Below, in pieces: positions 1-64,000 of a stretch of DNA of 64,000 nucleotides. A model generated the notes under the pieces. The model was not told where the DNA came from and did not search any database. It was given only the letters and a program-made list of their open reading frames with translations. The first letter of the stretch is position 1, and every line of letters starts with the position of its first letter. The DNA lies in NCBI RefSeq assembly GCF_019649055.1, contig NW_026570324.1, forward strand, positions 62,001 through 126,000, in the 5' to 3' direction. Origin of the DNA: Paramacrobiotus metropolitanus (taxonomy: Eukaryota > Tardigrada > Eutardigrada > Parachela > Macrobiotidae). The position numbers and the translations under genes are program-made.

Positions 1-344
1 CGAAACTGTTGTTCGACGGCAACCTGCTAGTCACGTACTAACTTTCACAAAAGTTGATGGTACTTCCAGTAAAATTCATAACGGCATCACTCAAGTGACG
101 CGTAATAATCTGTACACGCATGAATAGCAGGAGCTTGCTTAACTTCCTTTTTGGAACGTCTGTACGTACCGGTACGTAGGTACATCTATAGACGAGGAAC
201 TTGAAAATCTTACAAAAATGAGAAAACACAATAATATAAATTTATAGAGAACACTGATTGCAGATAGCACAGCCTGTTTTCCGTGTTTTCAAAACGAACC
301 ATGAGACTGTTGCCAGGCCGTTACAGTTCGCCAGTATTCGACAA

Positions 345-2056
345 CTAGTGGCCGTTGGCTGCCTTCCAGGCCGTCATCTGTTCGCGACCAATGCGAAGTT
401 CCAGGAAGTGAACTCCGCTGATAAGCTGTGCCGGTGCGCAGGGAACGTATCGAATGGTGTGCCGATCACCTTGAGATGAAACATACGTAATGTGGCACGC
501 CTCCATTCCGTCACAAAAAACGGGTTGGCCGTTTCTCAAGATATCCGCAGCTCGCACTACATGATCTGGTGTAGTTATACTAATCAGTCCGCGGTGCAGC
601 ATGACTGTAATGCCAGATTCATTAATGTCCACGACTGCACCCGGGTGCCAATTCTGGTTATCGATATAAACAAAAACTCGCTCCCCGAGCTGGAAATGGA
701 AGCTTAATCCTTTTCGTGGCTCAACAGGAAAGGGCAGAGACGGTTCGGCATGGTATGCTTATACTGGTACAGAGCCACTACTTCACTTTCCAGTAGTAAA
801 CCATTCTGTAAAAGCACAGCATGCGCTCAGAAAACGCAATAAATTATCAGTTTTGCAAACGCTGTTGTGGACTAACCTTGACAGGGCCGCTGGCTAGCTG
901 AGAATCGGTGAGCAGCGGAAATCGGACATGAAAAACGGCTATGCCCAGCATTTTGCGCCGATTAACGCCGGACACCTCCAGCTTATTCCGCCGGCATGTT
1001 TCAGCAGCCCATCTACAGCCAAAGAATTATTGATAATTCGGGCAGTAAGACCATTTTCGGAGTTTAGTTTTGGATAATATCAGCGTCATAAGTTAAACGG
1101 AAATACCTTTCTACGGCCGTATAAATGGTGTGTTCATCCGCCAACAATGTGTCACGTTGCAGGAGCATCGTCAGTGTGTCTTGACCAATCGCAGCAAACT
1201 CATCCGACTGAAAAATGGTGGTGGCAGATGCATCCACCATTGCCAAGCGCTTCTCCACAAAAACACCAGTAGCAGCATTATGCATAAAACGGTTGACCTG
1301 GTCGCAAAGGAAGGGAGGTAACCGCTATCCGTAGTTACAAGCAATTGAACACGAATATGGCAAGTTAATAGCTTACGTAGTCCAGAAACATTAGGCAGTT
1401 GTCAATTTTCAGTTGGCTCCGGGCGAATTTCAGACACGCTTCCAGCAACATCGGCAAGTTGTACTTGTCGGCACAGTAAATAGTCTGGAACAGATTTTCG
1501 GTCTGGAGATGCCGTTCGGTTGAACCAGAGTACATGTATCTGGAAAGAACAACAAATCTTTTTGAGTGTATTCGAAGAAAAATAATCAAATACGTGTAAC
1601 CAGAATAACAAATGAATTACAATAAGTTAAATACATAAAAATAATACTTAATTTAAAGGAGTGAGCCGACGCGGCGGATTTAAAAGTCTGGACAACAGCG
1701 TGTACGTACTGGAGCATAACAGCGAATGCTTCCGGCAGTATCTCCGGAATTTTGATTGGCTCCGTAGCGCTTTCGGCTAGCTCCCCATTGAACATTGCAT
1801 CAAAAACATCACTGTTCAGGCTGAGGATAAATCTGGAAGATCAGCTTGCACTGCGTGCCGTATTTACGTAACGGAAACGTTGGAACGTGACTTACTTATG
1901 AGCGGAAAACACTCTCACTGTTCCGTGCTCGTGTCCGACTGCAAATTTCACGTCGCTTATCTGTCCACTAGCCAACACGTGCTGCAGGAGATTGCTAATC
2001 CCATGGCTTGTACATCGCCAATCGCTAATCCGGGAGGTTGTGCAGTTTTCAGACAT
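345..2056 (-). CDS. BTB-BACK protein with Tudor-like C-terminus, copy 1
   Basis: This is a BTBD3/6-like adaptor gene; such proteins usually bind Cullin-3 through BTB and BACK. The ATG at 2056 opens MSENCTTSR, parallel to copy 3. Exon-like blocks run downwards: 2056-1898 (start of BTB, ends FSAHK before a GTAAGT donor), 1835-about 1690 (LSLNSDVFDAMFNGEL), 1533-1375 (YMYSGS, TIYCADKYNLP), about 1285-1064 (BACK), about 1005-880 (WAAETC, NRRKMLG, VRFPLLT) and about 820-345 (linker PFPVEPRKG and a final domain with NWHPGAVV). The final domain stands where BTBD3/6 proteins carry PHR. Against copy 2 one base is missing near 745-755, between the KHT and PSLPFP blocks, so this copy may be damaged. It is one of four family members in 14 kb. 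Family assignment is firm; exon edges are approximate. Confidence 0.62.
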
Positions 2057-2196
2057 TATTACAGTTACCCAAAATCGCAGCTGAAAAATAGAAGTTTTAG
2101 CAGGCCAGTGACCTTTGCTATAAACTGGGCTCGGATACTTCTGTTCTCGTAAATCTGTGCTACAGCAGATAATCAGCCGATCGGTCCGATCCACAA

Positions 2197-2358
2197 CGAC
2201 GTTTCAGGTTTCAGAGTGTGCGTTTGAATAATCATAGAACCGCATTCCAGCGCGTACGCATCGAGACTGGATTCCCACAATATAACTTCTCTTGTTAATG
2301 CTTGCCAGCATTCCATCGAGGCTATCGTTGTACTTCACATGAACAGCCAGATTCGTCA
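2197..2358 (-). CDS. possible small ORF, 53 aa
   Basis: An ATG at 2358 on the minus strand opens a 53-codon frame beginning MTNLAVHVKYNDSLDG and ending HSET before a stop. It lies between BTB copies 1 and 2. I recognise no domain. It could be a leftover exon or chance. Confidence 0.15.
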
Positions 2359-2776
2359 TGGTTGGTTATCAGCATGATACGCAGTTGCATGATCGTCTGC
2401 CTTTTTGTAATCCATAATTGCCGATGCGGCAAACAGTATCTGTACAGTCGGCGAACGGCTGGCATGCCAGAAGATTAACTAATTCAATACCGAAACTGCG
2501 GGTAAAATGTTAAATTATAGAGGATAAGTACTACAATCACATAATCGACAAGCAGCTGACACAGAAGAATGCAGAGTTGCAGACACGACAATGCCGCTTC
2601 TTGACCGATCTAGTATCGAGACAATTACATCGTTGATGTTATTGCTTCTTGAAAATCGTGAGTTTCGTCCATTTATGCAGCAAATAAGAAACACATAACA
2701 TAAACAACTTTATTTTATTAGGCAAAGGACAGCTGAAAGGCCGAAAACAACTCCGGACATCCCGCTTGCCTGGTAA

Positions 2777-4440
2777 TTAACGGTTTGCAATTTTCCAAGC
2801 CGCCATTTGCGAGCGACTTACACGCAAATCCATGAAGTTTACTTCAACCTGCCTGCCACTACCTCCAATGCGGCCCATGTGGTTGAAGGCACAGCTCAGA
2901 TGTTTCATGGTTCATGCGACGGAAGCTACAGAGAATCGGCTGGCCTCGCTTCAGGAAATCCGAGGCCCGCACCAGCTGATTCGACTGATACAAGCTAACC
3001 GTGTGTCCTTTTAATTTGACAAGGAAACCGTATGACGCTTTTTCTACAATCTCTCCGGCATGCCAGTTTTCGCCTTCGACGGAAGCAAACACCTGATCTA
3101 AGTGCTGGAAATCAGGTACATCAGGGAAACTAGCTGAAAGGCGATTCACGCCCTTGCGCGGTTCAACCGGAAACGGAAGGGGCGGTTTTTTCTTGGCATG
3201 CTTATATTTGTAGACTGCCAGCAGTTCACTTTCGAGCAGCAAATCATTCTGTAAAACACAAATAAGCGGCTGTACAAGCATAACATCACTAATGGAATCG
3301 TTTGAAATCGAAGAGCAATTTTTGCATTTCTTCCTTTATAACTGATGGATCTATCAACCTTAGCCGGGCCGTTAACCAGCTGAGAATCGGACAGTAAAGG
3401 AAACCGGATATGAAATAAAGCATCACCCAGCATCTGACGCCGGTTAACCCTGGACAGATCCAGATTATTCTTGCGGCACGCTTCCGCAGCCCACCTGGAA
3501 TTCAAGCGACTACACCCAATGAAATTTTTACCGGTAACAGCGGCTCATACTTCTCCACAACCATGTAAAGTGTGTTCTCATCCACCGACAAAGAATTCCG
3601 TTGCAGAATCATTCCCAGTGTACCCTGACTAATCGCAACAAACTGTTTCGATGGCAAAATATTTCTAGCGTATGTATCCACCAAACTCCAGGCGCTGCTC
3701 CACAAAAGCCATAGCACAATCATGCACCAAATATTTAACCTGTGAGACACCGGTCAACAGCAGTAATTTTTAACGGGACTTCTATCGCGCAAAGTTGTCA
3801 AACCGACATTTTCTAAATTCTCCAGACAGTTGGTGATCTTCAGCTTGCTGTTCAGGAATTTCAGGCCCACTTTTAAAAGCACGGGCAAGTTGTACTTATC
3901 CGCGCAGTAAATAGTCTGCAAAACATTCTCTGTTCCTAGTTGTTCCTCGGCTGAACCCGTGTACATATAACTGAAACAAGATGCAAGTACCCAGCAACGT
4001 TATTCCATGGATTTTACTGCTCACGGCAATGCGATACGTAAATCTCAAAAACAAAAAACCTTAAGAGTACGTACGTGAGCATCACGTTAAATGCTTCTGG
4101 CAAAATCTCAGGAATATCGATGGGCTCTGGACCGCTTTCCGGCAGTTCTCCATTGAACATTGCGTCAAAAACGTCGCTGTTGAGGCTGAGGATAAATCTA
4201 AAGGGGGATTTTCTTAACTATCGAGATTTTCGTTGTATTACAACCTACAGTTTACATAAAATATCTACTTGTGGGCTGTAAAGATCTTTGCTTCACCGTG
4301 ATCCCGTCCCACTGAAAACTGGACATCGCCCATGTGCCCGGTGGTCAGGACATGCTTCAACAAATTGGTAATCCCGGGATCTCTGGCCGCCAGTCGGGAG
4401 AAATCGCAGACGTTTCAACAGTTTCAGCAGTGTTGGACAT
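2777..4440 (-). pseudogene. BTB-BACK protein with Tudor-like C-terminus, copy 2 (probably damaged)
   Basis: Same architecture and strand as copy 1. An ATG at 4440 opens MSNTAETVET. The BTB start reads NLLKHVLTTGHMGDVQF, the middle LSLNSDVFDAMFNGELPES and TIYCADKYNLPVLLK, BACK includes LGMILQRNSLSVDENTLY, and then come WAAEACRKNNLD and IRFPLLSDSQ. The last exon (about 3281-2777) carries the linker PPLPFPVEPRKG, the Tudor-like QVFASVEGENWHAGEIV, and ends QMAAWKIANR like copy 3. By comparison with copies 1 and 3, one base is missing near 4385-4395 and the frame shifts again near 2895-2910. Either the gene is decaying or these are sequencing errors. Otherwise the exons are well kept, so the damage would be recent. 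Confidence 0.6.
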
Positions 4441-4586
4441 GGTTGTTTAAAATTTTAAATTAAGATTTCCGTGCTTCCAGTTTAACATTTGCTGCGTTAA
4501 CTGTTAGATGATTTACCTGAATTAATATACTAGACAACAAAGTACTGTACTCGATGCAGTCAGTCTAGCCAATATTGCAGTTGATC

Positions 4587-5507
4587 ATGGCTGCGAAAAT
4601 TGACATGCAAAATGCTGTTGCAGCTTTTCTTGGAGTACCGGCACTTGAACTCACGAGGATTTGTGAATGTACCAGCGGAATGCACATGATTTCTGATTTC
4701 ATATTTCCCGGTAAACAAGGACGAGCCAGCAACACCACAGTCTGACTAAGGTTGACACTTGACAGCTTTCACAAAAATCATGGGTCAAAAAACATAAACG
4801 TAAAACATGACAACATATTAAGCATGAGAATATATATGCATGCAAACTTATCCCAATAAATAAATTGTAATTGCTTAACTGCAAAGGATTTAACAGTATC
4901 TACACTTATTCTATAGTACATACTGTTAACGCACGGTATCTACAGACTACAGTAGAGACCCGGCAGCTACATTATGCACGCGGTATCTGCAAACGATGTA
5001 CTGCAGATCTGGCGATGTAGATTCGGAAAGGACGATAAGGGTAGTGCCAGACGCCATTTCCTAATAAATTCGTTGAGAAGCGTTTGGAATTCCATACTGT
5101 TTCTTGTACCCAGTTTGGTATTTCGATCTACAACCTTCTCACACCAATCGTCATCGGGTATCTTGAAACGTCTTGTTCCTCTTCTGCTCTGCGGCAGTTT
5201 TAACTCCAGTGGATTCCGGTTGGGCGTTTCCCTCATTGGCGCATGCGCCCTCCTCAGGTTCATAAGTCAGTACTGACCTTACTTATATCCGCCACTATCA
5301 TCACCAAGCACTTATATTTTTACTGGGATGCCGCAACTTCTACATGACATGTACTGTACATTCACGTCTGGGGCATACCGGTGGCAATTTTTATATCCAA
5401 ATATCAAACAGAATGGTGATGGAGGAATTGATGTCAAATACGTTGACGACGGAAAAGAACCAGCGGTGATTTGGGCAGTGTGCCAACCATTTCGCATTCT
5501 ATGCTAA
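4587..5507 (+). other. two small ORFs that could be exons of one unrecognised gene
   Basis: An ATG at 4587 opens a 52-codon frame (MAAKIDMQNAVAAFLG, ending by 4745) with a GTAAAC donor-like site after DFIFPG. An ATG at 5328 opens a 59-codon frame (MPQLLHDMYCTFTSGAYR, ending CQPFRILC at 5507). Both read like protein, but no domain is recognised and no splice link is proven. On the other strand, 4967-5263 is also open (98 aa). This is weak evidence for a gene, given as the only content of this stretch. Confidence 0.18.
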
Positions 5508-8500
5508 AACTACCTTCACAATAGGAACGTTTTAGCAAAGAACGCGAAGTTTATGGTGCACACACTGATCTTGTCAATTTAGCAGACAGCGCTTGATAAT
5601 TGATACCGAAACCACAACTAATATAAAGGTCAGCAAACCGTTCGACCTATGTAGAAGGGTTCTGGCGAATGGCATAAGCTAGGAGCATTAACAACAACAA
5701 CGATGGCAACTTAGAGTTAAACAGCAGAACACGGCCTTCAAACCGGCTCCGCCAAAAATATACTCTGTAGTTAGCGGTGAGACTACACGCATTCAGTAAA
5801 TTCACCTAAATCAGTCGGCTAAAAGGTCTTAGCGACGTTCTTCGTGAGCCAATAATTCTCATGCAGAACATCGATCAGTTTTATTTACGAGGTCTAGCTG
5901 AAATTGGTTTTAATAACAACATTCCCAGCAAGATATCGCAAATGAAGTCAAATTGAATAAAGTGCCGGGCACTGAATTATGTATCTCTAATCGTCTGCAA
6001 TTATGCTGCACAACCTGTTAATGCCGCGCTCCCTGCTTCCCATGATGGTAAACCGGGTTGACAAACGCGATGTTTCTGAGACTGCCAGAGACCAGACCAG
6101 AATGGGGAAGAACGGCAACGGGATTTAGCGAATAAGGATGATAGTCAATGCTTTTAGCGGCACAATCACTTGCATAGGACCACGCTGGGTGATACTCAGG
6201 AAGAGCAGCATCATGTTGCCGCAAACCCGTAGGTGTTTATTCTTCCACCGGTTGCACCTCACTCGAATTGCGGAAAAATTTGCGCAGCAACCTGGTGATG
6301 CAACCGTTCAGAAGGATTCTCGTTCGAACTTCAATGTACCGAAGACAGCGATAATTTTTGGAGTGTGACATTATTAATACTATCGGCGTCGATATTCTGT
6401 GATGTGTTGTACCATGTCATACCGACGTGCGCGGCTTTTATCGTGATAATGACGTAAATAGACGACGGAAATGTCGAAATACTCTACAGAAATGGACTTA
6501 GCTGTGTTAACGTTTCATTAGCAGATTGAGAGGTTTTATGCTTTTGCGCTACTGCTGACGATATCGTTCTTGTAGTGTCGTCATTAGGAGTGTACTCGCG
6601 TAACACATCGTCATCCCCTTATTTTCAGTTAAGCAATACAACACAGGGTCATCACAAGAGTCATCACCGGGTCGTCACAAGAGTCACAAGTACACAAAAC
6701 AGCGAGCAAAGCAAGTTAATGAGCAAGAGGCGCATAAGCGCGGGGCAGGACAACAGAAGCATTAATTAATTAGCAAGATTCTGAGCAAGCTGCAGCAACG
6801 CTAAACTCAAAATAACTAACTCAAAATAATTCTGACCGTGATATGCCGTCGGTAAAGTGCAGAAGCATTAAGATTTTCATCTTCATTATCCCTTAAATAC
6901 TAGTAAACAATAGAGAAACTGGCTTTACAATCAAATTTCTATCGCTACAGCGTATTGGGGGTTAAAAGGCCATAAATGAGACTTGCGGCAGCGCTAAAAC
7001 TAGTGCCGCTGGCGTAGGCCGCCATCAGCACCAAAACGCCATGGGATGCGGAATAATATTTCGCGCATAGCTTGAACGGCACTAAATATTACTCTACTTC
7101 CCAGACATTTAGGAATGGCACCGAAAACATGATTCGGTTAAACTAGGTAATAATATAAATAAATGAAATTGCCAGTACTGAGCAGCCGACGACAAGTTTG
7201 CAATCGCACAACGCAACCTAGCGGTGAACGTTCAATAGTACTCGTATCTTACAGATCAAAAAGGACCGTCACATATCATCCCCATCATGCCGCAATCGAC
7301 CTACCAGTAGGAGAAGGCCTGTAGCAAATATTATGAGCGAATTTTTGGGAACTGCAGCAAGGCGGGTTACGCAGCGCAAACGACTAGTGCGTTACTCGAA
7401 TCGCATAAATGTTTTCCATGTAGGCTATAAAGCACTCCAGGATTCATTTATACTCAACCTAACACAAACAATATTCTCGATGGATTCGCTGGGTTTCCCT
7501 TTCCCTATCGTTTTCTGATATAACAGGGGTGAACAGACGTTATTATATCAGCATAGGTGTTCCGTGATGATAAACGGTGACGTTCGTTGCCGATACCAGA
7601 GCAAACTAAGGAAGGACAGTATTATTGAAACAGGATGCGCACAAGTACTGCGCTGTTTATACCCAGGAGGCACTAGGGATTCGTGCTGTTGCTGACAATG
7701 CCAAATACGAGTACACAACTGATCGTCCAAGTAGGCTCTTAACGGGAGCCCTTCAGCAAGGATCGTATGCTATGGATGTGCTGCAGTCGAAAATTAGTAC
7801 ACTCCTCCAGTGTCACATCAAACGTGTATACCTAAGTCTTGGAACGGTCGGCGCCGGTTGTGATCTTGAAGCTGCGTATGCAGCACTCGTACTTTGTACA
7901 AAAATACTTTAATTTTACTAACGAAATATAACGACATCGACGTAAGTAGTCAACTGAATCGCGCAATTATGAAGGAGATGTGAGTAAAAAAATCTTTAAA
8001 AGGCTGTTAAAACAAACAAATACGCTCTGCTTTATTACTGTTGTTGCGCTTCATAGTAAAATGATGAAACGGTTAAAATCAGCCCTTTTTAATGGTGGTC
8101 CGTTGATACGTAGTTTTATTGAAGTTCAAAAAATATTGGTAGTGGTTTGAAATGGAATTACCAACCCAATCAAACCGCGCGGCTCATAAAACGGCCGACC
8201 AGCATAATTCCACCACAATGCTGGATCACGTAACGGCCTGATGCCAATGACGCTGCTACGGGGTTTCTCAATAACCAGTCATCCTTACTTCTCATTTTGA
8301 GTAACCGGTCACCCACTTTCATAATATGGCGTTTTATATGATTAAATGCTGATCCCCGTGTACAAGGGAAGTAAATTTTCGTAGTACACCTGAACCAATT
8401 TTTCGGCTGTACCAGGTTTCCCGACAGAACAAAAGGCAGGACTGGAGTACACAGAGCAGAATGACCGGTTGTTCAAAAAGCATAGTAAAATTGATGGGTT

Positions 8501-9084
8501 GTTTGAACAGTGAATGGCGTCACTGGTATATCAGCGAGATTAACGTCCCTTTAGGAATGCGGAAACGTTTTTGCTCTATGGCTAATCTGAAGCAGCATAA
8601 AACAGGCGTAATTAGTTTACGACGCATCCAGTGATCCACACCCCTGCCAAAGTCGGTAGGCTAGCTGACTTTAGCTCAGTTCATCTGTTTCGGACGAATC
8701 CACTCCGCATTAGCCGCCAGCCAATCGATCCTACTTTGCCGCCCGTAATATATAATCTTCTCGTTAGTTCGTCTGCTCGTAGGCATTCTGCCATCGACAC
8801 TCGTACGTACTTTTGTTTATTGCTTAAACTCCACATGTTTAACTTACTCTCCACATGTTTCGTACTCAAACTAGTTCATATCATTATCGTATTCTTATCA
8901 GCAGTGTGTCAAAGACACGATGCGATAATTTGCTTGCTCATCAAATGAAACGTACGGATGCTAAACCTGAAATTATTTCTTCTCATAACACGCGCGATAG
9001 GTTAATAAACGCACCAAAAATTTGCGACTGTGACATCTCTATGCGGAAGCTTCCGGTTCAATTGGCAGATTTGGATCCGATACA
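5508..9084. other. intergenic stretch without a supported gene
   Basis: I see only short open frames. The longest are 7625-7912 plus (95 aa, begins MKQDAHKYCAVYTQEA) and 8631-8948 plus (105 aa); neither shows a recognised motif. Around 6648-6690 there is a short run of GTCATCAC/GTCGTCAC repeats. The rest is AT-rich and unremarkable by eye. Confidence 0.4.
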
Positions 9085-12000
9085 ATGTCCCAACATTCCT
9101 CTCCATCGGCTCTCAATTCTCAATGGCGAAGTGCTCAATCGGGAGTTGTCGACCTTCTGAAGCACATCTTAGCGAGTGGGGAAATGAGCGATGTGCTGTT
9201 TACAGTCGGACGTCAGTATGGCGAAGTAAAGACCTTCCCAGCCCATAAGTCAGTCCATGCGCCTTTCAGCGATTATTGAGTTTTATAATTATTAGTAGCA
9301 AAGTTGGTTTCAGATTCGTATTGAGCCTTAACAGCGACGTCTTCCACACTATGTTTAATGGAGCTTTACCCGAAAGTGGCGACGGCGCCATTGATATCCC
9401 GGAGATTCTACCAGATGCTTTCACCAACATGCTCAAGTCAGACTCGGAACATGCAGTCACAATTACAAAGAATGTGATAACGGTCGATTTGAATCGTTAG
9501 GTTTACATATTCTTGGTTTAGGTATATGTACACTCGTTGCCTGGACAATGAGCTGCAAGTCGACAATGTTTTCGAGACGATTTACTGTGCTGACAAGTAC
9601 AACCTACCAAAACTGCTAGAACTCTGCTTGCACTTTGCCACCACCCAACTGAACGCCGATAATTGCCTAATCTTTGCGGAAAAGGTAGGTTGGCATATCT
9701 GAAACAAACGGATATGACTCATATGAGTAAATCCATACAAAATGGAATCGACAGCCTGGCAGTTACTTAAGTCAAAACAACAACATACCCTAGTTTTTCT
9801 GAGTAGATTAAACTTTGTACGCATGATGGTATGGCTGCATTTCTGGAGAAGTGCTTGAATCTGTTGGACAAACACTGTGATATCCTTATGCAATCGGAGC
9901 AGTTCAGCGCCATTGGACACGATACACTGGAAATGATTTTACAGCGGAACACTTTATCCGCTGGTGAAAATAGGATGTACACGGCCGTAGAAAAGTGGGT
10001 AGCGGGCTATGACCGAAAGTCAAAAATAACCATCCAGTAGAGCTGATTCCGCTGGTCATAGGTGTTGCAGGTGGGCAACAGATAACTGCCTTCGGGAAAA
10101 TCTTGAACCATCGCAGGCTAATCGGCGCCGATTATTGGGAAACGCGTTGTTTCTCGTTCGTATGCCTCTGCTGACCGATGCAGAACTGGCTAACGGTCCA
10201 GTAAAAGTAAGCGCTTTAGTCAGGCAATTTTGTTTGCACTGCATTAAGAGTGAAAACTGATAAATGTGGCGTGAAAATTCTGGTACACCGTGAGATTGCT
10301 TCGCGCACTTGTAGACAAAAAAGTAATAATATAAGATTAGGCTAGAGAAAATATTATAAGATTAGGCTAGAGAAAATGGTTGTACTTGTACTTGGTTGCT
10401 TAATTAGTTATGTATGACTATTTTGATGCGAAGACTGCGGTAAAGTAGAATTTTGAATTGGTAGATATTACAGGCTTACTCGTAAACCGTGAGCTTAAAG
10501 ATGAAGTGGCTTTTAGGAAGTACAGCGGAAGAGTTTCTAAATGTCTTGAGCTTCTGTGTATACGAATCCGCTGTTTGGTACCATGCAAAACACATTCGTT
10601 CAAAGCAATATGTGTAAGTTACGGTCGTTTCAGAGTCGCTTGCTGCTTGATTCCGAATTGCTGGACATTTACCAGTTCAAACATTCCGACAGCAAACCAC
10701 AACTTCCCTTTCCGACGGAACCCAGGCAAGGCAGATCGCTGATTCCCAGCGGGTACTCTGCCGGGCTACGTGACAAGTCGTCGCGAGACAGTTCGTCGCG
10801 GGACATTTCGTCGGCGACAGTTCGTTTAAAGGACTTGTGGTCGTGAGACAACTCGTATTTGGACGTTCCGTTTTAAGGACATTTCGTTTTCGGAAGTTTC
10901 GTTAACGCGACAATTGGTAGCAAACTCCTCGTTGCCAGGCTAGGACATTTCGGCGCACGGACTTTTCGTTGGATGGACTTTTCGTTGTGTGAAATTTTTT
11001 ATATTCAAGCCGAATTTAATGACAAATCAGAGTCGCCAAGAAGAAAGTATTAATAAAATATAAAAATAATAAAACCGAAGAGGAAACAGTTAGTAAAAAT
11101 CGTGAAATGAGTTTAATTAACCGCGATCGTTATTGCTCAAAATTACAAAAACTGAGGCATGCAAAAGTTTAATTAACCACACCATAGTTCGACACATTCA
11201 AGATTTAGCAAACAAAAACATCCTGCTTCTGCTAATGAAAACATGCGTAACTGACCGCTCACACACTCAATTCCAGGTTTGCCGCAATGTTTCGCAAGAA
11301 TCAGACCTTGTCATGGTTGCTATAGTCCTTGACGATGTTGGCAAGGCGGTCAAACTGGAATTGTAACCTCAAGCAGAAAAGTTGAGGAAATATTTGTTTA
11401 CGAGCGACTGATTCTGAAAGTTTGGTTTTGCCACTGAAAAACAGATTTTTGGAATAAATCAGCACTTCTCTGGCATTACAACCAGAAGGCAGATGGGAAA
11501 GGTAATGTCATCCTTCAAACACGGAGACAATTGAATATCACTGACACTTAAGTGCGATCTGTGTCAGTGTAGCCCAGAAACTATTAATTTTATTCATGCA
11601 GTTTCTGTAGTGGTCAAAATGGACTGCGTGACGGAAACTGGGACACCTTTTATCGCTGTCTTGCAATGAGAAAGTGATTCTGCGTTACGATGTCTGCTGT
11701 GCACACGTATGAGTAATTGATAGACTGTACAGTGTGCGCAGAGAAGCCTGTTCGTTGCTAAAATTTCGACCTAAATTAATAATGGCAATCAAGGCTCTCT
11801 CGCCTTTCACACTGTTAATCGTACATAAACTTCAAATACAGACAATTACTATAATATAATTAGTCACTCAAGTTGCCGGTTAGCCATAAAGGCCCATAAT
11901 GCACAATTTTCTAGTACCTTAACTGCAGAAACCACATAAATATTGAATATTAATATACAGTATTCGTAATAGTGTTTCTGTATAAGACAGCGCAGTTTTT

Positions 12001-12784
12001 AGATTTTACTGCATGTACTTATTACACGCAAGTACCTAATTGAATAACTGGGTAAGTTTGTTTAATATCTGTTAATAATCGAAATATAACGTTTTCGAAA
12101 TTTTTAAAAATAAGGAATTATACCATATGTTGGGCTTGTCTAAATGAGAAAAATTTTGAGTGAAACGGCGGTATATTCAAGCTAAAATTAAACATTTTCA
12201 ATTAAAAAAATTGCGAATCCAATTGTCCTCACGACGAAATGTCTGAACTCGAGTTGTCCGTGTACCCAAATGTCTGATTACCAGATGTCTCGAGACGAAA
12301 AGTCTAGCGACGACAAGTCCTTAGACGAACTGTCCCCGCGACGAAAAATGGCCGACCAAGTGTCCCGCGACGAGATTTTATGCGACGACTTGGTCGGTCA
12401 CGCTCTGCCGAACTCACACCCAGTGATGAGGTGTTTGTGGACTTTGATTCTGGTGAGGAGTACTGGCGTCCGGCCCAGTTGGTTTCGTTACATGGAGTGG
12501 ATATGGTTGCTGTAACGCAGAATGGAGGATTTACTCTGACTAACTGTCCGCGGAGCAAGGTTATTCGTGCCGCAGAGGTACTGAAAAGAGGGCAGAGAAT
12601 TTTTGCTGTAGATGGGGAGGTTTATAGCGAGTGCACATACCTTAATAACATTACTCTTCGTCGCACTATTTATCACGTCGTTTCCACTGGCGAACCACAC
12701 TTCAGCGAATCCAGACGTAGGTTTGTTAGCCTAAGGATTAGCCGCAACCAGATGGCGGCTTGGGCTTCATCCATTGCTAGGTAA
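9085..12784 (+). CDS. BTB-BACK protein with Tudor-like C-terminus, copy 3, split by a DNA transposon
   Basis: The ATG at 9085 opens MSQHSSPSALNSQW and the BTB start (LLKHILASGEMSDVLF). Later blocks: about 9313-9435 (LSLNSDVFHTMFNGALPES), about 9519-9686 (YMYTRCLDNELQ, TIYCADKYNLPKLLE, donor GTAGGT), 9831-about 10015 (BACK, LEMILQRNTLSAGENRMY), about 10072-10206 (WATDNCLREN, VRMPLLTDAELANG, donor GTAAGC) and about 10629 on (SRLLLDSELLDIYQFKH, LPFPTEPRQG). The frame then meets a 1.64 kb transposon at 10764-12402 and resumes in the same phase as ELTPSDEVFVDFDSG, running through the Tudor-like domain to QMAAWASSIAR and the stop at 12782-12784. Apart from the insert this is the best kept copy. Whether the insert is spliced out or kills the gene cannot be told here. 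Confidence 0.65.
10318..10377. repeat. short tandem duplication in an intron
   Basis: A roughly 24-bp unit (ATAAGATTAGGCTAGAGAA) occurs twice in a row inside the intron between the fifth and sixth coding blocks of BTB copy 3. This is a small local duplication. Confidence 0.5.
10756..10763. repeat. 8-bp target site duplication, left
   Basis: CTCTGCCG immediately left of the transposon; the identical octamer stands right of it at 12403-12410. Both lie in the same codon phase of BTB copy 3. Confidence 0.75.
10764..12402. mobile_element. non-autonomous DNA transposon with 8-bp TSD and repeat-rich inverted ends
   Basis: A 1639-bp insert in the coding sequence of BTB copy 3. Both ends are built of degenerate units of the type GACAnTTCGTCGCGG, pointing inwards on the left (10764-10920) and appearing in reverse on the right (12220-12402). 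The outermost parts match imperfectly: ACGTGAC then AAGTCGTCGC on the left, and the same blocks read on the other strand on the right. The interior (10.95-12.2 kb) is AT-rich with no transposase-like frame; the longest ORF is 77 aa. An 8-bp duplication is used by hAT, P and Zisupton elements among others. The ends do not let me choose, so the superfamily is left open. Confidence 0.72.
12403..12410. repeat. 8-bp target site duplication, right
   Basis: CTCTGCCG, identical to 10756-10763, directly followed by the resumed BTB copy 3 frame. Confidence 0.75.
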
Positions 12785-13549
12785 ATCCAAGTGATTTGTC
12801 GGGTAGTCTTTTTTATGTTTTGTGCAGAAATGCGGTTTGACTGCAAATGTTACGTCGTAAATGTGCAAAATCTGTGAGCACAATGTCGAATAATTTCAGG
12901 ACAATAAAGCACCTTAATCAGTATCACATTAATATTCACAAGTAAATACAAATCGAATACGAAGGACGAGACTTATGACACAGCACTTTTTCAATAATAT
13001 CCTGCTTGAGGATTGTACCCATAACACATACAAGTATCGCGTTTCCCCAGCTGCATTTGGATAGATAATCGCGATGACTTTCGTAAAAACACCACAACTG
13101 ACAGGAATTCCCGATGGTCGCGAAAATTGTTAAAATTTAAATTAACGAAGTTGGACGGCTGATATAAAGGGGAACTTACAGCTTCAATACAGTATAATTT
13201 GGTCATATTTTTAAACTCTGAAACTTTCCTAAGTCCTTACAATGCTAGCAGACGCTGCAGTTGCCACGGGCACTGCAGACTACTGTAGCTAGTGCACGCA
13301 GCGCGCTGTAAATGTGTACGTACGAAAGTTGAATGGGCTGTGCATGGCTGAGCGAGCCAATCGGAATTAGTAAAATATTTGGCTAAGCGGCATAGTACAC
13401 CGCTTAGTGTGCGGCATACTATGCGGTACACTATGTGGCACAGTGGGCTCTTATCGAAAATACCGACTTGGGCCGATTTTCGTGTGAGCCGGCGGTCGTC
13501 TGGGACGACCGGTCGTTTTGGACGGTTACCGGCGTCAGTTTGGCGCTAG
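12785..13549. other. spacer between BTB copy 3 and the BTB fragment
   Basis: No gene is supported. Around 13380-13440 there are overlapping imperfect palindromes (GCATAGTACACCGC against GCGGTACACTATG). Around 13490-13540 there is a GC-rich stretch with GTCGTC and GACCGG repeats that leads straight into the BTB fragment. Confidence 0.35.
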
Positions 13550-13980
13550 TGAAGGCTTTCCCAGCCCATAGGTCACTCCTTCACGAGATTGCTTATCAAT
13601 TGCTTGTTTGACGTCAGGTTCGTATTGAGCCCTAACGGCGACGCCTTCCACAATATGTTAAATGGAGCGATGCCTGGGAATGGCAACTGGGCCATTGATA
13701 TCCCGGAGATTCTACCAGAGACCTTCATCTGCAACATTCTCAGGTTGGGCGTGCGCTCGTTGAACAGAGGAGCGACATGCAACTTCGTGGACCTTATTTT
13801 TTGTACACTTGCTCCCTTGTGAAGTGGGATGAACTGAAGTCGACATAGTCTTTGAAATAAAACCATTTTATACTGTGCTGATAAACACAGTGTACCGCAT
13901 TTGTTTGAGATATGCTTTCAGTTTGCCATCCTCCACCTTAACGCCTACCGCTCGTCACCACCCACTTCAGCACGGAAACA
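13550..13980 (+). pseudogene. decayed BTB-domain fragment, copy 4
   Basis: The nucleotide sequence follows BTB copy 3: a counterpart of the TFPAHK end of the first exon at 13550, then RFVLSPNGDAFHNMLNGAM and AIDIPEILPETF (13615-13740), then degraded counterparts of the VDNVFETIYCADKY and LHFATTQLNAD blocks (about 13830-13960). Intron-like sequence between the blocks is partly lost, there is no start region, and there are no BACK or C-terminal exons. It is best read as a broken partial duplicate of copy 3. It lies about 0.7 kb outside the left LTR of the large retroelement. Confidence 0.6.
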
Positions 13981-14670
13981 CCGGTAATGCTGCCCGAACC
14001 AAACTCCACGTTCGACTGTTCCGTATTGTAACTTGGGAGAAAATTGTCAGCGTACTGGTTAAGTAACAACGCGACTGTTGTCAACGTAATGCTGCAATAA
14101 ATCTGGGTGAGCCTCTTTGGAAATTCGGTAACTTTTCTCTTACCAGTTACACGATCTCTGCTAGCCTACATTAGTCAACACGGAAACGCCACGAAAAGCT
14201 ACAACGAATTATCGAACTTGTCGGGCTTACTAACAAACATTTAGAAATTTTTAATTGCCTATTTATATGTAAAAAGCAACAATGAAGTCGAGAAAGCTCA
14301 TTAAATTTTATGTATATAACTTCATTCAGGATGTTTCACAAAAGCAACGACTAGGGTTCGCATGATCTAGATGAAGAATCCGATCCAGTTAACATCAGAA
14401 TCTGCATTACCTTTCGTTTCGAGACTTAAACATTGAAAAGGAAGCAGGTGGAGCGGGTTTCTCCCGTTCGATAATACAGTTTTTTGCCGATTACCTTCAA
14501 CAGATTAACAGACACGTTGCACCATACACCAACAGTTTTCACAATCTAATGGAACAAAATGACAACGATCGTCAATGGAACAAAATGACAACGATCAACG
14601 ACATTTCTAGTTCTGTAACGGTGAAAAAGCCACATTAATAATGAACCAAGCTAACTTTACGTGACTCTAA
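13981..14670. other. spacer left of the retroelement
   Basis: No gene is supported. A tandem duplication of about 27 bp (AATGGAACAAAATGACAACG, twice) sits at 14547-14602. The rest is AT-rich. Confidence 0.4.
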
Positions 14671-15019
14671 TGGTAGATCCAGAACAGATCCACGGACGGA
14701 GACAGAAACGGAATCTATCCCGTGGAAGTGAGCAATACGATCTGGATTGCGAACTATTGCGAAATCACAAAACGTCGCACCGTAAACTGCTGACTTTTTA
14801 ATATTGAAAGTTCCGACAATCGAAAATCAATAATGATCGGCGCAGCTCGATCGTAAAACGTGGAGCCCATTCAACAGCGTGCAACGCTGTGCAGCACGTG
14901 CTATGCCGCGCCCACTAACAAAACACAAGCCAATCAGAAGCGAGACACAACACAGGCCATAATCCAAAGGCGTAGCGCCTAGCGCCACTGACGTGAACGC
15001 TAGTGATCCCGGTCTCACA
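14671..15019 (-). repeat. 3' LTR of the giant retroelement
   Basis: 349 bp; on the sense strand it begins TGTGAGACC and ends CTACCA. It is identical to the other LTR except at one base (14763). Five bases (TCTAA on the plus strand) just outside it also match the five bases between the 5' LTR and the primer site, so the true edge may be 14666. It holds an inverted CCAAT-type box (CTGATTGG on the sense strand). The element's AAAGGTCA octamer is absent from it. Confidence 0.9.
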
Positions 15020-15296
15020 TGCCTCTGGGGGGATGCCGAGCTCCTGTGAGGCTGGACACACTCCCGAATCCACGAGAAGACGACGGTCGCCGAGTGCCTG
15101 TGTGTGCTCAAAAACATCAAATTCTCTTAATCCATTTTATCACATCAATTCCGTAAAGGCACAATTCCATTTAATACAATGTGAAATAAAGAGATCCAAT
15201 TATAAAAATACTATCAAATCATTAGAACAGATCAACAGTAACAGATCAACAAAAGTATTAATCAAATTGTAGACTAGGATCCTCCATTTCTGACTC

Positions 15297-15712
15297 GCAA
15301 AGGTCACAGGTCCTGTCCACCGTTTTCCGCACTTTTGGCCTATTCCGCTCTGCTGAGCAATTCCGCGCATCCGTAGTGCGACTTTTCATCACAATCCGCT
15401 TGAGAATCAGGTGCGTATCAAGTACGACTTTAGGAATACTGCTTCATCTTTGGAATATGGTGCGTATCAATTGTACGACTTCAAAATGAGATCCATAAAG
15501 GTCATGGAGGGACGTCATATAGACCAGCGTAGTTCGCTTCCTCCCTGGTAAAGGTCATCCTTTGTTGAGATGATCCGTTGTGATGTGCGACTCGGTTTGG
15601 GTTAATGGTCCCAAAAGGTCATGCGACTTGAATTCTAACACGGTGACTCTCTTGGGCGGTAATAATCCCAAAGGTCATCCGACTTCTCTTCAAACTCTCA
15701 TCAAAGGTCATG
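15297..15712. repeat. trailer array of AAAGGTCA, plus-strand orientation
   Basis: Six copies of AAAGGTCA read on the plus strand at about 15299, 15496, 15549, 15614, 15669 and 15703, and one more at about 16453 beside the end of the last frame. Most continue as AAAGGTCAT. In the RNA they read as UGACCUUU, the complement of the motif that fills the coding body. Confidence 0.75.
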
Positions 15713-15828
15713 GAGGAACTTAGCCAATTTCTGCGGCCGTCAAGCATTTCTTCGCTTGCCTCCCTGGTAAAACTTTTAAGTTGACCTTTCCGTCGCACAT
15801 CCAACTTCAATATGCCTCGAGCGGCCAG

Positions 15829-16290
15829 AGTGCCGGCAAGGTTCACCGTAGCATCTCTGATGGGGCCGGCTAGTTACCGCATTGAATTTACCCCATGAAA
15901 TTTCCACATTTAATCTTTTACTCTTGTTCGCCGCCTGTGGCCAATGTTAATACGAGAAATCCGGCTCGATTACCGTAGTTTTTCTCGTTTCACCTTTAAC
16001 ACTGAATCGCTTAAGAAGAGTGCCGGCGCAGTTTACCGTAACAACTCTAATGAGGCCGACTGATTGCCGCATTAAGTTAACCTCATCAATATTCCACCTG
16101 TTGTCTTTCTCTTTTTCGCCGCTTGTGGCCCCGTTTCGTATTCAAGAGATCCGGCTTGATTACCGTTGTTTCTCTTGTGCATTTATAACACTGAGTCGCT
16201 TAGAGAGGAGAGCCGGCTAACTGCCGTAACTACTCCCTTGGGGCCGGCTTTATAGACCGAATCAATTTCAACCCCAATAGATACTCCACA
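15829..16290. repeat. tandem repeats of about 190 bp in the retroelement trailer
   Basis: Two full units (from about 15829 and from about 16019) and a partial third (from about 16209). Shared blocks include AGTGCCGGC, a GGCCG block, GCCGCnTGTGGCC, ATCCGGCT.GATTACCGT and ACACTGA.TCGCTT. The units differ at many positions, so this is an old duplication. It lies in the non-coding trailer between the last frame and the 3' LTR. Confidence 0.7.
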
Positions 16291-16463
16291 TGATTTCTTT
16301 TAGGCAATTCTGTGCTATAAACGCTGCAAACAACAAATACACAAATACAGTTTATGTTAACATGTCACGTGTCACGTCCTTTATACAACACCATTTTCAT
16401 CTTTGTGACGTACCGACAAATGCCGTAGACGTCCTTTTAATAGTGTGATCCTAAAGGTCAACA

Positions 16464-19205
16464 CTATTCCATTTCATTTGAATCGCCCTCGCCATCTCTC
16501 GGCGGGCGTTTCTTAGCGCTTTCCGGTTGGTTTCGGTCGGAAGTTCGGTCAACTGGTTCCGTCGAGTCAACTTCCATGACCTTTGTCGGGTCAACTTCGC
16601 GCTGGCCACGACCTTTACCTTGGCGACTTCGCTTAACCGCCTCAAGTCGATGGCGTGCGTCATTCTCTTCGAGTCGCAGTCTGCGGTTATCGGGGTCTTC
16701 CGCCAATCGACGCTGCACGTCGGCGAGATTATCCCGCAGCTGTTGGTTTCGGATGCCGCGTCGTCCCATCTGGTTAGGCGCACGGTCTGGACGACGGTCA
16801 CTTTTCTTCACTAAGAAGTCATCAATGTAACTTTCGATTCCGTCCACCGGTTCGACGTAGTCGCTTCCCAGAGAATCTTTAATCTTATTAATCCTTTCTT
16901 CTACTTGGGATGCGTGGCGCTGTGTCAAGTTGCCCTTTTCCATCCGTGTCTTACATTTCTTCAGCGCCTTCCGAGCCGTATGCGCTATGCTGATATGTTC
17001 CATCGGTTGTCCCAACTTGGCGACATGAGCTCGGAAGAACGGTGGAATGTCGTCCTTCATGGTGTTAGACACCAATTGATTTTGTGTCTTATAATGTGCC
17101 AGTCTCGCAGCAAAGACCTTTTGCCCCATCCTTTTTGCGGCATAGTCCTTAGGATCCACCTGTAGTCCTATCGACGCCCTTGCTGCAAGCAACTTGAAAG
17201 CTGGGTTCACATGTCGTAGAACAAACTGAGCCACGTATTCTTGGCGTTCGGGATAGTCTCTGTAGTAGAACTGTGTCATCCCGATTGGGTCAGTTGTGTC
17301 CAGCGGTACATCCAATAAACTTAAATCCACCAAACTATGTAGTCCATTCCGTCGAATAGGGAGATAACAGTCCCGTACCGAGTCGCGGTGGATGAACAAC
17401 TGACGGAAAAGTCCTTGTTCCACTCCTTGTTTAATCTCTCTCGCATAACCCGAGTCAAGTAGGAATTGGCTCAACTGTCTCAAAATTGTGCCGATTTTGT
17501 TGGCTTCAACCGAATCCGGCTCAAGTCCAAAGTATCGACAAATTTCGACCGTTTGTTCATCAATATCAGTCGTATTATATTCCATGTCGATGGTATCCGG
17601 TTGTCGGTTATCGAATCTGGAGTTCTGTCGCTGATCAGCCCGGCGATAATTATCCGGTTCTCGTTGACCTTCTGGTTCCCGTCGCTCTCCTGGCTCAGGC
17701 TGCGACGGTTCGTTACTAGCCGGTTGTTCCAGTTGAAGGTCACTATCCAGAATTATATTTCGTCGATGGGTCACGTTCTCTTGAGACGTTTCCGCAATCG
17801 AACTAGTCCCTTCCATCGCATCGTCTTCTTGTACGACGCTCACAATTGGATCCACTACATGAACCACTGACTCCACCCGCTGATACTTTGGGGGTGAATC
17901 TTCTCGTTCAGTGCTTGATGACCTTTTACTTGCGCCCGAGTCAAAGGTCGCGTAAAATGCAGCTCTCTGTTGCCATCTTTTATCCTGTGGGTCAGGCGTT
18001 CGGTTTCGCGTATGTTCACGTCTCTTATCCCATGACCTTTCGGGTGTTGACATCCTAACGTTACGATTACGGAAAGCAACTCCCATCGGCACCTGATGCC
18101 CTTGCTTTTCAGGTTCTGTACGGAATGTCTCCGCACGCCGTTTGTCTTCACGTTCTCTGGTCGCTGCCAATAACTTCGTTGTGTCAATCTTCCTCTGAAT
18201 GCTCATCTCTGTTACTTCATCGCCGTGGCGTACCCATCCTCTTCCGCCGCGGTAATCCCTGTCGCGGGACCGTTCGCGTGACCTTTCACTGTGGTAGTCA
18301 CGTGTCCTTTCACGAGAGTGTTCACGTGACCTTTCGCTCCGTCTTTCAGAAATCCGTTCATGTTCACGTGAATGTCCGCGTGACCTTTCTCTATGCGGAG
18401 GCGATCGTGGCCGTATGAAGCCTTCATCCCGTTTGAAGCTTCTGAGTGCTTGCAGCACATCGCTTTCAGTTCGGCGAGATTTACGTAGGTCATCCATACG
18501 TCTTTCGACTTCCTTCTTTATGTAGGGTGCCGGCGCGAACCCGTCTTGAAGTCGTTTCTTCTCCCGCAGCAGCATTTTGAATATCTCGTCTGACATGGCA
18601 GCTGGATCTTTCGTTAAGGTTTCAATTTGAATGATAAGCGACTGTCGTACGAGTTGCATTTCGTCTTCGTTAAGGCTGGCCATGCCCGTGGGTGCAGCTA
18701 AACCCGACGTACTGGGCAACGCCTCTCGTGCGGCCTGTTCGCTTGCCTTCTTATTTTGCGCATTAATTTTCGCGCGGAGTTCGTCTTCCATTTGCTGAGC
18801 TCGCATCTTTTCCTGGTCCTCTGTGAATTTCTTCCGATACGCGTCCGTATGTGGACACTTCAACGGCTCCAAGGTGTCATCCCAACCAGGTTCGTTGTTC
18901 CGGATCGCTTCCCGGTAGCGATCCTCGAGTAGCATTCGCTCTTCCACTGGGATGCTGCCGTAATTCCTTGCGCTTATCAGATTGCGGAAGACATCCAGGT
19001 TCCCGCGTTTGGCTTCCGAGACTCCAACAAGTGAGACGATATGTGGGTCATCCAGCTTGTGAATGCATGCGTAGCACGGAAATTTCTTATCAACCTTTTT
19101 GTTATTACGTAGACAGTCCGGACACTTTGGATTGTAGCCCGTTAACCGATCGATGTCTGCCGCCGTTCCCGTACGTTTAGGAGTGGCTTGACCTTTCTGT
19201 GCCAT
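16464..19205 (-). CDS. retroelement accessory frame D, 913 aa, zinc-knuckle-like and RS-rich
   Basis: This is the last frame before the trailer. Residues 28-47 hold two CxxC pairs (CPDC, CYAC), a possible zinc site. Residues of about 255-320 are rich in RS/RE dipeptides (SREHSRERTRD), as in RNA-binding RS domains. The C-terminal half is a folded-looking segment (YFGLEPDSVEANKIG, then LPIRRNGLHSLVDLSL) followed by a basic charged tail. No membrane segment or signal peptide is seen, so it is not an envelope protein. An ACAG acceptor-like site stands about 15 bases before the ATG, which fits expression from a spliced RNA (inference). No known family is recognised. The element's octamer recurs inside it. 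Confidence 0.6.
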   Translation of the reverse strand: MAQKGQATPKRTGTAADIDRLTGYNPKCPDCLRNNKKVDKKFPCYACIHKLDDPHIVSLVGVSEAKRGNLDVFRNLISARNYGSIPVEERMLLEDRYREAIRNNEPGWDDTLEPLKCPHTDAYRKKFTEDQEKMRAQQMEDELRAKINAQNKKASEQAAREALPSTSGLAAPTGMASLNEDEMQLVRQSLIIQIETLTKDPAAMSDEIFKMLLREKKRLQDGFAPAPYIKKEVERRMDDLRKSRRTESDVLQALRSFKRDEGFIRPRSPPHRERSRGHSREHERISERRSERSREHSRERTRDYHSERSRERSRDRDYRGGRGWVRHGDEVTEMSIQRKIDTTKLLAATREREDKRRAETFRTEPEKQGHQVPMGVAFRNRNVRMSTPERSWDKRREHTRNRTPDPQDKRWQQRAAFYATFDSGASKRSSSTEREDSPPKYQRVESVVHVVDPIVSVVQEDDAMEGTSSIAETSQENVTHRRNIILDSDLQLEQPASNEPSQPEPGERREPEGQREPDNYRRADQRQNSRFDNRQPDTIDMEYNTTDIDEQTVEICRYFGLEPDSVEANKIGTILRQLSQFLLDSGYAREIKQGVEQGLFRQLFIHRDSVRDCYLPIRRNGLHSLVDLSLLDVPLDTTDPIGMTQFYYRDYPERQEYVAQFVLRHVNPAFKLLAARASIGLQVDPKDYAAKRMGQKVFAARLAHYKTQNQLVSNTMKDDIPPFFRAHVAKLGQPMEHISIAHTARKALKKCKTRMEKGNLTQRHASQVEERINKIKDSLGSDYVEPVDGIESYIDDFLVKKSDRRPDRAPNQMGRRGIRNQQLRDNLADVQRRLAEDPDNRRLRLEENDARHRLEAVKRSRQGKGRGQREVDPTKVMEVDSTEPVDRTSDRNQPESAKKRPPRDGEGDSNEME

Positions 19206-19544
19206 TTTTCCGCTTCAATCTGTAATTATAAAACAATCCGTCATATTAACTTTTCCACGTTAATCCTTCCATTTCCTATCCATATCAAGGCTTTTCTATC
19301 ATTTTTACGCCTATTCCGTTACTGAGCTGAGACTTTCCTAGCTCCTGCTGCCTTTTCTATCACTGTAACGTGGTGACCTTTCTCACGTTATCAGCACTTT
19401 CTGACTACTGTGACCTTTTCTATTAGTCCTAGTACTGCTTTCAGTTGACCTTTCGTAACACTTTTCGCTTTCGTTTTAAACTGTTTTATGCTTTTTCTGT
19501 AATATGCAGGGTTCATTACTCGCTGCATATTACACTATATTAGT
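19206..19544. other. spacer between accessory frames with octamer copies
   Basis: A non-coding 340 bases with three plus-strand TGACCTTT copies (about 19374, 19412, 19441) and an acceptor-like ATTACAG (sense strand) near 19220. Confidence 0.5.
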
Positions 19545-20033
19545 TCACTCGGATTCTTTCATCGATGGTTTATACGGCTTGAAATCGATTCGGCCATCTG
19601 GCTTAATATGAAGCACTTCGTCCGCGATCAAGGCTTCGACGGCATTCTTAATCCACTCTTTATCGCTTTCAATATTCAAATCTCCCAATTCGTAATTGAC
19701 GGCCATGAAGTTTGAAAGGTCATTCCATGACGCTCCATTGGTACCGCCAATGGCGTCCAGAGCTACATCTGTGATGGCTATCTTCCAGGCCTCCAGTTCC
19801 ATTTTCAGTCTGGGCGTTCGTTCCGTGCCCTGTTTCGGAAGGTAGTAGACGACTTTGTTGTCCTTGTTATATTTACATCCCAACTTTCCTTCCTTATAAG
19901 CTCGTTTCAAGACTCGTTCAGTCATGTTAAGTGACGACCTTCCGTTCGTATTTATCGCCACTTGTCTTTTCAGGTCTGTCCCAAGCATTTCTTTTCCCGA
20001 ATAATCTGGAGTGCAGCTTGGACTTCGTTCCAT
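19545..20033 (-). CDS. retroelement accessory frame C, 162 aa
   Basis: Starts with MERSPSCTPDYSG and overlaps the end of frame B by about 60 bases in another phase. The segment from about residue 100 (SWNDLSNFMAVNYELGD to VLHIKPDGRIDF) has the helix-helix-strand look of a winged-helix fold. That is inference from pattern only. No family is recognised. Confidence 0.5.
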   Translation of the reverse strand: MERSPSCTPDYSGKEMLGTDLKRQVAINTNGRSSLNMTERVLKRAYKEGKLGCKYNKDNKVVYYLPKQGTERTPRLKMELEAWKIAITDVALDAIGGTNGASWNDLSNFMAVNYELGDLNIESDKEWIKNAVEALIADEVLHIKPDGRIDFKPYKPSMKESE

Positions 20034-23008
20034 GTACGATTATTCACGTCCAATGCCGGCCCTAACATGTAATCTGTAGCCTCCTTTGCCGGTGTACCGC
20101 TACTTTTCTGGGAGGATGTCGAGTCCGTTGGGTCAGCCGTCGCTGTCTCGTCGATCCTCAGCTTTGCCAGTGATCCTGATGATGACCCCGCCGATTTCGG
20201 TTCGGCTGTCTTCTTCTCCTCCTGTGGCAAAGTCTCTTGACCTTTTAAATCGCCGACCGACTTCGATCGTTCCTTCTCAAAGACGTCCTTTAATGGTATG
20301 AACAGTGATTTGTGAAACACCTGGCGCGCCGAATCCGCTTCAGCTTCTGCCGCTGCCTTATCCATCGGGAGCATGACCTTTTCTTTCTCCCGTTTGTCTG
20401 AAGCTTCATGACCTTTCGGTATAACTTCTGCGGTAGTTTCAGATGTCTTCGGACCTTTCGACTGTTCATCTTTTTCTGTCGTAAGTCCAGAAGGAGCCGT
20501 TATAGTAGCGTCGTCGTCGCTTTCCGATTCCGAATCCATTGGGCCTTTTGTCTTCGATGAAACTGTGACCTTTTCCATGTCCTGACTGTCGGACATATTA
20601 CAGTGGATCTGTCTTTCCGGTGGTATTAGACCGACTCTCGTATATCGGATCGGGTGTCCTTTATGTGCGTTTGTCGTGGCAAGGACGTTCTGTTTAATCA
20701 GCTTTGGCAATACGCGCTCGGTTGCCGTGTCGATCTCCTTTATCATTCCATTTCCGTCGTTCCAAACTGCGTTGATATATTGGCTAATCCGGTGACTCGT
20801 TGACCCTAATGGGCTTGTCATTCCCGCGATTGCCCTTTCTACTCGCATTGGGACCGCTTCATTCGGGGTTGTCAGCGCCTTATCCGAACTGGCTGGTCTG
20901 AACAACTTGGCCTCATACGAGAAACTCGGGTGCTTCTGTATAAGTTTTCCTGCGTTCCGCGCGAATTCCAATACGACGTCGAACTTTTGTTTAGTGAAGC
21001 TACGATGTTGTTTCTTCAAATACGTCTTCAGGCCTGATTTAAATTTGGATGTCACCGATGCTGTTCTTATTCGTATGAAATTCTTCTCCGCTCCGTTATA
21101 CGCTTTGATTATTTCATCGACCGTGTTCAAATTATCATCATCTGGACCATCAAATTCTTCGTCTGAGGTGAAGTCCAATTCACTCTCTCCATCTGGTTCA
21201 GCGTAATTGATCATTGCCATTGCATCAACTTTCATGGCTGTTTTGACCTTTCCTTTCGTCTTAACGGGCTCGCTCTTTGCTTTTTGCCCTTTATCCAAGG
21301 CCTCCGCTAAGCTTCTTGGCTCAGTAGTCCTTGATCGTGTCGTTTTCGAATCTGTATGTGACCTTGCACTGACCGTCGAAGTGCTTGGAAGGCTCGCTTC
21401 CGATGCCTCCGATTCACGCGACGTCTCCCGTTTCGCTTTTTCGCGAATCTGTTTATCCTTGCGCTCCTTTGGCGTGGATGCGGAGATGACAATGGGGACA
21501 GCTTGTTTCACCGCTATGACCTTTCCTTTGAGTTTTGATGGCTCTGCTGTAGCCGATTGAATAACTTTCTTTGACTTCGTAGGTGTCGATGACCTTTCTT
21601 CAACTTCGCCGACTGACTCGTCCAATATCTCGACATCATGCGACGCTGGTTCATCTCTTTTCTTCTTCCCGGTGCTTGTGCTATCGCTTTCGTCACCGCT
21701 CTTCTTCTTCTTATCTTCTTCCTCCTGTCGTTTCTTCTTATCCTCTTCCTCCCGTCGTTTCTTGAGGAAATCGCCTTTCTTAACCTTGTCACGGTTCATG
21801 GCCTCTTCCAATCTGGGCGCTTTCCTCGGTTTGACTTTTGAGGGCTTGACCTTTAAGGGCTTTTTATGCTTATCGGCCGTTTTTTCGTCTGAGCCTTCTT
21901 CCTCAGGTGGGTCCTCGTCTTCCGACTCTGGTTCGTCGTCACCAGGTGGATTACAATGGGCACAGTTTGGTTCATCACACTGAAGGTGCTCATGACTTCC
22001 TTGGGCAATCTCAAGTACTCTTTGTAGCGAACGTCTGGCCCCTCCTGTTTCAGTTACATTTGCCGACGTGCCCTGTGCCTCTTCCGTCTCTCCGGCTCCG
22101 CCTTCTTGTGCCGGGGGCTGGATTTCCAAATGTAGTGTCTCTGTCAGCTGTCCCTGTGAGGCGACCTCCCACAAAGGGTTCTTCTTAGCGTCGTAAAATA
22201 CCGTTTTGTACGATCCGTCTTCCATTCGTCTTGTGAGTCGGAAATGTGCTCCATCGATTTCCGCTCGATGCCGCATCATGCTGATCAGTGTACTCGCTTG
22301 AACCACGGCATCTGTCCGGTCACTTTCGGGTATCAGATCCCATAACTGCTCAACGGCTGCCTGATTCGCATTTCGGGCGCTCTCTTCTGATACGTCCCAT
22401 GGAGCATATGGAACCGGGTCTCCTGTTATTGGATCGACTATCACTGCAGTTATGGTTTCCACAGCTTCTCCATTACCGCCGAAAAGTCTGAGGGTGACCT
22501 TTCTGCTTGTCGCCTCTGTATATCTCTGGACCGACTCATAATCATCTGACGATCGTTTTTTCGGATCTGGATCCGCCGTCGGTTTTGAGCGAGTTCTCTC
22601 TTTGGTCAACAGTTTGCCGTCCGTTGTGTATGTATATGCCAAGTGGTCATCATCTGTGCCCACTTTGATACGGATCCATGCATCTTCTTCGGTTGCAACT
22701 TTAGATACCACGTGCTTCATCATCTGAACGATAACTCTTGGGTTATGACGTTCTTCTGGAGGAATAAACTGTAGCGCCTCATTGACTATCGTTTTTGACT
22801 CTTTCCCAATGGCATCCTTGACTGACCTATCCGCGAGGGGATTATACGAGTCGATCTCTTTGTTCGTTTTCTTATCGACTATTCGTGCGGTGACCTTTCG
22901 TTCTCTATGGTCTTCGCCAGTGTACTTGGCCGTGAAGCTTCTACACTTCGGAAATCGAATTTGACCTTCTGTTCCAGCTGGTGTGGGTGGCGCGCTCTTT
23001 CTACCCAC
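19970..23008 (-). CDS. retroelement accessory frame B, 1012 aa, charged
   Basis: A long uninterrupted frame. The first 300 residues look folded and contain two alike sections, around FTAKYTGEDHRERKVTARIV and VTLRLFGGNGEAVETITAVI, each followed by IVD and a WDLIP or FIPPE helix, suggesting an internal duplication. A low-complexity middle rich in K, E and D follows (EEDKKKRQEEEDKKKK), then another folded-looking stretch (about 620-790) and an acidic tail. There is no membrane segment. It is not recognised. KGH, KVT and ERS triplets mark octamer copies in different phases. Confidence 0.55.
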   Translation of the reverse strand: MGRKSAPPTPAGTEGQIRFPKCRSFTAKYTGEDHRERKVTARIVDKKTNKEIDSYNPLADRSVKDAIGKESKTIVNEALQFIPPEERHNPRVIVQMMKHVVSKVATEEDAWIRIKVGTDDDHLAYTYTTDGKLLTKERTRSKPTADPDPKKRSSDDYESVQRYTEATSRKVTLRLFGGNGEAVETITAVIVDPITGDPVPYAPWDVSEESARNANQAAVEQLWDLIPESDRTDAVVQASTLISMMRHRAEIDGAHFRLTRRMEDGSYKTVFYDAKKNPLWEVASQGQLTETLHLEIQPPAQEGGAGETEEAQGTSANVTETGGARRSLQRVLEIAQGSHEHLQCDEPNCAHCNPPGDDEPESEDEDPPEEEGSDEKTADKHKKPLKVKPSKVKPRKAPRLEEAMNRDKVKKGDFLKKRREEEDKKKRQEEEDKKKKSGDESDSTSTGKKKRDEPASHDVEILDESVGEVEERSSTPTKSKKVIQSATAEPSKLKGKVIAVKQAVPIVISASTPKERKDKQIREKAKRETSRESEASEASLPSTSTVSARSHTDSKTTRSRTTEPRSLAEALDKGQKAKSEPVKTKGKVKTAMKVDAMAMINYAEPDGESELDFTSDEEFDGPDDDNLNTVDEIIKAYNGAEKNFIRIRTASVTSKFKSGLKTYLKKQHRSFTKQKFDVVLEFARNAGKLIQKHPSFSYEAKLFRPASSDKALTTPNEAVPMRVERAIAGMTSPLGSTSHRISQYINAVWNDGNGMIKEIDTATERVLPKLIKQNVLATTNAHKGHPIRYTRVGLIPPERQIHCNMSDSQDMEKVTVSSKTKGPMDSESESDDDATITAPSGLTTEKDEQSKGPKTSETTAEVIPKGHEASDKREKEKVMLPMDKAAAEAEADSARQVFHKSLFIPLKDVFEKERSKSVGDLKGQETLPQEEKKTAEPKSAGSSSGSLAKLRIDETATADPTDSTSSQKSSGTPAKEATDYMLGPALDVNNRTWNEVQAALQIIREKKCLGQT

Positions 23009-23106
23009 TGGGACTGGGCCTTGTGGCTTTGCCGGCTCAGCTGGTGTTGCTTTACCTGACGTGGCCTTCTTCGTTCGCTGCCCTTTCTTGTCAGTTTCTT
23101 TTGGGC

Positions 23107-24459
23107 TTATCGTTGGTGACCTTGCTCTTTTCCACTCTTCGTGGCTCCGCTAGATGGTTCTGTAACCGAACTGGTCCGTCCACGTGTTGATCCTGCGGTC
23201 GAGCTGGCCCGTGACCTTTCTGCTCGTTCAGTTAATTCGGCATCAATCTTTCTCTTTGTTGCCAAAAGGTCACTGTCAGACATTTCATCCACCGAAGTGG
23301 CTTTTTCGACTAATGGCTTAGATGTTCCTGCGCTGCTGGTCGCTGGAATCGTTTTCTCTTCCGGAAATACTTTAAGGTATCTCAGAACCTTCTCGATAAT
23401 CCGCGGCCACTGCCTGCCATGTACTGCCGGATGATATTGCCACATCGATGCAATTTTTATCGCTAATTCTTTGCGCTTGACTTCTATCGCTTTTGTTTTC
23501 TCTTTCAACGCTGTGTGGCATGGTTTGATGACTGCCTCCAGGCTGATCAACTTTCCATACCATCCATGTTCGTCTTCCACTCTCATGTGAATTCTGTAAA
23601 GGTCACGGCACATCCTGTTAAAGTCCTGAATGGCCGTTCCATCCGCTTCTGTCAACTCTTCTGCTTTGTCCACGATTACGTTTAAACGCGCATCATCCTC
23701 TCTGAGGTCCAAAGGGAGTTTCGGCGCGTACTCGTGTACTGAAGGTTCGCCTGGTGGCGTCAACCGTAACCCATCTGGTCCCGTTTCGTCCAAGTTAGGG
23801 CCCAGTGATGGCAATATGCCTCGCGGTCGTGGTGAATCGAACCGGTTTCCGCCTCGTCTTCCTCCTCTCTGTGGCGAGTTCCGGTGAGATCGTTGCGCTC
23901 CAAGTTGCTGCGGTGTTCTCATGCGAGGCGCTCCGATATCCGACAGTGACAAGCCTCCCGTCTCCGGAAAAGGCGGTAATATCGGAGATGACCTTTGTGA
24001 TCGTGGTGGAGTTCCGCTGAATCCACCATGTCCCATAAATCGACTCGGTGTGGTCTGTTGCGGTGGCGGCATCAACATTCTTGCCGGTCCCATCATTACT
24101 TGTGGTGGTCCCATCGGTGGGGTATACGATCCTGGATACGGTTGATACGGGGCGCCCGTTACTTGTCCCGAATACTGGGTTCCGGCAGGTGAGCCGTGGT
24201 GCACCCAGTTAACCGTGTCCTGATAACTCGTCTGCTGTCCTGGATCGTGATACACGTAATATCCCTGGCCGCCATAGTAACCTCCTTGACTTGTTCCAGG
24301 TTCATTCTGAGCCGTTCCCACTGACGACGTCGATCCTTCACCATATGAGGTGTCATAACCGTATTCACCTTCCATTCTTATAGGTGTAGATGCTTTTAGT
24401 GGGTTTCCAATACTTTCCGAGTCTGAATTATCCGAGTTTTGTCGTTCCAATCTGTCCAT
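23107..24459 (-). CDS. retroelement accessory frame A, 450 aa, Gly/Pro/Gln-rich
   Basis: The first frame downstream of pol. The N-terminal 170 residues are rich in G, Y, Q and P (a disordered, prion-like composition). Residues of about 240-370 look helical (LEAVIKPCHTALKEK, WPRIIEKVLRYLKVF), and the tail is Ser/Thr-rich. The bases just before the ATG hold TTTTATAG followed by AAGGTAAGC, an acceptor next to a donor, which would suit a spliced subgenomic RNA (inference). It is not recognised and not envelope-like. Confidence 0.55.
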   Translation of the reverse strand: MDRLERQNSDNSDSESIGNPLKASTPIRMEGEYGYDTSYGEGSTSSVGTAQNEPGTSQGGYYGGQGYYVYHDPGQQTSYQDTVNWVHHGSPAGTQYSGQVTGAPYQPYPGSYTPPMGPPQVMMGPARMLMPPPQQTTPSRFMGHGGFSGTPPRSQRSSPILPPFPETGGLSLSDIGAPRMRTPQQLGAQRSHRNSPQRGGRRGGNRFDSPRPRGILPSLGPNLDETGPDGLRLTPPGEPSVHEYAPKLPLDLREDDARLNVIVDKAEELTEADGTAIQDFNRMCRDLYRIHMRVEDEHGWYGKLISLEAVIKPCHTALKEKTKAIEVKRKELAIKIASMWQYHPAVHGRQWPRIIEKVLRYLKVFPEEKTIPATSSAGTSKPLVEKATSVDEMSDSDLLATKRKIDAELTERAERSRASSTAGSTRGRTSSVTEPSSGATKSGKEQGHQR

Positions 24460-24584
24460 TAACTGTGCTTACCTTCTATAAAACGAAACAATAAAGGTTA
24501 ACTTTTGCACAGTGGTGACCTTTTCTTTTTCCTTTTCGACTCCTATTTTTAATTTATTGTGACCCCTTATTTATGTCTATGTGG

Positions 24585-27500
24585 TTATTTGTTCTCTCGT
24601 CCTTTAGTTATCCGATCAAGAAGTTCTTTCTCGGCTGCATCCTCAGGTTCGCCTTTTTGGGTCAATAAGTCCGTAGGGGTCGGTTTCTTTTTCTTCTGTT
24701 TGGCTTTCCGCTCGTTAATTGCTTTCGCTATATCACGGCCCAATTGTTCAGCTTTTGATTTGACCGCTTCTATCTCCTCTTCTCTTTTTATGAGGTCATT
24801 CTCATTACCGGTAACAGTGCGTGGTTCGAAAAAATTCGGGTCACGCTCTGACATCTCAGCGTCCGTACGCTGTTTCGAAAGGTCATCCTTATCTTCGGTA
24901 GCAGTGCGTGGTTCGAAAAAGGATTGTTGCAGGTCCTTTTTGGAAGTACGCTCTGGTACTTTAGAGGTCGGTTCGTTGTCTTGTTCCAGTGACCTTTCTG
25001 CCAAATTACCAGCCTCCGCGTTCAACTTGATTGTGACTGCTGTTTCGAAATCCTTATCCTCTTTCTTCTTTCTTCCTCTTTTCTTTGTAGGTTTGTTTTC
25101 TTTTTCCATTTCAGGTAGCGGAGGTGGTTCGAAAAAAGGTTCTTTTTGAGGAGTATGCTCTGCGCCCTTATCCACTTTTTCCCTTTCAGGTAGCAGAGGT
25201 GGTTCGAAAAATTGATTGGTACCATTTTTCGAAGCAAGCTCGGCTTCTTCCGTTTCTCTTTCGTTCAACGTTCGTTGCGAATCTTTCTCGTCGGGTAATG
25301 GCGGATGCCACGGCTTTAACCGATCAATAGAAACCACTTTTAGATCCGCTTCCTTCTTCGGATTCTGCTCGATGACCTCCGCTTCGTTTGTTCGCGGGAA
25401 GCTAAGAATTTTCCACACTTTATCGTACTTCGACTTGAAATCCGACTGATTTTCTTTTTTCCTTGTTTAGTATCTTTTGGAAGTCGTATAAGTACCAAAT
25501 CGCCCACCTTGAAATTCGGCTCCGATTTCTTCTTATTATAAATTTCCGCATTTTTCTCATATGCGTCTTTGATGTTACATCTCGCCACTTCTTCGGCAAA
25601 GGTCAAGTTCTTTTTCATGGTCTCCACCCATTCGTCTGGAGTTCCGTAATCATCGGGTATATTCGTTTTTGTAACCACATCTTCCGGCATTGTCATTTCT
25701 CTGCCGTGTAGCATATAGTATGCTGAATATCCCGTTGTGGCGTGCACGACTCTGTTCATCGCCGAAATAACATATGGGAGATACTTGTTAAACTTTCGCT
25801 CATTTCCCGCTTTTAGGTATTGCGCCAAGCCATCAGCAATGGTCTGCATCTGTCTTTCCACTTGGCCTTGACCTTCTGGGTGATACGCCGTTCCAAATGT
25901 GTGTTTAATCTTAAACACATTGGTGACCTTTGTCAACACTTCGGCTGTGAAGTGCCGTCCACGATCCGTATGTAGGATGTGCGGTGCTCCGTGTACCAAT
26001 ATCACGTGCTTTACAAAGACTTTCGCGAATTCTTTAGCCGTTGCCGTCTTCATTGGTACCGCAATCACATATTTCGTCAGTTGATCAATAAACACCGCTA
26101 TGTATTTGTATCCACGTTTCTTCGTTGGCAACAGCGGTCCCTTCAAGTCCGCGTAGACTCGGAAGAATGGGTGTCCAACTTTTATCTCCTGTAGTTTACC
26201 GGGTGGGCATTTCCTCGGTGTCTTGCGAAATTGGCATCCTTGGCAAGCAAGTATGTAATTCTTCACGTCAGTGCTCATTCTGTCCCAATAGTAGCGCAAT
26301 CTTATTGCTGACAGAGTCTTTTCAAATCCCAAATGGCCTGCTGCTTTCTCGTCGTGCAATGCGTGGATTATCGCTCTTCGCATTGACAACGGTACCACAT
26401 ATGACCTTTCAAGTCTCCCATTTTTATCCTTTACTCGGTACAGTATGCCGTTCCACAACTGGTAATGCACTTCAAATTTCGATCTTGTTTCCGCGTCTGG
26501 TAGATGTTCCAGCTCGTCTATTATCATCGCCAGATGAGGATCTTTCAGCTGTTTGTTTCGCAACTGCAAGTTTGAATCATCAACCTCTTCTTCGTCACCT
26601 TGCAGGTTGACAATGCGAACTGTCGCTGTACTGAGTTCATTCCAATCCTTGATGACCTTGCATCGTGGTAACGGTTTATACCGCTTTTTCGCCTGTTTTG
26701 GGAATCTCAATAGTTTGATTGGGCATTCGTTCATCGCTTGTGCCACTTTGTCCGTTTCCCAAAGGTCATCTCTATTCTCCGCTCTATCATCAAGTCCCGT
26801 GACCTTTCCGTTCTGCGTTTGAGATTCCGCGTCAAGTCCGGTGACCTTTAAGTCACTAACGGCGGGCAACCAGCTTTTCACTCGGTTTACTTTTGCTTCG
26901 TTTTCAGCCGACTCGTTCGCCGTAGCTGAAGTGACCTTTAATCGTTTCTCCCTCTGTTCCACCATCTGCAGGAACAGCTGTCCAACTTCAATTGCCGGTT
27001 CCTTCGTATCAAACTCCTTCTTGTAATCCTCGAAGTTCGGAATCTCGTCAAATTCTTCTTCGTGACACGTCGGACCTTCAATTGGCGCCCTTGATAACGC
27101 GTCCGCATTGTCACAGTATTTTCCCGGTTTATATTCAATTTTAAACTGGTGACCTTGTAATGCCATAGCCCATCTTGTCAGTCGCGGGTTCATTCCAACT
27201 TTATTTGTTTCTGACCTTAGCAAGTTCGTCAACGCCTGATGATCCGTCCTTACGGTGAATTCTGCGTAATCTATATACGGCTTGAATTTCCTGACAGCGA
27301 ACACTACTGCCAGACATTCCCATTCCGTTACACCGTAATTCTTTTCAGCTCCATGTAGAACACGACTGGCGTACGCGATCGGATGTCCATCTTGTGACAG
27401 CACAGCTCCAATTCCTTCTTTACTTGCGTCGCATTCGATTACGGTCGGTTTTGCAGGGTCAAACTTTGCCAATACCGGACCTTCACATAACAGTTGTTTT

Positions 27501-30500
27501 AGACTGTTGAACTCTTCTTCATGTACTGCTGTCCAGTCTTTTTTCACGTGTTTATCTTGTCTCAGCAACTCATACAAGTGGCAAGTCTTCTGTGCGTATC
27601 CCATTATGAACTTGCGATAATAGTTCGCCAATCCAAGAAATGACCTTAGTTGCCGCTCTGTTTGAGGCCGTTTAAATTCTGAGACCGCGGTGACCTTTTC
27701 CGGATCCATTCGAATTCCATCTTCACTGAGTATGTGACCCAGGAATCCCATTTGTCTCATTCCAAATTCGCATTTCGTTGGCTTAATCGTGAATCCCGCT
27801 TCAACTAAACTCATTAAGACGTTTCTCAAGTTTTGCATGAAAATCGCCCAAGTTTTTCCGGCGAAGATAACGTCATCGATGTACCCGAAAACGCAACCCT
27901 TTCTTTTCGCTTTCGACAATACTTTGTCCATGCACAGTTGGAATGTTGCTGGCCCATTGCAAACTCCAAACGGCATACGTTTAAACCGATACATTCCATC
28001 TTGCGTGACAAAGGTCGTCTTATTGATTGACGCTGGATCCATTGGGATCTGCCAAAATCCACTTTGTAGGTCCATTTTTCCATAATATTTGTTGCCTGCA
28101 CGCGTCGAGCAATTCATCTGGATTCGGTAGCGGGTAGTTATTCTTTCTCGTTAGCTTGTTAAGCATGATGTAATTGACGCAAAATCGTTATTCCCATTGT
28201 TCCGTCGCCATTTTTCTTTACTGCCAGCACGACTGGGAAACTCCACTCGGCATCTGACGGTTCGATCACATCTTGTGCCAACATTTCTTCAATATGTTTT
28301 GTTATGAACTCACGTCCTGTCCAACTCGTTCTGGCCGGGTTGCATTTAACTGGTTTCGCGTCTCCCGTGTCGATTACATGAGTGACCCCCTTCACGTCTC
28401 CATACGGTTTCTTTGATGTGGGTAAAACCTTCCAGAATTCCCAAAACGCGTTGTACACGTCGTTCTTTACAGTCCCTCACGATTCGGTATTTGCTACTGT
28501 GATTTGCAATGACGATTTCGAAGTATTTTCCTGTGGTCCGTCACTCCTGCCAACGGTTGCACTTCAGTTCACTTGTGGGACCGGTGTAAACATCAGCTTG
28601 TTTTGAGCCGGTGCATATTTTCCCATCTTGACCTTTACACGTGCAGTTTGACGGTTTCAATTTGATTCGCTGATCGCTGTAAACTTTGATCACGTCCTTC
28701 GACATTCTAGCTTTTTCCACTTTCAATCTTCTGACTTTAATATCCTTTTCTTTTTCCTCATCTACTTCGTCATCTTCATCCAAGTCCATTAAATCCTCTT
28801 GCTCGAAAGGTCACTTACACCTGAATCTTCCGAAGTTGTTGAGTTATCACTTGAACTCGTCCACTCTGAATCGAATTACTGCTCTCATATTCTGTGCAGT
28901 GGCTTGACCTTTGTCAGCCTTTTCAAGTCAACTCCTCTTCCGATGAAAGGTCACTTTCGTTTTCTCGCGAATCGCTAAGTTTTTCGTTTCGAATTTTGAG
29001 CAGGGTTTGTCCCTTCTTTTGCCTTTCGCCCATTTCGTGCGGCTACTCTCGGGTGACTCCTTGCTACCCGAATTCTCGTTGGTGACCTTTCTGATTGATC
29101 GGAGTTTGACCTTTCTTCGTCCGATTTTGACTTTTCCAGTTCATTTATTTCTTCGCGGCTCGTTAATGGCTTTTCGGTCAACTCGACCGGCGGACATTCC
29201 TCACCGTTATCGAGTGACCTTTCCCGTTTTTGCCTCAGTTACTGGGTTTTGTTGTTCGTTCGATATCCTTTCAACTTCCTCTTTAAACCTTTTCCACATT
29301 TCACCTCTGTCCGTTAACATTTGCGCAATATCGAAAGCCGACTTTGAACTTTCTTCTGTTTCATTCGATTGTCCTTCGGCTATCTCTTTAACTGGTTCCT
29401 CTTTCTCTGCTTCTTTGACAGTCCCTTTATTGGTTTCATCCTGTTGAACTGTTTCGTAACCTTTAGGTCGTTTAGGACCAACAAAGATGCAGTTTGCCAT
29501 CAGCTCTTCGGTGACCCATTCATCATTTGGAATCGTTTCATACATGCACCATGTATCACCACCTCGTTCTGGGTAGTCCACTCCGTCTGGATCTGGTGCA
29601 AAGGTCACCTTTTTCTTTTGCATCAAACCCGGTAACCTTCTTTCCGGGTTACCTGTAGTTCTCGCATTTCTTTTACGTCAAATTTGGGATTTCTTCCTCG
29701 AATTTCTTCCAGTATTTCTCGAATGCTTTTCGTTTCCTCTTTTAACGCGTTGTAGTACACTTCAAGTGATTCGTAGACAGGTGTACCAAGTCCTGCCGGG
29801 AAGATGATCGTTCTCCTTCACCTTTATACATGTGGTTCACACGGAAGTCCCAAAAAAGGTCGACTCTCGCTTCTTCCCACATTTCTCCTTCCTCGGTCAT
29901 TTCTTCTATCTCTCGTTCAAATCTCCTTTCTGTTGCTACCGGATCGAGAGGATCTTGGATTCCTTTCTCCACACGTTGCAACCAATGGTTTAGCCATCTG
30001 CCTCTTCCGATTATAAAACTTTCCACGCATGACAACCACGTTCGATATCTATTCCAATGATACCGTTCGATGTGTGGTTTCCACATTTCGTTTGTCCGCA
30101 TGATGCTTTTCACCTCCTTTTGGGCATGACCTTTAAGGTCTGCTAATGCGGCATTACATCTTGGCCATTCTGAAAGGTCATCTTGGGAGGCATTTTCACA
30201 ACATTCCGCGCATTCCCACTGTGGTTGCACTCTGCACGGATCCTCAAAGTAACCGTGGTGACAACTCCCGGCTCGTTCTTCTGGAGTTAATGTCCTTTGA
30301 CTCGCTTCAGGTTTAACCTGTTCCTGTACTGTGGTATCTTCCTCACATTCAATTGGGGTCACGCTTTTATCCTCAGAGGATATTTCAATGACCTCTGGTT
30401 CTTTTTCTGTTCGGTGACCTTTCAATTGTTCGAGTGCCTTGTCGCGGATTTCGCTTGTAAACATCTGTTCCTCTTCAACTATTCGTTTCAAAACTCGTAA

Positions 30501-33299
30501 CCTTTCACTCTTTTTATCCTTCCCCACTTTAGCCGTCTTTATTTCCAGTGCCTCTGGTACTGGGATAGGCTTTGCCCACTCCATGTCTGGCACAAGAGAT
30601 TGTTTCGCTGCAACTGCCGCTTCTTTCTGTGTGGCAATTATCTCTTCAATCGTTGGTGACCTTTCGGTAGCAGGTCGTGGTTCGAAAAAGGGTTCCTTTT
30701 GAGATTCACGTTCTGTTACTTCCTCTTTGGTTTTATCTGAAAGCCTTTCATTTTGGGTAGCAGATCGTGGTTCGAAAAGGTTCGAATTACGCTCTCGTTC
30801 CAAGTTCTCAGTTGCTGGTGACCTTTCGTCTTCCTTTCCCAGTGCCTCTGGTACTGGGATAACTTTTCCGACTTTTCCATTTTCATTTTTCGTTTCCAGT
30901 GCCTCTGGTACTGGGATAATTTCTTCCTGCTGCACTTTTGTCATTCCCGGTGCCTCTGGTACTGGGATGACCTTTTCTCTTCCCTTCTGTGCCAGCAAGG
31001 TCCGATTTAATGTCTTTTCGATCTCCTGCTGAATCATTTGCAACTGCTCAAATGGTGACAATTCTTTTCGCGTCATCTTTTTCTTTTCGTTTCCCGGTGC
31101 CTCTGGTACTGGGATTAGCGTTTTATTAACCATTTGAGCATTTCCCGTCTGTTTTACAAGTTCGGTGACCTTTCCGACTTGAACTTTGGCGACTGGTTTT
31201 GGGTCATCTTTCTCTTCTTCACCTTCGTTATCCATTAGTACGAATTTCTTTTCCAAGAAGTCAAATCCCAATAACACTTGTACGTCGTCACACTTCGGTC
31301 GGACGTAGAATGAATGTTCGCTTGTCTTCTTCCTTAAGGTCACTGGCGCTACACAGTAGTGCGTCACCAGGAATCCTGACGTTCCGCTAATTCCATTTAT
31401 TTTCACCAATCTGTCAGGTGGTAATGGGAGCATGTGGAGTCCATTCTTCTCGCAAAACGGTTTGCTGATCAGCGACGTCTCAGCGCCGGTGTCCAACATT
31501 GCGTTGACCTTTATGTCTCCCACTTTCACTTCGTGTGTGTACGCTTCAATTCTCTTGGGCAGTTTTCCATTTTGAATCTTCAAAGTATGAATCTTACATT
31601 TCACAGGAATGAGCGATACTGGTCCCGGATCCATATCGGGAAGCACTTGTCCTTTTGCTGGAGTGCTATGACCTTTCAATATCTCGCTCAACTTATCAAT
31701 CCTGTGTGGGACGTCAGTTCGAACATCGTAATATTTTCGCGGCTTTGTCTTTTCCGTTTGCTTCTCTGGAGCCATTTTACCACTGGTGACCTTTTGCACA
31801 TTCTGCACTTGCTCATTTGCTTTTGTGCTGTGCACGTGACCTTTAGTCACTTCATTTATCGTCTGATGGATTAGTTCCTCTTTACGGTTTTCATTTCGCT
31901 TATCTCTCAGCTTCTCAATGACTTCACTTGTTATTTGGTCAGCTCGCTTCAATTCGTCTTCTTCACCATCTCTCATCTCCTCTGGTGACCTTTCATATGT
32001 GACCATATTATATCCCTTTTCGGTCATCCATTGCATCACTTTTGCAGATACTTCATTGTTCGTTTTCGTTGGGTCAATTTGCGAAGACATCCCGTCTGTT
32101 CGGGCTGGTGACTTGTCATTGGCATCCTTTTGCAGTGCTTGTGATAAGTCCCGTGACCTTTCAACTGCGCTACTCTGTTGCGTTTGCGCTATCTCATTTG
32201 ACCGTCCTTTTTGTTCATTTTGCGCTAAGTCCTGTGACCTTTCGTTGCGCTTCATGACAAATCCGCCACCTGTCAGCTTTTGTATGGGGACTTTTTCTCC
32301 ATAATTCGGCGGTTTATCCTGTGGTGGAGCATTACGTGAATGATTCCAGTCAGCGAATGTCTTCTTATATTCCTCTGGATTGAATACTGGGACTGGGTTC
32401 GATGACCTTTGCGCTGGTTTCCCGGTAACCAACTCTTCCAGTCGCTTTCTTTCACATTGCGTTCGCAACTGTTGCATGTCCCAGTAGTCCTCTTGTGACA
32501 TTCTCGCTTTCTGCTTTGCTTTCGGCGTCACAGGTATCCACATCCCGTGATTGCCATTCGGTCTGTAGGCCACTTTTTGCCACTTCTCCTTCTGTTGTAA
32601 TGTTACTGCGTCCACAAGTGAGTCGTCGGAGTTCTGTGCCATTTCATTATTCTTTTGCTGCGCTGTTCGCAGTGTCAAGTCTGTTTCTTGACCTTTTAAC
32701 ACGACGCTATCGCCGTGACCTTTGGCGTTCACACCTGCTCCGTGACCTTTCGCTTGAACTTTTCCAACAGAAGGTGACCTTTCATCTTTACTAATGACGG
32801 TGATATTCTGCTTAATCCATTCTTGCCTTATTCGCTTCTCTTCTTCGTCTTCTGAACAATTCCAAAACTTTGGCTTTGGTTCCCCGTAACAATCGCAACT
32901 TGGCTCCTTCGCCTTATCGTTTTCTGCCAAAAATTTCCGGAATTTCGCGTGTTGCTCATTTTCCTCTTGCGCAGTATCGTTCTGCGGTGGTGAATTTTGG
33001 TCTTTCGATTTGCCATTTATCTGTTTCCGAAACCATTCGTGGTGCATTTCCACTTCTTCTGCGGTTTCAGTTTGCGGTTTCTTTTGGTTTAACAGCGCTT
33101 GTCGAATCTTGGCATTACGTAATGCACGACGTTCAGCTAACACTTTCTCGCTGCAATACGGTGACCTTTCATTTTGCTGCACTTTTTGCAGTGTCGCGCT
33201 ACCGTCACGACAATTTCCACTCGCAGTACCATTCTGCGGTGACCTTTGGTCCCGTTGCGTTTCCACTCGCAGTACCATTCTGCGGTGACCTTTATCCAC
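24585..33299 (-). mobile_element. pol region of the giant retroelement
   Basis: Order on the sense strand: a long low-complexity N-terminal part (33.3-31.6 kb), aspartic protease with DTGAETS near 31.49 kb, a linker full of repeated short peptides (31.2-30.5 kb), RT (active-site YIDD near 27.87 kb, preceded by IEPSDAEW), RNase H (ECDAS near 27.4 kb, RTDHQAL near 27.24 kb), and integrase. The integrase has an H-C-C zinc part around HLGFEKTL and CQGC near 26.25 kb, catalytic Asp in ADLKGPL and HTDRG, and Glu in HPEGQGQVE. A charged C-terminal extension with FFEPP/FFEPR repeats runs to 24585. RT before RNase H before integrase is the Ty3/gypsy order. The region is interrupted about three times. 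Confidence 0.85.
30544..31118 (-). repeat. five IPVPEA(P/L) repeats in the pol linker
   Basis: The plus-strand block GTGCCTCTGGTACTGGGAT occurs at about 30548, 30843, 30900, 30950 and 31100. It encodes IPVPEAPG or IPVPEALE each time. Even third codon positions agree, so the copies are recent or held at DNA level. Confidence 0.8.
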
Positions 33300-33490
33300 T
33301 TGTACTGGTTTCCGATAACCAGTTCTTTTGCTGTGACGGCATCCTTATAACCGTTCCATTTCCTTTTGCGATGACGGCATCCATTTAGCCGTCTCTTGCT
33401 GTGGCGGCATCCATCTAGCCGTTTCTTGTGGTTGCGGCATCCATATAGCCGGTCCATTTTGCTTTTTCGCTGACGGCATCCGTATAGCCG
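33300..33490 (-). repeat. five GGCATCC-TAGCC repeats upstream of pol
   Basis: The plus-strand block GGCATCCATnTAGCCG recurs five times at 30-40 base spacing (about 33337, 33377, 33407, 33437, 33475). In one sense frame it gives WMPQPQET, WMPPQQET and WMPSSQKE. It lies between the gag and pol parts of the retroelement. Confidence 0.65.
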
Positions 33491-33595
33491 TCGCAGTGGT
33501 CACATTCACTGCAGTACCATTCTGCAGTGGTGACCTTTCCGTTCCCTTCTTATCCGGTGGTTTAGGGTCGGGACGATCAGTAGGCTCACCGGTGC

Positions 33596-36500
33596 CTACT
33601 GATCTCGCCCGTTTCCCTGAACCGGCGCCCCACCTTGTTGCGCGCCCTGCACATTTCCTTGCACATTTCCTTGTCCGTCGTTATTTACCGGGACATAGTT
33701 TTGTCCGCCTCCATTATTCTGGCCACCACCATTATTTTGGCCACCACCCTGTTGGTAGTTTCCGCCTCCATTTGCACCGCCTCGGTTGCCGCCATTCCAA
33801 TTTCCGCGGCCGAAGCCTCTGTTTCTTCCTCTGAAGCCGCCGCGGCCGAAGCCACCACGGCCGTAGCCACTATTCTGGCCACCGCCATTTCCATTATTCC
33901 CGTTTCCTTGTTGATTTGGGAAGTTTGCCCGAGCCTGATACCATTGCGCAATCAGGTCATATCCATTTGCGACTGCTTGGCGCCAACCACCGAGCCCGCG
34001 CAGTCGTTGCCACTCGTTAAAGGCAAACAGGTTCGGGTTCTGTTCCGGTGGTGTGTTGGCGAATTTGCATCCCTGGGTTTGGTGGTTGCCGTACATACAA
34101 TACTGGCACATCTGCACACCATTTGCAACCCATCCATCGATCATCTGAAACTTGAATTCCGTCCGTGACCCCTGGTTCTGCTGGAAGTTATTCTGGTTTC
34201 CTCTATTTGGCTGAAAGTTGCCTTGACCTTGACCTTGTCCCTGATTCTGGAAGTTCCTTTGACCTCCATTCCAATTTCCGTTTCCATATCCATTTCCGCC
34301 AAAGTTTCCATTTGGCATTCCCTGTTGTGGTGTCGCTACGTTCGGTGGTGCCACATTCTGGGGTGCTGGCCTCACTTGGGCCGCCGCTTGTATCGCCGCC
34401 ACCATCGCGTATGTTATTGGCTGCCCCGTCTGGCCATCGATAAAGGTCACTCTTTCCGTGACCTCTCTTACAGGGTTTCTGCACGGAATTCCACCGGCTG
34501 CTGGATCGGTGCAGCTGCCATTCTCTGTTGCGGTACGTTCTCCACCTGGCCTTGGCGGATAGTCACGTATTCCTGATTACGTTGACCTTTTGGCGCCTTA
34601 TACTTTTCATCTCCTCCTGTTGCCCAGTGTCGGAAAAAGTCCTTTACATCAGTCGGCGTCTTACACTTTTGTATGCGCAATGCCTTATAGAGTTCATTGT
34701 CTCTGCTGCAATCCTTCGATAGAGTTCATTGTCCCTTTGCTGCCCTGCTTCTCAAGTGATGATTCTCAGTGATGATTCTCTTTGCTTTGAATCGCATCAT
34801 CGCTTGGTAGTACTGGTCAAGTGATTCCTTTCCGAGTTCGAACTTCCTTGCATAGGCCTCTCGTAAGCCTAAGACTTCTTCGTCTCGGTCACCATACTCG
34901 TCTTTGAATTTCTCCATCCATTCTTTGACTGTGTACTCGATTCCGTCTTCTGATGCTATGTCCTTTTCTCCTTCGAACCAACCTTTGGCCGGCCCTTTTA
35001 CCGCGCTGGCTATTTCAATCATTATTTGTTTGTCGGTGAGCTGGTAGGTATCCTGGGTTTCTCTCACCAATCTTGTCCAACCATTCACGGTGTCACGGCT
35101 GCCGTCAAAGGTCATCAGAGGTGTTTTCCGAGCCATGGAATCGAGCGCTTTCGCTAATGCGAACCCCCCTCTCAGGTTGTCTTCTTCTTCGCTGCTCTCA
35201 TCATCGTTTTGGTTTCGCCTCTGCTTTGCGTAGCGGGATTTCCTCGGACGCTCCTGCCGACTAGGGGGTCTGTCCCGTCGCCCTTCGTCGATGAACGCGT
35301 TGACTTCGATATGTGGGGGAAATTGTGAAGGTTCACCTCGGCTCGAGTGTGAATAACCTGATGGTGGTTCCTTATCCTTATCGTCTTTGACCTTTTCACC
35401 GTCTTGTTCTGCTTTGACATTTCCTCTGCCAGTGCCAGTCCGTAAGGGCATTTCAAAATGGAAGCTTTTGCCCGTGCCCGTTTCATGCGCCTTGCTGTAA
35501 CTGGGCGGGGGAGACTCCACTGTTGCCGTCTTCACTCCATATTGCAGGAGTTGTTCGTCCTTATGTTTGACTGACGTTTGGAGTGCCTTGTTCTCATCTT
35601 CCAATCGTTTAGTTCTCAGTCGAAGTTCTTCTCTTTCTCTCTTTAGATCAGAATTTTCCAGGTTGACCTTTCGTAAGTGTTCGTGCAATTTAAAAGACTC
35701 CTGCTGGGTGACCTTTTCATTTTCCTGTTCCATCTTTTTGATGTGCTCGACCAGCTCACTCGTTTCATTTTCGAGTTGCTGATACTGCCCAGCGGCTGAT
35801 CTCAGCTGATCCTTGATTGCGATCAACTCATCATCTTTTGCCAATGCTGTGGTGGTCATCTCGACGAGGTCAGTGTTCAGCTTTGCAATCTCCTGACTCT
35901 TTTGAGCGACTTGTTGTTGCCACTCTTTGTCCTTCAGCTCCAATGTTGTGACCATTGTGTCCAGTCGCCGTGCTTCCTTCTGCCATTTGAGTCCTTCCTT
36001 AGTGACCTTTTCAATGTCTTCTGTGACCTTTTCGTTCTCCTGGTTGACCTTTTTAATTTCTTCTTTCAGGCGTGCTCCTTCAGTGGCTGTAATGTCTCTT
36101 GCCTCTCGCATCGCCTTGATTGCCTCATTGCGCGACTTTTCAGCTTCGTCAGCCCGTTCCTGATGACCTTTCGATTCGAGTTGCAGAGTGCTGACAGCCT
36201 CCTCCCGTAGCTTCAAGTCATTCCTTAGTTTGAACGTCTCCGTTGCCAATGTCGTTAACCGTTGTGTGACCTCTGCGAATTTGGTCGCGTATTCGTCCCG
36301 TTTAGTTTCAGCTTCAGTGACCTTTTGACGCGACTGGTCGCACTCGTCCTTCAATTCCGCCAAGTGCCGTGACCTTTCTGCTGATTCCTCTGACATGCTT
36401 TCATTAAGGTCATGACCTTCCATTTCTCTGTCATCTGCCATCTTTAGGTACTCTTCTGCAATTTCCTTTTGTCGCTCATATTTGACTTTCCAACCGTCTG

Positions 36501-37372
36501 CGGAGCTCTGGAGGTCACCCTGTTGCTGTTCCAATTCGAATAAGCGAGTTTCGAGTGTCGATAATCTGTCTCGATACTCCTGTTTCCGCTTGTCCGCCTG
36601 ACGTTCAGTGGCATCAAGTTCATTTTCCAGCTCCCTTACGCGTCTCCTAAGAGTTAACGTAGGACTGTTTGGTGACTGTGGTCGTACATTGATAACCTTT
36701 CCATTCTGTGTCCGGTCAATTAAATGTTCGGGGATATCCTTAAACGGGGTCACTTCTTCTGCTCGGTCAGCCTCTTTCATTGCAGTTTGAAAGGACATAT
36801 TCATCGTTGCGTCATCATCTGTGAAGTATGACTCGTTGGATTCATCTGAGACCATTGGAGTTGCAAAAAGGTCATCATCTGCCGCTTTCATTCAATGAAA
36901 GGTCATCCAATCCCAATTCAGTCAATCCCTCTTCGGTGACCTTTGTGTTTCTCTCTTCCACTTGAGCCAGGTTCACATTTTTATCCTGCTCATGCGTTCC
37001 GCTAATGGTAGCATCCAGCTGTGATGCTCCAACTGGTTCCACTCCTTTCCCTGTGGGCATTTCCTCCCCGGTGACCTTTTTCTGGTTCATCGGATGACTT
37101 CCCGCCGCAGATGCGGGAGTATCCTTTCCGTCACCGCTGGAGCTCTCCTCATTCTGTGTAGCTCCAAGCGCCACTTGGTATGTGCTATCACTGCCTTTGC
37201 TGTCTTTTCTTGCAAAGGTCACAGCCGCTCGGGTCTGTCTATCATGTCCGACTGGACGCGCGAGCGACTTGTATTCCTTCTTATATGGATCAACTGCGCT
37301 TTGTTGTGATCCTCGGGAGCTCCTGCTTCCCTGACTGCTGGTAGATGTCGGTTCCTCTTGTTCTTTGTCCAT
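33596..37372 (-). mobile_element. gag region of the giant retroelement
   Basis: The sense order starts with a short Ser/Gln-rich frame (37372-36875, 165 aa). It overlaps a 721-aa frame (36891-34726) by 17 bases. That frame has a long coiled coil (about residues 70-470, heptad-like EKVTQQ and LRKVNLEN stretches), then a charged linker, then a capsid-like segment (GWTRLVRETQDTYQLTD, VKEWMEKFKDEYGD) typical of retrotransposon gag. Last comes a Gly/Asn-rich nucleocapsid part (34450-33596) with one CCHC knuckle, CQYCMYGNHQTQGC (C-x2-C-x4-H-x4-C), near 34.1 kb, and RGG-like repeats. A long coiled coil ahead of the capsid is unusual for Ty3/gypsy gag. Confidence 0.8.
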
Positions 37373-37447
37373 GTTGATCGGATAACTTGGACGCTCCTGT
37401 CAATTGTTCTCACACACACGTTATTGTATGGTTTATTCAATTTTCCT

Positions 37448-37965
37448 AAAGGTCACTTTGTACCTCCGAAATTTTTCTAAGTCCTTATTAAAGGTCACTT
37501 TTCGACTGAAAAATTTCGACTAAGTCCTTTGTAAAGGTCACTTTTTCGGTAAAAAGTTCGAGAGATTTGCCCTAAAAGGTCACTTTCGGACAAAACTTCA
37601 AAACCGCTTTTACAGCTCAGAATACGTTAGCGAATGAAATCCTACAGCTGCTGATATCGCTGTACTATTAATCAACTCAATTCCAACTTCGTTAAAGGTC
37701 ACCGTTGATCACTTTCAGATCATAAAGGTCACTAAAATTAGGTCAATTTGGTCAATTCCAACTTTTTGGTAAAGGTCACTTTTCAAAGTCAAAAGTCAAC
37801 TTCTGGTCTCAAAGGTCACTTCCCGACTCAACTCAACTCAAAGGGTCACTTTCCAGTTCAATTTCTGTTAAAAGGTCACTTTCCACTCAATTCCAGTTAA
37901 AGGTCACTTTTAAGCTCAATTCGATCAAAGGTCACTTTTCCTTTGTCTCAACTCAAAAGGTCACT
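37448..37965. repeat. leader array of AAAGGTCACTTT, 12-13 copies
   Basis: AAAGGTCAC, mostly followed by TTT, occurs on the plus strand at about 37448, 37490, 37533, 37575, 37694, 37734, 37771, 37811, 37871, 37899, 37927 and 37956, with one variant (AAAGGGTCAC) near 37840. The array lies in the untranslated leader between the hairpins and the first gag frame. In the RNA each copy reads AAAGUGACCUUU or close to it. Confidence 0.85.
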
Positions 37966-38539
37966 TTTCGTCTCAATTATCTTATCTCAAATCAAATTTC
38001 CCATTACAGCTAGAGTTCAGTGGAAAATCCCCATTCGGGTTGTTTACTTCTTTCCTATTGGTCGGCTAGCTCAAATTATTCAGTTCAAATTTCAACCAAT
38101 CACAGCTCAGATAACCGACCAATCGCGTTAGTCCATTTAACTTTTATATTAGCCTGACGTCACGGTCAACGGCCAGACGTGCGCACCGTGTGCAAAACCC
38201 CGCCTACTTTTACGCTCAGCTCAGTACGGACCAATAGAAATTGTCAAATTTACCAACTAGCCAATCTCGTAATTATTAGCGGTTTTCTACCTGTTAACCG
38301 TCCGTCCGTTCCGCGTTCCACGGGGAAATGATCCAAATGATCCAGATTCTTCTTCCACTATCCGTTCCCGCGCTGCCGCCGGTTTTACCGTAACGGTGGT
38401 GCCGCACGCTTTCAATAGATTACTGTGCCGGCTGACTGCCGTAGCAACAGTGGTGGCGCTCTACTCCAGTTTGGAGGAGTCTGATCGGTCTTTTCCGTAC
38501 GCCCCTTTCGGCGTTTCGGCGCTTCTGCCCCACGGCTTA
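37966..38539. other. retroelement leader, remainder
   Basis: Non-coding leader between the octamer array and the hairpins. It holds CCAATCACAG and CCAATCGCG boxes (about 38095-38125) and no supported frame. Confidence 0.4.
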
Positions 38540-38683
38540 GGATTCGCTGAATCCTTGCCGAGTACCAGTGACACCAGTGTAGGTCTTCGCTGAAGACTCT
38601 ACACCGAGGAACACTGGCGACTGCTCTCTTGAACTCTTGCACAGCTAAGGAAACAGTACGGTTCTTCGCTGAAGATCCCGTAC
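38540..38683 (-). promoter_or_regulatory. three alike stem-loops in the retroelement leader
   Basis: Three inverted repeats share the apex TTCGCTGAA on the plus strand: 38540-38554 (GGATTCGCTGAATCC), 38577-38604 (outer stem GTGTAG with CTACAC) and 38656-38683 (outer stem GTACGG with CCGTAC). In sense RNA each apex reads UUCAGCGAA. They stand 160-320 bases inside the primer site, where packaging and dimerisation signals of LTR elements usually lie. The function is inferred. Confidence 0.6.
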
Positions 38684-38842
38684 CGAAAACCGAAGCTGGA
38701 AAATCCACGTCAGATGGAGGAATTGCACCGCTTGTGGTGTTGCGCTTTGCTGTGAGTACAGACCTGTGCCTTACTGGTCGGGTTCCACGTCAATAACAGG
38801 CCAACTTTGCCTGACACAAATCAAATCAGAGAACCGCTGTCG

Positions 38843-38854
38843 GCTCTGCTACCA
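38843..38854 (-). other. primer binding site, initiator tRNA-Met type
   Basis: On the sense strand TGGTAGCAGAGC stands five bases inside the 5' LTR. It pairs with the CUCUGCUACCA end known from animal initiator tRNA-Met, with a mismatch only at its last base. This supports the LTR edges and the minus orientation. Confidence 0.75.
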
Positions 38855-38859
38855 TCTAA

Positions 38860-39208
38860 TGGTAGATCCAGAACAGATCCACGGACGGAGACAGAAACGG
38901 AATCTATCCCGTGGAAGTGAGCAATACGATCTGGATTGCGAACTATTGCGGAATCACAAAACGTCGCACCGTAAACTGCTGACTTTTTAATATTGAAAGT
39001 TCCGACAATCGAAAATCAATAATGATCGGCGCAGCTCGATCGTAAAACGTGGAGCCCATTCAACAGCGTGCAACGCTGTGCAGCACGTGCTATGCCGCGC
39101 CCACTAACAAAACACAAGCCAATCAGAAGCGAGACACAACACAGGCCATAATCCAAAGGCGTAGCGCCTAGCGCCACTGACGTGAACGCTAGTGATCCCG
39201 GTCTCACA
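38860..39208 (-). repeat. 5' LTR of the giant retroelement
   Basis: 349 bp, the partner of 14671-15019 with a single difference. Its outer edge lies 66 bases from the ATG of the Ser/Pro-rich frame at 39274, and its transcription would run away from that gene. Confidence 0.9.
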
Positions 39209-39273
39209 GAGTGATACCATTCTCAATTTTCTCGCTATTGATTCCTTTCCGTGCACGCAGATTTTAGCGGAGG

Positions 39274-39663
39274 ATGTCCTCTTCCTCCCCATCCGATACG
39301 TCCGGCCCAGAGCTCGTAGCCCGCTCTCCACAGCCTCCGGCACAGCGACCCCCCGAACCGGGCGGCAGTCATCATCACCTGCAGCCGGCTAGTGGATCGA
39401 GCCGCACGACTCCGGCGCCCGGAAATGCCCAACACCAGGAGGAAAAAGAATCCCCCGCTCACAGCCTCTCTAGTCCGCCTCCACGTATCCGGCTGCTTAA
39501 TTCGTCTCCTGTAAAGAGACTCGTGGTGCCTGCTGCGACTGCACTGCCGCAGCCAGCTGGCGGGGTAGGACTGGGTCGCGGACGTTTGAGCCACGAAATT
39601 CAGTCCAGCGGACGGCGGCGTACACCCGCTGCGGTGAAGCGTGCAAAGTATGCAGTGCCGTAA
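39274..39663 (+). CDS. Ser/Pro-rich frame, possible first exon of the EVH1 gene
   Basis: A 129-aa frame starting MSSSSPSDTSGPEL, rich in S, P and H, with a basic end (RTPAAVKRAKYAVP). The GC-rich third positions match the exons downstream. It may be a separate small gene or an upstream exon. A second open stretch at about 39764-40072 (MMAHVWQSLDGPPDGG) could likewise be an exon. No domain is recognised. The LTR sits directly upstream, so the promoter of this gene may be split off or replaced. Confidence 0.35.
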   Translation: MSSSSPSDTSGPELVARSPQPPAQRPPEPGGSHHHLQPASGSSRTTPAPGNAQHQEEKESPAHSLSSPPPRIRLLNSSPVKRLVVPAATALPQPAGGVGLGRGRLSHEIQSSGRRRTPAAVKRAKYAVP

Positions 39664-40116
39664 TAAGAGCCGGCGCACCATTACATATTTTAATTTTTTG
39701 TTGCTTCATTCTCTTGACGGTTCGTATCTGTAAGCGTGCGTTGTAACTTGTAGCGCTGCCGATGTGATGGCTCATGTTTGGCAATCTCTGGACGGCCCGC
39801 CTGATGGAGGATGGCGTAACAGCGGCTTCTGGTCAGCCTCCTCCTCTGTCCCGCATCATGCGTCACCGCGTGCTCGAAGCACAGCGGAATCGGTGGCGTC
39901 CCTCGGAGGGGAAACAGCGGCAGACACCGCATCGGGCTGGCTGGACGACGCCATTGATTTTCGCCAGCTAGAGGACTTGGCTGCTCCAGGGATCGCCGTC
40001 GTGGGTGTGCGCGAATATTCACTCGGTGGCCAACCAGCCTCCCGCGGCACCCCGCTCGACATTAATCGCTAAGCGGTGATATGCTGGTGTTCTGGTGAGA
40101 GCAGCATAGTCAGCAG

Positions 40117-41553
40117 TATGAAAAACCAGAGGATGTTAACTGTTTGCAGTGGACTGGAGCAAACCGTTGTGACCGTGCACGCGACGGTGAGTGTGTACGA
40201 TGACGTGAGCAAGCGCTGGCTGCCGGCGGGCAGTTCCGGCGTTAACGGCACCTCCAAGGTGCAGATCTACCAGCACACCCTCAACAACACATTCCGCGTC
40301 GTCGGCCGGCGCATGCAGGACCACGAGGTGTGTGATAAATACCTTTATTCACTACTCAAATGTACAAATGGGTGCACGCTGCGCTTCAACGGAAGATGTG
40401 TGTGTGTTTTGGCGCAGGTAGTGATCAACTGTGCCATCGTCAAGGGCCTCAAGTACGACCAGGCCACGTCCACTGTCCACCAGTGGCGCGACAGTGGCCA
40501 GGTGTACGGGCTCAACTTTGCCAGCATGCAGGACGCCAAGACCTTTGCGGCCGCCATGGGCCAGGCCGTCGAGGCCCTCAGTGCCGTCAACCAGGCCCGG
40601 AATCTCAACAGTAATCCCCCGGGTAGGCGTCGCTGCTCACTGTATATTTTTGCCGTACATTTGCTTTTGGCTACGCTTCTAACAGAACAAAATAAACAGC
40701 AGTGTACCAGCTTTTTGACCTCACTGCTTCCCATGGTGCTCTCCAAGGGAGCGCTTGAATTATAACTGCTTTGTGATGGTGATGGTGATGGTGAATGATG
40801 GTGTTGACAGGTAACCGGTACGGAAGCACTTCGCCCTCTGTGAGTGCCGCCTTCATTCAGCCGCAGCAGCAGATGGGCGGCCTGTATGAACCGCACCAGC
40901 AGCCGCAATCCAATCCCGACGGAAACGGAAGCTCGCAGTACGGTCACACTGCCGAGTCGGGCGCGAGCCATGGCCGTGCGCAGCAGCTGATGACCAGCGG
41001 CAACAGCAGTGACAACGACGACCACTACAACGACATCTACAGCCAGTTCAACCGGTAAGGCTGTACTCCTCACTTTGTCCAGACTCAATTTCACCCTCAT
41101 CAAGCAATTAAAAATTAAATAAATATTAAACAAGCATTCAGATACATTAAAAACCTTCTTCAAATATAATTTGATATTAAAATGACGTATCCACTGCAGT
41201 GGCCAGCAGCGCGAGGACTACTACAGCAGCCGGCGCGAGTGGAACTCGCAGCCGCCACGGGGCGTCCCTCCCGGCCACCACGCGACCTTCATCCAGAACG
41301 TTAGCAGTGCGCCGATGGTCAACCAGTCCATGGTGGACAGTGTCTCCTCGGTGTCAGTCCTGCACCAACCGTCAACAGTGCTGACGCCGCAGCGAGCGAT
41401 CGTCGATGCGCAGCGTGCCCATCTCGTGTCCGTCACCGATGCTCGCCGGAAACGTAAGCGTCCCCGCGTGGACGCCAAAGATCTGCGCAGTGTGGCCAAT
41501 CCCACTCGGACGGTACAAACGCCCGGCATCGACTTGCCGCCATCCACCGCCAG
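40117..41553 (+). CDS. Ena/VASP-type EVH1 domain protein (N-terminal exons)
   Basis: EVH1 domains of Ena/VASP bind FPPPP-type ligands and guide actin-filament elongation. Exon 1 (40117-40327; or from 40147 after a TTTGCAG acceptor) reads [19 protein letters not shown] and [15 protein letters not shown]. Exon 2 (40418-40622) reads [31 protein letters not shown] and [13 protein letters not shown]. The ligand-binding aromatics of the family are present: Y in VYDD, W in KRW, F in GLNF. Exon 3 (40811-41054) is Gln/Ser-rich; exon 4 (41200-41553) ends basic ([10 protein letters not shown]). Splice phases 0, 1 and 2 agree at every join. No EVH2 tetramerisation segment or central Pro-rich core follows, which is odd for the family. 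The EVH1 call is firm; the whole-gene model is moderate. Confidence 0.85.
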
Positions 41554-41737
41554 GTAGCTGACGAATTAAGCAGCATACAAAACTAACAGCATAAAATTCT
41601 CGGTAATAGAAACTATATAAACACAGCATAATTAATTATTTATTTGTGTCTATCGCTATAGTGTTATGCCAGTATTCATCCGTGCTGGGCTTGTTCAAGC
41701 AGTAGTTTTGCTGACTGTTCTGGTTTTAATCTCTCAG

Positions 41738-43801
41738 GACAAACAGATTCCAACTGCGGCCGCGAGCATCCCCAATAATTCACGAGGAGGTCCTCCACGA
41801 GGCCGAGCTGTGGATTCAGGGAGTGTTGGATGACGAGGAGCAGTCCTCACGCGGTCCGCCCCCGACCTCGGTGGTGACCACCGAAGAAACCCCGCCGGGA
41901 CCGGCCGAACGGGAAAGGCGACGCGTGCGGAAAAGAGCGGGACGAAGCGCTGGTGCAGGGCGGTCGGCAATGGTGACGCGCTCGGGGCGAGGTGCACGCG
42001 CAAGCCGGGACGGTATTGCAGACCGTCCTGTTTCTGACGATAGCGGAGAGTCAGATTGGGACAGCAGCCCGAAACCACCAACCAAGCGTTACACCGTTCC
42101 TAAACGCCGACCCCGCGGCATCCAGAAGAAGATGAATTTGTCCAGGGAAATCGAGTATGAATCCAATCCAATCGAGTATGAATTGCAGTTAATATTAATT
42201 ACATCAAAGCAGTTTATTATTTCTATGCCGGCACATGCTTTTCTTGTTTTGGAGCATTTTTAAATATATATCAATGTAAATTTTGTTGATTTTACAGCTG
42301 ATTAAGAGCCTTGAAGACATGGCCAATCGTCGGACTGGTAATGGGACCAAATATTGGTTCTGTCCCTACTGTCTGCGCCTAGATAGATTCTGGACATTCG
42401 AAGGCTGCGTTGGGCACCTGCTGGGCCGATACAAAGGGACACCGCAGGATGCCTGTGTACGATGGCGGAGTCATCCTGAAGAGCCGACACGGTACCTTCT
42501 CTGTCGGTTGCCGAAGCGTCTGCCGCTGTATCGGGTCTTAGCAGACACCAACGTCCGCGTCAAGGATCAGAAGCCTACAAAATGGGGACGACTCCTGGAG
42601 TGGGACGACTACGATCGGGGTCCCGAACGCGGCGTAGTCCAACTGCCGTACCTGCAGTCCTTCCACCACATCCAGCTTGACCATTATACGGCAAAGGGTC
42701 AGAAATTGGTGGTCGAGGCCACGTCCGCGTGGCTGAAAGAGCGCCGTTCGGAGGATTTTAACCCGGATGGCACTCCGCGTCACACTACAGCGGCCGGTCG
42801 GCGACGTGACCGCTCGCAGGGACCGCCTGCTGAAAATGTCGGAGGCGCACAAGCCGGCGCAGACGATGCACAACTGGAAGTACTGGCCGGTAGGTTTCTT
42901 GTGGTAACTGCATTGCAGTGCTTTAATTTACTTGAAATGTATTTTTATCTTGCAGGTGTTGTAGACCATGCCGTCGTCCATGAGGTCATACCAAAGCGCG
43001 CGACGGCGCGAAAGACCATCGTCCGACCTCAGCGGGCCAGTACTGGCGACACTCGTACTGCAGCGCGGTTGGTACGCGACGTCCGCCCCCCGTTGGGTTC
43101 GAACCCCGATGCTGCCGCTGACGAGGTTACGACAAAACGAGGGAGAGCGCGCAAGACGGCGGTCAGGCCGCAGAAACTGACGACCGGCACTGCTGGTGCC
43201 ACTGCGCAGGTGCGCGATGCGACCCCGTTTGCGGATCCGACCGTGGAGTCTGTCGATGCGGCGCTGGAAGTGTCGCCGCCCGATCAGCCGCCAAAACGGC
43301 AGACAGTTCGGGCATCGGTAGTTCGGCGTATTCAGTCCGCGAAGTGAGTTGCAAAGCTTCATCTGTTGAATGCGGCGGAATTTGGACTGTTCTTTTTTCA
43401 GTGGTCAGAATGTCGGCGCGCAGAGTCAGCTGCAGCGCTCCTCCCCACCAGTCTGTCCTTCCTTCGATGTAGCGGAAGTAATCATTGAGCCGGCTGCGGC
43501 TGGGATGGATAAACTGCCCGCTGGCTCGTACCGTAAAGTTTACGGTAATCCTTATGGCGCAGTACCGCCCCTTACATCCGGGCCTGCACTTGGCGATGTT
43601 GCCACGGAGCCCTTGGACCTCAGCGGCAGGGTGGCCGGTCGTCCGCGCGGCGACCAAAGCTCCGTTCCGGTCACAGCAGGCGGACGGAAGAGCCGCAGCG
43701 GAAGCCGCGCGCCAGCAGGGCCAAGCGGACGGAAGGGCCGCGCACCGGCACCGCGGGAAACCTCAGTAGATCGGGCTGTCCGATATCTGATGAGTCTGTA
43801 G
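41738..43801 (+). CDS. unrecognised CxxC-containing basic protein, probably the 3' half of the EVH1 gene
   Basis: The exon at 41738 (after CTCTCAG) completes the split AGG codon left at 41553, so it can join the EVH1 exons. It reads IIHEEVLHEAELWIQG, then an acidic and basic linker (ERERRRVRKRAGR). Later exons: about 42311-42889, 42955-43343 and 43402-43801, each with GT-AG edges. The second carries WFCPYCLRLDRFW, then C and H spaced C-x2-C-x11-C-x2-H, a possible zinc site, followed by WGRLLEWDDYDRG. Two alike basic blocks follow (KRATARKTIVRPQ, KRGRARKTAVRPQ), resembling AT-hook or DNA-binding tails. The end is YLMSL. No family is recognised. It could also be a separate gene starting MANRRTGNGTKY. 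Confidence 0.6.
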
Positions 43802-45687
43802 AACCGAAACAGGACGGACGATTTGTTTTTTCCACATTAATTCATTTTTTTTATATTCATCCATTTCATGTTTTATATTTGATAATAGTACTTGCTTTTG
43901 TTATTTTTGCCTTTATTTGTCTGCGGCATGCGAAAGCATGATGGCTTTTTATTATTTCATTGATAATGGTTAGTGATACTAAAATCTTTATCGTCGTCTC
44001 TTTTGTTTTTCTTGATTGTTTTATCATATGGAGTTGGCGATGTTGTTTGCTGTGTGGTTGTTTGCGGATTCGTTGCGGCTACTGTTGTCTGTTATTAATA
44101 AAAACGCCTTAAGTTTGCAAAGGTATTTTTTCGGATAATTTTCGGATAATTTGATACCGCGTTATTAGCGGTAAGGTGTACTTACTTGCAACAAAGGTGT
44201 ACTTACCACAAAGAAAGCAAATTCATATATATAACAAAGTTAAGGCATAAACTGTCTGTTTCCGCGAACTAGACCGCTTCCGTTAACGGAGACAACGTAT
44301 CGGTGATAATGCGCTGATGCGCTTTATGTAAGTATGTTTTCCATAATTACATGCCGTATTAAGCAGAGGTGTATAATGACGCTGCAGCCAAACTAATGCT
44401 ATTAATACTCGTAGCATAACTAAGGTTATTAATAGCAATTAATAGCATTGTGCTACAATATTGTAGCACAAAGTAGTAGGTACTGTACGTACTAGCCTTT
44501 TACGATAACAAATTATTATTTTGCACTTTATTATCTTTGTTTTATGCCGCTGTAACGCAATATAATTCAGCCCTAAGGCACTGAAAAGATAAGAAAGGTC
44601 AAATTTCAGTATTTACATAAGTCGGAAAGTGTGTGCATTCTTGTCATACGCAAAAAAATAGAACGCCTTTTTGTATGTTGTTTTTTTGTACAAAACCTGA
44701 TAATTATTAAGTTAATTGAACAGCTATCTTTCTCATTAGAAGAACTTCTAAACGCGTCTGAACGAAGGCGCACCAAAGCAAAGCAAAATCATAACACAGC
44801 TCAAATCAGCAACGCGGAAGCGGTGGAAATTAGCTACTGGTAGTACTGCGCACCTTCCGTCGAGCATGCCGTTACATGGGCGTAACTGCGAGCATGCAAG
44901 CAAGTAGGCTGCAAGAAATCGTACTGCGTTGACCTTTCCTTGCACACAGCATTATCTGTACAGAGCAATGAGACGGAAGCGTGTGCTTAATTACTGCTGC
45001 AGCTGATGATATATTATTATTATAACTTTCCAAATCTTCAATAGAAAATAATTCAAACTAATGAAAAACATTCTCGACTACTGTTAATTTCACGAAAACA
45101 GAATTCATAATCTAACCCATTTAAAATAGCATAAGTAGGATGTAATTTATGCCAGTTAGCGTATCAACTCTAGCCAAAAACACTGATACAGGAAAAAAAC
45201 ATGGAACGAGACCGCAGAAAAATTAAGGTCTCAAAATTACGCAGCCGAAAACCGTCAAAAAAATATGGGTGGTTACCCATAAACAGGATACCTCGTGAGG
45301 TATTTGTGTAAAAAATTGAAGCGGAACAACTGGATGGATTCGCAGAGCCGTTATGAAAAAGAAACGTCACGGCGCGGTACGGTATACGGTACGGTGAGTC
45401 CGGACTACAGCTTTTAGCAATCTGCAAAAAATAATGCAAAAACACAATGTAGCAGTAACTGAACATTGTTGATAAAACCCGTGCGTAAGCTTTAACATTA
45501 ATCTCACTTACGTTCCAGTAAATACTTTATACCGCGGGCCGATTCTCCTGAGACGTTGCGTCTTCCCGACGACGAAGTGGTTCGGATGGACGCTGCGGAG
45601 GTGGATGAGGAACGCCTAATTGTTTACCACAAAACGTTTAATAAATGTTATTAAAGATCGTCATCCTAAAAGGCAAAAGCAGCTTAA
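43802..45687. other. intergenic stretch between convergent genes
   Basis: This is the downstream region of the EVH1 gene and of the minus-strand gene that ends at 45688. AATAAA-type signals occur (about 44098). Otherwise it is AT-rich with short frames only. Two isolated octamers of the retroelement type occur (about 44597 and 44932). Confidence 0.4.
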
Positions 45688-48600
45688 TTAGGCACTATAC
45701 GCATGAGGGCTACCTTTTGGAGCAGCTGGAGCCGTGTTCGTCGTGCTCCGCTCCGGACGCTCCGCCAGGCTATGGTAAGCTTTGGTCATTGCAGCGGATT
45801 CTTTATGGGCAGCAGGAGCGGGCACTAGAAAATTGGCGGCTGATGTTCCTCCCGCTTTGCCGGCACCCGAAGCAGGGCGGGCACGTGGAACGTTTGCTGT
45901 TGCGGTCTGTACTGGCTGCGGGCCGCGGTGGCTGGCATTAGGTGCCGGTGGGCGCAGTGCCATCCTGCCAGGGACAGTCAGTTTGCTTGTCGAAAAGTGG
46001 AATGAACTCCGGAGGGGCGGGTGCGGGACGGCACTCGGCGGCGACGGCAGCTTCGTGGGCGGCAGCGGGACGACAGCCGGCGGCGGTGGCACGTTCGTGG
46101 GCGGCAGCGGGACATCCTTCGGCGCCGGCTGCAAGCGGGTCTGTCCGGGCGGGACAGAGTCCTTGGCCGGCTGCAAATGGGTCTGTCCGGGCGGGACAGA
46201 GTCCTTGGCCGGCGGCTGGACGCGTGTCTGCGCTGGCCGGACATCCTTCGGCGCCGGCTGCAAGCGGGTCTGTCCGGGCGGGACATCCTGCGGCGACGCT
46301 GGCACGCGAGTTTCCGCGGACGGCACGGCTTTTTTCGGCGGCGGCATTGATGCCAGCTCATGCTCTTTCTGAGCTTTCTCCCGACTGAGGCGGTAGAGGG
46401 AAGAGCGAATCTGAAACGGCTCTTCTTCATTAGGGAGCGGAGGAGGTGCAAAACCGAGCGGTCGCCCCAGCGACGGCGGGTTAATGGTGTGGGAGGCTGC
46501 TGCCGATCTTGGTACTCCCCTGATCGCTGCCAGCGCCATCACTCTGTTCTGCTTAAGCCCGATTTCTCCACGGTCATATTTGGCTTCGTGGTACTGCAGC
46601 CATAGGAGTACATCCTGAAGATTTTCAGACAAATTTTGAACTTGATAGCGAGAACTGCCGGTCCGGGCACGCGGCGACTGATTTGGCGACAGTTGTGACA
46701 GACGCAGGTCCATCATCACGACAGCAATGGGAATTCCGGGGCCGCGAACGAAATCAACAGTCTGATTCGAATTTCGCTGTGTCTCAACATAAACGCAGAT
46801 GGTAACCTTTCCCCGTTCTTCCTCTACTCCCTCCTGGATTACGCACATTACCAGCCTGCTGTCGATCAAACAGACGTTGGCCCGGAGGCCGGCGACGCTG
46901 CCGAGGTCATCGCTGATGACCAGCTGGCAGAGGTTTCTATAACGCTCTCCTAAAATCATAACAATAATTAATATTAAAAATAATTAACGTAGGAATAATA
47001 ACGTACTCATGTCCGTCAGCTCGGCGTCGGCAGCGCTCACTAGCTGTCCGCTTCGCGACACCCGGTCAGCTCCGCTCTCAACCACAACTCCGGTCACATT
47101 CGGCTGGACATCCCGTACATGTCCGCTGACAAGGCTGAGTCTGGCTGCTGGAAGCTGTGCGTTCTCGCCTGCACCAGGGGTGCCATGTCGTCGCTCTTTG
47201 CGCCCACTGGTAGATGGCAATGAATTGCGGGCGCGACTGCCACGTCGACCGTCAAGATTTTCAACCTCTGCCTGGAGCTGCTGTCCCGGCTGGTCACCCC
47301 GCCTTCCCTCTTCGTGGTGCTGCGATCCGGCACCCTCCTGTTTAAATAATTTTATCAGTACGACACACGACAGCGAAACGTGTGCAGGCAGACAGTAAAA
47401 AAAGACGACAAAAGATTACCTGGGTGGCTGGATGAGAACTGCCCGACTCTACTTCCGCCACCGCTTTGCACTCCATTTCCAATGACGCGGCAGTGCCCGG
47501 CCGCTGTCCCGCCAATCCCCCTGTCCTGCGTCCAGAGGGAACAGTGACAGAGCACGCGGCCAAACGTTGAAGGCGCTTGGGTGTCTTCTTCTTCTTGGGG
47601 ACACGATTCGTCTTTTAGCCGCCTGCGCGCCAGCAATCAGGACACGGTTATTCACGCCATGATATAGCCATTAGAGGCAAAAAAAGTACCAAAGTATGAA
47701 ATGTCTTGTAGTGTTTTACAAACACGTACCGCACTGGGGAAATCCGGGATCAACGTAAAATCACCCTCACGCATTACTCGCCGGTACAGTTCCTTCCGGT
47801 CAGCCCAGGATTCATGTTTTCGCTTTACTAGCCGTTTGGCAAGCGGGCCCGTGATGAGGGAGACTTTGGCTTTATCGCGATCCAATCATTGAGCAACGAT
47901 CTGGCGGCTGGCAATGGCCTGTAGCAGCTTCATGAGATCCGGGTAGACAGAGGCAGGACACATCATCAGACGCTGAAAATTCCCCCAGTCATCCACGGAA
48001 ATTTTGTCGTCGCCCTGTTTACAATGAAAAAATCAAATCAATAATCAAACAGTGAAGTTGTCATACGATCATCGTCAGGAAAAGCACGTAGCCGGGTCGC
48101 GACTTAAGCACCTTGTAGTTTTTCTTGACGGTACCCAAATCGGTTTCTAGACATTTCTTACCAGCGCCAGCCCGTTCTGTATGGCTGCCTTCAGCGTTGC
48201 CAACATAGTTTCACGGCGTTTCAGGGGCATACCGCAGACGAATAACTGTCCTTTCTCGTCCGTGAATGGGCGATGCATTTCCTGGTCAACATGAAGAGTG
48301 ATGCCGGCCTCCTGTACCATCCGTTCGGCAGTGATCCGGCCTAAACTGATCAAAAAGTCACGATCGTGGAGGACAGCATTCTTGGCAACGCTCGTCCGGC
48401 CAGCAATGTGGAACGCGATTTCTTCGCGGGTTAGGGTCGGGAAGATCAGAATCTAAAGATGCAACAGCAAAATCGAGTTACACAGTTTGCTGCCACGCTG
48501 AATACGGGGCCGCACTACAATGCCGTCACCAGGCATGCCGAAACTCACGTCATAATTCAGGATAGGAGGAAACCGATTGCTGACAGGCATGCCCTGAAGG

Positions 48601-49239
48601 ACCGTCAACATTTTTCGCCCTGCGTGAAAAACACCAGAGTTATACAGGGATAGACATATTTAGCTAGGTTTTGACAAACGTTTCTAATAAAAAGTCAGCT
48701 AGGTCGGGCAGATGGTAAACCACACTAAACCCTAAAGAGAAATTCAACAAGGCGCCGTCTAAACTCACCACTCAGACACTCGAACACGACTTCTCCCGGG
48801 TGCTCCTGGAGGAGCTGCTTCAGAGCGTCGATCGTTTGTATGTGGGCATACCGTTCGGGGAGCATGGCGGTGAACTTGACCGTCTCCTCCAGTAAAAACG
48901 CATCCCAGTTGGTCATCGTCTTCGTAGTCGCCGTCACTTACTCGCCGTCCACGGGCCGTAAGCAATCTACATCGGTCTTGGCAACGCAATCGCGACGAAG
49001 ATTACACTGGATATAGCATAAAAATGAAACAACAGCAGGCGTACAGTATCTGGCCAACAAAGAAATCTGCTGGCAGACGTATCCGTTCAAAGTGAACAGT
49101 CAAAGCTCACCTAGACATTTGTCACCAAGTTGTTCCTGCACGACTTCCATGCGGTGATTATCAGGATTCACCCGCTTGATGACCTCCGCCATCACGGCGT
49201 CGCTGACGGCGCTGCGATACGTCGACGGAATGGACTCCA
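45688..49239 (-). CDS. unrecognised multi-exon gene with Pro-rich repeat tail
   Basis: Blocks in sense order: 49239-49111 (MESIPSTYRSAVSDAV), about 48918-48770 (NWDAFLLEETVKFTAM), about 48630-48560 (MLTVLQGMPVSNRFPP), 48452-48162 (FPTLTREEIAFHIAGRTS, FVCGMPLKRRETML), about 48019-47889 (DDKISVDDWGNFQRLM), 47885-about 47725 (VSLITGPLAKRLVKRK), about 47640-47420 (basic, KKKKTPKR), about 47342-47010 and 46959-45688 (LCQLVISDDLGSV, VYVETQRNSNQTVDF, then a 200-residue tail of VPPGQTRLQPAPKD-like repeats and PPPP runs). Most block edges have GT-AG sites. Phases at the first joins do not fit, and a TGA in the same frame separates blocks five and six (47886-47888), so there may be two genes or an unseen exon edge. 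No family is recognised. Confidence 0.5.
46120..46310 (-). repeat. coding minisatellite in the Pro-rich tail
   Basis: A unit of about 45 bases with GCGGGTCTGTCCGGGCGGGAC recurs about four times. It encodes PPGQTRLQPA(P)KD repeats. The copies are nearly identical at DNA level. Confidence 0.6.
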
Positions 49240-49638
49240 TCCTCTATTACCGGGCAGAAACAAAGGCCACGAAAATCCAGAAAGAAACTCACAACCGCAG
49301 AGACACTCCAGGGAACTGCCCGTGAACTCACAGCTCCGTAAGGCACAGGAGATCACCCTAAAGAAACTATCGTTCGACAACCGACGAATTCGACAGAAAA
49401 ACCAACCACAACAGATGCAACTAATCTAAACAAAAATTTGTTGTCGATGACTAAACAATAATCGACTGAGCGAGGACACGACTCAGGTGCAGTGATAATT
49501 TAGTGTGTGGCTGCCGAGCAAATGATTATTTTGCGTTTTTTGTTCACTTTATTCTCATGTCGTTGTGTATCACCTCCGTATCGCGAGCTCATTACGGAAT
49601 CGTGATGTTTGGGACGTGCAGCGGATAATCACCTTGCA
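49240..49638. promoter_or_regulatory. intergenic region between two divergent genes
   Basis: The 400 bases between the start codons of the minus gene (49239) and the plus gene (49639) must hold both promoters if the gene models hold. No clear TATA box is seen. Confidence 0.3.
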
Positions 49639-52600
49639 ATGGAGCATCCCGTAGTGCTCTCTCGGGGAGCCGAAGATTTCGTTTCACGGGATAATGTTAT
49701 CGCGTCCATTTCCGCATCGGAAGGTTACGTCAAGGCGAAAAAGACCAAAAAGAAGTCTGCTGCTCCAGCCGCCAATGCACAACTCGATGCCGTGGCCACT
49801 GTACCGCCACCACCCGCTCCTCCCAATGGTGCTGCCACCGGCGCTCTCCCACCTGATGACGATGTGGTCTACATGGGGCGTGATAATCCTTCCTTGCCAA
49901 ACTACCGAGTATATCATCTCTGGTGGTCACAGTTTATTAATGCCGTTGTGGGCCTGCGGGAGGCAACGGGTGATGCAGCAGTGAAGTTGGCAAGGGAGGC
50001 GGTCCTGCGCTTAGCCACCGCTACGCCAACTGTCAGAATTTTTTACCAGTTGTTCCAGGAATTTTTGGAGATCCCAGGGCACATGGAATGGGCCGCCACA
50101 CTGGGAGCACTGGTGACTGTCGGCGATGGGAAGACCTTTAGTGGCAATGAACTGGCGCAGTGCGATGGGTATCCTATGGGAAACGGAATGGTCCTGTCCG
50201 AGTTTTTGGCACTGTTCCCCGGTGTGGACTACAGCTTTTTAAACTGTGGATCCTATGTCCTCAACGTTTGGCGTACACGCTACAGATCCTCCGTCCAGGT
50301 AAATCAGCAAGGGGAATGTGTGTTTGTTTTACATCGATACTAGTTCAGCATGCTAATTTGCGGCATGGCCGAATGCTCTACTGCACATGTCGGTGTTTTC
50401 TCTACTGGACAAAATGACTGTTGTTGCTGCCCTGGTGTCTTTTCGAACGACGGATAACGTGACTTTACTATCGGCATGCCTGCAACATGATTACGAGTCC
50501 TTACACAGCATCCCTTTTTTTATGTCTATGCGTTTCTTAGGTATGGAGAAGAATGGCTTTCTGCACAATCTCGCCCTACCGGCTCGAGCCGCAACCACGA
50601 ATAATCATCACGTTTATCAGCGCATCATGCGCGATGGTGAAGTAGTGTACCATACCGCATTCCCTTTGGACATGAATTTCACCGTTAACGGCACTAAAGA
50701 CGTCTTCTTTGTAAGTTATCCCGAGGATATATTATTATAATGATATTAGGAACAAGATCAGTATTACGCGTGGCCTCCCCCACACTCTTGAGATCTTTTT
50801 AACCAAAATGTATTTTGAAATTTGGTTAATACTGTGAAATAGTGTTTTTTCTCGAGGTTGTTGTTGTTGTTTGTGTAACCGACTGCTGTGTATAACGAAA
50901 TGGCTTTTTCCGTGTTGCCGGGTAGGAAGAAGATATGTTCGGGCTGCAATATCTGGACTAGTATGAATTTCTTACGGAGAAAGAGTCCCAGCACTTCATC
51001 GGCACGGATGCCATATCCTGTGGTTTCGTTAATCGATCCATAGTGGGGGATCACGCCAAGGATACAGAAAATCGTAATGCCCGCTGCAAGGCATTCTACC
51101 AATGTTTAGATCCTCCGGATAATACGGGTATTATAACCGGCGCAATCTACCTCATGGCGCACGGACCGTCGCAGTCTATGATAGCGCACGTAAGAAAACG
51201 TTTGTACTTACAAAATAATCATATACCTACAGACAGAATGTCTGTTGTGTAGTAATGTACGAAGAGTTAACGCGGTGTGACAATGCTGTTTTATTGGGCT
51301 GATCTAACTGATGTGAGCGGCCGGACTGATTGCAAGAGGTATCGTAGCCGTTGTCGGTGTTGATTGTTAAAACGTACTAAAGTTTATCCACAGCATTAAT
51401 GCAGGCAGTCTGTCATTGCAGATTGTAATGCCCGATGATGTGAGTGCCGATCAGCAGCAGCGCATCAGCGATCTTTTACACGACCAGGGATTCGACGAAA
51501 AAGTACAGATACATTTTACCGGACAGCGCTCCGACGCGGGCAGCTGCTTTTTCGAAACCGTCGAAAGATGGATTGAGTGTATGCTCCAGCGGGAGTGGCG
51601 ACTGGCCAAGAAAAAGACCTTCGCCTACGGGTGCGTATGCAGTTTAATGTCCGTTGTCAATATTATCAAGTTACCATCTAAATGATGTTTCAAAAATTTT
51701 TTTGACACAACTTTGCAACACTTATTGGTTGAACAAAGAAAAGGTGACCAGTGATGGCTTGTTGTTGTTGTTACCTTCAATATTCACAGAAAATGTTAAC
51801 TAACCCATAAGAAAATTAGATTAATGTATCGAAAAAATGAGGAGAATAACGAAAATGAATAATGAAAATGAGAAAATGAATAATGTAAAATGAATAACTT
51901 GAATACTGAACCTAAGAATAAAATGAGAATTGCGAAAACGAGAATAGCAGAGCATGAGAGAAAGACGCACTGCGTTACAGAATGAGTTATGGTTTGCAGG
52001 GTCCAAAAGCACTCCAAGCGGGCCGTTCTCCTAGCGGACCGCACAACGCTCATGCCCGATGCTGGAACGGCAGCGCAAGCGTCCCTGGAGATTGTCCAGC
52101 GTTACTACGGGGAGAAAGGTGTCAAACATAAGGATACAGCGCTGCGTCGAGCCCATGTCCGCGTGAGATCGCGCAATCTGTCCTGGGTGGAAGAAGTCCA
52201 GGGAGGCGGTCTGTATCTGGAAGGTAACGAGGTTACCGCCACCCGGGAACACGCTATTCAAACGGGAGGCGCTCCTCATGCCACTCTGTTTGATTATGTC
52301 CGGACTATCCTGGTGCCCATGTTTCGCGTAGGTGTTTTTCTTGTCAGATTCATTGGAAACTTTACCATGCAAATGTTAATGATTTATTGCTGAATGTTCT
52401 ACAGCTCTTTGTTTTATTGTTCACAGGATTTTGTCCACCGCAACGCTGAATTCGTCGATTATCTCGTCGGACAAACGACGCCGTATAAACGCGCCATGGA
52501 TGCCGCGTACGTTTACACGACGAAGAGCGAACCGAAACCCCAAGGCGAACCTGAGCAGCCCTTCCCACCGCACTTTAACGTAACTGCCGGCCTGGCTGCC

Positions 52601-53185
52601 CTGTACACCGGTACGCTGCATCAACATCGTCCTGTACAGCCTGCCGTGCCGTCGCTGCCACCGCCACCGCCGCCGCCACCGCCGCCACCTCCTGTTGCCG
52701 TGCCACAGCCAGTTCCGCTGCAGCGTGTGCCACAAGTGGAACATGAGCGGCAAACGGTGCCTCATGTGCGCAGTTTTGGTACGGATCCCGTCCCGGCAGT
52801 GGAGTTGTTGATGGGCGGTGCTGGTCATGACGAACCACCGGCGGCGCCAGTGTTCCACCGCCCAGCGATGGACAACGCGGCGGTGCAGGTATGCATAAAG
52901 CCCAGTATGCGTACCGTGATGACGCAAGTGACACCACGTGGCCAGTCGGACGGTGTGGTCGAGAACAGGGAGGCATCCGCTAGTATCCGGGATCAGGTCC
53001 TGTCCCGACGCTTGCCTGTGGACCGTCAAGAGCAGCAAGGTCGGGCCCAGGCTCCGACCACCGCACCACGCCAGCCAGCTGAACCGGCCTCCACTGCTGG
53101 CCGCACTGATCCCGCTGCTATCCGTCAGAAAGAAGAAACGGCGACGCCCCGTTTCAAACGGCGCTTTCGCGACGACAGCGAGTAG
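49639..53185 (+). CDS. unrecognised multi-exon gene with poly-proline tail
   Basis: The ATG at 49639 opens MEHPVVLSRGAEDFV; exon 1 runs to about 50298 (GT donor) and holds a Pro/Ala linker, then YRVYHLWWSQFINAVV and IFYQLFQEFLEIPGH. Later blocks: about 50541-50710 (FLHNLALPARAATTNN, FPLDMNFTVNGTKDVFF), about 50980-51189 (QHFIGTDAISCGFVN, NTGIITGAIYLMAHG), 51421-about 51630 (IVMPDDVSADQQQRIS), about 52000-52328 (KRAVLLADRTTLMPD, RVRSRNLSWVEEVQ) and 52428-53185 (FVHRNAEFVDYLVGQ, a run of 12 or more prolines near 52665-52695, long disordered tail ending FKRRFRDDSE). Conserved-looking hydrophobic blocks suggest a real folded protein, but I cannot name the family. Some joins (second and third blocks) do not fit in phase. 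Confidence 0.55.
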
Positions 53186-53979
53186 TAAGGTGGGCGCGGT
53201 GATTCATGGTGCCGTGGAATGGCTGGTTTATCCTGATGTCTGTTTTTTTGTTTGTTTGTGATTTTTTTTGCGTAACACGTGGTCACGAGCCCATTCTGAC
53301 GGCAATTTTGTTTGGGCGATAAGTTTCTTTCATTCAGGATATAGTATGACTGTACTTGTTCGCGCACGGTATAAGGAAAGGACCATCCAGGCCTTCATGT
53401 CGCGTTGCGGTATCTTTGCTGTTTCGTTATATTTACACATATTTGTTTGGAATAGTACCGTTTTCTACGCCATTATGATGTAATCATACAGGTTGTGCCG
53501 TGTCGAGTTGTTGTTTACTTACCGGGTGGTCGACTAGCCGGCCGTGATCATTTTCCGCCGGTTTTGTGGATATAATGCGTTTATGTCCATTTGTTGATAA
53601 TAATAGTATATGTTTGTTCTTCTTGTTGCATCACACTGTACTATAAAGTATTAATAAAATTTTACTGTTCATCTGTGTGCCTTACGTCCCAGCCAGAGAA
53701 ATTTATTCATAATTATATTCACAAGGAATCAAAAATTTATTACTGCCATAACATTTACAAAAAATTGTGATTATTTTTTTGGTGATCCTTTGCAATAATA
53801 ATAACTGATATAGTATATCAATACTAAAGACGGACTGGATAGCCGCATAGCATTAACAACGCGCGCGATCGCCTGTGAACAGGTTTTTCATCACAATATA
53901 CTGCAATCGGAAGCGTCAGATTGCCTGTCCCTGTTGAGCGTCGTGCATCATCAATCTATTTCTGCTTGTCTAGTCAATA

Positions 53980-53980
<1 letters not shown>
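53186..53980. other. downstream spacer
   Basis: No gene is supported. AATAAA at about 53652 could end the transcript of the preceding gene. A GT-AG-like TTTCATTCAG stands near 53329, and a 71-aa frame (53268-53483) is open but featureless. Confidence 0.35.

Positions 53981-53981
<1 letters not shown>

Positions 53982-54013
<32 letters not shown>
53982..54013. repeat. (AT)n microsatellite
   Basis: About 15 TA dinucleotides in a row, directly beside the left inverted repeat of the next element. Confidence 0.9.
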
Positions 54014-54014
<1 letters not shown>

Positions 54015-55409
54015 AGCCCATCCAACAATTCTTTGACCGCTGTAAGCGCAGCGCATATAAATCGCGCACAGTAATGCAATTACGCATCGTAGTGCAGTGG
54101 CAGATATATTTATAAATATTCAACCAACAATAATACATTAGATCACAGTTGATCACCGATAAAGCATCATCACAGTTTTTCGTACAATGAAAATTTTATT
54201 GAAAACATAATTTCTATTACAAATTACAACACGAGCACTTTTAACAAAAGCTTCGGAAACTATCACTCATCAAGCATCAATCGACAGCGGCGGCCTAATC
54301 ACAGAGAAAATTTGGTCTAAATTCGCTCCCATCGGCGCCGTCCCCATGATCGATGCAGCATTTCCTCGCTGTATTTCGATACTGATCCGTTGGCGAAGAT
54401 ATTCCGTGGCTCGTTTTTCGCCGGTTTCCTGACGTATTTTCTGTCCGAATTCCGTTATTGTTCGGACAGCTTCCGGTCCGGGTGGTCCGAGCGTCTCAAA
54501 GCCCAGAGCACGGAATAGGTAGTCCTGGCCGATATCGCGATATTTCTCGATCTTGCCCTGCTCGGCCTGTGCTGCTGCTGCTCCCGCTCGTGCGGATGTC
54601 GCGACGATGTGCGATATGGCCATTGTATTGACGCACGTTGCGTCCCATGCCAACATCCGTCCTCTCTCCCATGGTGTCAAGGTAACGCCGTCTGGGCGCT
54701 TGCTGTCTGTAGGGAAGATACCTTGTGGCTCTAGTTCGCTTTCAAAGCCGGCCGATGCGAGGCTGCGCTTCACAATGGCGTTCAGGCATTTATGCGTAGG
54801 GATTCGTCCGCGGCTTTTCTTGCAGCTTAAGCCGTGGTAACTGCGGGCATCCGCCCACTCACCGCATACACAGCGGTGTGGGGTGATGATCGGTGCTCCA
54901 AGCCGTAAACCAGCGGCGATTCGTACTGCTGAGTCTGTAAGGAGGTTGCCAAGGGAGGCAGCCGGAAGCGCACCCAACCATGCGCCGTTTTCTTTCGTGC
55001 TAACACCGTTCAATCTTGCCTGTTCGGAGATGTCGTTCCCAGCTGCCGTTCATCATCACAGTTAAAATTATCAGGTTAATCAACAAAACCAAACAGATCG
55101 CAGTTAGAATTATCATAGTTAAATTACCAGTAACTACAAAAGAAACAGATCAGTTTATGAACTACCATTCATGAAACGAAATATGGAACAAAATATCAAT
55201 ACTCAATTCAAGCGCCACCTGCGTGGAAGACCTTCTCATATCGCACTGGAATAGATTTGTAAAGATTCTGGCAGATTTGTTGCTTATTTACGTTGAATAC
55301 GCAGACTCATGTGGCGTGATGTGTCGAAGCACATTAAATGGCTCAAGCCCACGTTTCTTTAAATTCCCGCTTACAGCGGTCAAAGAATTGTTGGATGGGC
55401 TTGTATGTG
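54012..55409. mobile_element. inverted-repeat-flanked segment carrying a LINE-type endonuclease fragment
   Basis: About 38 bases at 54012-54048 (ACAAGCCCATCCAACAATTC, then TTTGACCGCTGTAAGCG) return as their reverse complement at 55370-55409. The 1.4 kb segment between them contains the 247-aa frame at 54270-55013. No target duplication can be read because the left side is the AT microsatellite. It may be a transposon with terminal inverted repeats that captured a LINE end, or two solo repeats in opposite direction. Confidence 0.45.
54270..55013 (-). CDS. restriction-like endonuclease domain of a non-LTR retrotransposon (fragment)
   Basis: A 247-aa frame, GAWLGALPAASLGNLL onward. It has a C-x-C-x8-H-x3-C zinc motif (CVCGEWADARSYHGLSC), then R..THKCLN, then RPDG followed 12 residues later by WDATC. 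This CCHC plus PD-(x)n-D pattern is that of the restriction-like endonuclease (REL) at the C-terminus of R2/NeSL/CRE-type LINEs. The long end GNAASIMGT is also typical of this protein group in invertebrate genomes. No RT is found upstream (towards 55.4 kb), so it is a 5'-truncated copy. The frame itself is open. Clade assignment is inference. Confidence 0.6.
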   Translation of the reverse strand: MNGVSTKENGAWLGALPAASLGNLLTDSAVRIAAGLRLGAPIITPHRCVCGEWADARSYHGLSCKKSRGRIPTHKCLNAIVKRSLASAGFESELEPQGIFPTDSKRPDGVTLTPWERGRMLAWDATCVNTMAISHIVATSARAGAAAAQAEQGKIEKYRDIGQDYLFRALGFETLGPPGPEAVRTITEFGQKIRQETGEKRATEYLRQRISIEIQRGNAASIMGTAPMGANLDQIFSVIRPPLSIDA

Positions 55410-55439
55410 GAGATTTACAACGGTTATTTACGGAACACG

Positions 55440-58170
55440 TGTATATATGCAGTTAGCCAGGCTATCCAAAACTTCTCCTGTCTGTCCAACGAGGCCGCCG
55501 GGAAGTTCTGCCGGAAGGTGTCGAAGCGCAGATCATCACCAACGATGCCACGTGGTGCAACGCTCTCGTCTTCCTGAAGAACGGTGAGTCCACTGCTTTA
55601 ACTTATTGATTCACTCCGATCACGTTTATTTATTGGATACAGGAAAGGTCAACGTCAACCGGGGCTGCTCCGGGAGTATCTCCAGCTGGGGCTTTTAACA
55701 CCAGAAAACAGAATGCGCAACCTTCAAGTCCAGTCGTCACCACCGATTTTCTATTTCCACCACCCACAAGACAACCGTAATGACAAAGCCATGAAGAAAC
55801 CCGTCGTCACCACCAGAAACATCATAAACAAATTCTCGTCAGACCACACAAAAGAAGCACCATGTCAAAAAGAACCTAAGAAACATCCAAAAGCAGTCAT
55901 CACGACCAGTTCCCTAAGAAACCGGTTGTCACGACATGTAATCGCCACAATTTCAACTCTATAAACGAATGTTGCCAACGCAAAAAATAATCTTTCTACA
56001 ACTGCGCTTATCATACGCACAAGAAACCCGTCGTCACCACCAGAACTTTTTCACGCGAATCGTCGTAAAACCACACAGAAAGCCGCGTTAACAATTCTCA
56101 TGCCTCCAAAATCAGTCGTCACGTCCAGTTCCCTAAGAAACATGTCGTCACCACCACTTTCTCATCTCCAACGATCAACAATGCATCAACAACACAGAAA
56201 CAAACCAAGTGCAGCCGGTTGAAACGGTCGTCACAACCAAAATCAGCCCACACAAAATCTGACAAGACTTTGCACAACAAATACCTCCAAATCCGTATAC
56301 ATCGGGATCCGGTCGTCACGACCAGATCCAAGGTCACCCGGGGTCATGAGGGGCTGGTAGATGTACTGGGTGTGTCACTTTTCGTGAATGGAAGATACCC
56401 CCCCCCTCCATTCACAAAAAGTGACATCTATCACCCCTTCTACACCTGGTAGATGTACTGGGTGTGTCGTTCTCGCACCCCTTCATCGACCCCACCTTCT
56501 AATACAGCAGTATCCCGGCCAGCCGGCCTACCCTTGGCTGGTAGATGTACTGGGTGTGTCGTGACAAAAAGTGACATCTCGCACCCCTTCATCGACCCCA
56601 CCTTCTAATACAGCAGTATCCCGGCCAGCCGGCCTACCCTTGGCTGGTAGATGTACTGGGTGTGTCGTGACAAAAAGTGACATCTATCACCCCTTCTACA
56701 CCTGGTAGATGTACTGGGTGTGTCACTTTTCGTGAATGGAAGATACCCCCCCCCCCTCCATTCACAAAAAGTGACATCTATCACCCCTTCTACACCTGGT
56801 AGATGTACTGGGTGTGTCACTTTTCGTGAATGGAAGATACCCCCCCCTCCATTCACAAAAGTGACATCTATCACCCCTTCTACACCTGGTAGATGTACTG
56901 GTGTGTCACTTTTCGTGAATGGAAGATACCCCCCCTCCATTCACAAAAAGTGACATCTATCACCCTTCTACACCTGGTAGATGTACTAGGTGTGTCACTT
57001 TTCGTGAATGGAAGATACCCCCTCCATTCACAAAAGTGACATCTATCACCCTTCTACACCTGGTAGATGTACTGGGTGTGTCACTTTTCGTGAATGGAAG
57101 ATACCCCCCCTCCATTCACAAAAGTGACATCTATCACCCTTCTACACCTGGTAGATGTACTGGTGTGTCACTTTTCGTGAATGGAAGATACCCCCTCCAT
57201 TCACAAAAGTGACATCTATCACCCTTCTACACCTGGTAGATGTACTGGTGTGTCACTTTTCGTGAATGGAAGATACCCCCCCTCCATTCACAAAAAGTGA
57301 CATCTATCACCCTTCTACACCTGGTAGATGTATACTGGGTGTGTCACTTTTCGTGAATGGAAGATACCCCCCTCCATTCACAAAAGTGACATCTATCACC
57401 CTTCTACACCTGGTAGATGTACTAGGTGTGTCACTTTTCGTGAATGGAAGATACCCCCCCCTCCATTCACAAAAAAGTGACATCTATCACCCCTTCTACA
57501 CCTGGTAGATGTACTGGTGTGTCACTTTTCGTGAATGGAAGATACCCCCATCCATTCACAAAAGTGACATCTATCACCCTTCTACACCTGGTAGATGTAC
57601 TGGGTGTGTCACTTTTCGTGAATGGAAGATACCCCCCCTCCATTCACAAAAAGTGACATCTATCACCCCTTCTACACCTGGTAGATGTACTGGGTGTGTC
57701 ACTTTTCGTGAATGGAAGATACCCCCCCCTCCATTCACAAAAAGTGACATCTATCACCCCTTCTACACCTGGTAGATGTACTGGGTGTGTCACTTTTCGT
57801 GAATGGAAGATACCCCCCCCCTCCATTCACAAAAAGTGACATCTATCACCCCTTCTAATACCCCACCTTCTAATACAGCAGTATCCCGGCCAGCCGGCCT
57901 ACCCTTGGCTGCAGTCTGCAGACGCGCATGATGTGGACGAGCGAGCACGACATCCTGATGGCCCATGGCGCACACCGCCTACTCCACCTGGTACGCCACC
58001 GGAAGGGCATCGTCTGGTGGCTGAAAGCCGAGGAAGGTGTCTGCTGCGTGGCGCTGATCATTGCGGCGGTGAGGCTGGAGGACGCTGGCCGGTATCGCTA
58101 CTGGTTTAGGACCGACGATTTACTGGAGGAGTGGCTGGTGGAGAGCGCGTACATCACAGTGACGGATTAG
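55440..58170 (+). CDS. small Ig-like domain gene, intron filled by a satellite
   Basis: The last exon (57913-58170, after GGCTGCAG) reads MMWTSEHDILMAHGAHR, IVWWLKAEEGVCCVAL and then AVRLEDAGRYRYWF, ending SAYITVTD. The LEDAGRYRYW block is the D-x-G-x-Y-x-C signature of Ig folds with Tyr in place of the second Cys, and a closing strand follows. A possible upstream exon at about 55480-55585 (QIITNDATWCNALVFLKNG, then a GTGAGT donor) could hold the first half of the fold. A further small block after CAG at 55642 is uncertain. The intron (about 55.7-57.9 kb) consists of repeats. Start codon and secretion signal are not identified. Confidence 0.4.
55729..56325. repeat. dispersed GTCGTCAC(C/G)AC repeats
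   Basis: GTCGTCAC followed by CACC, GACC or similar occurs about nine times (about 55732, 55804, 55896, 55924, 56030, 56115, 56146, 56229, 56314) at 30-100 base spacing. Two copies share a longer tail (CCAGTTCCCTAAGAAAC). It is a degenerate minisatellite just before the hairpin array. Confidence 0.55.
56353..57912. repeat. satellite-like array of about 17 hairpin units
   Basis: A unit of 85-92 bases begins TGGTAGATGTACTGGGTGTG. It contains GTCACTTTTCGTGAATGGA, a spacer AGATA plus a C-run of 5-9, and then TCCATTCACAAAAAGTGAC. The two arms are near-perfect inverted repeats of about 19-20 bases, so every unit can form a hairpin. Units start at about 56354, 56447, 56536, 56645, 56704, 56795 and on to 57768. 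Two early units and the last carry another block (CAGCAGTATCCCGGCCAGCC). C-run length varies between units. All long frames here are products of the repeat. Confidence 0.85.
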
Positions 58171-58560
58171 AGCAGCTTTCTTACGCGGCCTAGCACATGG
58201 TGCATAAGTACATGGATGAATAAATTACATAATCACCACGCAGCATTCCTCATTCCGTCATTGTATTCCAGGAACGTCATTTGGCGCAAATTCTCACGTC
58301 TCTTTAATCTTCGTTGTCGTCCTTCTTTCTACTAATAATAACTTATTAATCTACAACGCTGATAATTTCCCTTTGCATTATGTTGATCGGTAGCACATTC
58401 CCATGCGTACATTGACCATGCCCTCGTTTTGCCATGGCAGAGGTTATTGATTATTGTTTAAATTTATTAGTATATCAGCTCTGATAAGCAAATCCAGTAC
58501 AAGTACACATAATGCGCCTTTACCAACAACATGTACAGATACTGTACATTCTGTTTTGTT
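58171..58560. other. spacer after the Ig-like gene
   Basis: AATAAA stands at about 58219, about 50 bases after the stop codon. Otherwise this is AT-rich sequence without a supported gene. Confidence 0.4.
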
Positions 58561-58563
58561 TAG

Positions 58564-58804
58564 GAGGATCCGCGCTGTCGAACCGACAGTAAATTTTTTC
58601 AGCGAGACCAACCGACAACCACGCATACAAGCAGATTATTGTTTCACAAAACAGCCACCCTTGGAAGGGAGGTACCGTTTGCACTGTTTGCGTTGTACAG
58701 GTGACAATCATCCGTAGATGGCTGGCAGTCGCATGCACTATTTGCACGGTTGTCGGTTGGTCTCGCTGAAAAAATTTGCTGTCGGTTTGACTACGTGCAT
58801 CCTC
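58564..58804. repeat. foldback element with arms of about 57 bp
   Basis: 58564-58623 and 58743-58804 are reverse complements with few differences. The core CAGCGAGACCAACCGACAAC faces GTTGTCGGTTGGTCTCGCTG. The loop of about 120 bases has no frame. It is MITE-like or a single foldback copy; no target duplication was found. Confidence 0.65.
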
Positions 58805-59165
58805 GTAGTCGTAATACTTGACATGCTTCCCATGTGATGGGCCGTGAGCGTATCCGGCGCATCGGGCTGTGACGTAAGTTGTTGTCAACGGTGTTGTCAT
58901 CTCTGTCGCAAAACTAGTTTTTCTATAAAGATAAACAACAACAGTTTCTTCCAACAGGATGAAAACCTTGTAGAACCGCATGTAATTGCGCATGATCGTC
59001 GATGTTATGTAATGTGGATCGTGTATTTCACCAGATTTTTTTCCAAACCTGAGCAAACATCCGCTTTTCCGTATTTTAATAAAAGACATAAGCATACCGC
59101 TAATAAATGAGCATTTAGAAGCGGCTTGTATGTCGCCGAAGAAATAAAATTTTCAAAAAAAAGCC

Positions 59166-59570
59166 ATGAAATTGGTATTTCTTAACTGCGACCAGCGCGC
59201 ACAGGTCATAAAAATGGTCGTACCGGTCACTGACGTCGGCCGCTTGTCAGCTCCATCCGGCAAGGAAGTTATGCAGCTCTTTCGTGCTCCGTACAGAGGA
59301 GTGGGCAGTCATCTGCTGCTGAATGATGCTTCTGGTGGACAACGACGAGTTTCACAGGCTCCCCGCTGGATCAGAAAACATGACGGCAAAACACAGCGGC
59401 AGTCTGCCACCCCATTCAGTACCGCTTTAGACCAGGTACGTACTTATAGAATAATCACGCCATGTAGCGGAGAAACTCGAGATGGGTTTAGTTACATGAA
59501 CGCTACCGTTGAACTTCAAATCACTAAGCGCCGACAAGTTTACGTGTACGGTGTAACTTACCCCGTTTAA
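59166..59570 (+). CDS. hypothetical protein, 134 aa
   Basis: An open frame starting MKLVFLNCDQRAQVIKMV and ending YVYGVTYPV. The composition looks coding (balanced, with an RWIRKHDGKTQRQS block), but no domain, signal peptide or neighbour link is recognised. The stretch after about 59435 could be intron read-through (GTACGT donor-like site). Confidence 0.3.
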   Translation: MKLVFLNCDQRAQVIKMVVPVTDVGRLSAPSGKEVMQLFRAPYRGVGSHLLLNDASGGQRRVSQAPRWIRKHDGKTQRQSATPFSTALDQVRTYRIITPCSGETRDGFSYMNATVELQITKRRQVYVYGVTYPV

Positions 59571-60470
59571 CAGCTTTCTGTATTGTACAACGATGCGCAG
59601 TTCATCTCGTACCTAGGTTAGTAAATTTAGTTTATTCACTTAGCAGGCAATTCTTTGAGGCACCGCAAGTCTGGTCGTTATGTAGCAACAACATCTAAAC
59701 AATAACTTACTCGAATGCATATTCGGTTAAAATTAAGCATTACGAAGAAATCAAAATCTCTAACACCTGTCATGTTAAAGGTGGCGTGCTCAAAACAGCC
59801 GTAGCTTTTACTTTAATGAGTTTAATAGCAGCTAGATTAAAACGATGCTGTAGAAAAGCAGTCAAACGCGTTTCTCTGCTAAATCCGAAATTTTACAATC
59901 CTTGAAATCTAAACGGTTCACTTAAGGAAAATGGTCCGATACATGGTGTCAAAAATGGTATACATGCACCAAAACTATCCCTTTTGCGCACTTCGAATCA
60001 CTCATTTTGCAATATTACTCGTATATGTCATTCTAAAGCTAGATGATTTGTATACATTGTCTTGAAAACCGTTTGCGCGCGCAACATCCGGTGGCTAAGA
60101 TATGGCTTCTTAAAATGGGCGAAAGGTTTAAACGCATTGTTGTGTACCAGTATTAAAGCAAAACACAAAGATCTCTCAATGTGGAATGCTTATCCAGCGG
60201 CCCACGAAGCCAAACGACTGTTCAGTGCTGGTGGTAATGCACGAATTAAGGAAAGGTCATAAACAAACTCAAACACACTGCCACAAGGCTCACACGTTTA
60301 ATCCGAATCAAGAACTCAATTAGCAAAATTAACTGCCGTCACGTACGACCGGCGAAAACTCAATTAAAAATCATCCCACATCAGACAGTTAACCGCAGCA
60401 TCTCAAACACCTGTAATCAGTGTGGTCAGCCACACTGATCAAAACCACACATGTCACGCTGAACGCTTCA
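59571..60470. other. spacer, possibly including the outer end of the next retroelement
   Basis: There is one short frame (60062-60262) without features. A hairpin-forming CAGTGTGGTCAGCCACACTG lies at about 60418-60437. If the C-run at 60471-60481 is the polypurine tract of the next element, its 3' LTR would begin at 60470 and lie in this stretch. I cannot show a second LTR. Confidence 0.25.
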
Positions 60471-63400
60471 CCCCCCCCCCCAACAAGAGGTTGGAATACG
60501 TTTCAACCAAAAACAATAACAAAACACCAAAATAATAGGAAGCGTGTTAAAAAAAAAGAATTTGGTCTGGTTAGAGATCCGCAGGTGATTTTTGGCAACG
60601 AATGAGAGGAAATAGGTCGGGAGAAGGCGATACAAACGGAACAGATCCGTTGGTTGCCCAAAACAGAGGATCCGACGGTGGCGGTCCATTCGAGTAGGAA
60701 ACATAGGTTTTCCGCGGTAACACACTCCGTCCAACGGAAATAAGGGTGATGCGGTAAACAGTGTCCGGTAGCCATGCACGGCATACAATATACTGCAAAC
60801 ACGTGTGAGCCAGATTATTTATAAGGCAATTTTATAGACTTTGGTAACTGAGGAAATTTTATTATCAAAGGGAATGTTGGCAACGGTAATTTATTTAAAT
60901 GGTAATTTCCAACACAAACACTCACTTCTACTTTGGAAGGGAATTCGCAGCAGCAGCGGCTGCTTCCAGCTGTGCGATACGATCTTTTAAGGCCTGATTC
61001 TCCTGAACAACATTCTGGTAACGTTGCTTAAGGTTATCCCCATTCAGGGCAATATGGGCAATGTCAGTCGGGGACCCTTCGATACCAAGATCGGTCAAGA
61101 TTTTGGGAATATCGACCATGTGGTACTCAATTGGTGGAGAATCGAGCAATTCAACGAAGGAACTTTTCGGTACGGTGTCGCTAGCTAACAGGTTGGTCAA
61201 GTAGCGATCAGTCTCAACCAACGAACGGTACACATAATCAGCATGTCCCGGCGTTCGGTTTGCGCCATCCCACATATTCTGACCGGGCTACTGGACCTTC
61301 TCAGGTACGAAGAAGCGCAAAGGGTTGAAACGGAGAGGATGTTCATCCACGCGCTGGAAGTGCTTCTTCTCATGGTAAGAGAAGACGAAGCCGGTGCGGT
61401 GCTCATAACGACAGTGTCCGTCCTTAAAGTATTTAATCCATGGCGTCGTGGCAAACACGTCGAAGAAATTCGGTTGAATATGGACGGGTGAAATGGAGGT
61501 AGACATTGGTACGGGAAATGAAGCGTACACTTTCCGCACATACCCGGCGGCCGAATCGGTGGGGTTGCTGAAGGTCAAGAGGTTCTCGCGCATCTGTTTC
61601 AAAGCCTCAGCTTCCCCAGTTAAAATGGCCTTCTCGCGGGCTTCTGTAGCATCGGTAGCTTTTTGTTGCAGTAAAGGGATGGCATTGGCCATATCAGCAA
61701 GGTATCGGTCGAAGCTACGGGACTGATTGCGTTTAATAAAGGGGTTGTTAGGTAAGTCAGCCAGGTGCTTTGGCTCGTGACGCAAGGGAGTCTGGTTGAC
61801 GTAGGTAACTTCCTGCGGTGCTCGGTTAAGGCCAAAGTTCCAATCATGCATTCTACCACGAGAAGTATGCTGGGTGGTATTCTGCTGGGGATTATTCACT
61901 GAGGTGTTTTTAAAGTTGCGCGAACGGTTGTAATCACTGGGATGTGCTTCGTCGAGACCAGTAACATCCGATTCTGGTCGTTCTTTGTCCACATGCAGGA
62001 CCTCTGCATAAAAACGAGAATCAGACGGAGACTCGGGAAATTCGCCATTATCATAATTTTTAATGGTAATTTCAAGGTTTTCGGAATTATGGTAATTACC
62101 AGAGTGTTCAACGGTACGGGAATTACTGGCCGATGGACCCTGGTCAAGTGACATGCGGGACTGCGAGCGCGAACTGGCCATCTTCGGTTCTGAAAAATAC
62201 AAACAATGTACACGGTGACGACACTTTAAGCAAAGTATTCGTATAAATTATGGAGTACAGAATGCGCTTGTTTACGAATACGGTTAGATCGTCTAAGTAC
62301 AGGAGTTTCTTTATTTTCAGAGCTAACGGGCTCAACAGGCGGTATTTTAGGATCTTCCACGTCGGTATTCACTTTGGTAGGTAATTTCAACACGGGAATA
62401 GTGTCAGAAATAGTAGATCTCTGAGGGAATATACGGCGCAAATAGTCATTTTTACTGTCCTCTACATCCAAAACAATCGGTTTAAACCTTTTTAATTTGG
62501 AAATATGGACAATATTAATTTGGTTATTTTTTGGAACTTTCTGAAGGGACTTCAAGGTAACGTTTCCATCGGGACTTAATTTGGTAATTTCGTATGGACC
62601 TCTGAACTTCAGTTGTAATTTCTGAGTTCGACCAACGGTTAGTTGTTCATCTTTAACCCATACTTTATCACCAATGTTGAAGGGAAGTTCAACTTTATTT
62701 TTCTCGTAATTTTGTGCATTTTTCTCATGCATACGGTTACTTAATATTTCGGAGAAATCAAAAGCATTTTCCACTTTTGCCGTAACTCATTCCAGTATTC
62801 GGCATTGGTCTGCTTACGGATTTCTTGCAAACTGGCATTCTTAAAGATGGTATCAACGGTTAATATCTGGTCGGTAGCAAACATTAGGTAGTATGGAGAC
62901 ATGTTTGTGGTACTGTGCTGAGTAGTATTATACGCATAAATTATAAATTTAGCGTATTCTACCCAGTTATCTTGGTTCTGGTTAATATACATGGTCAATT
63001 TTTCAGCGATAAATTGCATCATCCTTTCAGCACGGGTATTTGACTGAGGGTGATAAGCTGTGGTAAATCGGTGTTGTATACCGATCAGCTTATTAATCGC
63101 TGCGATAATATGACTGGTCAATCCAGTGCCACGGTCGGAAGTAAGGTATTTAGGGGGACCGAATTTGAGAATAATTTCTGCGAGAACCACTTAGGCAATC
63201 TCAATCGCACTGGTAGTTTTGACGGGAACTGCATTCGCATAACGGGAAAAATTCTCAACGGCTACGAGTAGGTACTGATATCCATCTTTCACATGTGAGG
63301 GACCTAAGTGATCCAAAGACCACGACTCAAGCAGCTTGTGAGTACGTAATTTCTGCATGTACCCGGTCGGAGCAATATTCATGGCATTGCGCTTGACACA

Positions 63401-64000
63401 TAACTCACAACTCTCACAGTAAGCTTCGATATATTTGGTCATTTTAGGGAAAAAGTAACGGTTATGCATTTTCTCGAATGTACGATGGTAACCAACATGT
63501 CCTGCCATGGGACAGTCATGACATGCATACAGAATATCTGCACGTAACGTTTTCGGTAACACAATTAACAGGGTATTATTACCATGACGCGAGCGTACTT
63601 TATACAGAACTTTATCGACAATGCGAAATTTATCAATTAGTTTCTGGTACGCTTTGCGTAAGTTAACGTATTTCTCGGGATCACTCAATATTGTAATGAT
63701 TTTCTGACAGAATGCGTCGGTTATTTGCTCACGTATGAGTAATTCGGTATTTTTAATCTCAAAGAAAATGTTAGTATTAATGGCATATAAGAGAGTTTCA
63801 CAATCATCTTCGTTCTTCTCGGACTTTTCGAAGGGATTTCGGCTTAGAAAGTCTGTATCGGCATGCAAACGGTCCTTACGGTACTCAATCTCAAAGTCAT
63901 ATTGTTGTAAGGATAAGGCCCATCGGTTCAGACGACTTTCTGGTTCTTTGAGACGCATTAGGTACCTTAAGGCATTATGGTCGGTAATTATTTTAAATTT
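60471..64000 (-). mobile_element. 3' part of a second Ty3/gypsy element, cut by the window edge
   Basis: Sense strand is minus. Present are the RNase H tail and start of integrase (63958-63191: RLHADTDFLSRNPF, then HVGYHRTFEKMHNRYFF and CESCELC zinc part, WSLDHLGP), the integrase core (63190-62741: TSDRGTG, YHPQSNTRAE) and its C-terminus with a GPY module (62774-62226: FRGPYEITKL). A further hydrophilic coding region (62202-60928) includes a C-terminal helical stretch (KQRYQNVVQENQALKDR). No env features are seen. An 11-base C-run at 60471 could be the polypurine tract. It looks interrupted about twice in this part. Age cannot be judged without both LTRs. Confidence 0.75.

Follow-up and report, generated by a model that had tools for sequence, protein, structure and literature searches.

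The octamer AAAGGTCA recurs 104 times in a giant Ty3/gypsy-type element of 24.5 kb from the tardigrade Paramacrobiotus metropolitanus, and this word is under purifying selection as nucleic acid, independently of the proteins that the element encodes. Written with the base that follows it (AAAGGTCAH), we predict it to be a site in double-stranded DNA that selection holds at approximately 4 per kb in the body of the element, and we tentatively regard a monomer of a host NR4A receptor as the most likely reader. The window, i.e. the whole stretch of DNA that was analysed, is 64,000 nt long and belongs to a host assembly of 169.8 Mb in 533 contigs.

The element is read on the minus strand and lies between two direct repeats, the LTRs in Table 1. 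Its Pfam domains follow the order of Ty3/gypsy-type elements (RT, RNase H, integrase, with the protease upstream), and the RT in the pol ORF begins only at profile position 63, the upstream part of the RT being in another frame. When the ten ORFs of the element were scanned against Pfam, eight had no match above the cut-off, the exceptions being the pol and protease ORFs, and the TMF_DNA_bd match in the 721-aa ORF reached 16.4 bits where the cut-off is 35. A scan against Rfam returned nothing above the gathering scores. No target-site duplication was seen when a truncated 96-base repeat served as the LTR. A 1461-base pol probe matched at least 40 genomic places at 88–100 % (40 of 271 candidates were scored). 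The element shares LTRs, a protease and RT-RNase H-integrase with giant LTR elements of the Ty3/gypsy type, but differs from them in its length of 24.5 kb, its several orphan ORFs and its selected, dispersed word.

Table 1. Features of the element, with positions in the window and exact copies (sites) of the word
Feature	Position	Strand	Remarks
5' LTR	38855..39208	-	353/354 positions identical to 14666-15019; without AAAGGTCA
Leader array	37448..37963	-	12 AAAGGTCA, all antisense to the coding strand; partly a 28-bp tandem repeat
ORF 165 aa	36875..37372	-	No Pfam match; sites: 2 sense, 2 antisense
ORF 721 aa, charged	34726..36891	-	Sole Pfam match TMF_DNA_bd, far below cut-off; sites: 9 sense, 2 antisense
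ORF 284 aa, Gly/Asn/Gln-rich	33596..34450	-	Sites: 1 antisense
ORF 1185 aa	29742..33299	-	Retroviral-type aspartyl protease, residues 590-683; sites: 21 sense, 1 antisense
pol ORF	25340..28117	-	RT (C-terminal part), RNase H, H2C2 zinc domain, integrase core; sites: 6 sense, 2 antisense
ORF 277 aa	24585..25418	-	No Pfam match
ORF 450 aa	23107..24459	-	No Pfam match; sites: 2 + 2
ORF 1012 aa	19970..23008	-	13 homologues besides self, all P. metropolitanus; sites: 10 sense
ORF 913 aa	16464..19205	-	CPDC...CYAC near N-terminus; 10 homologues besides self, all P. metropolitanus; sites: 7 sense
Body	16464..37372	.	84 AAAGGTCA, either strand; smallest start-to-start gap not under 21 bp
Trailer	15299..16460	-	8 AAAGGTCA: 7 antisense, 1 sense
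3' LTR	14666..15019	-	Without AAAGGTCA

On the plus strand of the whole window, AAAGGTCA was found 38 times and TGACCTTT 72 times, and 104 of these 110 sites lie within the element (70 in the coding sense and 34 antisense; 12 in the leader, 84 in the body, 8 in the trailer and none in either LTR). The remaining 39.5 kb of the window holds six, and the density per 10 kb is 42.5 in the element versus 1.5 in the rest of the window. These figures bear out the first-pass annotation, which had counted by eye about 70 copies on the plus strand between 16.5 and 37.1 kb (69 TGACCTTT were found), about 15 in the other direction (14 AAAGGTCA) and about 20 more in the leader and trailer (12 and 8), and which had also reported that the motif is absent from the LTRs and that only a few copies are present in the other 39 kb. 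A second-order Markov model predicts 1.9 copies on both strands of 23.5 kb. The word is the commonest octamer of the element, each of its 24 one-mismatch neighbours occurring only 0–5 times per strand, and CAAGGTCA is present 5 + 0 times compared with 70 + 34 for AAAGGTCA.

Neither the encoded proteins nor their codon usage reproduces this abundance. Eight ORFs together contain 67 sites, whereas synonymous shuffles gave a mean of 7.2 and a maximum of 15 in 500 runs, and permuting the codons gave 0.9 expected and a maximum of 6. Stretches of the host genome carry 1–3 per 10 kb (six stretches of 10 kb). The first-pass annotation had staked its observation on the octamer standing out in a codon-preserving shuffle and on host DNA not carrying it at a frequency equal to that of the element, and on both points it proved sound. 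As it had also noted, every coding phase is used: the sense sites in the eight ORFs are divided 12, 19 and 26 over the three phases, and the encoded peptides (KGH/KGQ, ERS/QRS/KRS and KV followed by T, M, I, K or N) include the recurring KGH, (E)RS(P) and KVT triplets that it had listed. Antisense sites fall in two phases only (4 and 6), because the third would create TGA.

Retention of the word was examined by aligning loci of the same family to the window element using blastn and dropping alignments shorter than 600 bases. Four loci (L002, L003, L016 and L017) were also removed because they overlap longer loci, which left 38 alignments from 22 loci and 413 window sites, each site being counted once per alignment. 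The exact word was retained at 382 of the 413 sites, compared with 243.0 expected from other octamers. At 60–82 % identity, 35 of 41 sites were kept where 10.7 were expected, and the further identity bands gave, in order, 53/63 (29.5 expected), 116/128 (70.4), 76/79 (50.8) and 102/102 (81.7). When the overlapping loci are included, 95 distinct window sites are covered, 73 of them kept in all covering loci and 22 lost in at least one, and eight distinct positions carry the word only in copies.

Codons whose third base falls inside the motif and whose amino acid is unchanged were then considered, using the same amino acids elsewhere as the control and with the overlapping loci included. Below 82 % identity, 50 of 52 such codons were kept (29.5 expected), and the values for the other bands were 111/113 (87.6), 285/287 (221.8), 153/154 (126.7) and 259/259 (234.2). 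Hence, synonymous bases within the octamer are nearly frozen. In alignments below 91 % identity, per-base identity was 0.92–1.00 at the eight motif positions versus 0.75–0.97 in the flanks, though the sharpness of the octamer's edges is relative, as single flank positions reach 0.96–0.97 and a G is favoured before sense sites. Antisense sites are conserved in the ORFs (28/33, sense 124/140, with controls of 0.45 and 0.48, respectively) and between the ORFs (15/16, sense 29/33), as are the sites in the leader (12/12) and the trailer (antisense 14/18, sense 3/3); the controls over all region and orientation classes range from 0.31 to 0.56. The earlier proposal that the pressure acts on the nucleic acid rather than on protein is thus supported, because synonymous bases are conserved, all three sense phases are used and antisense sites are conserved.

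Six ORFs served for the orientation control. Their sites are oriented 55 sense to 7 antisense (57:10 in eight ORFs), and permuting their codons, apart from those that overlap sites, gives an expected ratio of 6.4:1. As the observed ratio is close to this expectation, no orientation preference is required in the coding parts, where codon composition accounts for most of the bias and the word is orientation-free. Purine strand bias, considered as a source of orientation, provided no clean rule, with antisense sites also found in purine-rich sense strand (mean purine content of the sense strand 0.594 at antisense sites versus 0.623 at sense sites). Counting against the duplex site with an NR4A reader is the leader, where all 12 sites share one orientation, though partly via tandem duplication.

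Sites also keep their distance from one another. No start-to-start gap of less than 20 bp occurs among the 104 sites, compared with 10.2 in a jitter null, and none among the 84 body sites alone (6.3 in the null). In L042, which represents a diverged giant family, 3 were found versus 9.6, and four other segments had 0–1 versus 2.1–7.2 (P 0.001 to 0.07). We interpret this depletion as a sign of proteins bound to duplex DNA, each covering approximately 20 bp. Neither helical phasing nor a preferred pair spacing was apparent when the list of gaps was inspected by eye. Indifference to orientation in coding parts, a minimum spacing, conserved antisense sites and the avoidance of G as the ninth base together fit a duplex site read by a monomeric protein.

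Such a site has been described. The NBRE, which is AAAGGTCA, is the monomer site of NR4A receptors, and NURR1 binds as a monomer (PMC10419244, PMC3281863); the passages on the NBRE in these sources mention no avoidance of G at position 9. In monomer binding, contact with the minor groove is attributed to an A box, GRRGRLPS (PMC4695184). At exon level, 63 matches to the receptor zinc-finger family were found in the host genome, among them three NR4A-like exons in order on contig C45 that share 86, 73 and 65 % identity with an NR4A domain, encode LKGRRGRLPTKPK and VVRTDSLKGRRGRLPTKPK and include an A box reading GRRGRLPTKPK. Judged by similarity, they are most likely an NR4A gene of the fly Hr38 type. 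The sites of the element agree with the NBRE in being exact, with one-mismatch forms rare, and they resemble lone half-sites in having no preferred pair spacing, avoiding gaps below 20 bp and showing only weakly biased flanks. FTZ-F1/ERR sites have an extension with C at position 1 and T before the word. The first-pass annotation had pointed to nuclear receptor half-sites, and the hint of a receptor-type site holds, but the FTZ-F1/ERR type that it named fits less well than the NBRE of NR4A because the word starts with A and does not depend on a preceding T.

The flanking bases were examined separately. Base 9 is never G in the window copy (0/70 sense and 0/34 antisense) nor in L042 (0/61), and it is G at 6 of 234 sites pooled from the window copy, L042, two dense arrays of other copies and one diverged piece. 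Avoidance of G at this position is therefore strong, not absolute; the JASPAR matrix for NR4A2 has C after the half-site. At position -1, G is found at 36/70 sense sites versus 6/34 antisense sites, and T at 8/70 and 12/34, respectively.

If NR4A is the reader, approximately 100 separate receptors could be spread along the provirus, one per site, and the 12-site leader array would be the densest receptor cluster of the window copy. Coverage of the whole 24.5 kb could keep the provirus open and transcribable, or place it under receptor control, and the effect would go beyond switching on the LTR promoter, which has no site. Given LTRs without sites and a body that is covered throughout, what the element gains would be coverage along the length of the provirus, and the alternative to open or controlled chromatin would be a role of the sites in handling the cDNA. 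Both the binding of NR4A and its effect are what we infer from the sequence. Several considerations weigh against it. An octamer under selection may coincide by chance with the site of a common transcription factor, and a rough guess puts the share of octamers that may look like the site of some known factor at one in five to ten; the match to the NBRE alone is therefore no proof. For an enhancer role, 84 body sites would not seem to be needed. Compared with the NBRE of Nur77/Nurr1 and fly Hr38, the likeness lies in the exact octamer, the lack of a fixed partner spacing and the host NR4A-like exons with a conserved A box, and the difference in approximately 100 predicted sites within one transposable element, mostly in coding sequence.

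The word is shared with other giant elements. L042 (with the end of L037, on contig C97) contains 61 copies, and when it was compared with a piece of the window element at 58 % nucleotide identity, 28 positions were common to its 61 sites and the 53 of that piece, while control octamers gave 4.6 %. A third family, represented by L051, has 10 sites in 2 kb; 3 of these coincide with sites of the window piece, which has 9, and 6 with sites of the L042 piece, which has 8. From this sharing, and the gain and loss of sites among the three, it follows that the word is old in the clade and has been kept both as a density and site by site. At the right edge of the window (58000-64000, with L041), another element, which has an integrase zinc domain, shows only background, namely 3 sites in 16 kb. 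Genome-wide, three AAAGGTCAH with gaps of no more than 30 bp were found 795 times, overlapping matches counted, versus twice for the reversed pattern. Among the matches listed, some of these clusters are leaders or coding pieces of the element clade, and others include C6:3031996 and C7:413480.

Three sister families related in pol (B, C and D) contain no AAAGGTCA in L044, L045, L046, L047, L049 and L050 (29.8 kb, part of L047 probably being flank), and this counts against NR4A, as does a different word in family C. There, GGTCGG reaches 45, 48, 33 and 209 per 10 kb in successive pieces and 4.2 in the last 2.4 kb; the corresponding values are 38 for family D, 17 for family B and 3–5 for the remainder of the window and for host stretches. 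The enriched form in family C is WGGTCGG, and ACCGACC was found 17 times versus 3.85 in synonymous shuffles. Between copies, this word was kept at 13/24, 16/24 and 12/14 sites where the controls were 0.71, 0.79 and 0.76 (three copies), and against family D at 9/19 and 10/18 versus 0.33–0.35, which is modest. No clear word of their own was seen in families B and D. A private word for each sister family was thus not accepted, as family C, in spite of its strong enrichment, does not clearly conserve the sites better than controls among the three copies. To our knowledge, GGTCGG is not an NR4A site, and its abundance in family C is consistent with a reader that differs from element to element. This word is the chief argument for a reader that changes and may be encoded by the element, though it is suggestive only, and it may be a different phenomenon from AAAGGTCA. 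With less confidence than for the NR4A assignment, we suppose that this is a clade of eukaryotic retroelements with an address word dispersed along the whole body, in which a host nuclear receptor coats the provirus or cDNA and related families switch the word and probably its reader.

An unlikely but still weighty alternative is that the word is read by a DNA-binding protein of the element itself, an orphan ORF product or the integrase, that co-evolves with it, the NBRE match being due to chance; the word would then label the element's DNA as self, for tethering to chromatin, compaction of the cDNA or entry into the nucleus. The absence of AAAGGTCA from sister families with related pol and the WGGTCGG of family C are in keeping with this, as are the homologues of the 913-aa and 1012-aa orphan ORFs, found only in P. 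metropolitanus. On the other hand, integrase domains apart, the ten ORFs have no DNA-binding domain above the Pfam cut-off, the AlphaFold model of the 913-aa ORF is uninformative (mean pLDDT 45.9) and the family C word is not clearly better kept than controls. It is less probable again that host receptors bind linear cDNA and not the provirus, the receptors taking the coated cDNA into the nucleus or anchoring it to chromatin that receptors occupy. Sites over the whole internal length in both orientations would serve this purpose, CREB sites are described as linking plasmids to microtubules (PMC5705778), and close pairs of element copies are present on C76, C7 and C59. These pairs could, however, mean tolerated regions. 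Many nuclear receptors are already nuclear, which also counts against carriage.

Of similarly low probability, if not slightly lower, is a signal at the RNA level, in which AAAGGUCA would act in packaging, export or stability of the genomic RNA, or UGACCUUU in the leader and trailer would pair with AAAGGUCA in the body. The leader and trailer of the sense RNA do carry mostly the complement of the body word, making long-range pairing possible, and pairing is slightly stronger at sense sites than in composition-matched controls (unpaired probability 0.537 versus 0.575, P 0.058). However, antisense sites, at which the unpaired probability was 0.368 versus 0.356 (P 0.55), are conserved like sense sites in and between the ORFs, orientation follows the codons, and G is absent from position 9 in both orientations, which pairing does not need. 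RNA structure at the sites is near ordinary. Among the options that the first-pass annotation had left side by side, DNA binding is consequently favoured, while RNA packaging fares poorly given the orientation ratio and the near-ordinary structure. There is very little chance that the count is an artefact of protein repeats, codon bias, tandem duplication or base composition. The 28-bp tandem array in the leader, and short arrays in some copies with gaps that are often multiples of three, point that way, but the shuffles together with the synonymous conservation rule out codon, peptide and composition explanations, and with three phases in use and less conserved flanks, the controls that were run fail to reproduce the body sites.

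A literature search of titles and the starts of abstracts revealed no LTR element with such a motif load and no parallel to the load of the body, which is no proof of absence. The first-pass annotation had likewise known of no described LTR element with this load; the load is common to giant relatives of this family and missing from the pol-related sister families examined. The dispersed words of bacteria (Chi, DNA uptake sequences and KOPS) are likewise single short words over-represented along a genome and selected as DNA, also in coding regions; here, however, the carrier is a eukaryotic retroelement and the coding sites can be explained without strand polarity. An octamer frozen through approximately 20 kb of mostly coding DNA, in every sense frame and on either strand, would represent a novel kind of dependence of a retroelement on a DNA-binding protein, and suggests that retroelement genomes may carry regulatory or handling signals along their whole length. 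With approximately 100 natural replicate sites per copy and a pol region that is present at least 40 times in the genome, there is material for finding the protein that reads it. In layout, the leader array resembles the Drosophila gypsy insulator, with 12 Su(Hw) sites in 460 bp (PMC9576066). Both are arrays of 12 sites of one word in a Ty3/gypsy-type element, that of the leader spanning 516 bp, but the motif here is a different, NBRE-like one, the reader is probably different, and 92 further sites follow in the body and trailer.

Some copies of the element carry, downstream of pol, segments in which AAAGGTCA occurs 20–28 times within 1.25–1.5 kb, and in the three genome loci listed in the table these segments are mostly unalignable to the window copy. 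The pol-related sister family C (loci L045, L047, L049 and L050) is enriched in a different word, WGGTCGGW; in L047 (4501–5600), 23 copies of GGTCGG are packed into an array of 1.1 kb.

Element copies were also found in close pairs in the host genome assembly, with a spacing of 31–40 kb. These pairs exceed what would be expected for 40 scattered copies, the expectation being a rough hand estimate. On contig C97, an element copy has a relative of the diverged giant family as its neighbour.

Positions of close copy pairs, word clusters and octamer-dense segments
Feature	Contig or locus	Position
Close copy pair	C76	634981/674757
Close copy pair	C7	783839/815394
Close copy pair	C59	843754/877791
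AAAGGTCAT cluster in TCCACCTTTCTG-type repeat	C6	3031996
AAAGGTCAT cluster in TCCACCTTTCTG-type repeat	C7	413480
AAAGGTCAT cluster in TCCACCTTTCTG-type repeat	C1	566901
AAAGGTCA-dense segment	L033	2100–3350
AAAGGTCA-dense segment	L035	2280–3780
AAAGGTCA-dense segment	L037	150–1600

Homologues of the two large ORFs in window 16464–23008 are represented by public gene models with host-like names, including fray2-like kinase, RNA-binding protein 25-like, caldesmon-like and myosin-2-like, which are probably misnomers.

Words of the AAAGTGACA and CCATTCAC types are common outside the element, and both are included in the 91/178-bp units of a tandem array at window 56470–57857. Elsewhere in the genome, clusters of AAAGGTCAT sit within TCCACCTTTCTG-type repeats.
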